A DNA stretch of 64,000 nt, taken from contig CM026397.1 of the NCBI GenBank assembly GCA_014843695.1, positions 45,884,571 to 45,948,570 on the forward strand, in the 5' to 3' direction. Source of the stretch: Archivesica marissinica (taxonomy: Eukaryota; Mollusca; Bivalvia; Venerida; Vesicomyidae). A model generated the notes under the pieces. The model was not told the origin of the DNA. It did no database searches and saw nothing but the letters and a program-made list of their open reading frames with translations. This document shows, in pieces, positions 1 to 64,000 of this stretch (its first letter is position 1; the number at the start of each line of letters is the position of its first letter). The position numbers and the translations under genes were made by a program.

Positions 1-2846
1 GATATGGTGAGACAGTGTGTATTTATTGTAGTAATGTATGTAGATATGGTGCGATAGTGTGTATATCTTGTAGTAATGAATGTAGATATGGTGAGATAGT
101 GGATATATATTTTAGTAATGTATGTAGATATGGTGAGATGGTGGATATATATTGTAGTAATGTATGTAGATATGGTGAGATAGTGGATATATATTTTAGT
201 AATGTATGTAGATATGGTGAGATAGTGGATTTATATTGTAGTAATGTATGTACATATGGTGAGATAGTGGATATATGTTGTAGTAATGTATGTAGATATG
301 GTGATATAGTGTGTAGATCTTGTAGTAATGAATGTATATATGGTGAAATAGTGTGTAAATCGTGTAGTAATGAATGTAGATATTGTGAGATAGTGTATAT
401 ATATATATTAGTAATGTACGTAGATATGGTGAGATAGTGGATATATATTGTAGTATTATATATAGATATGGTGAGATAGTGTGTATATCTTGTAGTAATG
501 TACGTAGATATGGTGAGATAGTGTGTATATCTTGTAGTAATATACGTAGATATGGTGAGACAGTGTGTAGTTATTGTAGTAATGTAATGTATGTAGATAT
601 CGTGAAATACTGTGTATATCTTGTAGTAATGTATGTAAATATGGTGAGATAGTGGATTTATATTGTTGTAATGTACGTAGATATGGTGAGATAGTGTGTA
701 TATCTTGTAGTAATGTATGTAGATATGGTGAGATAGTGTGTATATCTTGTAGTAATGTACGTAGATATGGTGAGATAGTGTGTATATCTTGTAGTAATGT
801 ACGTAGATATGGTGAGATACTGTGTATATCTTGTAGTAATGTATGTACATATGGTGAGATAGTGGATATATCTTGTAGTAATGTATGTAGATATGGTGAT
901 ATAATGTGTAGATCTTGTAGTAATGAATGTATATATGGTGAAATAGTGTGTAGATCTTGTAGTAATGAATGTAGATATTGTGAGATAGTGTATATATATA
1001 TATATATTAGTAATGTATGTAGATATGGTGAGATAGTGGATTTATATTGGTGTAATATATGTAGATATGGTGAGATAGTGTGTATATCTTGTAGTAATGT
1101 ACGTAGATATGGTGAGATAGTGTGTATATCTTGTAGTAATGTATGTAGATATGGTGAGACAGTGTGTAGTTATTGTAGTAATGTATGTAGATATGGTGCG
1201 ATAGTGTGTATATCTTGTAGTAATGTACGTAGATATAGTGAGATAGTGTGTATATCTTGTAGTAATGTATGTAGATATGGTGAGACAGTGTGTAGTTATT
1301 GTAGTAATGTATGTAGATATGGTGAGATAGTGTGTATATCTTGTAGTAATGAATGTAGATATGGTGAGATAGTGAATAATTTCTTGTAGTAATGTATGTA
1401 GATATGGTGAGATACTGTGTATATCTTGTAGTAATGAATGTAGATATGGTGAGATAGTGAATAATTTGTTGTAGTAATGTATGTAGATATGGTGAGATAC
1501 TGTGTATATCTTGTATTAATGTACGTAAATATGGTGAGATAGTGGATATATCTTGTAGTAATGTATGTAGATATGGTGATATTGTGTGTAGATCTTGTAG
1601 TAATGAATGTAGATATAGTGAGATAGTGTATATATCTATTAGTAATGTATGTAGATATGGTGAGATAGTGGATATATATTGTAGTAATATATGTAGATAT
1701 GGTGAGATAGTGTGTATATCTTGTAGTAATGTACGTAGATATGGTGCGATAGTGTATATATCTTGTAGTAATGTACGTAGATATGGTGAGATACTGTGTA
1801 TATCTTGTAGTAATGTATGTAGATATGGTGAGATAGTGGATATATCTTGTAGTAATGTATGTAGATATGGTGATATAGTGTGTAGATCTTGTAGTAATGA
1901 ATGTATATATGGTGAAATAGTGTGTAGATCTTGTAGTAATGAATGTAGATATTGTGAGATAGTGTATATATATATATATATTAGTAATGTATGTAGATAT
2001 GGTGAGATAGTGGATATATATTGGTGTAATATATGTAGATATGGTGAGATAGTGTGTATATCTTGTAGTAATGTACGTAGATATGGTGAGATAGTGTGTA
2101 TATCTTGTAGTAATGTATGTAGATATGGTGAGACAGTGTGTAGTTATTGTAGTAATGTATGTAGATATGGTGCGATATTGTGTATATCTTGTAGTAATGT
2201 ACGTAGCTATAGTGAGATAGTGTGTATATCTTGTAGTAATGTATGTAGATATGGTGAGACAGTGTGTAGTTATTGTAGTAATGTATGTAGATATGGTGCG
2301 ATAGTGTGTATATCTTGTAGTAATGATGTAGATATGGTGAGATAGTGAATAATTTCTTGTAGTAATGTATGTAGATATGGTGAGATACTGTGTATATCTT
2401 GTAGTAATGAATGTAGATATGGTGAGATAGTGAATAATTTGTTGTAGTAATGTATGTAGATATGGTGAGATACTGTGTATATCTTGTATTAATGTACGTA
2501 AATATGGTGAGATAGTGGATATATCTTGTAGTAATGTATGTAGATATGGTGATATAGTGTGTAGATCTTGTAGTAATGAATGTATATATGGTGAAATAGT
2601 GTGTAGATCTTGTAGTAATGAATGTAGATATAGTGAGATGGTGTATATATCTATTAGTAATGTATGTAGATATGGTGAGATAGTGGATTTATTGTTGTAA
2701 TATATGTAGATATGGTGAGATAGTGTGTATATCTTGTAGTAATGTATGTATATATGGTGGGACAGTGTGTGTATATTGTAGCAATGTATGTAGATATTGT
2801 GAGATAGTGTGAGTATATCTTGTAGTATTGTATGTAGATATGGTGA
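1..2846. repeat. 42-bp minisatellite array (copy A)
   Basis: About 68 tandem units of 42 bp, consensus TAGATATGGTGAGATAGTGT followed by GTATATCTTGTAGTAATGTA and two bases (CG or TG). Variants include GATAGTGGATATAT, GACAGTGTGTAGTTAT, TGTTGTAGTAATG and an expanded TATATATA unit. Some multi-unit blocks recur, so there is higher-order structure. Because 42 is a multiple of three and the unit lacks stops in one frame on each strand, long frames appear on both strands (14-residue repeat CISCSNVCRYGEIV on plus, an HTISPYLHTLLQD-type repeat on minus). These are a consequence of the repeat and are not supported as genes. Confidence 0.97.
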
Positions 2847-2991
2847 ACATACATACATTTGAGACCTTCGTAAATTTATATATAGGATTTAGAAAGCAGA
2901 TTATTAAAAGCAGTGCAATATTATAATATAGTACTGTGGATGAGGATATGCATACATCGTGTGCGGGAATACAATATCTAATGTTATGTTC

Positions 2992-3102
2992 TTTACGTTT
3001 ATTTATCGTCGCCAGCGGTTGCCCATATGAGCGACGCCTCCTGAAGAGATTAGTCATTTTAGATATTTGGAGGATAGTGCGATGATACAGACAGAGACCC
3101 AA
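2992..3102 (-). repeat. Dispersed ~115-bp retroposon tail (copy 1)
   Basis: Member of a dispersed family with five copies in the window: 2992-3102 (-), 24007-24127 (-), 38888-39006 (+), 47362-47472 (-) and 59789-59910 (-). Read 5' to 3' it runs from AGACTCTGG through TGTATCATTGCACTATCC and GGAGGCGTCGCTCATATGGG to GCGACGATAAATAAACGTAAA. The copy at 38888 is followed by a CA-repeat tail. An AATAAA-like 3' end plus a simple tail suggests the 3' end of a SINE or LINE. The family was not recognised. Confidence 0.75.
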
Positions 3103-3279
3103 TCCAGAGTCTGATATGGTTTTTTTACGTGCAAAATAGCAATACCGTTTCTAACTAGTTTTCTATTTATAGTAACGTATGTCATTGTTATTTATAGCAA
3201 TACGTTCTGATTGGAAGAATATAAACAGCCTGTTCCAACTAGTTTTCTATTTATAGTAACTTAGTTCATTTATAGGATA

Positions 3280-5660
3280 GGTCTATACGTGTCTAGGCAT
3301 GATTTCGTGACGTCAACGACTGACTGATGCGATATTCCGGAAACTATAAACACGCTCAGTCCTTTGCGACTTAAGTATCGGATGCCAAAGTGTAAGGATA
3401 TTTAGGTACTTATACGTATTATATAATAGTATCGCGGCCATCAACATCTTACGATCGAAATGACGATAATAAATATAATCATTTTATCGGTATAATGAGA
3501 ATGTGTAGAGGGAGGTAATTGTGTACGGACATTAGCTACGTAATTAGAACTAAGGGTAGATACGGACATAAATGGAGCGACACACCCCGAGTCGAATGGA
3601 CCATTAATAAGAGAGATAGTGTTTTCCCGCCATTTTTATCCTCCATTTTGAAAATCGTAGGCGCGGAACGTATAATCGTTTAGTACGATTATCGAAACCC
3701 CCGGATAGATAGGACCTATAATAAAGCTTATATAACGAATTTATATCGGTACTTACGGTTTTTTGGATCACTACTTCCGGTATGAGGTCGGACCATTAAT
3801 TGAGTCGCGGATTCGTCATTGTCTCTTCGAGATCTTTCCGACGATACCAAACACGGCCAGTTTCCTCGAACGTTCATTTTTCTTCAAACTTATTTACGAT
3901 TAAAGGGAGATAATCAGTATTATAGATATATCGAATAATGATAGATCAAAATGAAGGGTAGCGTCGGACTCGTGACGACGATACGCGTATATTAGAACTA
4001 ACGTATAGTAACGTTACTTACGTTTAAATATTTTTCATTTTCATAAATGGGACTTTAAGGATATATAAAATCTTTAAACCTCTATATCTCGAAAACTACT
4101 CGCCGTATAAATAAAGGAAAGATATCGTCGGATCGGTCTCGCCGAGCTACGTCGAATTATACAGATTTATACGCTCTAACGCCGAGTAGAAAAATTGATG
4201 ACTTCAGATTCGTAGGCCAAGTCTTTTAGCTCCATTATAAACAGCATAGATCGTGCTCATACGCGGCGCTACCCCTATATCTAATAATCGAATTATGGAT
4301 ATCCGTATAAATACTGATGTGCAGGCCCGGGCCTTTTGGCCTAATGGCAGCTACGCGCCTGTATGGTTCTGGAATTGGAGCGTATTACACTATCCTGCAA
4401 CAAAAATGAATTAACGAATGCACTTTTAGAGGCGTCATCCCGATTAACAAGGGGGTCGATAATAAATAAATACGGAAGGCTAACAGATGAGCATATTTTA
4501 TTGGAAAGCAACATTTTCCTGTTTCATATAGCGACCACACAGTTGTCACACCAGTCTGGACGTATACATTCATAAGCCATGTTCGAACCCTAATCTCCGA
4601 GCGACGTCGTCTATCAAATAACGCATGTATTACAGCCGCTATTGCCATAAAATAGGCTTCGCAGCAATGCATGAAACTGATAGGCGTATTATGATAACAA
4701 CATTGACTATTAGCACGGGGAGACATACGCATGTTGCAACCCTACAACGGATATGTACAACTCTAATAAAGGATGCGCAATGTAACACCGATCACGTGAT
4801 TATCATTATCGCACTGAACAGGGGATGTAATTAGTTTATACAAATTTATGTTAGCACGATCGCGAAACAACTATTTGACATTTAACATTTCTTAATTACA
4901 TTTACGGATTTCCGCGTCGATTTGTAGTAATTCGTAATTAATTACCCGTCTTACCTTTAGATTTTAACGGCTGGCATTGACAAACGTGGTATGTAAACGT
5001 ATTAATTACTTAAATTTGCTTAGAATCATGAAACAATTTGCCATGCGATGTTTATAATTACGTGTGTCAGTTTGGCCTAGAAATTTCTCTCGCATTCCCA
5101 GATAAATTGTTAAGATTATTTAGGGCCAACATACGGAAGGCCTGACAGGCATACCTCATACCGCTTGGATTCAGTTAATTATGTTAAAGGGCATGGAACA
5201 CCACGTATTAACGATTAGACATTTATATTAATCGTTGTATCACTCTATACGATAAAATACGTGTACTTTATTCGTGTATCATATACGCTATGGCTATGAG
5301 TTGTCTAGTGACATGCCCCTCTAAAACGTACATTACGGATTATTAATAATTTATCGCATTTTTATGGAATTATACGTAACGAGGTAAGATATATATTATT
5401 CATTTTCGCTAAAGTACATAGGTTAAGTTTGTATATAGCGTATAATTAGGATTTCTTACGCGATAAAAACGTACGCCGAGTTTGAATAATATAATGAACT
5501 TACCCGTTGACAGCATGGTTGAAGTTCGTGAAGCTTATGAAACGATTGAGGCCTAAGTCCGTTGTAAACGGTCTATATTTATAGAAGCGTTCGTAATCGT
5601 TATTTATGGATCGGTTCGTAGTCGATATTTATAGAATGGTACGCGATCGCTATTTATAAA
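3280..5660. other. CpG-rich intergenic segment without a supported gene
   Basis: No gene supported. Open frames here (around 4363-4834) are short, overlap on both strands and show no recognisable motif. The segment is unusually CpG-rich for AT-rich DNA: the 60-base line at 3961 has 9 CpG, the line at 3661 has 7, and lines at 3781, 4081 and 4141 about 6 each. Two to three would be expected at this base composition. Just upstream, AACTAGTTTTCTATTTATAG occurs twice (3149 and 3236). Copy B is at 47650-50030. Confidence 0.6.
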
Positions 5661-5666
5661 GCTATT

Positions 5667-5776
5667 ATCAATAGGCTCTATAGTGACGCGTATACTAAAA
5701 AAGCAAAGAGCTCGGTAGTTGCGCGATACGTCATCAATAGGCTCTATAGTGACGCGTATACTAAAAAAGCAAAGAG
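5667..5776. repeat. Spaced 44-bp direct repeat
   Basis: The 44-bp sequence starting ATCAATAGGCTCTATAGTGA is present at 5667-5710 and again at 5733-5776 without change, separated by 22 bases. Upstream (5570-5660) is a looser run of TATTTATAGA / TATTTATGGA motifs spaced about 30 bp apart. The frame spanning both on the minus strand is a by-product. Copy B is at 50037-50146. Confidence 0.85.
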
Positions 5777-5960
5777 ACGACTTTACTACTGTGAGACGCA
5801 AAAGTTACATATAATGGCCAGCATCGATTACTGCTAATACAACAAACCTTATCAAATGTAATTGAAGCCACAACGAGCGCTATGACAACATGACTGAAAT
5901 GACCCAGATAGTGAGTGTAAGCATACATGTTTACAACTGTTTCGACTATATATACAGGAT

Positions 5961-6190
5961 GTCCGATTAGCGCAGTGGGGCTGTCCGATTAGCGCAGTGG
6001 TTAGCGCGCTCGCTTCTCACCAATGCAACCCTGGTTCGAGATGTATGTGAGATGGTACGATGGTCGCCATGGTGGGTTTTCTCCGGGTACTCCGGTTTCC
6101 TCCCACACGAATGACCACATTTACGCTTCCATCCGCGCCAACGAGAGTGATTAATACAAGTTGTTAAAACTTACCACAAAAAAAAAAAAA
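5961..6190 (+). mobile_element. tRNA-derived SINE with poly(A) tail
   Basis: A tRNA-like head starts at 5983 (GTCCGATTAGCGCAGTGGTT, matching a pol III A box; B-box-like GGTTCGAGATG). A conserved core follows (GGTGGGTTTTCTCCGGG, CTCCGGTTTCCTCCCAC) of the type widespread in molluscan SINEs. The element ends in a 13-A run at 6178-6190. The first 22 bases of the head are duplicated at 5961-5982 with a slight difference, perhaps from template switching. No clear target duplication was found. Copy B is at 50331-50560. Confidence 0.8.
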
Positions 6191-6245
6191 CAAAAACAAA
6201 CACCAACACCAAAAGACCATATATTATCATGACTAGGCTAGCCTG

Positions 6246-6413
6246 GGAACAGGCGTCGATATATGTTGCCTGGTCAGTCAAATACATATATGTTAACACC
6301 GATACTATTAATTGGGCCGTATTGAGTTCGGAACAGGGGTCAATATATTTTGCCTGGTCAGTCAAATAAATATATTTTAACACCGATACTATTAATTCGG
6401 CCGTATTGAGTTT
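6246..6413. repeat. 84-bp tandem duplication
   Basis: Two adjacent 84-bp units (6246-6329 and 6330-6413) beginning GGAACAGG and ending GTATTGAGTT, with a handful of substitutions. Both contain GCCTGGTCAGTCAAATA and AACACCGATACTATTAATT. The 70-residue minus frame here is an artefact of the duplication. Copy B is at 50616-50783. Confidence 0.85.
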
Positions 6414-7261
6414 CTGATTATATTAACGCCTGGGGAAACTGGACGGATTATCCGTGTAATTATTGACTAGCATTAATCCTATTAATAGGCCTATTAGCAC
6501 GTGACTTAATTAATGACGTACTTGAATCGAAAGCGAGGCACTGGAATGATCGTGTATAATCGTGCCTGTTCGGCGATTTCCGATATAATTCCGTTTCTAT
6601 ATTTAGCGATATTATATTGTAGAGAAGAGTTGTCGTTCTTCAAATACATATAAATGAGGGTGTAAGTAGATGGCGCTACGATCGGAAATCCAGTTTCCCC
6701 AGGCTGTCATTTTACCAGAAGTTAAAAAGTCAAAAAACGACAGACTGGCACCCAGGTTATGACTAGACTAACATTGATCTAGTTTTGTGATTTCAATAAT
6801 CTCAGAAATTGATACATTTCAGGTATGGCAGACCTGTAAATACAAACATCTACGCTCCCCCAGAATTTAAATGAAACTATATTTATATGTCCGTGTATAA
6901 TTGACCCCACGATATGGTCACATAGATTACATAGCCATAATATATAGTAGTACAAGCTTCCGGTAGTGTCATGGCGTAGTTGTTTATGTTTGTCAGTGGG
7001 AATTTCTTGGATTTGACTATGTAAATACTGAGCAAACCTTCTATAAATAAGATATATGTGAACAGGAGAAACTTGTGTACCGGATTGGATACTATGAAGG
7101 TGACATTTTGACATTACGTTGATTTAATCAGCACAATTTCTGATATTTTACATGTGCTATGTTCCATTGAACTGATATTGCAGTAGGTAAAATTGAATAC
7201 CACCCACGCTGCATTTTTCGGACAGTACACTGCACAGAACAAATAACGTTTCGTGTGTATC
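6414..7261. other. Intergenic, nothing recognised
   Basis: No gene, RNA or element recognised. The 111-residue minus-strand frame at 6779-7114 has no recognisable domain and no conserved features, and is most likely chance. Copy B is at 50784-51631. Confidence 0.4.
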
Positions 7262-8045
7262 ATGAGCTATGCTCCAGCAAGTGGTGATAAAAAAAGTGAA
7301 GCCACATCACCTCTCGATATTAGCGAACTGAAAAAAAATCAATGTTATTATCAACCAACAGTGATCACGAGATGGCAGAAGGCTGCAATAATAACCTTAG
7401 CGAGGAACATGTCCTAAACATTGCCGAGATCCTTAAATCAACATTTGATAGCCAAATGACATCAATGGTGAGTAGCATTGTTAGTGGCGCACTCGGCGGT
7501 CTAGAACAGAAGGTTGCGACATTAGAAGGAAAAAACAAGGCTGTACATGATTGTGTTTCACAGCTAGAAAAACGTGTCGCCAACCTGGAAAACCAAGGGG
7601 ACAGATCAAACCAATACAGTCGGCGTAACTCGCTACGTGTCTCAGGTATGAACGAAGACGCAGGTGAATCAGTCGACGATTTGGTCACGACCTTGTTCAC
7701 GGAACGTCAGCTTGGACGAAATCGATAACATGCACAGGCTTCATAGACCGAACTCTGATGATGGAATGTCAACTCGTCCCAGGGACATTATCATTAAATT
7801 CGCGACATACCGCTCCCACCAAAAAGTTTATACATTGCGATAGTCGCTTAAAACAGCAGTATAGCGTGTTCACCAACGAAGAACTAACCAAACGGCGCGG
7901 CGAAGTGTTCTTCAACCTACTGCGTCTTGTGAAAGATAACTCCGTCAAAGGAACCTGGACTGCAAATGGGATCATCCTTGTGAAGGACAATAGAGATGTC
8001 GTTCACATATGTGATGACCTGGTTAAACTTAAACGTACACCTTAA
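7262..8045 (+). pseudogene. LINE ORF1-like protein, disrupted (copy A)
   Basis: Remnant of a nucleic-acid-binding ORF1-type protein of a non-LTR retrotransposon. It opens with ATG at 7262 (MSYAPASGDKK...). A one-base shift near 7340 moves it to the frame running to 7728, where a heptad-like coiled coil (LEQKVATLEGKNKAVHDCVS, LEKRVANLENQ) precedes the typical RNSLRVSGMNEDAG motif. Near 7715 the frame shifts again (RPRDIIIKFATYRSHQKVY, then an in-frame TAG at about 7847) and returns at LTKRRGEVFFNLLRLVKDNS and TWTANGIILVKDN. The order coiled coil, RNxLRVxGM, PRDIIIKF, LTKRR, DGIILVKDN is that of Transposase_22/L1-ORF1-like proteins. No ORF2 follows within 1 kb. Several frame breaks make it inactive. 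Confidence 0.8.
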
Positions 8046-8378
8046 CATTCGGCAGTGAAGTATACATTCACACTAGTCAGTGACTCGGAACAGTAGTACA
8101 TTGGCCATCGATTTACCTGTCTAGTTATTATGTACAGTATTTGTGCTTGATACAATAATGGCATATGTACAACGTATGCCTTTTGTATGACTCGTCGCAA
8201 TATGTATGCTTAAAACACGGTCGTAACGTCATACCTTTATACTTGCAGTCCATTATTAATATTGGACTGCTGTCAAAAGGCCAGAGTATTATATTAAATC
8301 CTAAGCGTACATGTATGAAATAAACACTTTTAATTAGTAGGATCTTGTTATATAAGTGTGTGTTTTAAGTAAGATATA

Positions 8379-8556
8379 CAGTCAAACCTGTCATAAGCAG
8401 CCAGCCAAGGAAATCACAGAAAGTGGCTGCTTAGCACAGGTGGCTGCTTAATAGAGGGCACATGTATAATAAAACAGGATATTGGGAATCTGGAAACTGG
8501 CTGCTTAATACAGGTTGGCTGCTTAATAGAGGTGACCACTAACACAGGTTTGAGTG
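8379..8556. mobile_element. MITE with TIRs and TA target duplication
   Basis: A 178-bp element bounded by inverted repeats CAGTCAAACCTGT at the left and ACAGGTTTGAGTG at the right, flanked on both sides by TA (8377-8378 and 8557-8558). Inside are repeated GTGGCTGCTTA / TGGCTGCTTAATAGAGGT motifs. It has no coding capacity. TA duplication suggests mobilisation by a Tc1/mariner-type transposase, by inference. Copy B is at 52749-52926. Confidence 0.85.
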
Positions 8557-8558
8557 TA

Positions 8559-9256
8559 AACCTCAAACGGATACAATATGTAAAATATTGGTACTGTCTT
8601 CGGCTTATATCCTATACATAAAACGAATCTATTAGTTATTAAGACGTAGTGTGAAACCACTGTTTTCGCGCGTCCGAAAATCACGCATTGATTAACAAAG
8701 GCCTGTGCACAGTATTTAGTGTCGAACCACAAGTTCATGTAACACTTACATATCTGCTTAAATATTTTACATTGATACTGCCTGCATAAGGAACTACCAA
8801 TACTGCCCGGGCCTCGAACCTCATGTACACGTAACACTATATCGATGCTTAACTTATCTCCATTTTCTGTGGGCAAGCATGCATAGCGTACCCAATAATA
8901 CACACAATGTATTACAATATATGCACGACCTGCGTGGTTGTTGGGAAACAAACACAAAAGCGATTCATTAGAAGGGAGTTAATCGTACTATTCTCCACGC
9001 AACTGTAATATTGTTTCAACGTGTCTCGTAATCATAATATAACATAATATGTATTTGCATTAAGCACATTTATGGCCAATACACATTATGAAGTTTGACA
9101 AATAGTGAAATACATGATACAGTTTTCTGAGAAGTTTGAATATATCAGTTAATAATTAGTAGATGCAAAAGTACAATAAGTGACACGTGAAATATAACTA
9201 CTGCACTTAGGTCAAACATACAAGGCCATAATTATGCCAGACGCATGGTAAATTTT
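8559..9256. other. Intergenic, nothing recognised
   Basis: A 144-residue minus-strand frame (8523-8957) begins inside the MITE and has no recognisable domain. It is treated as chance. Nothing else seen. Copy B is at 52929-53626. Confidence 0.4.
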
Positions 9257-9735
9257 GCACTGAAAAGTACAAGTCATGCTCGGTCATTTTTGATGGATAT
9301 GAAGATGGGCCATCAACGAATGACACTACACACAGGAGACGAATAGGCGGTCAAATTGTGGCTGAAATTAAAATTGAACTGGATATGATAATGAGTTCAA
9401 AGAAACAGCAGGTACTTCTAAACAAAAGGAACACAAACAGAAGTTCATAAACTTATTGTCAGGTTATTTGGCGGAAGCTGGGGTGGATGTGAGTAATGCC
9501 AAGTCAGATGCTGACTACTTAATAGTGAAATCAGCTCTAGATGCTTCGCTAGACCAGAACACAATTGTCGTTGGTGAAGACACTGATGTATTAGTAATGT
9601 TGTGTTACCATGCCAGAAACATAGAGAATAGCATGCATCTCATTTCAGAAGGAAACAAACACAAATGTTGCAGTGTTAGGGGTTCAAGAACATCTTGGCC
9701 CTGAACTATGTAACAACATACTTTTTCTGCATGCA
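9257..9735 (+). pseudogene. PIN/NYN-like nuclease-family fragment (copy A)
   Basis: Partial protein of a family common in invertebrate genomes, often in or near mobile DNA. Visible in order are SVIFDGYEDGPSTNDTTHRR, a serine/lysine stretch, FINLLSGYLAEAGVDV, KSDADYLIVKSALDAS, IVVGEDTDVLVMLCYHAR and, after a further shift, LGPELCNNILFLHA. The spaced acidic residues (FDGY, SDAD, EDTD) fit a PIN-like nuclease fold; this is inference from pattern. A frameshift near 9425 and stops after 9704 break it, and both ends are missing. The longest intact frame covers 9456-9704. Confidence 0.5.
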
Positions 9736-10212
9736 AAAATGTGAAAGTGCAAATTGATTTTATTGTGTCATATTACACAGGCTTTTGACATAACAAAACC
9801 ATTATTCCCATTTCTGTTCAAATTTTCCCTACCCCAATGTCCTATTTGTACTGTACTCTAATGAGCGCTTAGTGAAGGCCTTTTTTTCAAAAGGATTTTG
9901 GATAAAGTGATGAAAATTAAACATTTGTTTTACATCACTATTCAATTCTTAAACTAGAAAACATAAACCTTTGGGAAAATAATATGATGTACACCATATC
10001 AATTTCATAGAGTTTATCATGCGTGGTGGATTGGTATAAAGGTAATTGTGCAACTCTGAATTTTGTATGTTATAGCACGTTATTACATTGAATCTATTTA
10101 TAGTGGATAGATCATTATATTTCGTAACCAGTTCTCATCATAGTTGAGACGTGCACATATTCCCAGCTACTGACCTGAAATGACGAAAAATATTTAACAG
10201 TTAGAAACCGAA
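9736..10212. other. Intergenic, nothing recognised
   Basis: AT-rich sequence with no supported frame, RNA or repeat. Copy B is at 54106-54582. Confidence 0.4.
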
Positions 10213-11353
10213 AATGAAGGTGAAGAAACTACAGCGATACAAAGAGAAAACATTAATTGAGAGCAATGTCACTACTGATTTAGATACCAGTCATTCGAGT
10301 CCATTCGATATCAAACAGAAACAAAAATAATGTACAACAGAAAAAGAAGAAACTAACCACAAGCATGTAACAGAAATAGTATTAGTAACTGGATTGAAAT
10401 GATGTTTGTAATATGGATTGGAATGTTCAACTCTTCTTCTGCTATCTTGCTTTCAAGCCGAATTCCTTCTTTCTATACAAACAAATAGTGAATATGTGTT
10501 TATACTATACAATGATGTATGGTCTAAAAATATTGTAATTTAACTAATTTATATCATATGTTTACATATGTATATATTAACTATATTATGAACAATAAAC
10601 GGGCTACTCCTTGTAGCTCAATATTGTAAAAAGGAAAGAAAGGTCGCAAATGATCACAACAGAGGACTAAGAAAACAAACACTATGATGCATAATCAAGG
10701 AAACATTCAGTGACTCGGTACATGTGTGCCATAAAACATAAACATAGCATCTTGGAGAGTACCTCTTTGAAAAATAAAAGGAAATCGACAGCATAGAAAG
10801 GCAGTTTGGCACATTAGAAGAGCAACTAAAGGAACATGTAATGGACAATGAGAAATTAACACTGAACTTGTAAATATTGAGTGGAGAGCAAATGGTAAAA
10901 TTAACGGTCTTGAACAATACAGTAAAATATACAACATACGGATATGCGGATTAACAGAATCAAAGCAAGAAACTGTAATCCAAACAGAAAAGAAAGTCGT
11001 CAAGAAATTAAAGCTAGCATATCCCAGATGTAATTGAAGTTAATGACATAGAACTTGCTCACAAACTGGGTAACGCAAATTCAAATAGAATACCATGGCA
11101 AATAATAGTGAAACTAGTGGATAAGATAGCGATAGTAAATATTATGATGAAATCTATTGGAGAACACGGGGTGTATATTAGCGTAGATATAACAACACTG
11201 AACAAACATGTGCTCACAAGAAGCAAACATATGATGCAGATATGTACTGCTTGGTCAATAGACGGGCATTTGTTCTACAAGAATGCAATGCATTGCATAT
11301 GGGTGATGATTACCAGATATGGATTGCTCTTTCGTGGTCAACATATTGACTAG
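10213..11353 (+). pseudogene. Second LINE ORF1-like remnant, disrupted (copy A)
   Basis: A different, more decayed ORF1-type gene. A short start region may be the lysine-rich frame at 10213-10330 (MKVKKLQRYKEK...). The recognisable part begins near 10780 with a glutamate/lysine-rich coiled-coil-like stretch, then INGLEQYSKIYNIRICGLTE (the counterpart of RNNLRVxGI in L1-type ORF1). After a frameshift near 11010 come DVIEVNDIELAHKLGNANS, RIPWQIIVKL, VYISVDITTLNKHVLTRSK and WSIDGHLFYKN. The open frame from 11108 to 11353 is the tail. Gaps and stops exclude function. Confidence 0.65.
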
Positions 11354-11518
11354 TCCGAGTGCACAAAAACACCTATTGGTTAATTTAATAACACCAGTAA
11401 CATCACATGTTGGAAGTTTAACCCTGTAAATGTAATACAAATGTAGTACTATTCCGTTCAGCATTATAGCCATTGTTGGATAAATGCTTCGCTGGACACA
11501 GTTTTATTTCATTTAAGC

Positions 11519-11810
11519 CATGTTGCAATAATGAGGCTAACATATGCACGTCTCTTGATTCTGTTGTTGTTGGTTGATTTTGGTTTACTAAATACTATAT
11601 GTAAACCGAACCAAATGAGCGTGACTGTATTATTGCAAGATGACTCAAATTATAATTGTTAGTTCATTTAATTTACTATATACATATACCATTTGTAACA
11701 ACATCAACCAACAATTATATTTTCAAGTCATGTTGCAATAATAATGACATGGATGTCCATGTATGATCATTTGGTTCGGTTACTAATAAAACAAAATCAA
11801 CTAACAATTA
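11519..11810. repeat. Imperfect foldback / inverted repeat
   Basis: The left arm (about 11560-11650, with GTAAACCGAACCAAATGA and TTATTGCAAGATGACT) is the imperfect inverse of the right arm (about 11735-11810, with AGTCATGTTGCAATAATA and TCATTTGGTTCGGTTAC). CATGTTGCAATAAT also occurs directly at 11519 and 11739. The arms are about 75-90 bp with indels and the loop about 85 bp. A decayed MITE is likely; transposon class unknown. Copy B is at 55889-56180. Confidence 0.65.
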
Positions 11811-12073
11811 TATGCGTGCAACATCACTATGTAAAAGAATATGCATAAGCGCTCGGCTTGTTTTCCAATTCATTTCAAATAGTTTGTGTATTGCAGTTTG
11901 TACATAATTATAATGTATGAATTGAATAAAAAATGGTTAAACTACGATTACCTAAATTGAAGTATGGTGTGTGCTATTTCACCAAGCAAAAGATAAAATA
12001 GATATCAATCAAGGAAGATATATTTATTTAACATTACACAAGATTTCAAATTTAAATAGCAAAGTTGTTTAGT

Positions 12074-12180
12074 GTGGCGTCCGTGGTCCAATGGTAGAGC
12101 GTCGGATTTGGAATCGAACGGTCCGGGTTCGATACTCAGTCAGGCCACGTATGTAGTGTCAATGAATCAACACCATTAAA
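12074..12180 (+). mobile_element. tRNA-like SINE head, family 1 (copy A)
   Basis: A tRNA-like sequence with A box TGGTCCAATGG and B box GTTCGATAC. A possible acceptor stem pairs GTGGCGT with AGGCCAC at 6 of 7 positions. The anticodon stem is broken, so a functional tRNA is unlikely. The same family occurs at 34688 with shared flank GGCCACGTATGTA. Copy B is at 56444-56550. Confidence 0.7.
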
Positions 12181-12208
12181 CACCATGGTATCTTAGACCG
12201 AGTAAAAT

Positions 12209-12320
12209 GGCCTCAGTGGTCGAGTGGTTAGGGTCGCTGATTTGTATACCACTGTAACCTGTCATCACTGATTGTCAAGGGTTCGAGCCCCGCTCAGGCC
12301 GTGTCTCATTTATATGAAAA
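12209..12320 (+). mobile_element. tRNA(Ser/Leu)-like SINE head, family 2 (copy A)
   Basis: Begins GGCCTCAGTGGTCGAGTGGT (A-box region) and has a long variable region and GGTTCGAGCCCCGC (good B box). The ends GGCCTCA and TCAGGCC pair at 6 of 7 positions. The same family is found, longer, at 62355-62622 and, 5'-truncated, at 28676-28850. Its length and imperfect stems argue for a SINE head rather than a tRNA gene. Copy B is at 56579-56690. Confidence 0.75.
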
Positions 12321-13459
12321 ATTGTTCTGACGTAGTTGTCGCAATGACGATTTCAGCATGCAAGTATGTCCACATACAAATGTCATGTTATACCAATACT
12401 ACGCCTGGACAAAATAACCTGAATTACATTATGTTATTATGTCGTATAATATATATTCTTTATGTATCCTCCAATATTGAAGAGCATGCATACATTTTAC
12501 ATATACATTATCAGAACATTTACATCGGTGAAATATTCTACAATTATATACATAAACATTAAGTAACAGAAATAAACATTTATTTTTATATACTTAGTAC
12601 ATAACAAATTATGTATAAGCGCAACCGAGTATGTACAGGTTGTATTATTACAACATTTTGACGTATTTGAAAGAAGTTAATCATTCAAAGTTGATTTTAA
12701 ATAAGGGCAGTTGTATTATCTAGTAAAACTAGCGCCCGGATATGTAACATACATGTGTGCATAACTATGGGCGCCGGTTTGCTATTTATTCAGTATCCAT
12801 AATTCGATATATGGATAGTGTGGCGTCCCCCCTCGTGGATAGCCATAATTCCAAGCTATTATGGACAACAAGTATTCAATAAGAGGTCTAATATAAATAT
12901 AGTACTTATAGAGACCTTCTATTTAATTATGACTTGGGTTTTCGCATGATATGTATTCTCTTCCGGGCCCGCTCTTTAGTTTAAACATTATTTATTTCAG
13001 TATGTGTACATGTAATCAAGAAATGAAAAGTTTACATATAATTTAACAGCAGTAGACTGAAAGGGATTAGAACGAAAGAAAACTTATATAGTTCTTCTAA
13101 TGTTAAAACGTGTAACCCAAACCATTTGTATGTTCATGCTATGTATTGTATCTGTACGTGTATGACATATGTACTATTGGTTTGCAATCATATATGGTTA
13201 AATAAATAAATACACAATTCTTGGAATGGTGGTTACCAATATGCTTGTTACAGGTTACTAGAGTAATAGCTTGATCGTGCATAAATAAGTAGAGGTGGGT
13301 GGAAAGGTTTACCAGTGTTGAGTGGAATGGTCATAGTTCGATATCTTTTCAATGTGGGAGTGTAGAGTTTCTGCAGCAGAAATAACATGATCAACAATTA
13401 TATGTAAACTGGCAACGTCAGCAAAGTGGTGCACTTGAGAACCAGTATTGTCGACGATG
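12321..13459. other. Intergenic, nothing recognised
   Basis: AT-rich, with no supported gene. A small inverted repeat surrounds AGAGGTCT (12880) and AGACCTTCT (12910), and there is a TAAATAAATAAATA run near 13200. Copy B is at 56691-57829. Confidence 0.4.
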
Positions 13460-14640
13460 TCATTGATAAACACCAGGAAATAGAGTGGACCACGAATAGA
13501 TCATGGGGGGGGGACTCCTGCACTTACTGTTCACCGATTGGGTACCCGGTAGAACAACGGATTGTCGTCTGTTATAGAGAAACCTAGTTAAATAAACAGC
13601 CATCCAGTCCAATATTTTTAACTTGAAGATGAGACCTTTATGCCACACTTTACCAAAGGCCTTACTATTATCAAAGAATACAGTTCTCACTTCAGGTCCA
13701 GCCTTACATAAGGTATTGAACAGGTAGATGAGCTGATTCACTGATAAGTATCCCGGTCCGAACCCATATTGTGTAGAGAAGAGCATAAGTTATTATCACG
13801 AAGAAAGTTAATTATAACTTTATAAACTATAATAAGCTCAAATACCTTCTATATTCAACAGAGCTAAGAAATCGGCCTGTAGTCGTTTGGTAAAGATGGG
13901 TCACCCTTTTTAAAGATAGCTCAGACATTAGTATCTTTCCAAGTATGAAGTACCTTACTGCGTTATAGTGAATTGTTGAACAGAGAACAAAGTGAAAATT
14001 TAATCACAGTTTCACACAGGATCTGGTTGCTAATTCCATCTGTTCCTGAAGCTTTGTTGAATTTAATAGATTTCAAAACATCTTCGATTTATTGTATGGT
14101 AATTGAAATAGAGTCTAGTTTATTTATATGCTCTTGAAATGTTTGTTATGAAGATCCTTATCGGGGTTGTTGAGCGAAGACTGGCTACAACATATGTCAT
14201 TCAAGAGATCAAACTTCGACATACAATCTAGGACAAGTTCATATGTGACATTGGCTATAAACGGGAGGATGACTTGTTTATTAGAAGCAGAAATGAATGC
14301 TTTAATGAGTTTACCCCCAATCTTTTGGCGTTATCGTTGCAGAATTGAGAGAATCAGTCAATTTAACAAACTGATTTAGTTTCGCAGATCGAGCGGATAA
14401 ATGAGACTATTTCATTTCGGATTGTTCTGAACTTATTCCAGTGAATATGGTTCTGAGAGCGTTTAGCTTTATTTATTTACTACTTAGTTTGTTACTGCCA
14501 GTTTGGCCTTATCTTCCATACAGATACGCTCGGGAATATACCATCGTGTAAATAATCTAAGAAGAACTGTGTAAGGTTATATTTTCCTAGAATTCTATAT
14601 ACATCAGGGACAACCCCTTTTGCAATTTTAGGAGACGTAA
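13460..14640 (-). pseudogene. LINE reverse transcriptase, decayed (copy A)
   Basis: Minus-strand remnant of a jockey/CR1-like non-LTR retrotransposon ORF2. Reading from 14640 downward with shifts: AKLAVTN, HIHWNKFRTIRNEIVSFIR, a spacer, DVLKSIKFNKASGTDGISNQ, FKKGDPSLPNDYRPIS, then the frame 13786-13460 with QYGFGPGYLSVNQLIYLFN, VFFDNSKAFGKVWHKGLIFK (reverse-transcriptase motif A; the aspartate usual after KAF is replaced by G) and RRQSVVLPG. Motifs B and C (GxPQGS, YADD) are missing. Multiple stops and shifts show it is dead. Its 5' side is interrupted near 14770 by a plus-strand LINE, and the block 1 boundary (13726) falls inside motif A. Confidence 0.8.
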
Positions 14641-14771
14641 TGAGGTAACTCTGTGTATGAAAACGTCCTTGATATTAAACTTGGTACTGTATGTGAACAT
14701 TACACTTATCTATACGGGTAGTTTTAATTTAAACTCACAAAAACTCCAAGGCAATATCCTGAAAGCTATGT

Positions 14772-16333
14772 ACATACATTTTATCAGCAATTGATAAGAA
14801 TGAAGTAGTGGGCACAGTCTTTCTGGATCTTTCCAAAGCCTTTGATCTGGTTGATCATTCTATCTTAATACGTAAATTAGCTTATTATGGTCTTGCTGAA
14901 TCATCACAAAATTGGTTTTCCTCGTACTTAGCTGACAGGTTCCAACAAACGAATGTTTCTGGTGCTCGTTCTGATACTGGACCTGTTGTTTCTGGTGTTC
15001 CTCAGGGGTCTGTCTTAGGTCCCATTCTCTTTATAATTTACATCAATGACTTACCTATGACTCTTACCAGCACAGTTGCAGACATATTTGCTGACGATAC
15101 AACTATATCTTCCTCCGATCAATCTCTTGACACTCTTACTACTTCTTTATCTACTGATTTGATAAATGTTCAACAGTGGTGTTTAGACAATCGTATGATT
15201 CTCAATACTTCTAAGACCAAAATCATGTATATTTCCTCTAAATCAAAAGCTCATAGTATCAGTGAGTCTGCTCTTGAAGTGAAAGTGAACAACACCGTCA
15301 TACATCCGAGTTCTGCTGAACGACTACTCGGAGTTATGATTGACAATACACTATCCTGGGATAAGCATACTGACAATGTTCTCAAAAAATGTAACTCTTA
15401 TTTATATTTATTGTCTCGTATAAAAAGGTATCTCTCTATTCCCAATCGCAACCTCTTCTACAATGCTTACATATTGCCTCACTTAGACTTTTGTTGTGTG
15501 ATATGGGGTAACTGCAACTCATCTTTAGAAGATAAAATAGTTCGGTTACAAAAGAGAGCAGCTAGACTAATTCTAGATCAGGACTTTGACACTCCATCGA
15601 AATTATTATTCTCCCAACTAAAATGGATGACCTTTCCAGAACGAGTCATATATCAGAAGGCTATACAAATGTATAAAACATTACATGGAGCTGCTCCAGA
15701 CTATTTAAAATCATCCTTCACTTTTACTTCTGATATACATCCTAGAATTCTTAGATCAACCTCAGAATATCAATTATACACACCAAGACCAAATTGTGAA
15801 TTATTTCGTAATACATTTGAATTTTCAGGATCATCTATTTGGAATTCATTGCCTCACTCAGTTCAAAATGCTCCAACTATCCAACAGTTCAAAATTCTCT
15901 ACTTAAGGTGGCACTATAACAATTCAAACTAATCGCGCACTTCTACTGTTATTATAAACGTGTATTGCGATTGCTATATTTATTAGAATCGTAAATATGA
16001 CTGTCTTTAAGTTGATTTCATACATATTTTGAAGATACCACTACAAGTCAAATCTGCATATTGTTAGATAAGATCTAGCATCATAAATTGTCTCATTCCC
16101 ATTTTCTACTCTGCTAGCCAAGTCCATATATCATCATTTTCCATTACATATTAAATATAGTTTCTCTATTTTTCAGCTTTTACATTACTATATTATTCCA
16201 ATGTGCAGTTCTCACTTATAGTGCTATGTTTTGATTGCATTTGATTGTATATATGTTGAGGGCCTCATGGTAGATTAACTTTTGTTAAATGAGTACTCTC
16301 GTTAAATAAAGTCTTTATTATTATTATTATTTT
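14772..16333 (+). mobile_element. 5'-truncated CR1/jockey-like LINE, RT intact to stop
   Basis: Reverse transcriptase of a non-LTR retrotransposon. The frame is open from about 14772 to the stop at 15932. The in-frame context [20 protein letters not shown] shows that the GTG at 14808 is not a true start. Motifs: [37 protein letters not shown] (usually YADD). The thumb and C-terminal region follow, with [21 protein letters not shown]-like FCCVIWGN and LQKRAARLI. The 3' untranslated part ends in AAATAAAG and a (TTA)n tail at 16313-16332, typical of CR1-like target priming. There is no endonuclease or ORF1, so it is a 5' truncation. It sits head-to-head against the older minus-strand LINE. The uninterrupted 374-codon frame marks it as young. 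Confidence 0.9.
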
Positions 16334-17850
16334 GTATATATTATCAACATGTTATCAACCACACACGCTGATCTTCAAATAAATGAAGTACTTATATTAA
16401 ATACAGATGTCCAGATTAATTTTAGTAACGAATCGTACCTAGCCTAGTACCATACTAAGCAGAACATTATGAATTGCTGCTACAAAATTAGGGCTATCAG
16501 AACATAACTTAATGATTGAAATAGGTAGGTATGGTAGAAATCTGTTTGACCAAAGGAAAGGTTATGTTTATTATGTAATATACACAGAGTGGAAGATGAG
16601 CGTTGCGTCGTCGTGTTTAAGTGTATTGTACATTAAGAAACCAGTATATCAAATGTTTGTATTCTAATCGACCGAGTATGTTCAAATCATTGCAATTATT
16701 TCGATGCGATAATTCACCAGAGCTGGTTAACCTTAGCAAATACATCCAGGAAGCTTTATCCCTTCGTGTTTAGAATGAATGAGCTGTCAATTGGATACAT
16801 CCTACATTCTTAATACTGTCATGACCATGGTTCACATGTTCTATATTTCACCACAACAGTGTCATTATTTTCCCATGTATGTTCATACTCATTACATCAC
16901 TTGTCCATCCTCATCACGATTGTATATCATAGTAGTGTACTATATATTGAAAATATGACTAAATGTTACAGACAAGAAACTGTAACGTCTAAGTCTTAAT
17001 GATAAACATTATTCTTCTTCATGTCTAACGCCGTAAATGATAATAATCGGACGACAGCTCCCATGTCGGTAAATGTGGAATTCTACTGTCAGTGATGTTC
17101 CGTCGGTCGTCCGTATATGCTTGTAATCCATCTCGTGACTGACTTAGACTATATGATCGCTGGTCCTAACAGCTGGATAGCTTCCTCACAATAGAGAATT
17201 AGACACCACCAGTGTGAGGGGCAGTGCTTTGGTGTCAACAATCTAGCTCAATCTGCGACGGAAACGCTTATTGTGCTACACGCATACGAGTAACGTGTTA
17301 ATACTGTCACGCGCCGAGGGATCGTAGGATAATTGGTAGCGTGCTATTCCCTCGACTCACGCCAACTCAGACCGCCTACTAACATAGGGGTCCGTCTGTC
17401 AACTTCAAAAGTAAAAATGAACTAAAGTGGACTCTGATTAAGGCCGACTAAAAGATTAATCCAAGGGGAAGCACCCTATCGGTTTGCTGAGATAATAAGA
17501 GAAATAGAGATTTAAATGATTCAACACGATTTATTCAACAGAGCTCTACAACAATTTGGTTGCACATCAAGACGGACTAGTAATGTTTTACTATCATGAA
17601 ATGATTACAATCGTCAGTTTCACATTAACAAATATCTTGCATTTGCACCTTATTATGCATCTCTCAAATATACCCAAAAACAGCTGTATATTGTGCACAG
17701 ATCTCTATAACATGTAATATGTTACTACTATAATTTATTGTAAGTATTTCTAAAGAAACAAAAGAATAATTTTAACCTAACAAAAAATAGGTCTTATACC
17801 TAAGAAATAGAAGTTCAGAGTCCCCTTATGAAACGCTCCCAAGCCTATTT
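16334..17850. other. Intergenic, nothing recognised
   Basis: No gene seen. A small inverted repeat CGGACGAC (17052) / GTCGTCCG (17106) is present. Present only in copy A. Confidence 0.4.
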
Positions 17851-17854
17851 ATAC

Positions 17855-18004
17855 TGCGCACCAAATACACTGTGCAGCGCACCAATATTTATGTGCGCTC
17901 GAATAGCGCGCAACCTACGCTGTGCGCTATTAAGCATAAACTGCACAAGAAAAGCGCACACAGTGCGCACAATAGCGCGCGTTCGTAACTGTGCGCTGTA
18001 TCCA
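17855..18004. repeat. Cluster of TGCGC / TAGCGCGC motifs
   Basis: In about 150 bases the short palindromic core GCGC occurs at least nine times (TGCGCACC, CAGCGCACC, TGTGCGCTC, TAGCGCGCAA, TGTGCGCTA, AAGCGCACA, TAGCGCGCGT and others). The flanks are AT-rich and almost lack it. The 74-residue frame across it is not supported as coding. Confidence 0.6.
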
Positions 18005-18446
18005 TGTCAACAATATGGCTACCTGGTTCCAAACACTGCTTCTATGATATAACTGAATGAAAACCTCAAAAATCGTATAATGAGATTAATATATAAACAT
18101 TATATTGTATTAATGTTACCTTGTGATACGAATCTGGACTGTTTCCAGGGTATAAATACTATTTAAAGTTTGACTCTGATAAGAATCTCTGAGAAATGAC
18201 AGTTTAAAACTACCCCCAATGCAATGCGATTTCTATCTAAGTACTTCCGAGAAATGGCTGCCGTAGGATACACATGTTTTACTCTGTCATGGATTTAAAG
18301 GATTAACTGATAAACACATGCTTTCCAAAGGTAATCATTGCTAGCAAAACTGATTTAAACCAATACTCTAACAAAGTACTGCAATAAACATTGATGACAC
18401 ATCGTAGCTTGGCGTAGAACAAGTGTATAGCCATCAACATTATGTA

Positions 18447-18498
18447 ATCAAAAATGTACATGTATGTCACACGTCACTGATAAACCTGGGGCATTACA
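18447..18498. repeat. 52-bp direct repeat, left copy
   Basis: Identical to 21037-21088; begins ATCAAAAATGTACATGTATG and ends GGGGCATTACA. The two copies enclose the zinc-finger ORF pair. They may be terminal repeats of one element. Confidence 0.85.
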
Positions 18499-19229
18499 CT
18501 ACCCCCCGCTAACTAGTTAAAGGTCCCTCTTTAACATATCCTTAGCACTGTACTGAGATAATCCTCCGTTAGAACCACCTTAACAACAGTCACATTGTGT
18601 TCCAATGTATAATTTTCTCTATCACATTAACAATATATATATATAATAATTGCAAAGTTTAACAGCAACTCGTAACATTCATAGAATTCCAACTGGTTAA
18701 CAAACAACACTGTAACAACCTCATAAATTATATTCCCCTCACTATCACTTTATCATTCTGCCTAATGTTAGTGAAAAATAAAACGAAAATACATATACGA
18801 CTTATTGTCGGTAATATACGGTACTGAGATCAGTTAATTGCACAACACAAGGATTTCTGTAATAAAGCTGTGACAGATATTTGACTGACTAGAATAAACA
18901 TAAATGCGTATAACACAGTTATTTAAGCAAAACGTATACTGCCTAGGTGGGCTTACACCAGTTCAATAATGGCATGGGTGTACCCGCTAGTGTCACTTAA
19001 TTACTAGTAGTCAAATAAAGTAAAAATAAAAACATTTAATTAAAACTGTTCCGTAATAATTCTTATAACTTTATAATCTGGCAAGACGAAGAAATTGAAT
19101 GGAGTAGTACTGTGCCCAGGTCAAAACTGTCCTGTGATAGCTATGATAATTACTTTAGACAAAAACATATAAAATATAACAAATACCGGCATATGTAATG
19201 CTTAAAACTAGGTAACACCTAAATATAGC
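18499..19229. other. Untranslated interior of putative element
   Basis: No supported frame. It begins with a short C-rich run (CTACCCCCCGCT) directly beside the 52-bp repeat. Contains a TATATATATA run near 18640. Confidence 0.4.
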
Positions 19230-19622
19230 CTAACGTCTGTGTGTCATGACCCGTCGCCTGTCTCGTGCCCTAATCCTGTATGCCGGGCTATGCTTCTGTG
19301 GTCTGACGTTTTCTTTGTCTCTTCGGCGGTAGTCACCGTGCATAATATTCCTTTGTAGGGGCGACCTGTCTCTGTTATATTGTCTGTCTGAAGTCGTCTG
19401 GGTTGGGATTTGTCTTGGTGAATCTGGAACAGGGGGACATACATGGGGAGGGGGTACTGAGGTAATGAATGGGGGCTGGGGTACTACTACTGGTAGAGCT
19501 CTCGCCAGTGTACTGTTCATTTCCAGCACACACCTGGCCAGGTACTCTGTGCTTTCATACTGCTTTGTGAGTATAGACTGCACTGTCTGAACTGTGTTGT
19601 TCAGTCCCTTGATGGATTTCAT
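19230..19622 (-). CDS. Basic, proline-rich ORF downstream of zinc-finger ORF
   Basis: A 130-codon frame, function unknown. The N-terminal half looks helical (NNTVQTVQSILTKQYESTEY). A proline-rich stretch follows (VVVPQPPFITSVPPPHVCPP), then an arginine-rich tail (DYRRRDKENVRP, RARDRRRVMTHRR). The start is chosen because its ATG overlaps the upstream stop as TGATG (19620-19624), the arrangement seen where ribosomes terminate and restart. The basic tail would suit nucleic-acid binding. Likely an element-encoded protein, since it lies between 52-bp direct repeats in sequence absent from copy B. Confidence 0.45.
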   Translation of the reverse strand: MKSIKGLNNTVQTVQSILTKQYESTEYLARCVLEMNSTLARALPVVVPQPPFITSVPPPHVCPPVPDSPRQIPTQTTSDRQYNRDRSPLQRNIMHGDYRRRDKENVRPQKHSPAYRIRARDRRRVMTHRR

Positions 19623-20619
19623 CAGCTCTCCATGTCTCTCTCCTGGCCATCACTCGAATCCGAGCTGGTGTTGCTGGAGGATGATGCTACTGAGGGAGTT
19701 GCGGATTTCCTTCCGATGGCATGACACTCTTCTCTAGTCGGTAGGGAGTTCAAGAAGTCACCCCTCTCCGAGTCCAGATGGGATGCTACGCTGGGAGCTG
19801 TGCTTGCTACTGTAACAACAATGGGGGCAACTGTTGCCGGTTGCGCTGTATAATGACTCACATACGGCACTGAACTATTGGGCTGCCTGGTAGAAGCCGG
19901 AACCACCACCTCCGTTGCAGCTGCTGGAACAGTTGATGCTCCCAATAAGTTCACCAGCTGTTGTAGCGGATTAATATACTGTGATATGTCTATAACCTGC
20001 TGGATAGACGGGCTCAGAGCAGCCAGATCCTGAAGTGGCGACATGCCCTGGACACCTGGAGGATAAATCACCAGTCCCATGGGCTCTGATACTGTGGGTT
20101 GCATCAATGCCTGGTCTGGCAATGGTGACGTGATGCTCAGGGCTGACGCTGGTCGAGCTGGAATAAATGTTGCCTCCGCCAAACCTTGCGGGAAATTCAT
20201 CTCCATGGCACTTCGTAATGCATCCTTCTTGGCAGGTGTTCTGCTCTCCCAGTGTCTCCTGCTCTCCTCACCAGACAGCGTGGCGATGTCCCTCTCTGTT
20301 ATCCGGTAAGGGCTCGGATTTTCCACCAGCATGTCAGCCGAGTCCACGACACCCTTTTCCCTCAATATAAGCCTGTGCCTTTGATACGCCGTCACATGCT
20401 TGTCCAGTTCCTCCCTCTTGAATGACCGGAAAAGGCACAATTTACAGTAGAAGGGCGCATCATCCAGGCTCAGATGCTCCCTCAAGTAGTGGTCATAAAC
20501 CCGGTACCGTGCTTCTATGAACGCCTTGTTGTTTTTGTGCAGGCACTTCAGGCACTGGTATGCCTTTCGCCTGTGGCCTGCGGATGAACTACGTTGGACA
20601 TTGCTGACGTTTCTGTTGG
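19622..20619 (-). CDS. Zinc-finger, Ser/Pro-rich ORF of a putative mobile element
   Basis: The frame is open from 20619 down to the stop at 19622, about 332 codons. At 20620 the minus strand reads TTGTATCATTTCAG, a good splice acceptor, so an upstream exon probably supplies the true start; the internal ATG at 20485 would remove one finger. Two Cys-His fingers are visible: CLKCLHKNNKAF...HYLREH and FYCKLCLFRSFKREELDKHV...H. A helical KR-rich stretch follows (TPAKKDALRSAMEMNF), then a long Pro/Ala/Val/Ser-rich low-complexity region ending in SSSSNTSSDSSD. No catalytic domain. The composition, overlap with the next frame and direct-repeat flanks suggest a transposon gene rather than a host gene. 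Family not recognised. Confidence 0.5.
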
Positions 20620-21036
20620 CTGAAATGATACAAAATATCTATCCTGAATACAAACCCAAATAAACCCCATGTCGACTTATGTTAACCTATGCGGTCGGTT
20701 GCTGTCAATTCTGTTTCCTGAACTGCCACCGCACCTCTGTGGCAAAGTGTGCTTCTCTTTCCCGTACACATGTCAGTTTCCCCTTTCCACCGTGTAGTTA
20801 CTGCATCCCTTCATTGGATACCGCTACAATTCTTACTCTCCGTTGTTAGACTTATAAACCCGTCCTATGCGCATACTTCTGCATCGTTCCATACTTTACC
20901 GGCTCATTGCCCCTCACCAAAGTGATTCGATCCCGACCAACCATGTGGACAAACCTTTCTCTTAACCTCTGCTTAACCCGTGCGATACTTTTTCACTACT
21001 CTCTAACCACCTTTTCCTATCCTCTGTTTTCTATGT
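20620..21036. other. Upstream region of the zinc-finger ORF
   Basis: On the minus strand this would hold the intron and 5' end of the zinc-finger gene. It is pyrimidine-rich on plus (many CTTTTC, CTCTAACC tracts). No exon could be assigned. Confidence 0.35.
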
Positions 21037-21088
21037 ATCAAAAATGTACATGTATGTCACACGTCACTGATAAACCTGGGGCATTACA
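21037..21088. repeat. 52-bp direct repeat, right copy
   Basis: Exact match to 18447-18498; the flanks differ (ends ...GCATTACA then ATACATATG here, CTACCCCCC at the left copy). Confidence 0.85.
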
Positions 21089-21647
21089 ATACATATGCCA
21101 ATGTTTCTTATGGCCTCGGTTTTGGAGAATTCGTGACATTTTCGATCAGTAGTTTCGTCGAGTTTAAATATTTCTGTTTGTATATATGACCCATTGGACT
21201 ACATCGATAGGAGCATAAATAAATTGAAACACTAAGTACTACTATTCATTAGCGATTCCGTATAATGTTTACACGGTCTCAACCAAATGACACACTAGTA
21301 TCTATGTATGCTATGCACGTTTGTTGGCGTAGTAATGTCTGATTCGTGTGACGACCATTTGCATACTCTTTTCACAAAAACAAACATGTTGTCAGTACAA
21401 TTTCAGTAGTCTGGCTACCACTGGTACTAACAGCATCGTAAATGCTCAATGCCCGGAGTGCCATTTTAGAAATTGTAAAATTCTGTGATTCTATTATACT
21501 AAAGATCTCAAGCTACAGTATTATTCTATATCTTCTCCGATATTGTTACTTCATATAGCACATCCGTTTGGCGCAATGTGTATACGATAGATATATAGAA
21601 TTGACCACGATATTACCGAAACATGCTACGAAAAACAATTGCCTTAA

Positions 21648-21884
21648 CTCTTTCACCGCCAATGTCGCATAAAAGCGACTTTGCAAAAAGCCGAGAACCC
21701 GATCAGACAGAACAGAACGTGTCGTCTGATCAGGCTGTATGTTGATTGCTCTTCAGACAGTGGAGCTGAAGCACCTATCCGAATAGCAAACAACATAGAT
21801 CCTGACCAGACGCGGCGTTACGCCGCGGCTGATCTGGATCTATGTTGCTTGCACATGCTCTCAATTTAGTCGGCGCTGAAAGAG
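21648..21884. mobile_element. TTAA-flanked MITE (copy A)
   Basis: A 237-bp element with inverted ends CTCTTTCACCGCC at the left and GGCGCTGAAAGAG at the right, flanked by TTAA at 21644-21647 and 21885-21888. The interior has the palindrome CGCGGCGTTACGCCGCG. TTAA duplication is the mark of piggyBac-type transposition. The 62-residue frame inside is spurious. Confidence 0.85.
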
Positions 21885-22135
21885 TTAAGCATACGTTATT
21901 TATGCGCATTTTATTGTTTTTCAATCGAATGTTATTGTTTTGTTCTTGAAGCGCGTACTACACTGTATGACATGACACCATGGCGCTGAAATTTGGATTG
22001 CCACGGCATATCAGTATATTGCAATATGTTGCTACAGTGTACCGCGAAATAGTTCACTATCTATGCTAATCGTACCTTATCTACCTAGTTGGGTCTATTA
22101 AGTATTATAAAACATTTTACCCAAACTATTTTCAG

Positions 22136-22231
22136 ATCATGATGGCATGGATACAAAACTGGACATTGTGCTGGACAAACTTGACCGTTTAGATTCACGT
22201 TTACCAAAAGACTCATCACCAGATACACCCG
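22136..22231 (+). CDS. Host gene exon a (TRADD-N-like gene), copy A
   Basis: A 96-nt exon between TATTTTCAG and the donor G|GTAACG. It enters with two bases of a split codon and leaves with one (phase 1 on both sides), which joins in frame to the exon at 24786 through a GGT glycine. It encodes HDGMDTKLDIVLDKLDRLDS..., a short amphipathic heptad-like helix (L, I, L, L, L spacing) followed by a Ser/Pro linker, plausibly a coiled coil. The intron after it received the hAT-like insertion in copy A. Upstream exons were not found, so the start codon is unknown. Copy B differs by two amino-acid changes (R to C, T to I). Confidence 0.7.
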
Positions 22232-22375
22232 GTAACGATATTGTATTCTCGCACACTAGGACACGTGTTTCCAGCTAGTCCGCCGATGCAGACTTTCGTT
22301 ATCCTTTACTCCACGTGTCGTTAACTCTCACGTGCTGTAGTGATATTGGTACTTTGATTATCACATCTGCTTGGC

Positions 22376-23816
22376 CAGGGCGTTCATTTGACCCGAGCTC
22401 CCGGGTTTTGACGCACGAAAATTGATAAAGACGCTTTTTGACTCTTGGTGAAAATGCCCTGAGAGTCAACTTGACCCGGGGCGTTGATCGGCCATGCGTC
22501 ATCAAATATTTTCTCAGCAGAGTAATTATCAAAATATGTCTGTCTACGAGGTCGAAGACCGTAATCGTTCATATATAAAACGCAGTTATTTTCATCAAAA
22601 GTCTGCTGCATTTCATTATGAACACGATCGTGATTTACGAGGGACTCACAATCGGACAAAAATGTAATGGCGTCTAGGCAAACTTTACGTAAAATCTTTA
22701 TCTCAACCAGACGATCAGAATATAGTATCAACCACGCATAAAGCGCCTTCATCACTTGCGCCGCCCAGGGTTATGTTCAAAACGCGTGGTTGATGTCATT
22801 ATTCAGTTGGGTGGTTGAGAAAAACGGCTTACCCAAACTTTAGTATCAAAGGGAAATAAATCTTTAATAACGTTTCTCTAATACCTGTATGGCTCGGTAT
22901 TTTTCCGGTAAAAATTAGTTTTTATCAAAAGACAATTATTATTGAGTGTCACAATAAACACCTGTAGCAAGTTTTGCAAACAACCAATTACCGTTTGTGT
23001 TGTTTGCCATCATATGTGCTGCTAATCATGAGAACTGAGAAGTTTAAGTAGGTGTTGACATTATGTGTATTGTCAATGTACAATCGGCATAGATAAAACG
23101 GTGTTTTTGTAACACATGTATTGTCAATAATAAGTTGTCTGCTATTTGAGAAGCTTATAGTGGGCCACTGATATAGAAATTATACGCCGGAATCGTTTGA
23201 TGATGACTTTTGCTATTGTTTGTTACAGATTTCTATGGGGTATTCATTGTGTGCACCACCCATTAATCATTTCATTGTTTCTACATTATTCCTTCATTTT
23301 CTGGAGAATATTCCTAAATCATTCTTAGTTATATTTTCAATCAGATCGGAGATAAAAAATTAAAGAGTATCAGTTTTAGAAATTAAATCTTAAATATGGT
23401 TCAGAAAAGCCTTAGTCACTTCGGAATTGGCACACCCAGCAAACGTAAGCTGAGTGATAGTGTTAGTGAAACTGGGACACCTAAACGCCATAAAGTAGAC
23501 TGTGACACTCGTAAGTCTAAAGTGAAAAGAAAATTCAGGTCTGAGTGGCTTAATGAATTTGAGTGGCTGGAAATGAAACAAACTGATGATCAGATTCTGT
23601 TGTATTGTACTTGGTGTAGAGATGCTAAAAAGAAAAATCCCTTCGCTAACAGTGGTAGCGCGAACCTACAAAAATTACATGTACGTAAAGTACCAACATG
23701 CATATATTTGACTCTTGAAAATTCCATCTTGACTCTTGAAAATTCCTGTTTGACTCTTGAGATTTTGACCTCAAGGGTCATTGACTCTTGAGTTTCAAAG
23801 TCTAGTGAACGCCCTG
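22376..23816 (+). mobile_element. Non-autonomous hAT-like transposon, copy A only
   Basis: A 1441-bp insertion bounded by inverted repeats CAGGGCGTTCA at the left and TGAACGCCCTG at the right. The flanks are the 8-bp duplication TGCTTGGC (22368-22375) and its one-base variant GGCTTGGC (23817-23824). Copy B shows the uninterrupted site with one TGCTTGGC at 59600-59607. Eight-base duplication and CAGGG ends are typical of hAT elements. Subterminal repeats of TTGACTCTTGA occur several times near the right end and in inverse form (GAGAGTCAACTTGAC) near the left. It carries only an N-terminal zinc-finger exon, without the transposase core. A 124-codon minus frame (22384-22755) crosses the left end and is not recognised. 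Confidence 0.9.
23396..23791 (+). CDS. hAT-type N-terminal zinc-finger ORF (transposase remnant)
   Basis: Inside the hAT-like element. Begins MVQKSLSHFGIGTPSKRKLS; a basic nuclear-localisation-like segment follows (KRHKVD, KSKVKRK), then WLNEFEWLEMKQTDDQ, LLYCTWCRDAKKKNPF and GSANLQKLH. This is the TTF/BED-type finger that starts ZNF862-like hAT transposases, with WL, CxxC, NPF and the histidine in place. The last 30 residues are translated subterminal repeats, so the natural protein probably spliced away near residue 97-100. No catalytic DDE region remains; the product could at most bind DNA. Confidence 0.65.
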   Translation: MVQKSLSHFGIGTPSKRKLSDSVSETGTPKRHKVDCDTRKSKVKRKFRSEWLNEFEWLEMKQTDDQILLYCTWCRDAKKKNPFANSGSANLQKLHVRKVPTCIYLTLENSILTLENSCLTLEILTSRVIDS

Positions 23817-24006
23817 GGCTTGGCGCTATCATTAATGATAGCGTCTCGGAATAATTCTGTTTGTTAACATCAAAATGTAGTTAATATGTAAGACTGAACA
23901 TATTTCAAGTTTATACCAGTTGTGTCCGTATACATCTGCATACCCGTGAATCGGTTGGATGACGTAATTAAACAGATTCCTTAAATTGTCTATGTCTTTT
24001 GTGTAC

Positions 24007-24127
24007 TTTACGTTTATTTATCGTCGCTACCGGTTGCCCATATGAGCGACGTCTCCTGAAAAGATTAGTCATTTTAGATTTTTGGAGGATAGTGCAATGA
24101 TACAGACAGAAACCCATTCCAGAGTCT
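24007..24127 (-). repeat. Dispersed ~115-bp retroposon tail (copy 2)
   Basis: Same family as 2992-3102. Partner in copy B at 59789-59910. Reads towards the minus strand, ending ATAAACGTAAA. Confidence 0.75.
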
Positions 24128-24213
24128 CCACTGGTTCTTTTAAGTGCATGGTGTAAAGCATCGACACGAGACATCGGTTTAATGTTCCACCTGAGAAACT
24201 GTTAATTTTATTA

Positions 24214-24290
24214 GGTCAGACCGGGGATCGAACCTGCGATCCCTGGATTATCAGTCCAGCGTGTTAACCACTGGAGTACAGCTCCGTCTG
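24214..24290 (-). tRNA. tRNA-Ile(GAT)-like sequence, probably a pseudogene
   Basis: On the minus strand a perfect anticodon stem CTGGA/TCCAG encloses CTGATAA (anticodon GAT, isoleucine). The B box GGTTCGATCC is good and the A-box region TCCAGTGGTTAAC is typical. The outer CAGACGG/CGGTCTG pairing is 6 of 7 but the T stem is mismatched, so it is likely a pseudogene or SINE head. The copy B version (59997-60073) has further changes. Confidence 0.45.
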
Positions 24291-24785
24291 CTTCTGATTG
24301 TCTGTGTGTCTGAGCGTATTAAAGTTGAACAGAAATACGTAATTAAGCATGTAGATTAGTTCAGAGTTTATTTTTCGGGTGTTTCGGGTTTGCTAGCACT
24401 GTCGATTAAATGAAACAAAGATTCGTCCAGCAGGAATAACGTTGAAATGTTCACATCATTTCAAAAATTAACCGTTTGTTAATATTGGCAATACAACGAG
24501 TGTCCTGGCCAGTATCGCGAGAAAATATGTCCATCGGTATGCACTTGTGCGGGACAAGGATATTTCACAATCGTTGTCATAATATGTCGTCAGACATATT
24601 CGGACCACTCGGGTGGAATATCCTTGACTCACACCAATGCATATGAAGGTACTCTTATTTCCCTTTGACATATTTAAATTGTTATGTACCCATAACTTCA
24701 GTAAAATTGTGCCAAAGTGTTCACTAGCTCAGGCATGCAATAGTTTCACGTCAGACGACATTTTATAATTATTGTATAAATTCAG

Positions 24786-25199
24786 GTATTGGCATTACCC
24801 TAGAGGTGAGAAAATGCACTTCAGAAAAAGAGAAAGATGTTTGCGACCTTCTAATAATGATCTTCAACGACATTATTGAAAACAGAGATTCATCTCTAAA
24901 AGACGAATTATCAAACAGTGTCTTAGATAAGATAAGAAAGGCAGTAGAGCAGACATTCAAACAATTATTTACCACCGGAAGACGTCTAGAGAGCATAAAG
25001 CAAAAATGTATTGTATTGACAATAGCATTCGGATCACTTAGCTCCCTTATTGGTCTATTACGAGATTATAGGAACGACAATCTCACGAGGCATATGAATA
25101 TGCTACAACAGGCCATAAGAAATATCGATGGTTGCGCTGATGTAGAGCTTGAAGTGATTATCTACAAAGATGAAATCTACAGAGTACTGGACAAGTTGG
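24786..25199 (+). CDS. Host gene exon b, TRADD-N-like domain, copy A
   Basis: A 414-nt exon after AAATTCAG and before G|GTGAGA, phase 1 on both sides and fully open. It encodes IGITLEVRKCTSEKEK, a helical region (KDELSNSVLDKIRKAVEQTF), then KQKCIVLTIAFGSLSSLIGL, LRDYRNDNLTRHMNMLQQAI and VELEVIIYKDEIYRVLDKLG. The order hydrophobic strand, LxxLLRDYRxxxLTxxM helix, charged strand VELEV, then a helix resembles the N-terminal domain of TRADD (strand, FLRxYRxGxLxxxL, LQLEL). This is pattern recognition, not a search result. A single membrane span at CIVLTIAFGSLSSLIGLL is the alternative. TRADD-type proteins link death receptors to caspase or NF-kB signalling; the role here is inference. Confidence 0.65.
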
Positions 25200-26476
25200 G
25201 TGAGAAAACATTGTGTACATTTAAATTTCATTTAATATTTCATTATATTTTAGATATTATGGATATAATGCATACCAAATAACAATTCAGGTGTTCATGT
25301 ATATTTGTATATCTTGAGATAGACTGATGAATGTCACTGTATATGATCACATCTTGCTAAGCTAACAAACCATACGGTAAAGCCATTGATAGATTAAACA
25401 CGATCTGTAAAAAACTGTTTTCATCATTTTTTATTTTTGTGTTTATTTATCTCATCCATGTACATCATATTTACAGCAACATATAGCAGTGACCACAGTC
25501 ATTCTCTATTTAATTATAAGAGACTATAGCCATATGTATACAATGATAAAACTATGCTTACGTTACAAATCGTCAGCTAAGAGTATTAAGAAACGCTATA
25601 TTTAAAATCCTGAATTTGTAAAATCGCATTATTGTGCATTGTTTAATAAATGTCCTAAGAAACCGGTTATCACCTTTGATCAGATCGAAAATGAACTGAT
25701 TTGCAACATTAACATAGAACATTCACCGAGAATAGTTTACATGCATATGGTATTGTCCTAAAATAGATTAACGTTGTAAAACCCTTGTAAGTCCACTTAG
25801 TGGTAAATTCCATTCCACTGTATGTGCCCCAAACCAACCTATTGGCACGATATTTTACATATAAACAAAGTTTGCTCGTCTTTGTAAACTATCGAAGCAG
25901 GCTTAGGCAATATACAGCAAGTATGCATCCTGGTTGGAAAACAAATACATACATTTCTCAATATATAGATATGACGTATAGAATGACAAAGGTGTATTTA
26001 TTTTGCACAATTCTTTCGAAAAAGTTGTCGGATATCGCTATTCACTGAACAACCCACAATGATATGTTTTACGTTTAAGTTTACGCAAACTGGGTATAGC
26101 CTTTCCAATTCTTGCAAACGCTCATATCTATACGAATATGTGATGTATCACACAACAATGCGAACCTTACAAAGGATGATTTATGTGTGTAAGATATAAC
26201 AACATTGTAATACGATTCTACGCAATCATTAGTTTAAAGAAACATGCATGTTCGTACTTTATTACTTCCATGACACTGTACAACATGCCTGTGGTGGATA
26301 CTATTATGTCACGCCTCCAAATATGTATCTAGACCATTTGTCACAACTGTATCAACAACATGTTTTATGATAATCATTATTTACATCATTACGTTCTTGA
26401 CAGTTATGTTTGTTCATGAATTCAGAACCAACTTCTACAAATTCTAATACCTTTGGCTAAGCAATACATGCATATA

Positions 26477-26630
26477 TTTTTGATTCACTCTCTCCATAGC
26501 CATGTGATTTAGACTATTCCAATATATACAAGTGAACAGGATTCCCGCCAGTGTTTTGATTCACTCTCTCCATAGCCATGTGATTTAGACTATTCCAATA
26601 TATACAAGTGAACAGGATTCCCGCCAGTGT
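26477..26630. repeat. 77-bp tandem duplication, copy A only
   Basis: TTTTGATTCACTCTCTCCAT...CCCGCCAGTG occurs twice, at 26477-26553 and 26554-26630, without change. Copy B has a single unit starting near 62238. Confidence 0.9.
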
Positions 26631-26731
26631 CGCAAGCAATAGCAACATTGAGTGCACTACGTATTAACCCAAGGACAAATCGTAGCGCTCCAGTTTGTAG
26701 ATTTTGTACTGCATTGAGACATAGAAAGGAC

Positions 26732-26865
26732 GTCTTGCATTATTTTTACGTAATGCATATACTTATATGGAATTTTATTTTATACACTCGACAATAAACA
26801 TAACTTTAATGCGCGCTACATAACCTTAGATGTCGATGCGCGTAAAACACCATTCATTCATTCAT
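26732..26865 (+). mobile_element. 134-bp retroposon fragment, copy A only
   Basis: Flanked by the 10-bp duplication TAGAAAGGAC (26722-26731 and 26866-26875); copy B has the empty site with one TAGAAAGGAC. The end GATGCGCGTAAAACACC plus (ATTC)n is the usual 3' end of SINE/LINE families, so this is a 5'-truncated retroposition. Confidence 0.85.
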
Positions 26866-26983
26866 TAGAAAGGACTGAGTCCCCAAATTGCCGTACACTA
26901 TGCTATAACCGACCACACTGTGGCAATGAACAATGGATTGAAGACAATTCAACGGGATATTACCTATTGATTTACTCTTAGCT

Positions 26984-27030
26984 ATTAGCAAGCCGAGAGC
27001 CCTATTAGCAAGCCGAGAGCCCTATTAGCA
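26984..27030. repeat. 20-bp VNTR, about 2.4 units (copy A)
   Basis: Unit ATTAGCAAGCCGAGAGCCCT; two full units plus ATTAGCA. Copy B has five. Confidence 0.9.
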
Positions 27031-27916
27031 GACGGAAATACATGATTTGCTTAAACCTGATAATCCTAATGTTCGTTCAAAGACAGATCCAGATAAAATA
27101 TATTTCAGTAGCACCTATAATAGCATTGCCGCATTTACATTCAACATTTGTTCGGATGTGACTCTTCATTCAAAATTGAATAACATTTATTTACTTACGT
27201 CAGGGTTCACTGACATATAATTACTAATACACATCTAATATAAGTTGCACACAGGGAACCAGTCTGTAAACTTGTCAATTAATGGTATCGGTGTTAAAAC
27301 TATATTTATATCACTGACAAGGCACACTATATCAACGCCTGTTTCCAGGCTAAGCCAACCGCATAACGCACTTCATTGCTAATAACTGAAGCACAGGTAC
27401 ATAAAACATTTTCAATTCAGTGCGGGTTTCCTGGACGATTATGTTATAAATAGGATCTATTATTAGTGTCCATTTGTTCTTGACTTGATTTAACTCGTCT
27501 TTTATAAACGATAAAACTCGCCAGAAAACTCGTTAAATAAATTCATCAACAAATGATCACGCATTTAATATCCTATGTATATCAGCTGACTTGACTGATT
27601 AAACCTACTAGTATTCACGTGCTCCAGATTGCTCATTATGACAAACTGATTTCATCACCTTAGCGTAGTGGTCTCTATAGTTTCATTTCTGTTTCTTTCA
27701 TTAGTGTGCGCTTTCCCACGAATGTCCCCTTAGTGTTCCTCGGTTTAATGGAATATTAAGTGGTCGTGTAAATGATCATGGACTATAAATTAAGATCCCG
27801 TATTGCAAGTTGAAAACATAGATATGGTAATAAACGAGGGTGTTTTCGAATATTAGTCAGTAGTACATATCTGTTATAACACGTGATATAATTCAAATCG
27901 CACACTTTTGTTTCAG

Positions 27917-28255
27917 TTCTAGCTCTTGAAGAATGTGTTCCACCCAGAGAATACGTGATACAGCCATATATTGCACATAGTGACCAAGCTAGTAGTTCAA
28001 CTACATTAGGCAAACTGAGAACAAACGGAGTAGAAGATATTCGCATCGCTGGAATTGAACTTCCAAGCACAACTTCAGATTCAAATAAGTTACGGTTAAC
28101 ACTTCAAACTGACAGTCATGCAATTCACAAACAAGTCCAAGACTGCTTTAAAAAGGGTGGGATGATTGAAAATGGAATGAAGTATTTGCAAATGGAAATT
28201 GGAAACTATTTGCAAATACCATCGTTGTCTATTACTGCTCATCTTGATGGAGAAG
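27917..28255 (+). CDS. Host gene exon c, copy A
   Basis: A 339-nt exon between TTTGTTTCAG and G|GTAAAT, phase 1 on both sides, joining the exon at 24786 through a GTT valine. It encodes LALEECVPPREYVIQPYIAH, a Ser/Thr-rich linker, GVEDIRIAGIELPSTT, then KLRLTLQTDSHAIHKQVQDC and a helix-strand tail (MKYLQMEIGNYLQIPSLSIT). The strand-helix-helix-strand order of the second half weakly echoes the preceding domain and could be a second, diverged copy. No known family assigned. Only one coding difference (T to A) was seen against copy B over the 223 bases visible there. Confidence 0.7.
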
Positions 28256-28472
28256 GTAAATATAAGCATATTTGTTTTAATATATTTAGTTTTTCTTTGA
28301 TACATATCTTATAATGCTATCCTTTTTTAAAATTTAAGTTAGCATTGTAGTTAGCATGCTCATTGTTTCATCTCTTTAATCTATGAGGTATACATGTTAC
28401 TCTCATATCTGAGTGTGGCCCAATGGATTCGTTAATGCTGTTGTGTGTCCTTGTAAAATCATTATCTTACAG

Positions 28473-28621
28473 TTGAGTCTGGTGGTTATACTGATGAAAA
28501 CAATACTCATGCTTGTCAGAGCACAGACACAACAACTGGTGAAGATTTAGATGATATCGATGGGACCAAAACAGATCTACATTTAAAGAGTAGTATGCAA
28601 ACTGAGACACCAGACACCAAA
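28473..28621 (+). CDS. Host gene exon d, copy A
   Basis: A 149-nt exon between TATCTTACAG and A|GTAATT; it enters in phase 1 (GTT valine across the junction) and leaves in phase 0. It encodes VESGGYTDENNTHACQST... with acidic/threonine-rich sequence (TTTGEDLDDIDGTKTD), an unstructured linker by composition. No domain. Confidence 0.65.
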
Positions 28622-28675
28622 GTAATTGTACTTATACAATATCACAATTTAATGAGGTATCGAGAGCGATTAAAC

Positions 28676-28850
28676 TACGTTGTCGATGACTTGTATACCA
28701 CTGTAAGCTATCATCACTGATGGTCAATGGTTCGAGCCCCGCTCAGACCGTGTCTCCTTATATTGAAACGTCGGCAGTTTCTTACGGAGGTTGGTGCACC
28801 AAGTACTGGTTAACCGCTAGAACCCGTGTCACGGTAAACTGCCCATCTGT
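28676..28850 (+). mobile_element. 5'-truncated SINE in intron (family 2)
   Basis: Matches the SINE at 62355 from GACTTGTATACCACTGTAA through GGTTCGAGCCCCGCTCAG and GTTGGTGCACCAAGTACTGG to GGTAAACTGCCC. It lies in the intron between exons d and e. Confidence 0.8.
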
Positions 28851-29142
28851 TATAAACAATTTAGTTTGAACATATTTATTTTCTGTTGATACATGATTAT
28901 TTCCAACAACTGATATAAGGAATTGGACAGAAAGCTGTATAGCTTATGATCTTATAAACAATTTAATTACAAGTTTTAAAGCAACTTGGTCGTATAATAG
29001 TTCAGACACAGGACACAGAAATATATTTATGATTGCCATTTTATAATTCATCTGTCTTTGCCGTGTCGTATACATCTACATTACATGAACTATTTTCTTT
29101 GCTATTTATGATTAAAATAAATATGATGTTGTTCCTGCTTAG

Positions 29143-29343
29143 GATGAGATTTCTGAATCAATAGAAGGAGCATATGATTCGCTGTACAGTGGCAATGTTG
29201 AAGAAGCTAAACGTTTAGCCTTACTTGCTATGGAGAGGTCCAATCAAGAGAAGGAACGTATTGTGACAGTTCCTCACACTACAACAGTTACGGAACAGCA
29301 GTTAGCAGACTGGTATGATGATTGCGCGTTCATCTTAAATCAG
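29143..29343 (+). CDS. Host gene exon e, TPR-like helix region, copy A
   Basis: A 201-nt exon between TTCCTGCTTAG and CAG|GTATGT, phase 0 on both sides. It encodes DEISESIEGAYDSLYSGNVE, EAKRLALLAMERSNQEKERI and, after a Thr-rich hinge, TEQQLADWYDDCAFILNQ. The pattern AYDSLYSGNVEEAKRLALLA is that of a TPR/Sel1-like helical hairpin (inference). The following intron holds the 5.3-kb minisatellite; the next exon was not securely found, although 38556-38595 is a candidate. Confidence 0.65.
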
Positions 29344-29401
29344 GTATGTTAGTATATAAAACATATTATTCTAACGACATCTCCTGACTACGGCTACGAA
29401 T

Positions 29402-32400
29402 GACTATCTTAATAAAATACTGACTGTATTAGTAAACTACTGACTACCTTAGTACAATACTACTTGTATTAGTAAACTACTGACTATCTTAGTAAAATAC
29501 TGACTACCTTAGTACAATACTACTTGTATTAGTAAACTACTGACTATCTTAGTAAACTACTGACTACCTTAGTACAATACTACTTGTATTAGTAAACTAC
29601 TGACTATCTTAGTACAATACTACTTGTATTAGTAAACTACTGACTATCTTAGTAAAATACTGACTACCTTAGTACAATACTACTTGTATTAGTAAACTAC
29701 TGACTATCTTAGTAAACTACTGACTATCTTAGTAAACTACTGACTACCTTAGTACAATACTACTTGTATTGGTAAACTACTGACTACCTTAGTACAATAC
29801 TACTTGTATTAGTAAACTACTGACTACCTTAGTACAATGCTACTTGTATTGGTAAACTACTGACTACCTTAGTACAATACTACTTGTATTAATAAACTAC
29901 TGACTATCTTAGTAAACTACTGACTACCTTAGTACAATACTACTTGTATTAGTAAACTACTGACTACCTTAGTACAATACTACTTGTATTGGTAAACTAC
30001 TGACTACCTTAGTACAATACTACTTGTATTAGTAAACTACTGACTACCTTAGTAAACTACTGACTACCTTAGTACAATACTACTTGTATTAGTAAACTAC
30101 TGACTACCTTAGTACAATACTACTTGTATTAGTAAACTACTGACTACCTTAGTACAATGCTACTTGTATTGGTAAACTACTGATTACCTTAGTACAATAC
30201 TACTTGTATTAGTAAACTACTGACTATCTTAGTAAACTACTGACTACCTTAGTACAATACTACTTGTATTGGTAAACTACTGACTACCTTAGTACAATAC
30301 TACTTGTATTGGTAAACTACTGACTACCTTAGTACAATACTACTTGTATTGGTAAACTACTGACTACCTTAGTACAATACTACTTGTATTGGTAAACTAC
30401 TGACTACCTTAGTACAATACTACTTGTATTAGTAAACTACTGACTACCTTAGTACAATACTACTTGTATTAGTAAACTACTGACTACCTTAGTACAATAC
30501 TACTTGTATTAGTAAACTACTGACTACCTTAGTACAATACTACTTGTATTAGTAAACTACTGACTGTATTGGTAAACTACTGACTATCTTAGTAAAATAC
30601 TGACTATCTAGTAAAATATTAACTATCTTAGTAAAATACTGACTATCTTAGTAAAATACTGACTATCTTAGTAAATACTGACTATCTTAGTAAAATACTG
30701 ACTATCTTAGTAAAATATTGACTGTATTGGTAAACTACTGACTATCTTAGTAAAATACTGACTATCTTAGTAAAATACTGACTACCTTAGTAAAATACTG
30801 ACTATCTTAGTAAACTACTGACTATCTTAGTAAACTACTGACTACCTTAGTAAAATACTGACTATCTTAGTACAATACTACTTGTATTAGTAAACTACTG
30901 ACTATCTTAGTAAAATACTGACTACCTTAGTACAATACTACTTGTATTAGTAAACTACTGACTATCTTAGTAAAATACTGACTACCTTAGTACAATACTA
31001 CTTGTATTGGTAAACTACTGACTACCTTAGTACAATACTACTTGTATTAGTAAACTACTGACTACCTTAGTACAATGCTACTTGTATTGGTAAACTACTG
31101 ACTACCTTAGTACAATACTACTTGTATTAATAAACTACTGACTATCTTAGTAAACTACTGACTACCTTAGTACAATACTACTTGTATTGGTAAACTACTG
31201 ACTACCTTAGTACAATACTACTTGTATTGGTAAACTACTGACTACCTTAGTACAATACTACTTGTATTAGTAAACTACTGACTACCTTAGTACAATACTA
31301 CTTGTATTAGTAAACTACTGACTACCTTAGTACAATACTACTTGTATTAGTAAACTACTGACTACCTTAGTACAATACTACTTGTATTAGTAAACTACTG
31401 ACTACCTTAGTACAATACTACTTGTATTAGTAAACTACTGACTACCTTAGTACAATACTACTTGTATTAGTAAACTACTGACTATCTTAGTAAACTACTG
31501 ACTACCTTAGTACAATACTACTTGTATTGGTAAACTACTGACTACCTTAGTACAATACTACTTGTATTGGTAAACTACTGACTACCTTAGTACAATACTA
31601 CTTGTATTAGTAAACTACTGACTACCTTAGTACAATACTACTTGTATTAGTAAACTACTGACTACCTTAGTACAATACTACCTGTATTAGTAAACTACTG
31701 ACTACCTTAGTACAATACTACTTGTATTAGTAAACTACTGAATACCTTAGTACAATACTACTTGTATTAGTAAACTACTGACTACCTTAGTACAATACTA
31801 CTTGTATTAGTAAACTACAGACTACCTTAGTACAATACTACTTGTATTAGTAAACTACTGACTATCTTAGTAAACTACTGACTATCTTAGTAAACTACTG
31901 ACTATCTTAGTAAAATACTGACTATCTTAGTAAAATATTGACTATCTTAGTAAAATACTGACTACCTTAGTACAATACTACTTGTATTAGTAAACTACTG
32001 ACTGTATTGGTAAACTACTGACTATCTTAGTAAAATACTGACTATCTTAGTAAAATATACACTTAGTAAAATACTGACTATCTTAGTAAAATACTGACTA
32101 TCTTAGTAAAATACTGACTATCTTAGTAAAATACTGACTATCTTAGTAAAATACTGACTATCTTAGTAAAATATTGACTGTATTGGTAAACTACTGACTA
32201 TCTTAGTAAAATACTGACTATCTTAGTAAAATACTGACTATCTTAGTAAAATACTGACTGTATTAGTAAAATATAGACTACATTAGTAAAATACTGACTA
32301 TCTTAGTACACTACTGACTGTATTAGTAAAATACTGACTGTATTAGTAAAATACTGACTGTATTAGTATTTTGACTGTATTAGTAAAACACTGACTGTAT

Positions 32401-34670
32401 TAGTAAAATACTGACTGTATTTGTAAAATACTGACTGTATTAGTAAAATACTGACTATCTTAGTAAAATACTGACTATCTTAGTACAACAATGATTGTAT
32501 TCGTAAACTTCTGACTATCTTAGTAAAATACTGACTGTATTGGTAAACTACTGACTATCTTAGTAAAATAATGACTGTATTGGTAAACTACTGACTATCT
32601 TAGTTAACTACTGACTATCTTAGTAAAATACTGATTATCTTAGTAAAATACTGACTATCTTAGTAAAATACTGACTATCTTAGTAAAATACTGACTGTAT
32701 TAGTAAAATATAGACTACATTAGTAAAATACTGACTATCTTAGTACAATACTGACTGTATTAGTAAAATACTGACTGTATTAGTAAAATACTGACTGTAT
32801 TAGTAAAATACTGACTGTATTAGTAAAATACTGACTACCTTAGTAAAATACTGACTGTATTAGTAAAATACTGACTGTATTAGTAAAATACTGACTGTAT
32901 TAGTAAAATACTGACTGTATTAGTAAAATACTGACTACCTTAGTAAAATACTGACTGTATTTGTAAAATACTGACTGTATTAGTAAAATACTGACTATCT
33001 TAGTAAAATACTGACTATCTTAGTAAAATACTGACTATCTTAGTACAACACTGATTGTATTAGTAAACTTCTGACTATCTTAGTAAAATACTGACTGTAT
33101 TGGTAAACTACTGACTATCTTAGTTAACTACTGACTATCTTAGTAAAATACTGACTATCTTAGTAAAATACTGACTATCTTAGTAAAATACTGACTATCT
33201 TAGTAAAATACTGACTGTATTAGTAAAATATAGACTACATTAGTAAAATACTGACTATCTTAGTACAATACTGACTGTATTAGTAAAATACTGACTGTAT
33301 TAGTAAAATACTGACTGTATTAGTAAAATACTGACTACCTTAGTAAAATACTGACTGTATTAGTAAAATACTGACTGTATTAGTAAAATACTGACTGTAT
33401 TAGTAAAACACTGACTACCTTAGTACAATACTGACCTTATTAGTATTTTGACTGTATTAGTAAAACACTGACTGTATTAGTAAAATACTGACTGTATTGT
33501 AAAATACTGACTGTATTTGTAAAATACTGACTGTATTTGTAAAATACTGACTGTATTAGTAAAATACTGACTGTATTAGTAAAATACTGACTGTATTTGT
33601 AAAATACTGACTGTATTAGTAAAATACTGACTACCTTAGTAAAATACTGACTGTATTAGTAAAATACTGACTGTATTAGTAAAATACTGACTATCTTAGT
33701 AATATACTGACTATCTTAGTACAATACTGACTATCTTAGTAAAATACTGACTATCTTAGTAAAATACTGACTATCTTAGTAAAATACTGACTGTATTAGT
33801 AAAATACTGACTATCTTAGTAAAATACTGACTATCTTAGTAAAATACTACTATCTTAGTAAAATACTGACTGTATTGGTAAACTACTGACTATCTTAGTA
33901 AAATACTGACTATCTTAGTAAAATACTGACTATCTTAGTACAACACTGACTGTATTAGTAAACTTCTGACTAGCTTAGTAAAATACTGACTGTATTTGTA
34001 AAATACTGACTGTATTAGTAAAATACTGACTACCTTAGTAAAATACTGACTGTATTAGTAAAATACTGACTGTATTAGTAAAATACTGACTATCTTAGTA
34101 AAATACTGACTATCTTAGTAAAATACTGACTGTATTAGTAAAATACTGACTGTATTAGTAAAATACTGACTATCTTAGTAAAATACTGACTATCTTAGTA
34201 AAATACTGACTATCTTAGTAAAATACTGACTATCTTAGTAAAATACTGACTATCTTAGTACAACACTGACTGTATTAGTAAACTTCTGACTATCTTAGTA
34301 AAATACTGACTGTATTGGTAAACTACTGACTATCTTAGTAAAATACTGACTGTATTGGTAAACTACTGACTATCTTAGTAAAATACTGACTATCTTAGTA
34401 AAATACTGACTATCTTAGTAAAATACTGACTATATTAGTAAATTACTGACTATCTTAGTAAAATACTGACTGTATTGGTAAACTACTGACTATCTTAGTA
34501 AAATACTGACTATCTTAGTAAAATACTGACTATCTTAGTAAAATACTGACTATCTTAGTACAATACTGACTATCTTAATAAAATACTGAATATCTTAATA
34601 AAATACTGACCATCTTAGTAAAGTACTGACTGTTTTAGTAAAATACTAACTACATGTATATTGGTTAAAT
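29402..34670. repeat. 20/40-bp intronic minisatellite array, about 5.3 kb
   Basis: The basic unit is 20 bp, AGTAAAATACTGACTATCTT, with variants GACTGTATT, GACTACCTT and AAACTACTGAC. From about 29420 to 30550 and 30880 to 31860 it is organised as a regular 40-bp dimer (AGTAAACTACTGACTACCTT followed by AGTACAATACTACTTGTATT). From about 31900 to 34640 monomers alternate irregularly. Roughly 260 monomers in all. It starts 60 bases after exon e and lies in the gene's intron. No frame of any length. Confidence 0.97.
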
Positions 34671-34687
34671 ACTAATGACTGTATTAT

Positions 34688-34860
34688 CGTGTGGCTTCTG
34701 TGGTTCAGTGGTAGAGCGTCGGATATGGGATCGAACAGTCCAGGGTTCGATACTCGGTCAGGCCACGTATGTAATGTCATTGAGCAAGCCACCTAACACA
34801 CATTGCCTAGTACTTGTTAATCAAGTCGGCTAAGCATGCCCAGGAAGACATGTCTAGGTT
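34688..34860 (+). mobile_element. tRNA-like SINE, family 1, at edge of minisatellite
   Basis: GTGTGGCTTCTGTGGTTCAG with A box and GGGTTCGATACTCGGTCAGG (B box), then GCCACGTATGTAATGTCATTGAGCAAGCCACC. Same family as 12074. Diverged 20-bp monomers resume on its right side (34890-35290), so it inserted into the array. Confidence 0.8.
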
Positions 34861-34879
34861 TGACATTAATGGAACATAA

Positions 34880-35290
34880 GTAAATGATCACAATGTTGAT
34901 TATCTAAGTAAAATACTGACTAAATTAGTAAAATAATGAATATATTGGTAAAATACTGATTATATTAGTCAAATACTGACTGACGGTATTAGTAACATAC
35001 TGACTATTAGTTAAACAATTAATGCTTATCGTAGAAAAATACTGACTATATTAGTAAAACCGACTATTTTAGTCAAATACTGACTATAATTATTAGTAAA
35101 ACTGACTATTTTAGTCAAATACTGACTATATTAGTAAAATATTAACTGACTGTAATAGTAAAATACTTACTGACTATTAATCACATACTGACTGTAAAAT
35201 TCTGATTATCTTAGTAAAATATTGACTATATTAATTATTTAGTAAAATAAATATTAATAAAATACTGACAATGTTTGTAAACTACTAACT
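34880..35290. repeat. Degenerate outliers of the 20-bp array
   Basis: Scattered, indel-rich monomers (AGTAAAATACTGACTAAATT, AGTCAAATACTGACTATA) mark the decayed right flank of the minisatellite. Confidence 0.8.
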
Positions 35291-35439
35291 ACCTTGCCAA
35301 TACAATCTAACTCTGCACTCACACACGTGTGTAATGATTTCTGGAACAATGTACAACATAATTTACGTCCTTTGAAAATGTATTGTGATACATGTGGATT
35401 AAAGATTAACAACTCCAAAACTAACTAGGTTTGAAATTA

Positions 35440-37700
35440 TCTGTTCATTCCTTAAGGATCCAATAATTCGCGACGTAGCCGGTAAGTGGCTAGACAAGTT
35501 GTAGACATATGAGAGTGAATGGCTGTGTGTACTATCTGCTCACATTCAGTACACACACGTGCTTCAGTATTTAGATTTGAAATGGAAATGTTAGGTCTAT
35601 TGTCGTGTCAGCTGCTGTCCATAAAATGGTTGGGCGTCCTTGTATGTTTAGTTCGCGAATACGGATCAAATCGCTATCATAAATTGTTCGTTCCTGCCAA
35701 TCTGTGAGTGTACGGTCAGTTGTATGTTTGGATTTCCATGCGTATTTACCCGGGAACTGCTTATCCCGGACGTAAGTTTGTCTTATATTTATTTAAAAGT
35801 TTAATTATATCCAATGTGAAACCCAGACCAACGCTGGGGTTGGCTAGGTGTGAAGTTTAAATATGAATAGCTATTTAGGTGACATAGTGGCTACGTTTTT
35901 GTAGAAAAACTAGTTTGCGTTTATTAATTTCGGATGCAATTGTTGGGATATTCAGCATAGCTTCTGTCATGTCTGATCTCGTACGTATTGAATGGCCTTG
36001 AATTGTTTTGGAAACCAAATGCTGGAACTTGCTGATTAGTTCATATCGTTTATTAGAAATGTTTAGCCATGTTTCGCATCCGTATAAAGCAGATTGTAAC
36101 ACAATTCTCCTATATAGGTTAGCAATTGTTAATGGATTTAGACCAAATGTGCGTACTCCCACTCCAGCTAGTGAGTAGAAAGACTTTCTGTCGCGTTCAT
36201 TTATGAATGCAAGATACACGTAACCGGAGCTGACACCACATTGTCTTACTCCTTGGCGTATGGGAACCCATTTTGATTTACAGCCATTTATACGACAGAG
36301 CTTTGCATATCCTTGTAGCAAAGCAATACATGTCTCCAAAGTTTACCGGTAATGCCCATTCCATAAAGTTTGGTGAACAAGCAGTCATGTCTGACTGTAT
36401 TGTATGTGGCTTTCGCATCAAGGAATACTGCGTGGGTATCACTACCCCCAGCTAAATTGTGATCAATGGTTTCCTGTAGACAATAGGAAGCCGTTATGCA
36501 ACTGAGACCAGGTTGAAACCCATGCTGGTATGGATGTGACCTTTGGGTGTAAGCATGGCAATGTTCTAAGACGTCGTTCACAGACGCGCTCACAGAGTTT
36601 ATACACAGTATTTAGTATGGACACGGAGCGATAATGATTCATATCATAATTATGAACATTTAACCTTGCCTTTGAATATTTGTATAAGGAGACCAGTGTG
36701 CCAGTCCTTTGGAATATATTCCACTGTCAGTACAGCATTAAATAGCTTTGTAAGAAAAGATTCAAGCATGTGACCTTCGTATATTGATAACATTACTCAT
36801 TTTGAATAATATCAGTACCCGCTGCTTTGCGTATTTTTAATAATTTAATGGCGCTCTTTATTTGGCATTCAGTAACTGGAGGGTCAAGCAGTCCGTTGTC
36901 GGCGTTATGTTTCGACGTTTCGATATACATATTTAGTTTACGTGCGATCGACTCTTTGCATGTCTGTCTGTTCAATAAGTTTGTCATCTGGTGTGTACAA
37001 GTTTTCATAATGTTTTCACATGCGTCTGTAACTTCTTTAGGTGTCGCAACAACACCATCGTTAACCATTTGTTTTGTGTCCCTTTTGCGTATTTTAACAA
37101 GGTGTCAGAATAACCTTATATCTATTTCGGCTGTAGATTCTAGTTCGTTAATACATTTTTCGGATGCTTGCATTTGACGTGAATGAAATGACTTTTTACA
37201 TTCTTTGTAAAACCGATAGCTTTCATTATCGGTGTAATATGACATGCCCGCTCATATCCATGGCGACCGAGCGTGACGTGAACGTGCGTGTGCTTCTTTG
37301 ACTTGTTTCGTCCAGTAGGGTATAGTATGTTTGTTATATTTTGTTTTGGGAATGGACTGATTTGCTGCATTCTTCAATGACAATATCATAGAGAGATATG
37401 CAGTCTCAATGTCACTGGCGGTCATTATGACCATATTGGTCAGCTGTTCTAATTTACTGTCCATATTTGAACCGCAAGACATCAACATCTGGTCACTGGC
37501 TATATGCCATTTAACGTAGCCCGCGTGGTCTGGAGGTTTTGGAGTGTTCGGTCGTGTGTCATTATATTGTATTATTACATGTATTGGAAAGTGATCCGAT
37601 GTCGAGAGTATTGCAACCCCATCTTCTTGGAAATGCTTCCCCATACCAGCAGCAGTAGATGCCGGATCAATATTACATACATAATACTATATAATACGTT
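35440..37700 (-). pseudogene. Decayed LINE ORF2 (reverse transcriptase)
   Basis: A minus-strand non-LTR retrotransposon remnant, read from about 37650 downwards with frameshifts. The endonuclease end includes LSTSDHFPIHVIIQYND. A linker helix region follows, then ECQIKSAIKLLKIRKAAGTD, LFNAVLTVEYIPKDWHTGLL, NHYRSVSILNTVYKLCERV, HGFQPGLSCITA and motif A AVFLDAKATYNTVRHDCLFT. Next is a C-terminal part with ALYGCETWLNISNKRYELIS and, near 35520, a Cys-His finger (CEQIV...H). Motifs B and C are not preserved (36360-35900 deleted or scrambled). It is a different family from the LINEs at 13-16 kb. Sequence up to 38300 may hold its 5' end. Confidence 0.75.
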
Positions 37701-37986
37701 TCTTTCTCACACCAATGAAAACATCACTGTCTTGGGCTATAAGTTCACTATCGTTGCCGATTGCTATACGTTCATTGTTTTTGTTGTGTTATCACCACTA
37801 GTGTGTGGTGCACCTGCACGTATTACCAGTATTATCCGACTGATTATACTCAGTTCTCGTCAGGTTGTTTGCACTGTGTGCTTTACTGTTCGACAAATAT
37901 ACATGTCCTATACTTGCATTGTCTATAAGTTGCTCACCATTTCTGTCATCTGTGCTTTGGGTATGTCAATACCGGTGCTTGTTTGA

Positions 37987-38887
37987 TTGCATTGTGTGTT
38001 TCTGAGTCGCCGTATTTGTGTTTTGTTCGGTTGCATTCGATGATGTTTGATTATGTTTATGTGTCGTTAGTTGTGCGTATGATCGTGCAGTAGATAGTAT
38101 ATTTGTACGAGCATCAATTCGACGTTCATATTGCCTTCTTATAAATTCGGGAATAAAATCGTTACCTGACTGTGTTGTATGTGTATGGGTAGGTTTTAAG
38201 TTTCATCATTTACATGTGTGGTTGAGTGTTGTCTCTGAGTATTCTCGTTGTTACACTGCACATTGTCGTCATTGAATCTTTTATTGTTTTAATCATTGAA
38301 TGTCTCTCCCATAATTGTTGTTGAGATTAGTGACCATACCCATATTACCAACATGTTTCACTTTGTAATGTTTTGTATTGATGCTTTATACATGGACCAG
38401 ACATGGCTCATTACGAAATAAAGATATATCTATGTATTAAAAACTATATATATATATACACGTGATGATCATATATCCCTATGTGGGATGATTAAAACAA
38501 AGTGCAGCGGAGTTCTATGTTTTTGCTAATATTACATTATGTATCTAAATTTTAGATCGGGGAAGACATTACCGCAATTAGATGTTGTTACACAGGTAAT
38601 ATATTTCACAGATAGAAGTATTTGTGCACATCGATATAGTACATTGGTAAATATTATTGTTATGTTACTTTTTCATACTTGACGGTGATTCAGATTCTTT
38701 TTCGAGTACAACGACAAAACAATAACGTTAAGTAATCGTTTTCTTTTCTGTTCTGAACATATTCCCGCTGCAATCTTTCTTGTGACGTCGCAGCCGGTGA
38801 ACTCGCATCTAAAAATATACACTGCTGGAATCATTGTTATGACTAGGTTTTAGTTACAGTACATGATATTTGAGGTCTGTATAATTT
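37987..38887. other. Intergenic or intronic, one candidate micro-exon
   Basis: No open frame of note. If the host gene continues, this is still intron. Contains a TATATATATATA run (38446). A 40-nt candidate exon at 38556-38595 is flanked by TCTAAATTTTAG and CAG|GTAATA and would continue phase 0 from exon e (IGEDITAIRCCYT, leaving phase 1). Evidence is weak because such a short match to splice signals arises by chance. Confidence 0.3.
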
Positions 38888-39004
38888 GACTCTGGTATGG
38901 GTTTCTGTCTGTATCATTGCACTATCCTCCAAAAATCTAAAATTACTAATCTCTTCAGGAGGCGTCGCTCATATGGGCAACCGGTAGCGACGATAAATGA
39001 ACGT

Positions 39005-39040
<36 letters not shown>
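38888..39040 (+). repeat. Dispersed retroposon tail (copy 3) with (CA)n
   Basis: Plus-strand member of the family at 2992. It ends GCGACGATAAATGAACGTAAAA and is followed by (CA)n at 39008-39040. The tail gives the direction of the element. Confidence 0.8.
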
Positions 39041-39042
<2 letters not shown>

Positions 39043-40148
39043 ATGTGTTACACTTTGTAAAGTAAAGTAATCTTTCTAAAGAAAAGTAGTCTGGCTACAG
39101 CTATGATACGGGTTCTGAAAACGCCCAATGTGATACAATATATTGTACATTACTGAAGGATACAACAGGTATATAAGGTGTATAACTGAGATTATTCTGA
39201 AGGTTCTTAAAATAACCATGTGATGGTTTTTATTTCATCACTTTAAATTGTACTTATTTCAACAATAATCTAAAATTGGATTCATTGATTACTCTTTTGA
39301 TACTTAATTTCGTATTGGACTTTCGTGGCACTTAGACATAACTGAGAGGTAATTAGTATTTGGATATTGACTACACCTATTAATGTATCTTTATGAAATT
39401 TGTAATTATATAACGTTTGTGTTAAGCTGTTTCACATATCTTCATACCATTAAGATCATGGCAATGCAGTACATTAAAGTGCGCTAACTAATTATATTAA
39501 ACAATTAATTAATTCTCTTTAATATTTCACTCAAGATTAATGATATTATGTGCACTTTTTCCATTTAGCTTAGCACCACTAATAGCAAGCACCGTTGTCT
39601 TCTTGGTACACTGACTATTTAAATATATATACGATTTATATGACGATTGTTTTAAAATAATATTTTATTGCATTTTTTCATACAATACATTACATATATA
39701 CATACAATACTAAGAACTAATCAGAGATTACTATGTAATTATATGATTGCAGTATACGATACATTTGTTTTGTCAAGGGGAAAAAAGCAAATGGGTTGGG
39801 CTACAAGTTATAACAACATTATTTACAGCCTCCCCTTGTTATGATAGATATAAATAAAGAAACAAACTTCTCTGGAACATATATAAAACACCACATGTGG
39901 AATCAAACTATGGTGCAAGGATATATATAATACACGTGCAAAGATTTCAATGATTCGCGGAATTAGATCTAAACAAGACACTGATACATGTATGTCTAAT
40001 TTTCAGCTGCGGTATTCGATACACGATGGAATTACGGAAGACACAAGTTTTTGTCAGATTTATTTTGGGGTTTATTGTTCCAGAAAAGATTTGGACCCGA
40101 CTACCAGGTATTTTATCTTATATATAATATCATAGTTTAATTATGCAC
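39041..40148. other. Intergenic, nothing recognised
   Basis: AT-rich, no supported frame or repeat. The 61-codon frame at 39950 has no features. Confidence 0.4.
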
Positions 40149-40152
40149 TTAA

Positions 40153-40802
40153 GGGGCATTGTCATCTTCAATGTGCTAGGCAAATACTTCGAAAATAAAC
40201 AACATAAAGCTCTATCACCAGGTTCATTTTCAATAAATGAAATATTTCCCCAACTGTGATGTTTATAAAGTGAAACTTTAGTTTGAAAATAAATGGTTAA
40301 TTAATGAATCTCTAGAACAATAGAACAGTTTATGTCAATATGTTACGCAGCTATGCTATGGGTAACTATCTAGAGTTTATAGAGAGATTTTTCAAGATTT
40401 ATTGTATCTATTGTAACCTGTTTGCCCCCCAAAACATGTGTCGCCTAATTTCGCGACCAAAACAAACCAAGTCAAGTCAAACATGTCCTCAGTGAGTGTG
40501 CTCTTCTTTCTGCATAGCATATGTGCATGTTCAACTCTGTAAACCCTAGAACTCGTAGCATAACTCTGTACACTATTTACATAAACAGTTAATTTCTTAT
40601 GGACGTTATGACGCCCAATACATACTCTATTGTTTTAGAGATTCATTAATTAACCATACATTTTCAAATTCAACTTAATATGTGTAGAAATCATAGTTGG
40701 ACCAATAATTTAATAAAAAAGAAGCATATGGTGACAGTGCTCGTTTATTTTCAAAGTATTTGTTTGGTTCAATATCTAGCACATTGAAGGTGACATAGCC
40801 CC
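40153..40802. mobile_element. TTAA-flanked MITE with long TIRs
   Basis: A 650-bp element with inverted ends of about 50-70 bp: left GGGGCATTGTCATCTTCAAT then GTGCTAG and AATACTTCGAAAATAAAC, right the inverse with a 14-base insertion. TTAA flanks at 40149-40152 and 40803-40806. No coding frame. TTAA fits piggyBac; GGGGC ends with TAA/TTA would also fit PIF/Harbinger. Confidence 0.85.
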
Positions 40803-40884
40803 TTAAAGAAATCAATTCATGAACAAATATTATTGAATCATTCAATCATAAATATTTATGAATGAATGAATGAATATTTCTTTA
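40803..40884. repeat. Palindrome with (ATGA)n core
   Basis: TTAAAGAAAT at 40803 is inverted as ATTTCTTTAA at 40875, and AATTCAT as ATGAAT; ATGA is repeated about four times between. It is directly beside the preceding MITE. Confidence 0.65.
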
Positions 40885-41036
40885 ATATGTAAAATATATC
40901 ATATATGTAGCTCTTCCGGTACCATGATACGGTCAGCAATTATTCGTCGCTATCGTCGGAACCCTGTATGTGCCATGTATAAATCGTTTTATGAATACAA
41001 GTTAACAGGTTATCTGTGTAGCAAATTACTTTTATA

Positions 41037-41687
41037 TGGGCGTTTTTCAAAAAAGTGGCAGATTTCAACTACCCTTTTTCATAAAAAACAACTTCAGATT
41101 TTTTAAACATTGTTTAATCAACTGAACACAACATCATTTAGGAACACAAAAAGGTGCATGAGGGAGCTCAGGCTAGTATTTCATAAATATTAAGTCATAG
41201 GAAAAGTGACATAGTGAAAACATTTTTTGTCTCCTGTTACGTGTTTTAAAAACATGATTAAAGTTTAATTAAATATAAAATGTTACAAAATGATTTGTTT
41301 GTTTCGTTAAACAAATTGTTAAATTGATTACAAACTGTTTTTTTTCATAACTTAACATTACGAAATTATATTTTAATGGTCGATTCCTCAGAAGTTTTAG
41401 AAAAATGTGATATTTTCTTTGACTTATGTAAAATTATTAGGAACCTCACTACTTCATGGTAATTATGTAAAAACATAAATTTAATGGACCTAAGGTATTA
41501 GTATTTTTTTTTTTTACCAGTTCCATATACAGTACATATGGTGAGTTTCAGTCTATATTTGTATTTGTAATACATGTGTGTATGTGTATCTAGCAGAGTA
41601 TAATGCAGCATATGAGAAATGCATTTAAAAATAAAATAAATTCAAAGGTGCCGGACAAGAATCTGCCACTGTTTTGAAAAACGCCCA
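41037..41687. mobile_element. MITE with TGGGCG TIRs and TA/TATA duplication
   Basis: A 651-bp element with left end TGGGCGTTTTTCAAAA then AAGTGGCAGATT and right end the inverse (AATCTGCCACTGTTTTGAAA then AACGCCCA), about 30 bp with one mismatch. Flanked by TATA on both sides (41033-41036, 41688-41691). AT-rich interior without a gene. Confidence 0.85.
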
Positions 41688-41691
41688 TATA

Positions 41692-42251
41692 TACAATCGA
41701 TATCATGTTTATATTGTATATAGTATCATACAAAAACATGTTGAGAGCGTATATGTTAATATATTTGATCATGTACCAATAAAAAAAAATTGAATATTGA
41801 ATCTTTATAAATAAATGTTTACATATCTCAGAAACAATTTATGGTTGGCTCACATTTTCACATCGTCCAAACGTAGATATCTCGACGTGAACAATTACTC
41901 TAGCATAACCCTGATAAACATTTACCATTTATTTACCAAGTTTCATTACAACCTTGGTTGCTTGGTTACATACCGACAGCATCTGACCTCACAAAGGATG
42001 AGAATGCAATGTAATACAACTGTGCACTTTGCCTAAGAGGTCAAAGTTATATCATTTTAGACAACAACATAGGCAAATTTGGTATCAAAATGTGCGAAAT
42101 ATTGGGTAAAATTAATTAAATTAGTGTAATGTGTGATGGATTATTTTCTTCACCCATGATAGTAAAATCCATAATTATAAAATTTATAACAAAAAGTAAT
42201 GCTCAATGTAAAAATGCACAGTTTTGTTATGGTGTCAGTATATTGCATGCA
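41692..42251. other. Intergenic, nothing recognised
   Basis: AT-rich. The short frame at 41815-42036 has no recognisable domain. Nothing else seen. Confidence 0.4.
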
Positions 42252-43183
42252 CTAACACACCCACATTATAGACACTGATATTCATGACATATTAATAAAC
42301 ACACCCACATTATAGACACTGATATTCATGACATATTAATAAACCCACCCACATTATAGACTCTGATATTCATGACATATTAATAAACACACCCACATTA
42401 TAGACACTGATATTCATGACATATTAATAAACACACCCACATTATAGACTCTGATATTCATGACATATTAATAAACACACCCACATTATAGACACTGATA
42501 TTCATGACATATTAATAAACACACCCACATTATAGACTCTGATATTCATGACATATTAATAAACACACCCACATTATAGACACTGATATTCATGACATAT
42601 TAATAAACACACCCACATTATAGACTCTGATATTCATGACATATTAATAAACACACCCACATTATAGACACTGATATTCATGACATATTAATAAACACAC
42701 CCACATTATAGACTCTGATATTCATGACATATTAATAAACACACCCACATTATAGACACTGATATTCATGACATATTAATAAACACACCCACATTATAGA
42801 CTCTGATATTCATGACATATTAATAAACACACCCACATTATAGACACTGATATTCATGACATATTAATAAACACACCCACATTATAGACTCTGATATTCA
42901 TGACATATTAATAAACACACCCACATTATAGACTCTGATATTCATGACATATTAATAAACACACCCACATTATAGACTCTGATATTCATGACATATTAAT
43001 AAACACACCCACATTATAGACTCTGATATTCATGACGTATTAATAAACACACCCACATTATAGACTCTGATATTCATGACGTATTAATAAACACACCCAC
43101 ATTATAGACTCTGATATTCATGACGTATTAATAAACACACCCACATTATAGACACTAATATTCATGACGTATTAATAAACACA
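42252..43183. repeat. 44-bp satellite array running into the gap
   Basis: About 21 units of 44 bp (TAGACACTGATATTCATGAC then ATATTAATAAACACACCCAC and ATTA). In the left two thirds GACACTGA and GACTCTGA units alternate, making an 88-bp higher-order unit. The right third is GACTCTGA only, and the last units change GACATATT to GACGTATT. The array has no right edge because the assembly stops. Confidence 0.97.
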
Positions 43184-44183
43184 NNNNNNNNNNNNNNNNN
43201 NNNNNNNNNNNNNNNNNNNNNNNNNNNNNNNNNNNNNNNNNNNNNNNNNNNNNNNNNNNNNNNNNNNNNNNNNNNNNNNNNNNNNNNNNNNNNNNNNNNN
43301 NNNNNNNNNNNNNNNNNNNNNNNNNNNNNNNNNNNNNNNNNNNNNNNNNNNNNNNNNNNNNNNNNNNNNNNNNNNNNNNNNNNNNNNNNNNNNNNNNNNN
43401 NNNNNNNNNNNNNNNNNNNNNNNNNNNNNNNNNNNNNNNNNNNNNNNNNNNNNNNNNNNNNNNNNNNNNNNNNNNNNNNNNNNNNNNNNNNNNNNNNNNN
43501 NNNNNNNNNNNNNNNNNNNNNNNNNNNNNNNNNNNNNNNNNNNNNNNNNNNNNNNNNNNNNNNNNNNNNNNNNNNNNNNNNNNNNNNNNNNNNNNNNNNN
43601 NNNNNNNNNNNNNNNNNNNNNNNNNNNNNNNNNNNNNNNNNNNNNNNNNNNNNNNNNNNNNNNNNNNNNNNNNNNNNNNNNNNNNNNNNNNNNNNNNNNN
43701 NNNNNNNNNNNNNNNNNNNNNNNNNNNNNNNNNNNNNNNNNNNNNNNNNNNNNNNNNNNNNNNNNNNNNNNNNNNNNNNNNNNNNNNNNNNNNNNNNNNN
43801 NNNNNNNNNNNNNNNNNNNNNNNNNNNNNNNNNNNNNNNNNNNNNNNNNNNNNNNNNNNNNNNNNNNNNNNNNNNNNNNNNNNNNNNNNNNNNNNNNNNN
43901 NNNNNNNNNNNNNNNNNNNNNNNNNNNNNNNNNNNNNNNNNNNNNNNNNNNNNNNNNNNNNNNNNNNNNNNNNNNNNNNNNNNNNNNNNNNNNNNNNNNN
44001 NNNNNNNNNNNNNNNNNNNNNNNNNNNNNNNNNNNNNNNNNNNNNNNNNNNNNNNNNNNNNNNNNNNNNNNNNNNNNNNNNNNNNNNNNNNNNNNNNNNN
44101 NNNNNNNNNNNNNNNNNNNNNNNNNNNNNNNNNNNNNNNNNNNNNNNNNNNNNNNNNNNNNNNNNNNNNNNNNNNNNNNNNNN
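43184..44183. other. Assembly gap of exactly 1000 N
   Basis: The round length shows a nominal scaffold gap, not a measured distance. The long X-filled frames across it are meaningless. Confidence 1.
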
Positions 44184-44336
44184 GGCACACTGTACATATA
44201 GATATTCGAACTGAAGTAATATATATACTATTAAAAACCAATACAAAAATGTCGAAATATGTATCAACTTAATGTATATGCAATAAAGAAATAAACGAGG
44301 TTACCCGGATAGGGGCTTCAAAATGAAAAAAAATAA
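44184..44336. other. Unique sequence at the start of the second contig
   Basis: 153 bases between gap and minisatellite. A-rich end (GAAAAAAAATAAGAG). No counterpart is visible in the window because copy A starts inside the array. Confidence 0.7.
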
Positions 44337-47216
44337 GAGATAGTGTGTATATCTTGTAGTAATGAATGTAGATATGGTGAGACAGTGTGTATTTATTGTA
44401 GTAATGTATGTAGATATGGTGCGATAGTGTGTATATCTTGTAGTAATGAATGTAGATATGGTGAGATAGTGGATATATATTTTAGTAATGTATGTAGATA
44501 TGGTGAGATGGTGGATATATATTGTAGTAATGTATGTAGATATGGTGAGATAGTGGATATATATTTTAGTAATGTATGTAGATATGGTGAGATAGTGGAT
44601 TTATATTGTAGTAATGTATGTACATATGGTGAGATAGTGGATATATGTTGTAGTAATGTATGTAGATATGGTGATATAGTGTGTAGATCTTGTAGTAATG
44701 AATGTATATATGGTGAAATAGTGTGTAAATCGTGTAGTAATGAATGTAGATATTGTGAGATAGTGTATATATATATATTAGTAATGTACGTAGATATGGT
44801 GAGATAGTGGATATATATTGTAGTATTATATATAGATATGGTGAGATAGTGTGTATATCTTGTAGTAATGTACGTAGATATGGTGAGATAGTGTGTATAT
44901 CTTGTAGTAATATACGTAGATATGGTGAGACAGTGTGTAGTTATTGTAGTAATGTAATGTATGTAGATATCGTGAAATACTGTGTATATCTTGTAGTAAT
45001 GTATGTAAATATGGTGAGATAGTGGATTTATATTGTTGTAATGTACGTAGATATGGTGAGATAGTGTGTATATCTTGTAGTAATGTATGTAGATATGGTG
45101 AGATAGTGTGTATATCTTGTAGTAATGTACGTAGATATGGTGAGATAGTGTGTATATCTTGTAGTAATGTACGTAGATATGGTGAGATACTGTGTATATC
45201 TTGTAGTAATGTATGTACATATGGTGAGATAGTGGATATATCTTGTAGTAATGTATGTAGATATGGTGATATAATGTGTAGATCTTGTAGTAATGAATGT
45301 ATATATGGTGAAATAGTGTGTAGATCTTGTAGTAATGAATGTAGATATTGTGAGATAGTGTATATATATATATATATTAGTAATGTATGTAGATATGGTG
45401 AGATAGTGGATTTATATTGGTGTAATATATGTAGATATGGTGAGATAGTGTGTATATCTTGTAGTAATGTACGTAGATATGGTGAGATAGTGTGTATATC
45501 TTGTAGTAATGTATGTAGATATGGTGAGACAGTGTGTAGTTATTGTAGTAATGTATGTAGATATGGTGCGATAGTGTGTATATCTTGTAGTAATGTACGT
45601 AGATATAGTGAGATAGTGTGTATATCTTGTAGTAATGTATGTAGATATGGTGAGACAGTGTGTAGTTATTGTAGTAATGTATGTAGATATGGTGAGATAG
45701 TGTGTATATCTTGTAGTAATGAATGTAGATATGGTGAGATAGTGAATAATTTCTTGTAGTAATGTATGTAGATATGGTGAGATACTGTGTATATCTTGTA
45801 GTAATGAATGTAGATATGGTGAGATAGTGAATAATTTGTTGTAGTAATGTATGTAGATATGGTGAGATACTGTGTATATCTTGTATTAATGTACGTAAAT
45901 ATGGTGAGATAGTGGATATATCTTGTAGTAATGTATGTAGATATGGTGATATTGTGTGTAGATCTTGTAGTAATGAATGTAGATATAGTGAGATAGTGTA
46001 TATATCTATTAGTAATGTATGTAGATATGGTGAGATAGTGGATATATATTGTAGTAATATATGTAGATATGGTGAGATAGTGTGTATATCTTGTAGTAAT
46101 GTACGTAGATATGGTGCGATAGTGTATATATCTTGTAGTAATGTACGTAGATATGGTGAGATACTGTGTATATCTTGTAGTAATGTATGTAGATATGGTG
46201 AGATAGTGGATATATCTTGTAGTAATGTATGTAGATATGGTGATATAGTGTGTAGATCTTGTAGTAATGAATGTATATATGGTGAAATAGTGTGTAGATC
46301 TTGTAGTAATGAATGTAGATATTGTGAGATAGTGTATATATATATATATATTAGTAATGTATGTAGATATGGTGAGATAGTGGATATATATTGGTGTAAT
46401 ATATGTAGATATGGTGAGATAGTGTGTATATCTTGTAGTAATGTACGTAGATATGGTGAGATAGTGTGTATATCTTGTAGTAATGTATGTAGATATGGTG
46501 AGACAGTGTGTAGTTATTGTAGTAATGTATGTAGATATGGTGCGATATTGTGTATATCTTGTAGTAATGTACGTAGCTATAGTGAGATAGTGTGTATATC
46601 TTGTAGTAATGTATGTAGATATGGTGAGACAGTGTGTAGTTATTGTAGTAATGTATGTAGATATGGTGCGATAGTGTGTATATCTTGTAGTAATGATGTA
46701 GATATGGTGAGATAGTGAATAATTTCTTGTAGTAATGTATGTAGATATGGTGAGATACTGTGTATATCTTGTAGTAATGAATGTAGATATGGTGAGATAG
46801 TGAATAATTTGTTGTAGTAATGTATGTAGATATGGTGAGATACTGTGTATATCTTGTATTAATGTACGTAAATATGGTGAGATAGTGGATATATCTTGTA
46901 GTAATGTATGTAGATATGGTGATATAGTGTGTAGATCTTGTAGTAATGAATGTATATATGGTGAAATAGTGTGTAGATCTTGTAGTAATGAATGTAGATA
47001 TAGTGAGATGGTGTATATATCTATTAGTAATGTATGTAGATATGGTGAGATAGTGGATTTATTGTTGTAATATATGTAGATATGGTGAGATAGTGTGTAT
47101 ATCTTGTAGTAATGTATGTATATATGGTGGGACAGTGTGTGTATATTGTAGCAATGTATGTAGATATTGTGAGATAGTGTGAGTATATCTTGTAGTATTG
47201 TATGTAGATATGGTGA
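44337..47216. repeat. 42-bp minisatellite array (copy B)
   Basis: Same array as 1-2846, here with its left edge visible. It starts at GAGATAGTGTGTATATC directly after an A-rich stretch (44326-44335). The right edge is at TATGGTGAACATACATAC. Confidence 0.97.
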
Positions 47217-47361
47217 ACATACATACATTTGAGACCTTCGTAAATTTATATATAGGATTTAGAAAGCAGATTATTAAAAGCAGTGCAATATTATAATATA
47301 GTACTGTGGATGAGGATATGCATACATCGTGTGCGGGAATACAATATCTAATGTTATGTTC

Positions 47362-47472
47362 TTTACGTTTATTTATCGTCGCCAGCGGTTGCCCATATGA
47401 GCGACGCCTCCTGAAGAGATTAGTCATTTTAGATATTTGGAGGATAGTGCGATGATACAGACAGAGACCCAA
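47362..47472 (-). repeat. Dispersed ~115-bp retroposon tail (block 1 copy B)
   Basis: Duplicate of 2992-3102. Confidence 0.75.
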
Positions 47473-50330
47473 TCCAGAGTCTGATATGGTTTTTTTACGT
47501 GCAAAATAGCAATACCGTTTCTAACTAGTTTTCTATTTATAGTAACGTATGTCATTGTTATTTATAGCAATACGTTCTGATTGGAAGAATATAAACAGCC
47601 TGTTCCAACTAGTTTTCTATTTATAGTAACTTAGTTCATTTATAGGATAGGTCTATACGTGTCTAGGCATGATTTCGTGACGTCAACGACTGACTGATGC
47701 GATATTCCGGAAACTATAAACACGCTCAGTCCTTTGCGACTTAAGTATCGGATGCCAAAGTGTAAGGATATTTAGGTACTTATACGTATTATATAATAGT
47801 ATCGCGGCCATCAACATCTTACGATCGAAATGACGATAATAAATATAATCATTTTATCGGTATAATGAGAATGTGTAGAGGGAGGTAATTGTGTACGGAC
47901 ATTAGCTACGTAATTAGAACTAAGGGTAGATACGGACATAAATGGAGCGACACACCCCGAGTCGAATGGACCATTAATAAGAGAGATAGTGTTTTCCCGC
48001 CATTTTTATCCTCCATTTTGAAAATCGTAGGCGCGGAACGTATAATCGTTTAGTACGATTATCGAAACCCCCGGATAGATAGGACCTATAATAAAGCTTA
48101 TATAACGAATTTATATCGGTACTTACGGTTTTTTGGATCACTACTTCCGGTATGAGGTCGGACCATTAATTGAGTCGCGGATTCGTCATTGTCTCTTCGA
48201 GATCTTTCCGACGATACCAAACACGGCCAGTTTCCTCGAACGTTCATTTTTCTTCAAACTTATTTACGATTAAAGGGAGATAATCAGTATTATAGATATA
48301 TCGAATAATGATAGATCAAAATGAAGGGTAGCGTCGGACTCGTGACGACGATACGCGTATATTAGAACTAACGTATAGTAACGTTACTTACGTTTAAATA
48401 TTTTTCATTTTCATAAATGGGACTTTAAGGATATATAAAATCTTTAAACCTCTATATCTCGAAAACTACTCGCCGTATAAATAAAGGAAAGATATCGTCG
48501 GATCGGTCTCGCCGAGCTACGTCGAATTATACAGATTTATACGCTCTAACGCCGAGTAGAAAAATTGATGACTTCAGATTCGTAGGCCAAGTCTTTTAGC
48601 TCCATTATAAACAGCATAGATCGTGCTCATACGCGGCGCTACCCCTATATCTAATAATCGAATTATGGATATCCGTATAAATACTGATGTGCAGGCCCGG
48701 GCCTTTTGGCCTAATGGCAGCTACGCGCCTGTATGGTTCTGGAATTGGAGCGTATTACACTATCCTGCAACAAAAATGAATTAACGAATGCACTTTTAGA
48801 GGCGTCATCCCGATTAACAAGGGGGTCGATAATAAATAAATACGGAAGGCTAACAGATGAGCATATTTTATTGGAAAGCAACATTTTCCTGTTTCATATA
48901 GCGACCACACAGTTGTCACACCAGTCTGGACGTATACATTCATAAGCCATGTTCGAACCCTAATCTCCGAGCGACGTCGTCTATCAAATAACGCATGTAT
49001 TACAGCCGCTATTGCCATAAAATAGGCTTCGCAGCAATGCATGAAACTGATAGGCGTATTATGATAACAACATTGACTATTAGCACGGGGAGACATACGC
49101 ATGTTGCAACCCTACAACGGATATGTACAACTCTAATAAAGGATGCGCAATGTAACACCGATCACGTGATTATCATTATCGCACTGAACAGGGGATGTAA
49201 TTAGTTTATACAAATTTATGTTAGCACGATCGCGAAACAACTATTTGACATTTAACATTTCTTAATTACATTTACGGATTTCCGCGTCGATTTGTAGTAA
49301 TTCGTAATTAATTACCCGTCTTACCTTTAGATTTTAACGGCTGGCATTGACAAACGTGGTATGTAAACGTATTAATTACTTAAATTTGCTTAGAATCATG
49401 AAACAATTTGCCATGCGATGTTTATAATTACGTGTGTCAGTTTGGCCTAGAAATTTCTCTCGCATTCCCAGATAAATTGTTAAGATTATTTAGGGCCAAC
49501 ATACGGAAGGCCTGACAGGCATACCTCATACCGCTTGGATTCAGTTAATTATGTTAAAGGGCATGGAACACCACGTATTAACGATTAGACATTTATATTA
49601 ATCGTTGTATCACTCTATACGATAAAATACGTGTACTTTATTCGTGTATCATATACGCTATGGCTATGAGTTGTCTAGTGACATGCCCCTCTAAAACGTA
49701 CATTACGGATTATTAATAATTTATCGCATTTTTATGGAATTATACGTAACGAGGTAAGATATATATTATTCATTTTCGCTAAAGTACATAGGTTAAGTTT
49801 GTATATAGCGTATAATTAGGATTTCTTACGCGATAAAAACGTACGCCGAGTTTGAATAATATAATGAACTTACCCGTTGACAGCATGGTTGAAGTTCGTG
49901 AAGCTTATGAAACGATTGAGGCCTAAGTCCGTTGTAAACGGTCTATATTTATAGAAGCGTTCGTAATCGTTATTTATGGATCGGTTCGTAGTCGATATTT
50001 ATAGAATGGTACGCGATCGCTATTTATAAAGCTATTATCAATAGGCTCTATAGTGACGCGTATACTAAAAAAGCAAAGAGCTCGGTAGTTGCGCGATACG
50101 TCATCAATAGGCTCTATAGTGACGCGTATACTAAAAAAGCAAAGAGACGACTTTACTACTGTGAGACGCAAAAGTTACATATAATGGCCAGCATCGATTA
50201 CTGCTAATACAACAAACCTTATCAAATGTAATTGAAGCCACAACGAGCGCTATGACAACATGACTGAAATGACCCAGATAGTGAGTGTAAGCATACATGT
50301 TTACAACTGTTTCGACTATATATACAGGAT

Positions 50331-50560
50331 GTCCGATTAGCGCAGTGGGGCTGTCCGATTAGCGCAGTGGTTAGCGCGCTCGCTTCTCACCAATGCAACC
50401 CTGGTTCGAGATGTATGTGAGATGGTACGATGGTCGCCATGGTGGGTTTTCTCCGGGTACTCCGGTTTCCTCCCACACGAATGACCACATTTACGCTTCC
50501 ATCCGCGCCAACGAGAGTGATTAATACAAGTTGTTAAAACTTACCACAAAAAAAAAAAAA
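50331..50560 (+). mobile_element. tRNA-derived SINE (block 1 copy B)
   Basis: Duplicate of 5961-6190, including the duplicated head and the A-run. Confidence 0.8.
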
Positions 50561-51631
50561 CAAAAACAAACACCAACACCAAAAGACCATATATTATCAT
50601 GACTAGGCTAGCCTGGGAACAGGCGTCGATATATGTTGCCTGGTCAGTCAAATACATATATGTTAACACCGATACTATTAATTGGGCCGTATTGAGTTCG
50701 GAACAGGGGTCAATATATTTTGCCTGGTCAGTCAAATAAATATATTTTAACACCGATACTATTAATTCGGCCGTATTGAGTTTCTGATTATATTAACGCC
50801 TGGGGAAACTGGACGGATTATCCGTGTAATTATTGACTAGCATTAATCCTATTAATAGGCCTATTAGCACGTGACTTAATTAATGACGTACTTGAATCGA
50901 AAGCGAGGCACTGGAATGATCGTGTATAATCGTGCCTGTTCGGCGATTTCCGATATAATTCCGTTTCTATATTTAGCGATATTATATTGTAGAGAAGAGT
51001 TGTCGTTCTTCAAATACATATAAATGAGGGTGTAAGTAGATGGCGCTACGATCGGAAATCCAGTTTCCCCAGGCTGTCATTTTACCAGAAGTTAAAAAGT
51101 CAAAAAACGACAGACTGGCACCCAGGTTATGACTAGACTAACATTGATCTAGTTTTGTGATTTCAATAATCTCAGAAATTGATACATTTCAGGTATGGCA
51201 GACCTGTAAATACAAACATCTACGCTCCCCCAGAATTTAAATGAAACTATATTTATATGTCCGTGTATAATTGACCCCACGATATGGTCACATAGATTAC
51301 ATAGCCATAATATATAGTAGTACAAGCTTCCGGTAGTGTCATGGCGTAGTTGTTTATGTTTGTCAGTGGGAATTTCTTGGATTTGACTATGTAAATACTG
51401 AGCAAACCTTCTATAAATAAGATATATGTGAACAGGAGAAACTTGTGTACCGGATTGGATACTATGAAGGTGACATTTTGACATTACGTTGATTTAATCA
51501 GCACAATTTCTGATATTTTACATGTGCTATGTTCCATTGAACTGATATTGCAGTAGGTAAAATTGAATACCACCCACGCTGCATTTTTCGGACAGTACAC
51601 TGCACAGAACAAATAACGTTTCGTGTGTATC

Positions 51632-52415
51632 ATGAGCTATGCTCCAGCAAGTGGTGATAAAAAAAGTGAAGCCACATCACCTCTCGATATTAGCGAACTG
51701 AAAAAAAATCAATGTTATTATCAACCAACAGTGATCACGAGATGGCAGAAGGCTGCAATAATAACCTTAGCGAGGAACATGTCCTAAACATTGCCGAGAT
51801 CCTTAAATCAACATTTGATAGCCAAATGACATCAATGGTGAGTAGCATTGTTAGTGGCGCACTCGGCGGTCTAGAACAGAAGGTTGCGACATTAGAAGGA
51901 AAAAACAAGGCTGTACATGATTGTGTTTCACAGCTAGAAAAACGTGTCGCCAACCTGGAAAACCAAGGGGACAGATCAAACCAATACAGTCGGCGTAACT
52001 CGCTACGTGTCTCAGGTATGAACGAAGACGCAGGTGAATCAGTCGACGATTTGGTCACGACCTTGTTCACGGAACGTCAGCTTGGACGAAATCGATAACA
52101 TGCACAGGCTTCATAGACCGAACTCTGATGATGGAATGTCAACTCGTCCCAGGGACATTATCATTAAATTCGCGACATACCGCTCCCACCAAAAAGTTTA
52201 TACATTGCGATAGTCGCTTAAAACAGCAGTATAGCGTGTTCACCAACGAAGAACTAACCAAACGGCGCGGCGAAGTGTTCTTCAACCTACTGCGTCTTGT
52301 GAAAGATAACTCCGTCAAAGGAACCTGGACTGCAAATGGGATCATCCTTGTGAAGGACAATAGAGATGTCGTTCACATATGTGATGACCTGGTTAAACTT
52401 AAACGTACACCTTAA
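51632..52415 (+). pseudogene. LINE ORF1-like protein, disrupted (copy B)
   Basis: Same dead ORF1-like gene as 7262-8045, with the same frame breaks and identical translated segments, at +44370. Confidence 0.8.
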
Positions 52416-52748
52416 CATTCGGCAGTGAAGTATACATTCACACTAGTCAGTGACTCGGAACAGTAGTACATTGGCCATCGATTTACCTGTCTAGTTATTA
52501 TGTACAGTATTTGTGCTTGATACAATAATGGCATATGTACAACGTATGCCTTTTGTATGACTCGTCGCAATATGTATGCTTAAAACACGGTCGTAACGTC
52601 ATACCTTTATACTTGCAGTCCATTATTAATATTGGACTGCTGTCAAAAGGCCAGAGTATTATATTAAATCCTAAGCGTACATGTATGAAATAAACACTTT
52701 TAATTAGTAGGATCTTGTTATATAAGTGTGTGTTTTAAGTAAGATATA

Positions 52749-52926
52749 CAGTCAAACCTGTCATAAGCAGCCAGCCAAGGAAATCACAGAAAGTGGCTGC
52801 TTAGCACAGGTGGCTGCTTAATAGAGGGCACATGTATAATAAAACAGGATATTGGGAATCTGGAAACTGGCTGCTTAATACAGGTTGGCTGCTTAATAGA
52901 GGTGACCACTAACACAGGTTTGAGTG
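52749..52926. mobile_element. TA-flanked MITE (block 1 copy B)
   Basis: Duplicate of 8379-8556. Confidence 0.85.
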
Positions 52927-53626
52927 TAAACCTCAAACGGATACAATATGTAAAATATTGGTACTGTCTTCGGCTTATATCCTATACATAAAACGAATCT
53001 ATTAGTTATTAAGACGTAGTGTGAAACCACTGTTTTCGCGCGTCCGAAAATCACGCATTGATTAACAAAGGCCTGTGCACAGTATTTAGTGTCGAACCAC
53101 AAGTTCATGTAACACTTACATATCTGCTTAAATATTTTACATTGATACTGCCTGCATAAGGAACTACCAATACTGCCCGGGCCTCGAACCTCATGTACAC
53201 GTAACACTATATCGATGCTTAACTTATCTCCATTTTCTGTGGGCAAGCATGCATAGCGTACCCAATAATACACACAATGTATTACAATATATGCACGACC
53301 TGCGTGGTTGTTGGGAAACAAACACAAAAGCGATTCATTAGAAGGGAGTTAATCGTACTATTCTCCACGCAACTGTAATATTGTTTCAACGTGTCTCGTA
53401 ATCATAATATAACATAATATGTATTTGCATTAAGCACATTTATGGCCAATACACATTATGAAGTTTGACAAATAGTGAAATACATGATACAGTTTTCTGA
53501 GAAGTTTGAATATATCAGTTAATAATTAGTAGATGCAAAAGTACAATAAGTGACACGTGAAATATAACTACTGCACTTAGGTCAAACATACAAGGCCATA
53601 ATTATGCCAGACGCATGGTAAATTTT

Positions 53627-54105
53627 GCACTGAAAAGTACAAGTCATGCTCGGTCATTTTTGATGGATATGAAGATGGGCCATCAACGAATGACACTACA
53701 CACAGGAGACGAATAGGCGGTCAAATTGTGGCTGAAATTAAAATTGAACTGGATATGATAATGAGTTCAAAGAAACAGCAGGTACTTCTAAACAAAAGGA
53801 ACACAAACAGAAGTTCATAAACTTATTGTCAGGTTATTTGGCGGAAGCTGGGGTGGATGTGAGTAATGCCAAGTCAGATGCTGACTACTTAATAGTGAAA
53901 TCAGCTCTAGATGCTTCGCTAGACCAGAACACAATTGTCGTTGGTGAAGACACTGATGTATTAGTAATGTTGTGTTACCATGCCAGAAACATAGAGAATA
54001 GCATGCATCTCATTTCAGAAGGAAACAAACACAAATGTTGCAGTGTTAGGGGTTCAAGAACATCTTGGCCCTGAACTATGTAACAACATACTTTTTCTGC
54101 ATGCA
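53627..54105 (+). pseudogene. PIN/NYN-like nuclease-family fragment (copy B)
   Basis: Identical duplicate of 9257-9735, with the same frameshift and truncations. Confidence 0.5.
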
Positions 54106-54582
54106 AAAATGTGAAAGTGCAAATTGATTTTATTGTGTCATATTACACAGGCTTTTGACATAACAAAACCATTATTCCCATTTCTGTTCAAATTTTCCCT
54201 ACCCCAATGTCCTATTTGTACTGTACTCTAATGAGCGCTTAGTGAAGGCCTTTTTTTCAAAAGGATTTTGGATAAAGTGATGAAAATTAAACATTTGTTT
54301 TACATCACTATTCAATTCTTAAACTAGAAAACATAAACCTTTGGGAAAATAATATGATGTACACCATATCAATTTCATAGAGTTTATCATGCGTGGTGGA
54401 TTGGTATAAAGGTAATTGTGCAACTCTGAATTTTGTATGTTATAGCACGTTATTACATTGAATCTATTTATAGTGGATAGATCATTATATTTCGTAACCA
54501 GTTCTCATCATAGTTGAGACGTGCACATATTCCCAGCTACTGACCTGAAATGACGAAAAATATTTAACAGTTAGAAACCGAA

Positions 54583-55723
54583 AATGAAGGTGAAGAAACT
54601 ACAGCGATACAAAGAGAAAACATTAATTGAGAGCAATGTCACTACTGATTTAGATACCAGTCATTCGAGTCCATTCGATATCAAACAGAAACAAAAATAA
54701 TGTACAACAGAAAAAGAAGAAACTAACCACAAGCATGTAACAGAAATAGTATTAGTAACTGGATTGAAATGATGTTTGTAATATGGATTGGAATGTTCAA
54801 CTCTTCTTCTGCTATCTTGCTTTCAAGCCGAATTCCTTCTTTCTATACAAACAAATAGTGAATATGTGTTTATACTATACAATGATGTATGGTCTAAAAA
54901 TATTGTAATTTAACTAATTTATATCATATGTTTACATATGTATATATTAACTATATTATGAACAATAAACGGGCTACTCCTTGTAGCTCAATATTGTAAA
55001 AAGGAAAGAAAGGTCGCAAATGATCACAACAGAGGACTAAGAAAACAAACACTATGATGCATAATCAAGGAAACATTCAGTGACTCGGTACATGTGTGCC
55101 ATAAAACATAAACATAGCATCTTGGAGAGTACCTCTTTGAAAAATAAAAGGAAATCGACAGCATAGAAAGGCAGTTTGGCACATTAGAAGAGCAACTAAA
55201 GGAACATGTAATGGACAATGAGAAATTAACACTGAACTTGTAAATATTGAGTGGAGAGCAAATGGTAAAATTAACGGTCTTGAACAATACAGTAAAATAT
55301 ACAACATACGGATATGCGGATTAACAGAATCAAAGCAAGAAACTGTAATCCAAACAGAAAAGAAAGTCGTCAAGAAATTAAAGCTAGCATATCCCAGATG
55401 TAATTGAAGTTAATGACATAGAACTTGCTCACAAACTGGGTAACGCAAATTCAAATAGAATACCATGGCAAATAATAGTGAAACTAGTGGATAAGATAGC
55501 GATAGTAAATATTATGATGAAATCTATTGGAGAACACGGGGTGTATATTAGCGTAGATATAACAACACTGAACAAACATGTGCTCACAAGAAGCAAACAT
55601 ATGATGCAGATATGTACTGCTTGGTCAATAGACGGGCATTTGTTCTACAAGAATGCAATGCATTGCATATGGGTGATGATTACCAGATATGGATTGCTCT
55701 TTCGTGGTCAACATATTGACTAG
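54583..55723 (+). pseudogene. Second LINE ORF1-like remnant, disrupted (copy B)
   Basis: Duplicate of 10213-11353 at +44370, with identical frames. Confidence 0.65.
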
Positions 55724-56443
55724 TCCGAGTGCACAAAAACACCTATTGGTTAATTTAATAACACCAGTAACATCACATGTTGGAAGTTTAACCCTGTAAA
55801 TGTAATACAAATGTAGTACTATTCCGTTCAGCATTATAGCCATTGTTGGATAAATGCTTCGCTGGACACAGTTTTATTTCATTTAAGCCATGTTGCAATA
55901 ATGAGGCTAACATATGCACGTCTCTTGATTCTGTTGTTGTTGGTTGATTTTGGTTTACTAAATACTATATGTAAACCGAACCAAATGAGCGTGACTGTAT
56001 TATTGCAAGATGACTCAAATTATAATTGTTAGTTCATTTAATTTACTATATACATATACCATTTGTAACAACATCAACCAACAATTATATTTTCAAGTCA
56101 TGTTGCAATAATAATGACATGGATGTCCATGTATGATCATTTGGTTCGGTTACTAATAAAACAAAATCAACTAACAATTATATGCGTGCAACATCACTAT
56201 GTAAAAGAATATGCATAAGCGCTCGGCTTGTTTTCCAATTCATTTCAAATAGTTTGTGTATTGCAGTTTGTACATAATTATAATGTATGAATTGAATAAA
56301 AAATGGTTAAACTACGATTACCTAAATTGAAGTATGGTGTGTGCTATTTCACCAAGCAAAAGATAAAATAGATATCAATCAAGGAAGATATATTTATTTA
56401 ACATTACACAAGATTTCAAATTTAAATAGCAAAGTTGTTTAGT

Positions 56444-56690
56444 GTGGCGTCCGTGGTCCAATGGTAGAGCGTCGGATTTGGAATCGAACGGTCCGGGTTC
56501 GATACTCAGTCAGGCCACGTATGTAGTGTCAATGAATCAACACCATTAAACACCATGGTATCTTAGACCGAGTAAAATGGCCTCAGTGGTCGAGTGGTTA
56601 GGGTCGCTGATTTGTATACCACTGTAACCTGTCATCACTGATTGTCAAGGGTTCGAGCCCCGCTCAGGCCGTGTCTCATTTATATGAAAA
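56444..56690 (+). mobile_element. Two tRNA-like SINE heads (block 1 copy B)
   Basis: Duplicates of 12074-12180 and 12209-12320. Confidence 0.7.
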
Positions 56691-57829
56691 ATTGTTCTGA
56701 CGTAGTTGTCGCAATGACGATTTCAGCATGCAAGTATGTCCACATACAAATGTCATGTTATACCAATACTACGCCTGGACAAAATAACCTGAATTACATT
56801 ATGTTATTATGTCGTATAATATATATTCTTTATGTATCCTCCAATATTGAAGAGCATGCATACATTTTACATATACATTATCAGAACATTTACATCGGTG
56901 AAATATTCTACAATTATATACATAAACATTAAGTAACAGAAATAAACATTTATTTTTATATACTTAGTACATAACAAATTATGTATAAGCGCAACCGAGT
57001 ATGTACAGGTTGTATTATTACAACATTTTGACGTATTTGAAAGAAGTTAATCATTCAAAGTTGATTTTAAATAAGGGCAGTTGTATTATCTAGTAAAACT
57101 AGCGCCCGGATATGTAACATACATGTGTGCATAACTATGGGCGCCGGTTTGCTATTTATTCAGTATCCATAATTCGATATATGGATAGTGTGGCGTCCCC
57201 CCTCGTGGATAGCCATAATTCCAAGCTATTATGGACAACAAGTATTCAATAAGAGGTCTAATATAAATATAGTACTTATAGAGACCTTCTATTTAATTAT
57301 GACTTGGGTTTTCGCATGATATGTATTCTCTTCCGGGCCCGCTCTTTAGTTTAAACATTATTTATTTCAGTATGTGTACATGTAATCAAGAAATGAAAAG
57401 TTTACATATAATTTAACAGCAGTAGACTGAAAGGGATTAGAACGAAAGAAAACTTATATAGTTCTTCTAATGTTAAAACGTGTAACCCAAACCATTTGTA
57501 TGTTCATGCTATGTATTGTATCTGTACGTGTATGACATATGTACTATTGGTTTGCAATCATATATGGTTAAATAAATAAATACACAATTCTTGGAATGGT
57601 GGTTACCAATATGCTTGTTACAGGTTACTAGAGTAATAGCTTGATCGTGCATAAATAAGTAGAGGTGGGTGGAAAGGTTTACCAGTGTTGAGTGGAATGG
57701 TCATAGTTCGATATCTTTTCAATGTGGGAGTGTAGAGTTTCTGCAGCAGAAATAACATGATCAACAATTATATGTAAACTGGCAACGTCAGCAAAGTGGT
57801 GCACTTGAGAACCAGTATTGTCGACGATG

Positions 57830-58096
57830 TCATTGATAAACACCAGGAAATAGAGTGGACCACGAATAGATCATGGGGGGGGGACTCCTGCACTTACTGT
57901 TCACCGATTGGGTACCCGGTAGAACAACGGATTGTCGTCTGTTATAGAGAAACCTAGTTAAATAAACAGCCATCCAGTCCAATATTTTTAACTTGAAGAT
58001 GAGACCTTTATGCCACACTTTACCAAAGGCCTTACTATTATCAAAGAATACAGTTCTCACTTCAGGTCCAGCCTTACATAAGGTATTGAACAGGTA
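57830..58096 (-). pseudogene. LINE reverse transcriptase fragment (copy B, truncated)
   Basis: Copy B retains only the part matching 13460-13726. After 58096 the sequence changes to unrelated DNA, so the upstream RT fragments of copy A are absent. Confidence 0.8.
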
Positions 58097-58685
58097 TGTT
58101 CTGCCTTATGCATACAGTTTTAACCAATGCATACAGTTTTAACCAATGAAGAATAAAGACACACGTCGTCACTTCTAGCTTTTATTCTCCCAGCGGTAAA
58201 ACACTGAAAGTACACAATATGTAACAATCATAAGTAATTACCAAATAACTGAACATTCATGTACAAAACAAAGTTGTTTTACATTATAACAAATTATTAA
58301 CTATTATACCCATAAAACATAACAAGTATGCACCCCATATTCCTATATAGAGACCTTTTAATAATATAAACTTTTAGAATTGAGTACGAAATTATCCAAA
58401 AATATGACGCGTAGCGAGGGCGAAACATCGTGCTCAAAAGTTAATCTCAAATTCTATTTCAATGCCACAAAATACAAAGTTCATAGCTTACACATTAAAA
58501 GACTAGATATATTCGATATAATATACATCAACTTACACGCTGTAATAAGACCGCATTAATTGAATGTTTTCGTAAGAAAACAAAGAAACGCTGTTCGTCC
58601 CGGAAGTTTCGATATGAGAGCGGAAAATAACGAAAAGTGAAATGTGACGGAAATAATCAAACTAACGAAAAGGAAAAACGGTAAT
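58097..58685. other. Unmatched 589-bp segment between blocks in copy B
   Basis: Replaces the 7.7 kb at 13727-21453 of copy A and matches nothing else seen. Starts TGTTCTGCC with a small tandem (ATGCATACAGTTTTAACCA twice). On the minus strand it ends ...AATAAAAGCTAGAAGTG ... GCAGAACA, a poly(A)-signal-then-ACA pattern that could be an LTR edge. No matching TG end was found at the other side, so the LTR idea is tentative. No coding frame. Confidence 0.5.
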
Positions 58686-58879
58686 CGGAGTGCCATTTTA
58701 GAAATTGTAAAATTCTGTGATTCTATTATACTAAAGATCTCAAGCTACAGTATTATTCTATATCTTCTCCGATATTGTTACTTCATATAGCACATCCGTT
58801 TGGCGCAATGTGTATACGATAGATATATAGAATTGACCACGATATTACCGAAACATGCTACGAAAAACAATTGCCTTAA

Positions 58880-59116
58880 CTCTTTCACCGCCAATGTCGC
58901 ATAAAAGCGACTTTGCAAAAAGCCGAGAACCCGATCAGACAGAACAGAACGTGTCGTCTGATCAGGCTGTATGTTGATTGCTCTTCAGACAGTGGAGCTG
59001 AAGCACCTATCCGAATAGCAAACAACATAGATCCTGACCAGACGCGGCGTTACGCCGCGGCTGATCTGGATCTATGTTGCTTGCACATGCTCTCAATTTA
59101 GTCGGCGCTGAAAGAG
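58880..59116. mobile_element. TTAA-flanked MITE (copy B)
   Basis: The same insertion at the orthologous position of copy B, so it predates the split of the two copies. Confidence 0.85.
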
Positions 59117-59367
59117 TTAAGCATACGTTATTTATGCGCATTTTATTGTTTTTCAATCGAATGTTATTGTTTTGTTCTTGAAGCGCGTACTACACTGTAT
59201 GACATGACACCATGGCGCTGCAATTTGGATTGCCACGGCATATCAGTATATTGCAATATGTTGCTACAGTGTACCGCAAAATAGTTCACTATCTATGCTA
59301 ATCGTACCTTATCTACCTAGTTGGGTCTATTAAGTATTATAAAACATTTTACCCAAACTATTTTCAG

Positions 59368-59463
59368 ATCATGATGGCATGGATACAAAACTGGACATTG
59401 TGCTGGACAAACTTGACCGTTTAGATTCATGTTTACCAAAAGACTCATCACCAGATATACCCG
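59368..59463 (+). CDS. Host gene exon a, copy B
   Basis: Counterpart of 22136-22231 with intact splice signals; CGT to TGT (R to C) and ACA to ATA (T to I). Its downstream exon is broken by a stop. Confidence 0.6.
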
Positions 59464-59788
59464 GTAACGATATTGTATTCTCGCACACTAGGACACATGT
59501 TTCCAGCTAGTCCGCCGATGCAGACTTTCGTTATCCTTTACTCCACGTGTCGTTAACTCTCACGTGCTGTAGTGATATTGGTACTTTGATTATCACATCT
59601 GCTTGGCGCTATCATTAATGATAGCGTCTCGGAATAATTCTGTTTGTTAACATCAAAATGTAGTTAATATGTAAGACTGAACATATTTCAAGTTTATACC
59701 AGTTGTGTCCGTATACATCCGCATACCCGTGAATCGGTTGGATGACGTAATTAAACAGATTCCTTAAATTGTCTATGTCTTTTGTGTA

Positions 59789-59910
59789 CTTTACGTTTAT
59801 TTATCGTCGCTACCGGTTACCCATATGAGCGACGTCTCCTGAAAAGATTAGTCATTTTAGATTTTTGGAGGATAGTGCAATGATACAGACAGACACCCAT
59901 TCCAGAGTCT
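59789..59910 (-). repeat. Dispersed retroposon tail (block 2 copy B)
   Basis: Partner of 24007-24127 with a few substitutions (for example ACCGGTTACCC for ACCGGTTGCCC). Confidence 0.75.
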
Positions 59911-59996
59911 CCACTGGTTCTTTTAAGTGCATGGTATAAAGCAACGACACGAGACATCGGTTTAATGTCCCACCTGAAAGACTGTTAATTTTATTA

Positions 59997-60073
59997 GGTC
60001 AGACGGGGGATCGAACCTGCGATCCATGGATTATCAGTCCAGCGTGTTAACCACTGGAGTACAGATCCGTCTG
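59997..60073 (-). tRNA. tRNA-Ile(GAT)-like pseudogene, copy B
   Basis: Partner of 24214-24290. A change in the anticodon stem (CCCTGGA to CCATGGA on plus) further weakens it. Confidence 0.4.
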
Positions 60074-60567
60074 CTTCTGATTGTCTGTGTGTCTGAGCGT
60101 ATTAAAGTTGAACAGAAATACGTAATTAAGCATGTAGATTAGTTCAGAGTTTATTTTTCGGGTGTTTCGGGTTTGCTAGCACTGTCGATTAAATGAAACA
60201 AAGATTCGTCCAGCAGGAATAACGTTGAAATGTTCACATCACTTTCAAAGATTAACCGTTTGTTAATATTGGCAATACAGCGAGTGTCCTGGCCAGTATC
60301 GCGAGAGAATGTGTCCATCGGTATGCATTTGTGCGGGACAAGGATATTTCACACTCGTTGTCATAATATGTCGTCAGACATATTCGGACCACTCGGGTGG
60401 AATATCCTTGACTCACCAATGCATATGAAGGTACTCTTATTTCCCTTTGACATATTTAAATTGTTATGTACACATAACTTCAGTAACGTTGTGCCAAAGT
60501 GTTCACTAGCTCAGGCATGCAATAGTTTCACGTCAGACGACATTTTATAATTATTGTATAAATTCAG

Positions 60568-60981
60568 GTATTAGCATTACCCTAGAGATGAGAAACTGCA
60601 CTTCAGAAAAAGTGAAAGAGGTTTGCGACCTTCTAATGAGGAACTTCAATGACATTATTGAAAACAGAGATTCATCTCTAAAAGACGAATTACCAAACAG
60701 TGTCTTAGATAAGATAAGAAAGGCAGTAGAGCAGACATTCAAACAATTATTTACCACCGGAAGACGTCTAGTCAGCATAAAGCCAAAATGTATTGTATTG
60801 ACAATATAATTCGAATCACTTAGCTCCCTTATTGGTCTATTACGAGATTATAGGAACGACAATCTCACGAGGCATATGAATATGCTACAACAGGCCATAA
60901 GAAATATCGATGGTTGCGCTGATGTAGAGCTTGAAGTGATTATCTACAAAGATGAAATCTACAGAGTACTGGACACGTTGG
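60568..60981 (+). pseudogene. Host gene exon b, copy B, with premature stop
   Basis: Same length and splice signals as 24786-25199, but codon GCA (copy A 25025) reads TAA at 60807-60809, in the middle of the predicted TRADD-like core strand. I count 17 base differences in 414, nearly all in the first 240 bases; only one (AAC/AAT) is synonymous. The last 170 bases are identical except one K to T change. It is either a null allele of the same gene or a dying paralogue. Confidence 0.75.
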
Positions 60982-62354
60982 GTGAGAAAACATTGTGTAC
61001 ATTTAAATTTCATCATTATATTTTAGATATTATGGATATAATGCATACCAAATAACAATTCATGTGTTCATGTATATCTTGAGATAGACTGATGAATGTC
61101 ACTGTATATGATCACATCTTGCTAAGCTAACAAACCAATACGGTAAAGCCATTGATAGATTAAACACGATCTGTAAAAAACTGTTTTCATCATTTTTTAT
61201 TTTTGTGTTTATTTATCTCATCCATGTACATCATATTTACAGCAACATATAGCAGTGACCACAGTCATTCTCTATTTAATTATAAGAGACTATAGCCATA
61301 TGTATACAATGATAAAACTATGCTTACGTTACAAATCTTCAGCTAAGAGTATTAAGAAACGCTATATTTAAAATCCTGAATTTGTAAAATCGCATTATTG
61401 TGCATTGTTTAATAAATGTCCTAAGAAACCAGTTATCACCTTTGATCAGATCGAAAATGAACTGATTTGCAACATTAACATAGAACATTCACCGAGAATA
61501 GTTTACATGCATATGGTATTGTCCTAAAATAGATTAACGTTGTAAAACCCTTGTAAGTCCACTTAGTGGTAAATTCCATTCCACTGTATGTGCCCCAAAC
61601 CAACCTATTGGCACGATATTTTACATATAAACAAAGTTTGCTCGTCTTTGTAAACTATCGAAGCAGGCTTAGGCAACATACAGCAAGTATGCATCCTGGT
61701 TGGAAAACAAATACATACATTTCTCAATATATAGATATGACGTATAGAATGACAAAGGTGTATTTATTTTGCACAATTCTTTCGTTGTCGGATATCGCTA
61801 TTCACTGAACAACCCACAATGATATGTTTTACGTTTAAGTTTACGCAAAATGGGTATAGCCTTTCCAATTCTTGCAAACGCTCATATCTATACGAATATG
61901 TGATGTATCACACAACAATGCGAACCTTACAAAGGATGATTTATGTGTGTAAGATATAATAACATTGTAATACGATTCTACGCAATCATTAGTTTAAAGA
62001 AACATGCATGTTCGTACTTTATTACTTCCATGACAATGTACAACATGCCTGTGGTGGATACTATTATGTCACGCCTCCAAATATGTATCTAGCCCATTTG
62101 TCACAACTGTATCAACAACATGTTTTATGATAATCATTATTTACATCATTACGTTCTTGACAATTATGTTTGTTCATGAATTCAGAACCAACTTCTACAA
62201 GTTCTAATACCTTTGGCTAAGCAATACATGCATATAGTTTTGATTCACTCTCTCCATAGCCATGTGATTTAGACTATTCCAATATATACAAGTGAACAGG
62301 ATTCCCGCCAGTGTCGCAAGCAATAGCAACATTGAGTGCACTACGTATTAACCC

Positions 62355-62622
62355 TGTCCGCCTTCGTGGTCGAGTGGTTACGGCGCTGACTTGTATACCA
62401 CTGTAACCTATCATCACTGATGGTCACGGTTTCGAGCCCCGCTCAGGCCGTGTCTCATTTATATGAAAAGGTTGGCAGTTTCTTACGGAGGTTGGTGCAC
62501 CCAAGTACTGGTTAACCGCTGGAGCCTGCCCAGGAAATGTGTTGTTAGGTAAACTGCCCGCCGGCGATATAGCCCAAAATGGTGCTGATGCAGGCGTAAA
62601 ACCCGAAATATAACATATAACA
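62355..62622 (+). mobile_element. Full-length tRNA-derived SINE, copy B only
   Basis: A 268-bp insertion flanked by the 9-bp duplication TATTAACCC (62346-62354 and 62623-62631). Copy A has one TATTAACCC at 26662-26670. The head TTCGTGGTCGAGTGGTTACG with B box TTTCGAGCCCCGC is tRNA Ser/Leu-like. The body includes GGTTGGTGCACCCAAGTACT, and the 3' end is GGCGTAAAACCCGAAATA. It is of the same family as 12209-12320 and 28676-28850. Confidence 0.92.
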
Positions 62623-62800
62623 TATTAACCCAAGGAAAAATCGTAGCGCTCCAGTTTGTAGATTTTGTACTGCATTGAGACATAGAAAGGACTGAGTCCC
62701 CAAATTGCCGTACACTGTGCTATAACCGACCGCACTGTGGCTATAAACAATGGATTGAAGACAATTCAACGGGATATTACCTATTGATTTACTCTTAGCT

Positions 62801-62907
62801 ATTAGCAAGCCGAGAGCCCTATTAGCAAGCCGAGAGCCCTATTAGCAAGCCGAGAGCCCTATTAGCAAGCCGAGAGCCCTATTAGCAAGCCGAGAGCCCT
62901 ATTAGCA
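62801..62907. repeat. 20-bp VNTR, about 5.4 units (copy B)
   Basis: Five exact units of ATTAGCAAGCCGAGAGCCCT plus a partial unit at the site where copy A has two. Confidence 0.9.
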
Positions 62908-63777
62908 GACGGAAATACATGATTTGCTTAAACCTGATAATCCTAATGTTCGTTCAAAGACAGATCCAGATAAAATATATTTCAGTAGCACCTATAATAG
63001 CATTGCCGCATTTACATTCAACATTTGTTCGGATGTGACTCTTCATTCAAAATTGAATAACATTTATTTACTTACGTCAGGGTTCACTGATACACATCTA
63101 ACATAAGTTGCAGACACAGTGAACCAGTCTGTAAACTTGTCAATTAATGGTATCGGTGTTAAAACTATATTTATATCACTGACAAGGCACACTATATCAA
63201 CGCCTGTTTCCAGGCTAAGCTAACCGTATAAGGCACTTCATTGCTAATAACTGAAGCACAGGTACATACAACATTTTCAATTCAGTGAATTTACCGGGTT
63301 TCCTGGACGATTATGTTATAAATAGGATCTACTATTAGTGTCCATTTGTTCTTGACTTGATTTAACTCGTCTTTTATAAACGATAACACTCCCAGAAAAC
63401 TCATTAAATAAATTCATTAACAAATGATCACGCATTTAATATCCTATGTATATCAGCTGACTTGACTGATTAAACCTACTAGTATTCACGTGCTCCAGAT
63501 TGCTCATTATGACAAACTGATTTCATCACCTTAGCGTAGTGGTCTCTATAGTTTCATTTCCGTTTCTTTCATTAGTGTGCGCTTTCCCACGAATGTCCCC
63601 TTGGTGTTCCTCGGTTTAATGGAATATTAAGTGGTCGTGTAAATGATCATGGACTATAAATTAAGATCCCGTATTGCAAGTTGAAAACATAGATATGGTA
63701 ATAAACGAGGGTGTTTTCGAATATTAGTCAGTAGTACATATCTGTTATATAATTCAAATCGCACACTTTTGTTTCAG

Positions 63778-64000
63778 TTCTAGCTCTTGAAGAATGTGTT
63801 CCACCCAGAGAATACGTGATACAGCCATATATTGCACATAGTGACCAAGCTAGTAGTTCAGCTACATTAGGCAAACTGAGAACAAACGGAGTAGAAGATA
63901 TTCGCATCGCTGGAATTGAACTTCCAAGCACAACTTCAGATTCAAATAAGTTACGGTTAACACTTCAAACTGACAGTCATGCAATTCACAAACAAGTCCA
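63778..64000 (+). CDS. Host gene exon c, copy B (cut by window edge)
   Basis: First 223 bases of the counterpart of 27917-28255. The acceptor GTTTCAG and frame are intact; one change (ACT to GCT). The upstream exon of this copy has a stop. Confidence 0.6.

Follow-up and report, generated by a model that had tools for sequence, protein, structure and literature searches.

To understand why the same sequence appears twice on one scaffold, we analyzed a stretch of 64,000 bases (here called the window; G+C content of 34.7%, all letters counted), in which a block of 13.7 kb and the sequence behind it recur in direct order. The question raised by this locus is whether both copies belong to the genome or whether one locus was written twice during assembly. 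Rather than an old tandem duplication, the preliminary description had favored one locus that was assembled twice where two contigs overlap and beyond which the haplotypes diverge, and this view was supported by the geometry of the copies, the jump in divergence, the collinearity of the diverged sequence, and the private insertions. Judged from the sequence itself, it is very probable that a contig overlap was left uncollapsed in the scaffold and that two haplotypes of one locus follow it.

Identical block, gap, and tandem arrays

String comparison revealed that positions 1 to 13726 (copy A) and 44371 to 58096 (copy B), both on the plus strand, are identical at an offset of 44,370, with 0 differences in 13,726 columns, which bears out the repeat without differences that had been claimed and places the 95% upper bound on divergence within the block at 2.2e-4. 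The exact match stops at 13727/58097, and 30,644 bases (13727 to 44370) lie between the copies. Base 1 of the window is already within the block and within a minisatellite, and copy A therefore begins before the window does.

This 42-bp minisatellite was delimited by TRF at 1 to 2846 in copy A (plus strand, ∼67 degenerate copies) and at 44337 to 47216 in copy B (plus strand), and its sameness across the copies, as described earlier, held over the shared part. Because the block is identical, none of its four tandem loci, the 67-copy minisatellite among them, differs between the copies. In contrast, both of the TRF-listed arrays in the alignable diverged part (described below) changed copy number: a 76-bp array at 26478 to 26630 has two copies in A versus one in B, and a 20-bp array has 2.5 copies at 26982 to 27030 in A versus 5.4 at 62799 to 62907 in B. 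This difference in behavior between the two parts supports an assembly artefact.

The only run of N in the window is a gap of exactly 1000 N (43184 to 44183), which is presumably of nominal length because its size is round. Copy B starts to match 187 bases after the beginning of the right contig at 44184; such a perfect block so close to the start of a contig also supports an artefact of assembly. The counterpart in copy A of these initial 187 bases (44184 to 44370, plus strand), if any, would lie to the left of the window, and a search with 44184 to 44336 against 1 to 43183 gave a best hit no better than E = 0.74. If the 187 bases also match the left flank of copy A beyond the window, the overlap amounts to 13,913 bases. 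Within the window, the copies are not linked by contiguous sequence, and their junction falls in the 1000-N gap. The remainder of the left contig (28140 to 43183, plus strand) ends within a 44-bp tandem array (42254 to 43183), and we predict that its counterpart occurs in the right contig beyond the window. Within this remainder, 20/40-bp units are also repeated in tandem over 5.2 kb (29401 to 34652; ∼130 copies of 40 bp), and more diverged units of this kind occur at ∼34897 to 35295; a counterpart of the array in the right contig would likewise fall beyond the window.

Diverged collinear sequence and private insertions

Beyond the identical block, the two versions continue in the same order and orientation. 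In copy A, positions 21454 to 22368 (plus strand) pair with 58686 to 59600 without gaps and with 5 substitutions in 915 columns, and positions 23818 to 28139 (plus strand) pair with 59601 to 64000 with 65 substitutions in 4,052 columns and 15 indels; among the latter are two private insertions and two changes in tandem arrays. The continuation of copy B (58686 to 64000, plus strand) thus pairs with 21454 to 28139 and runs to the end of the window, which is all that interrupts the collinearity. For this sequence, the preliminary description had estimated a difference of about 2 percent, and the figure is refined here to 0.55% in 21454 to 22368, 1.6% in 23818 to 28139, and 1.4% overall (70 substitutions in 4,967 columns). 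Two side observations concern this region and its surroundings. A dispersed repeat of ∼120 to 150 bp occurs at 2984 to 3133, 23999 to 24148, 38888 to 39014 (minus strand), 47354 to 47503, and 59782 to 59931, and is 89 to 94% alike between non-corresponding places. In addition, an imperfect palindrome, with 58 of 67 bases matching its own reverse complement, is present in both versions (21786 to 21852 and 59018 to 59084) and could form a hairpin.

The abrupt jump from 0 to ∼1.4% divergence, with collinearity maintained to the window end, is a further argument for an artefact. Even at the lowest rate seen, that of 21454 to 22368, the identical block should contain 75 differences, and 0 were observed. 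A true tandem segmental duplication from one event is expected to show one divergence level along the copy. The copies resemble such a duplication in their direct order and high identity; unlike it, they show two divergence classes that adjoin sharply, and their junction sits in a gap. With 0 substitutions in 13,726 columns and 70 in 4,967, the probability that all 70 would miss the identical columns is ∼10^-40 (log10 P of ∼-40, assuming one rate and independent sites), which rules out one true duplication of uniform age under one rate.

Version A carries two private insertions and version B carries one, and for each of the three the other version has the empty site, as would be seen between two haplotypes. 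The first, only in A, is a DNA transposon of 1,441 bp (22376 to 23816, plus strand), which we take to be hAT-like from the hallmarks of that superfamily; it has 11-bp inverted ends (CAGGGCGTTCA) and is flanked by an 8-bp target duplication in which 7 of the 8 bases agree. Its empty site in B lies at 59600 to 59607. An open reading frame (ORF) within the element (23387 to 23788) matches the PF25431 zinc finger (E = 9.4e-11), and a transposase domain was not found in the two ORFs of the element that were scanned. The second, also only in A, is a short retroposon-like insertion of 134 bp with a (CATT)n end (26732 to 26865, plus strand), flanked by a 10-bp target duplication (TAGAAAGGAC), for which B holds the unduplicated empty site. 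The third, only in B, is a SINE-like insertion of 268 bp (62355 to 62622, plus strand) with the target duplication TATTAACCC and an empty site in A at 26662 to 26670. Its tRNA-like promoter boxes were recognised by eye and had no tool match; the tRNA scan (ARAGORN) gave 0 tRNA genes, and the Rfam scan gave 0 matches at gathering scores. Both sides have therefore gained insertions independently, as haplotypes or old paralogs would. The non-LTR, hAT-like, and SINE-like elements together would point to an animal genome.

Such insertions and substitutions would also occur between old paralogs. The main competitor of an assembly error is a true tandem duplication of ∼43 kb, of an age that allowed ∼1.4% divergence, in which the left part was recently re-homogenised over a tract of at least 13.7 kb by gene conversion or unequal exchange. 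We regard this as unlikely, although the two-sided insertions and substitutions would suit old paralogs and the geometry is compatible, the order of left flank, X, gap, X', and right flank being the same for a true tandem duplication. Its further support comes from the ORF at 24728 to 25279 in A (60510 to 61052 in B), around which the substitutions cluster (20 of the 65 within 24568 to 25067). The two versions of this ORF differ by a 9-base in-frame indel and by 15 changed codons, 14 of which are non-synonymous and one of which becomes a stop in B. The ORF looks unconstrained in at least one version. For the ORF at 27892 to 28311, the part covered by B has a single changed codon, in which the residue is also changed. 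A protein search with the ORF at 24728 to 25279 yielded a single outside relative, P0121, which aligns over 78% of the query with 65% identity. Polarised against P0121, the 14 differing aligned positions comprise five at which A matches, five at which B matches, three at which neither does, and one gap in P0121; the two versions differ from P0121 at different sites, as diverging paralogs might. Along the ORF, agreement with P0121 passes back and forth between the two versions, as might be seen in a mosaic. Neither the codon changes nor the polarisation separates alleles from paralogs.

Keeping both copies as real would mean that one very long and very recent event homogenised at least 13.7 kb, including the 67-copy minisatellite, and stopped at a 7.7-kb structural difference, a scenario to which we give little credence. 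It requires a tract of this length in which not one base or minisatellite unit differs, and it requires that the duplication junction coincide with the assembly gap, whereas an assembly artefact requires neither.

Edge of the identical block

At the right edge of the block, 7,727 bases found only in A (13727 to 21453) are replaced by 589 bp found only in B (58097 to 58685), and the two segments share no match better than 13 bases. As read by eye, a minus-strand reverse transcriptase frame is continuous across 13726/13727 in A, with its 5' continuation recognised within 13727 to 21453; in B, the frame is broken at 58096/58097, the left edge of the replacement. Because the frame is unbroken in A and broken in B, A seems to keep the older state and B seems to be rearranged, either because a real deletion was accompanied by the gain of new sequence or because the sequence was misjoined there. 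The A-only segment also contains a second reverse transcriptase ORF (14763 to 15929, plus strand; PF00078, E = 2.8e-23), for which the protein search gave 4,394 matches, the best among the 120 listed being 98% identical and located on a 1.8-kb ENA contig. Close to its start, the B-only segment has a 19-bp repeat in 2.2 copies, and the sequence of the segment is found nowhere else in the window. That identity ends at the 7.7-kb difference was given no weight, because the first difference is by definition where an identical block stops.

Two further explanations are very improbable. A very recent true duplication limited to the 13.7-kb block, with the diverged blocks stemming from a separate older event, would account for the 0 differences in 13,726 columns; however, the diverged blocks follow the identical one in the same order and orientation in both copies, and this register would then be due to chance. 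Similarly, there is only a slight probability that the right contig is chimeric, with 58096 wrongly joined to 58097 and the identical block belonging only to copy A. The reverse transcriptase frame, intact at 13726/13727 and broken at 58096/58097, would fit such a join, as would the 589 unrelated bases in place of 7.7 kb; however, a real rearranged allele would give the same picture, and the collinearity from 58686 onward suggests that both sides of the join come from one region. Chance identity is ruled out by 13.7 kb of exact match, and a single dispersed element is ruled out as the cause by the mixed content of the block, in which a minisatellite and part of a reverse transcriptase occur together with other dispersed repeats, and by the collinear sequence behind it.

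Proposed assembly model and its consequences

False duplications of the kind proposed here have been described in other assemblies. Homotype false duplication at contig boundaries is illustrated in the Vertebrate Genomes Project paper (PMC8081667, Extended Data Fig. 5b), heterotype false duplication is described in PMC8081667 and PMC9516828, the former giving it as the presence of both haplotype contigs in the primary assembly, and Extended Data Fig. 6c of PMC8081667 gives an example in which the two are combined. The locus analyzed here, a duplicated pair on one scaffold with an assembly gap between its members, has the arrangement of homotype or heterotype false duplication. It resembles the homotype form in its tandem order and intervening gap, and probably also in having an identical overlap that reaches the edge of a contig, and differs from it in that 29.5 kb more of the left contig separates the overlap from the gap. 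At least 13.7 kb is a plausible length for a long read. The likeness to the heterotype form lies in two versions on one scaffold with ∼1 to 2% divergence, polymorphic insertions, and a gap between them; these collinear versions carry the variants typical of haplotypes (substitutions, indels, and three private insertions), which old paralogs could give as well. The combined example would be alike in that homotype and heterotype duplication meet at a single contig boundary. According to a figure legend of PMC8081667, assembly graphs branch at the transition from identical to heterozygous sequence. The start of a contig is therefore not randomly placed, and it is unsurprising to see perfect identity give way to divergence there. 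The cited work on false duplications also mentions true allele-specific tandem duplications with haploid-level depth, and therefore half depth alone would not be proof.

We infer that both copies derive from a single locus and that a branch in the assembly graph was the cause. The left contig would follow one haplotype through the locus and stop at 43183, within the 44-bp tandem array. The right contig would start at 44184 in sequence common to both haplotypes, or in one haplotype read twice, would repeat the left contig exactly for at least 13.7 kb, and would follow the other haplotype from 58097 on. The two contigs would then have been scaffolded head to tail, with the nominal gap of 1000 N inserted. 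The identical block would accordingly be the overlap at the graph branch (homotype false duplication), and the part with 1.4% divergence would be two alleles in tandem (heterotype false duplication). Of the right contig, 19,817 bases lie within the window, and 18,693 of them can be aligned to the left contig. Such a model needs either a homozygous run or the use of the reads of one haplotype twice, in that 13.7 kb without a difference stands beside 1.4% divergence; a homozygous 13.7-kb run adjoining such divergence is possible. The replacement of 7.7 kb by 589 bp at 58096/58097 is not predicted by an assembly artefact and fits it less neatly.

If the duplication is indeed an artefact, the genes, repeats, and variants of this region would appear twice in any count, and a tandem paralog that does not exist might be described. 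For such alleles, a passage of PMC7545148 advises that a purging tool be used for their removal after HiFi assembly. As an artefact, the locus matters for curation and would be a clear example, recognizable from sequence alone, of an assembly error that combines a contig overlap with haplotype divergence.
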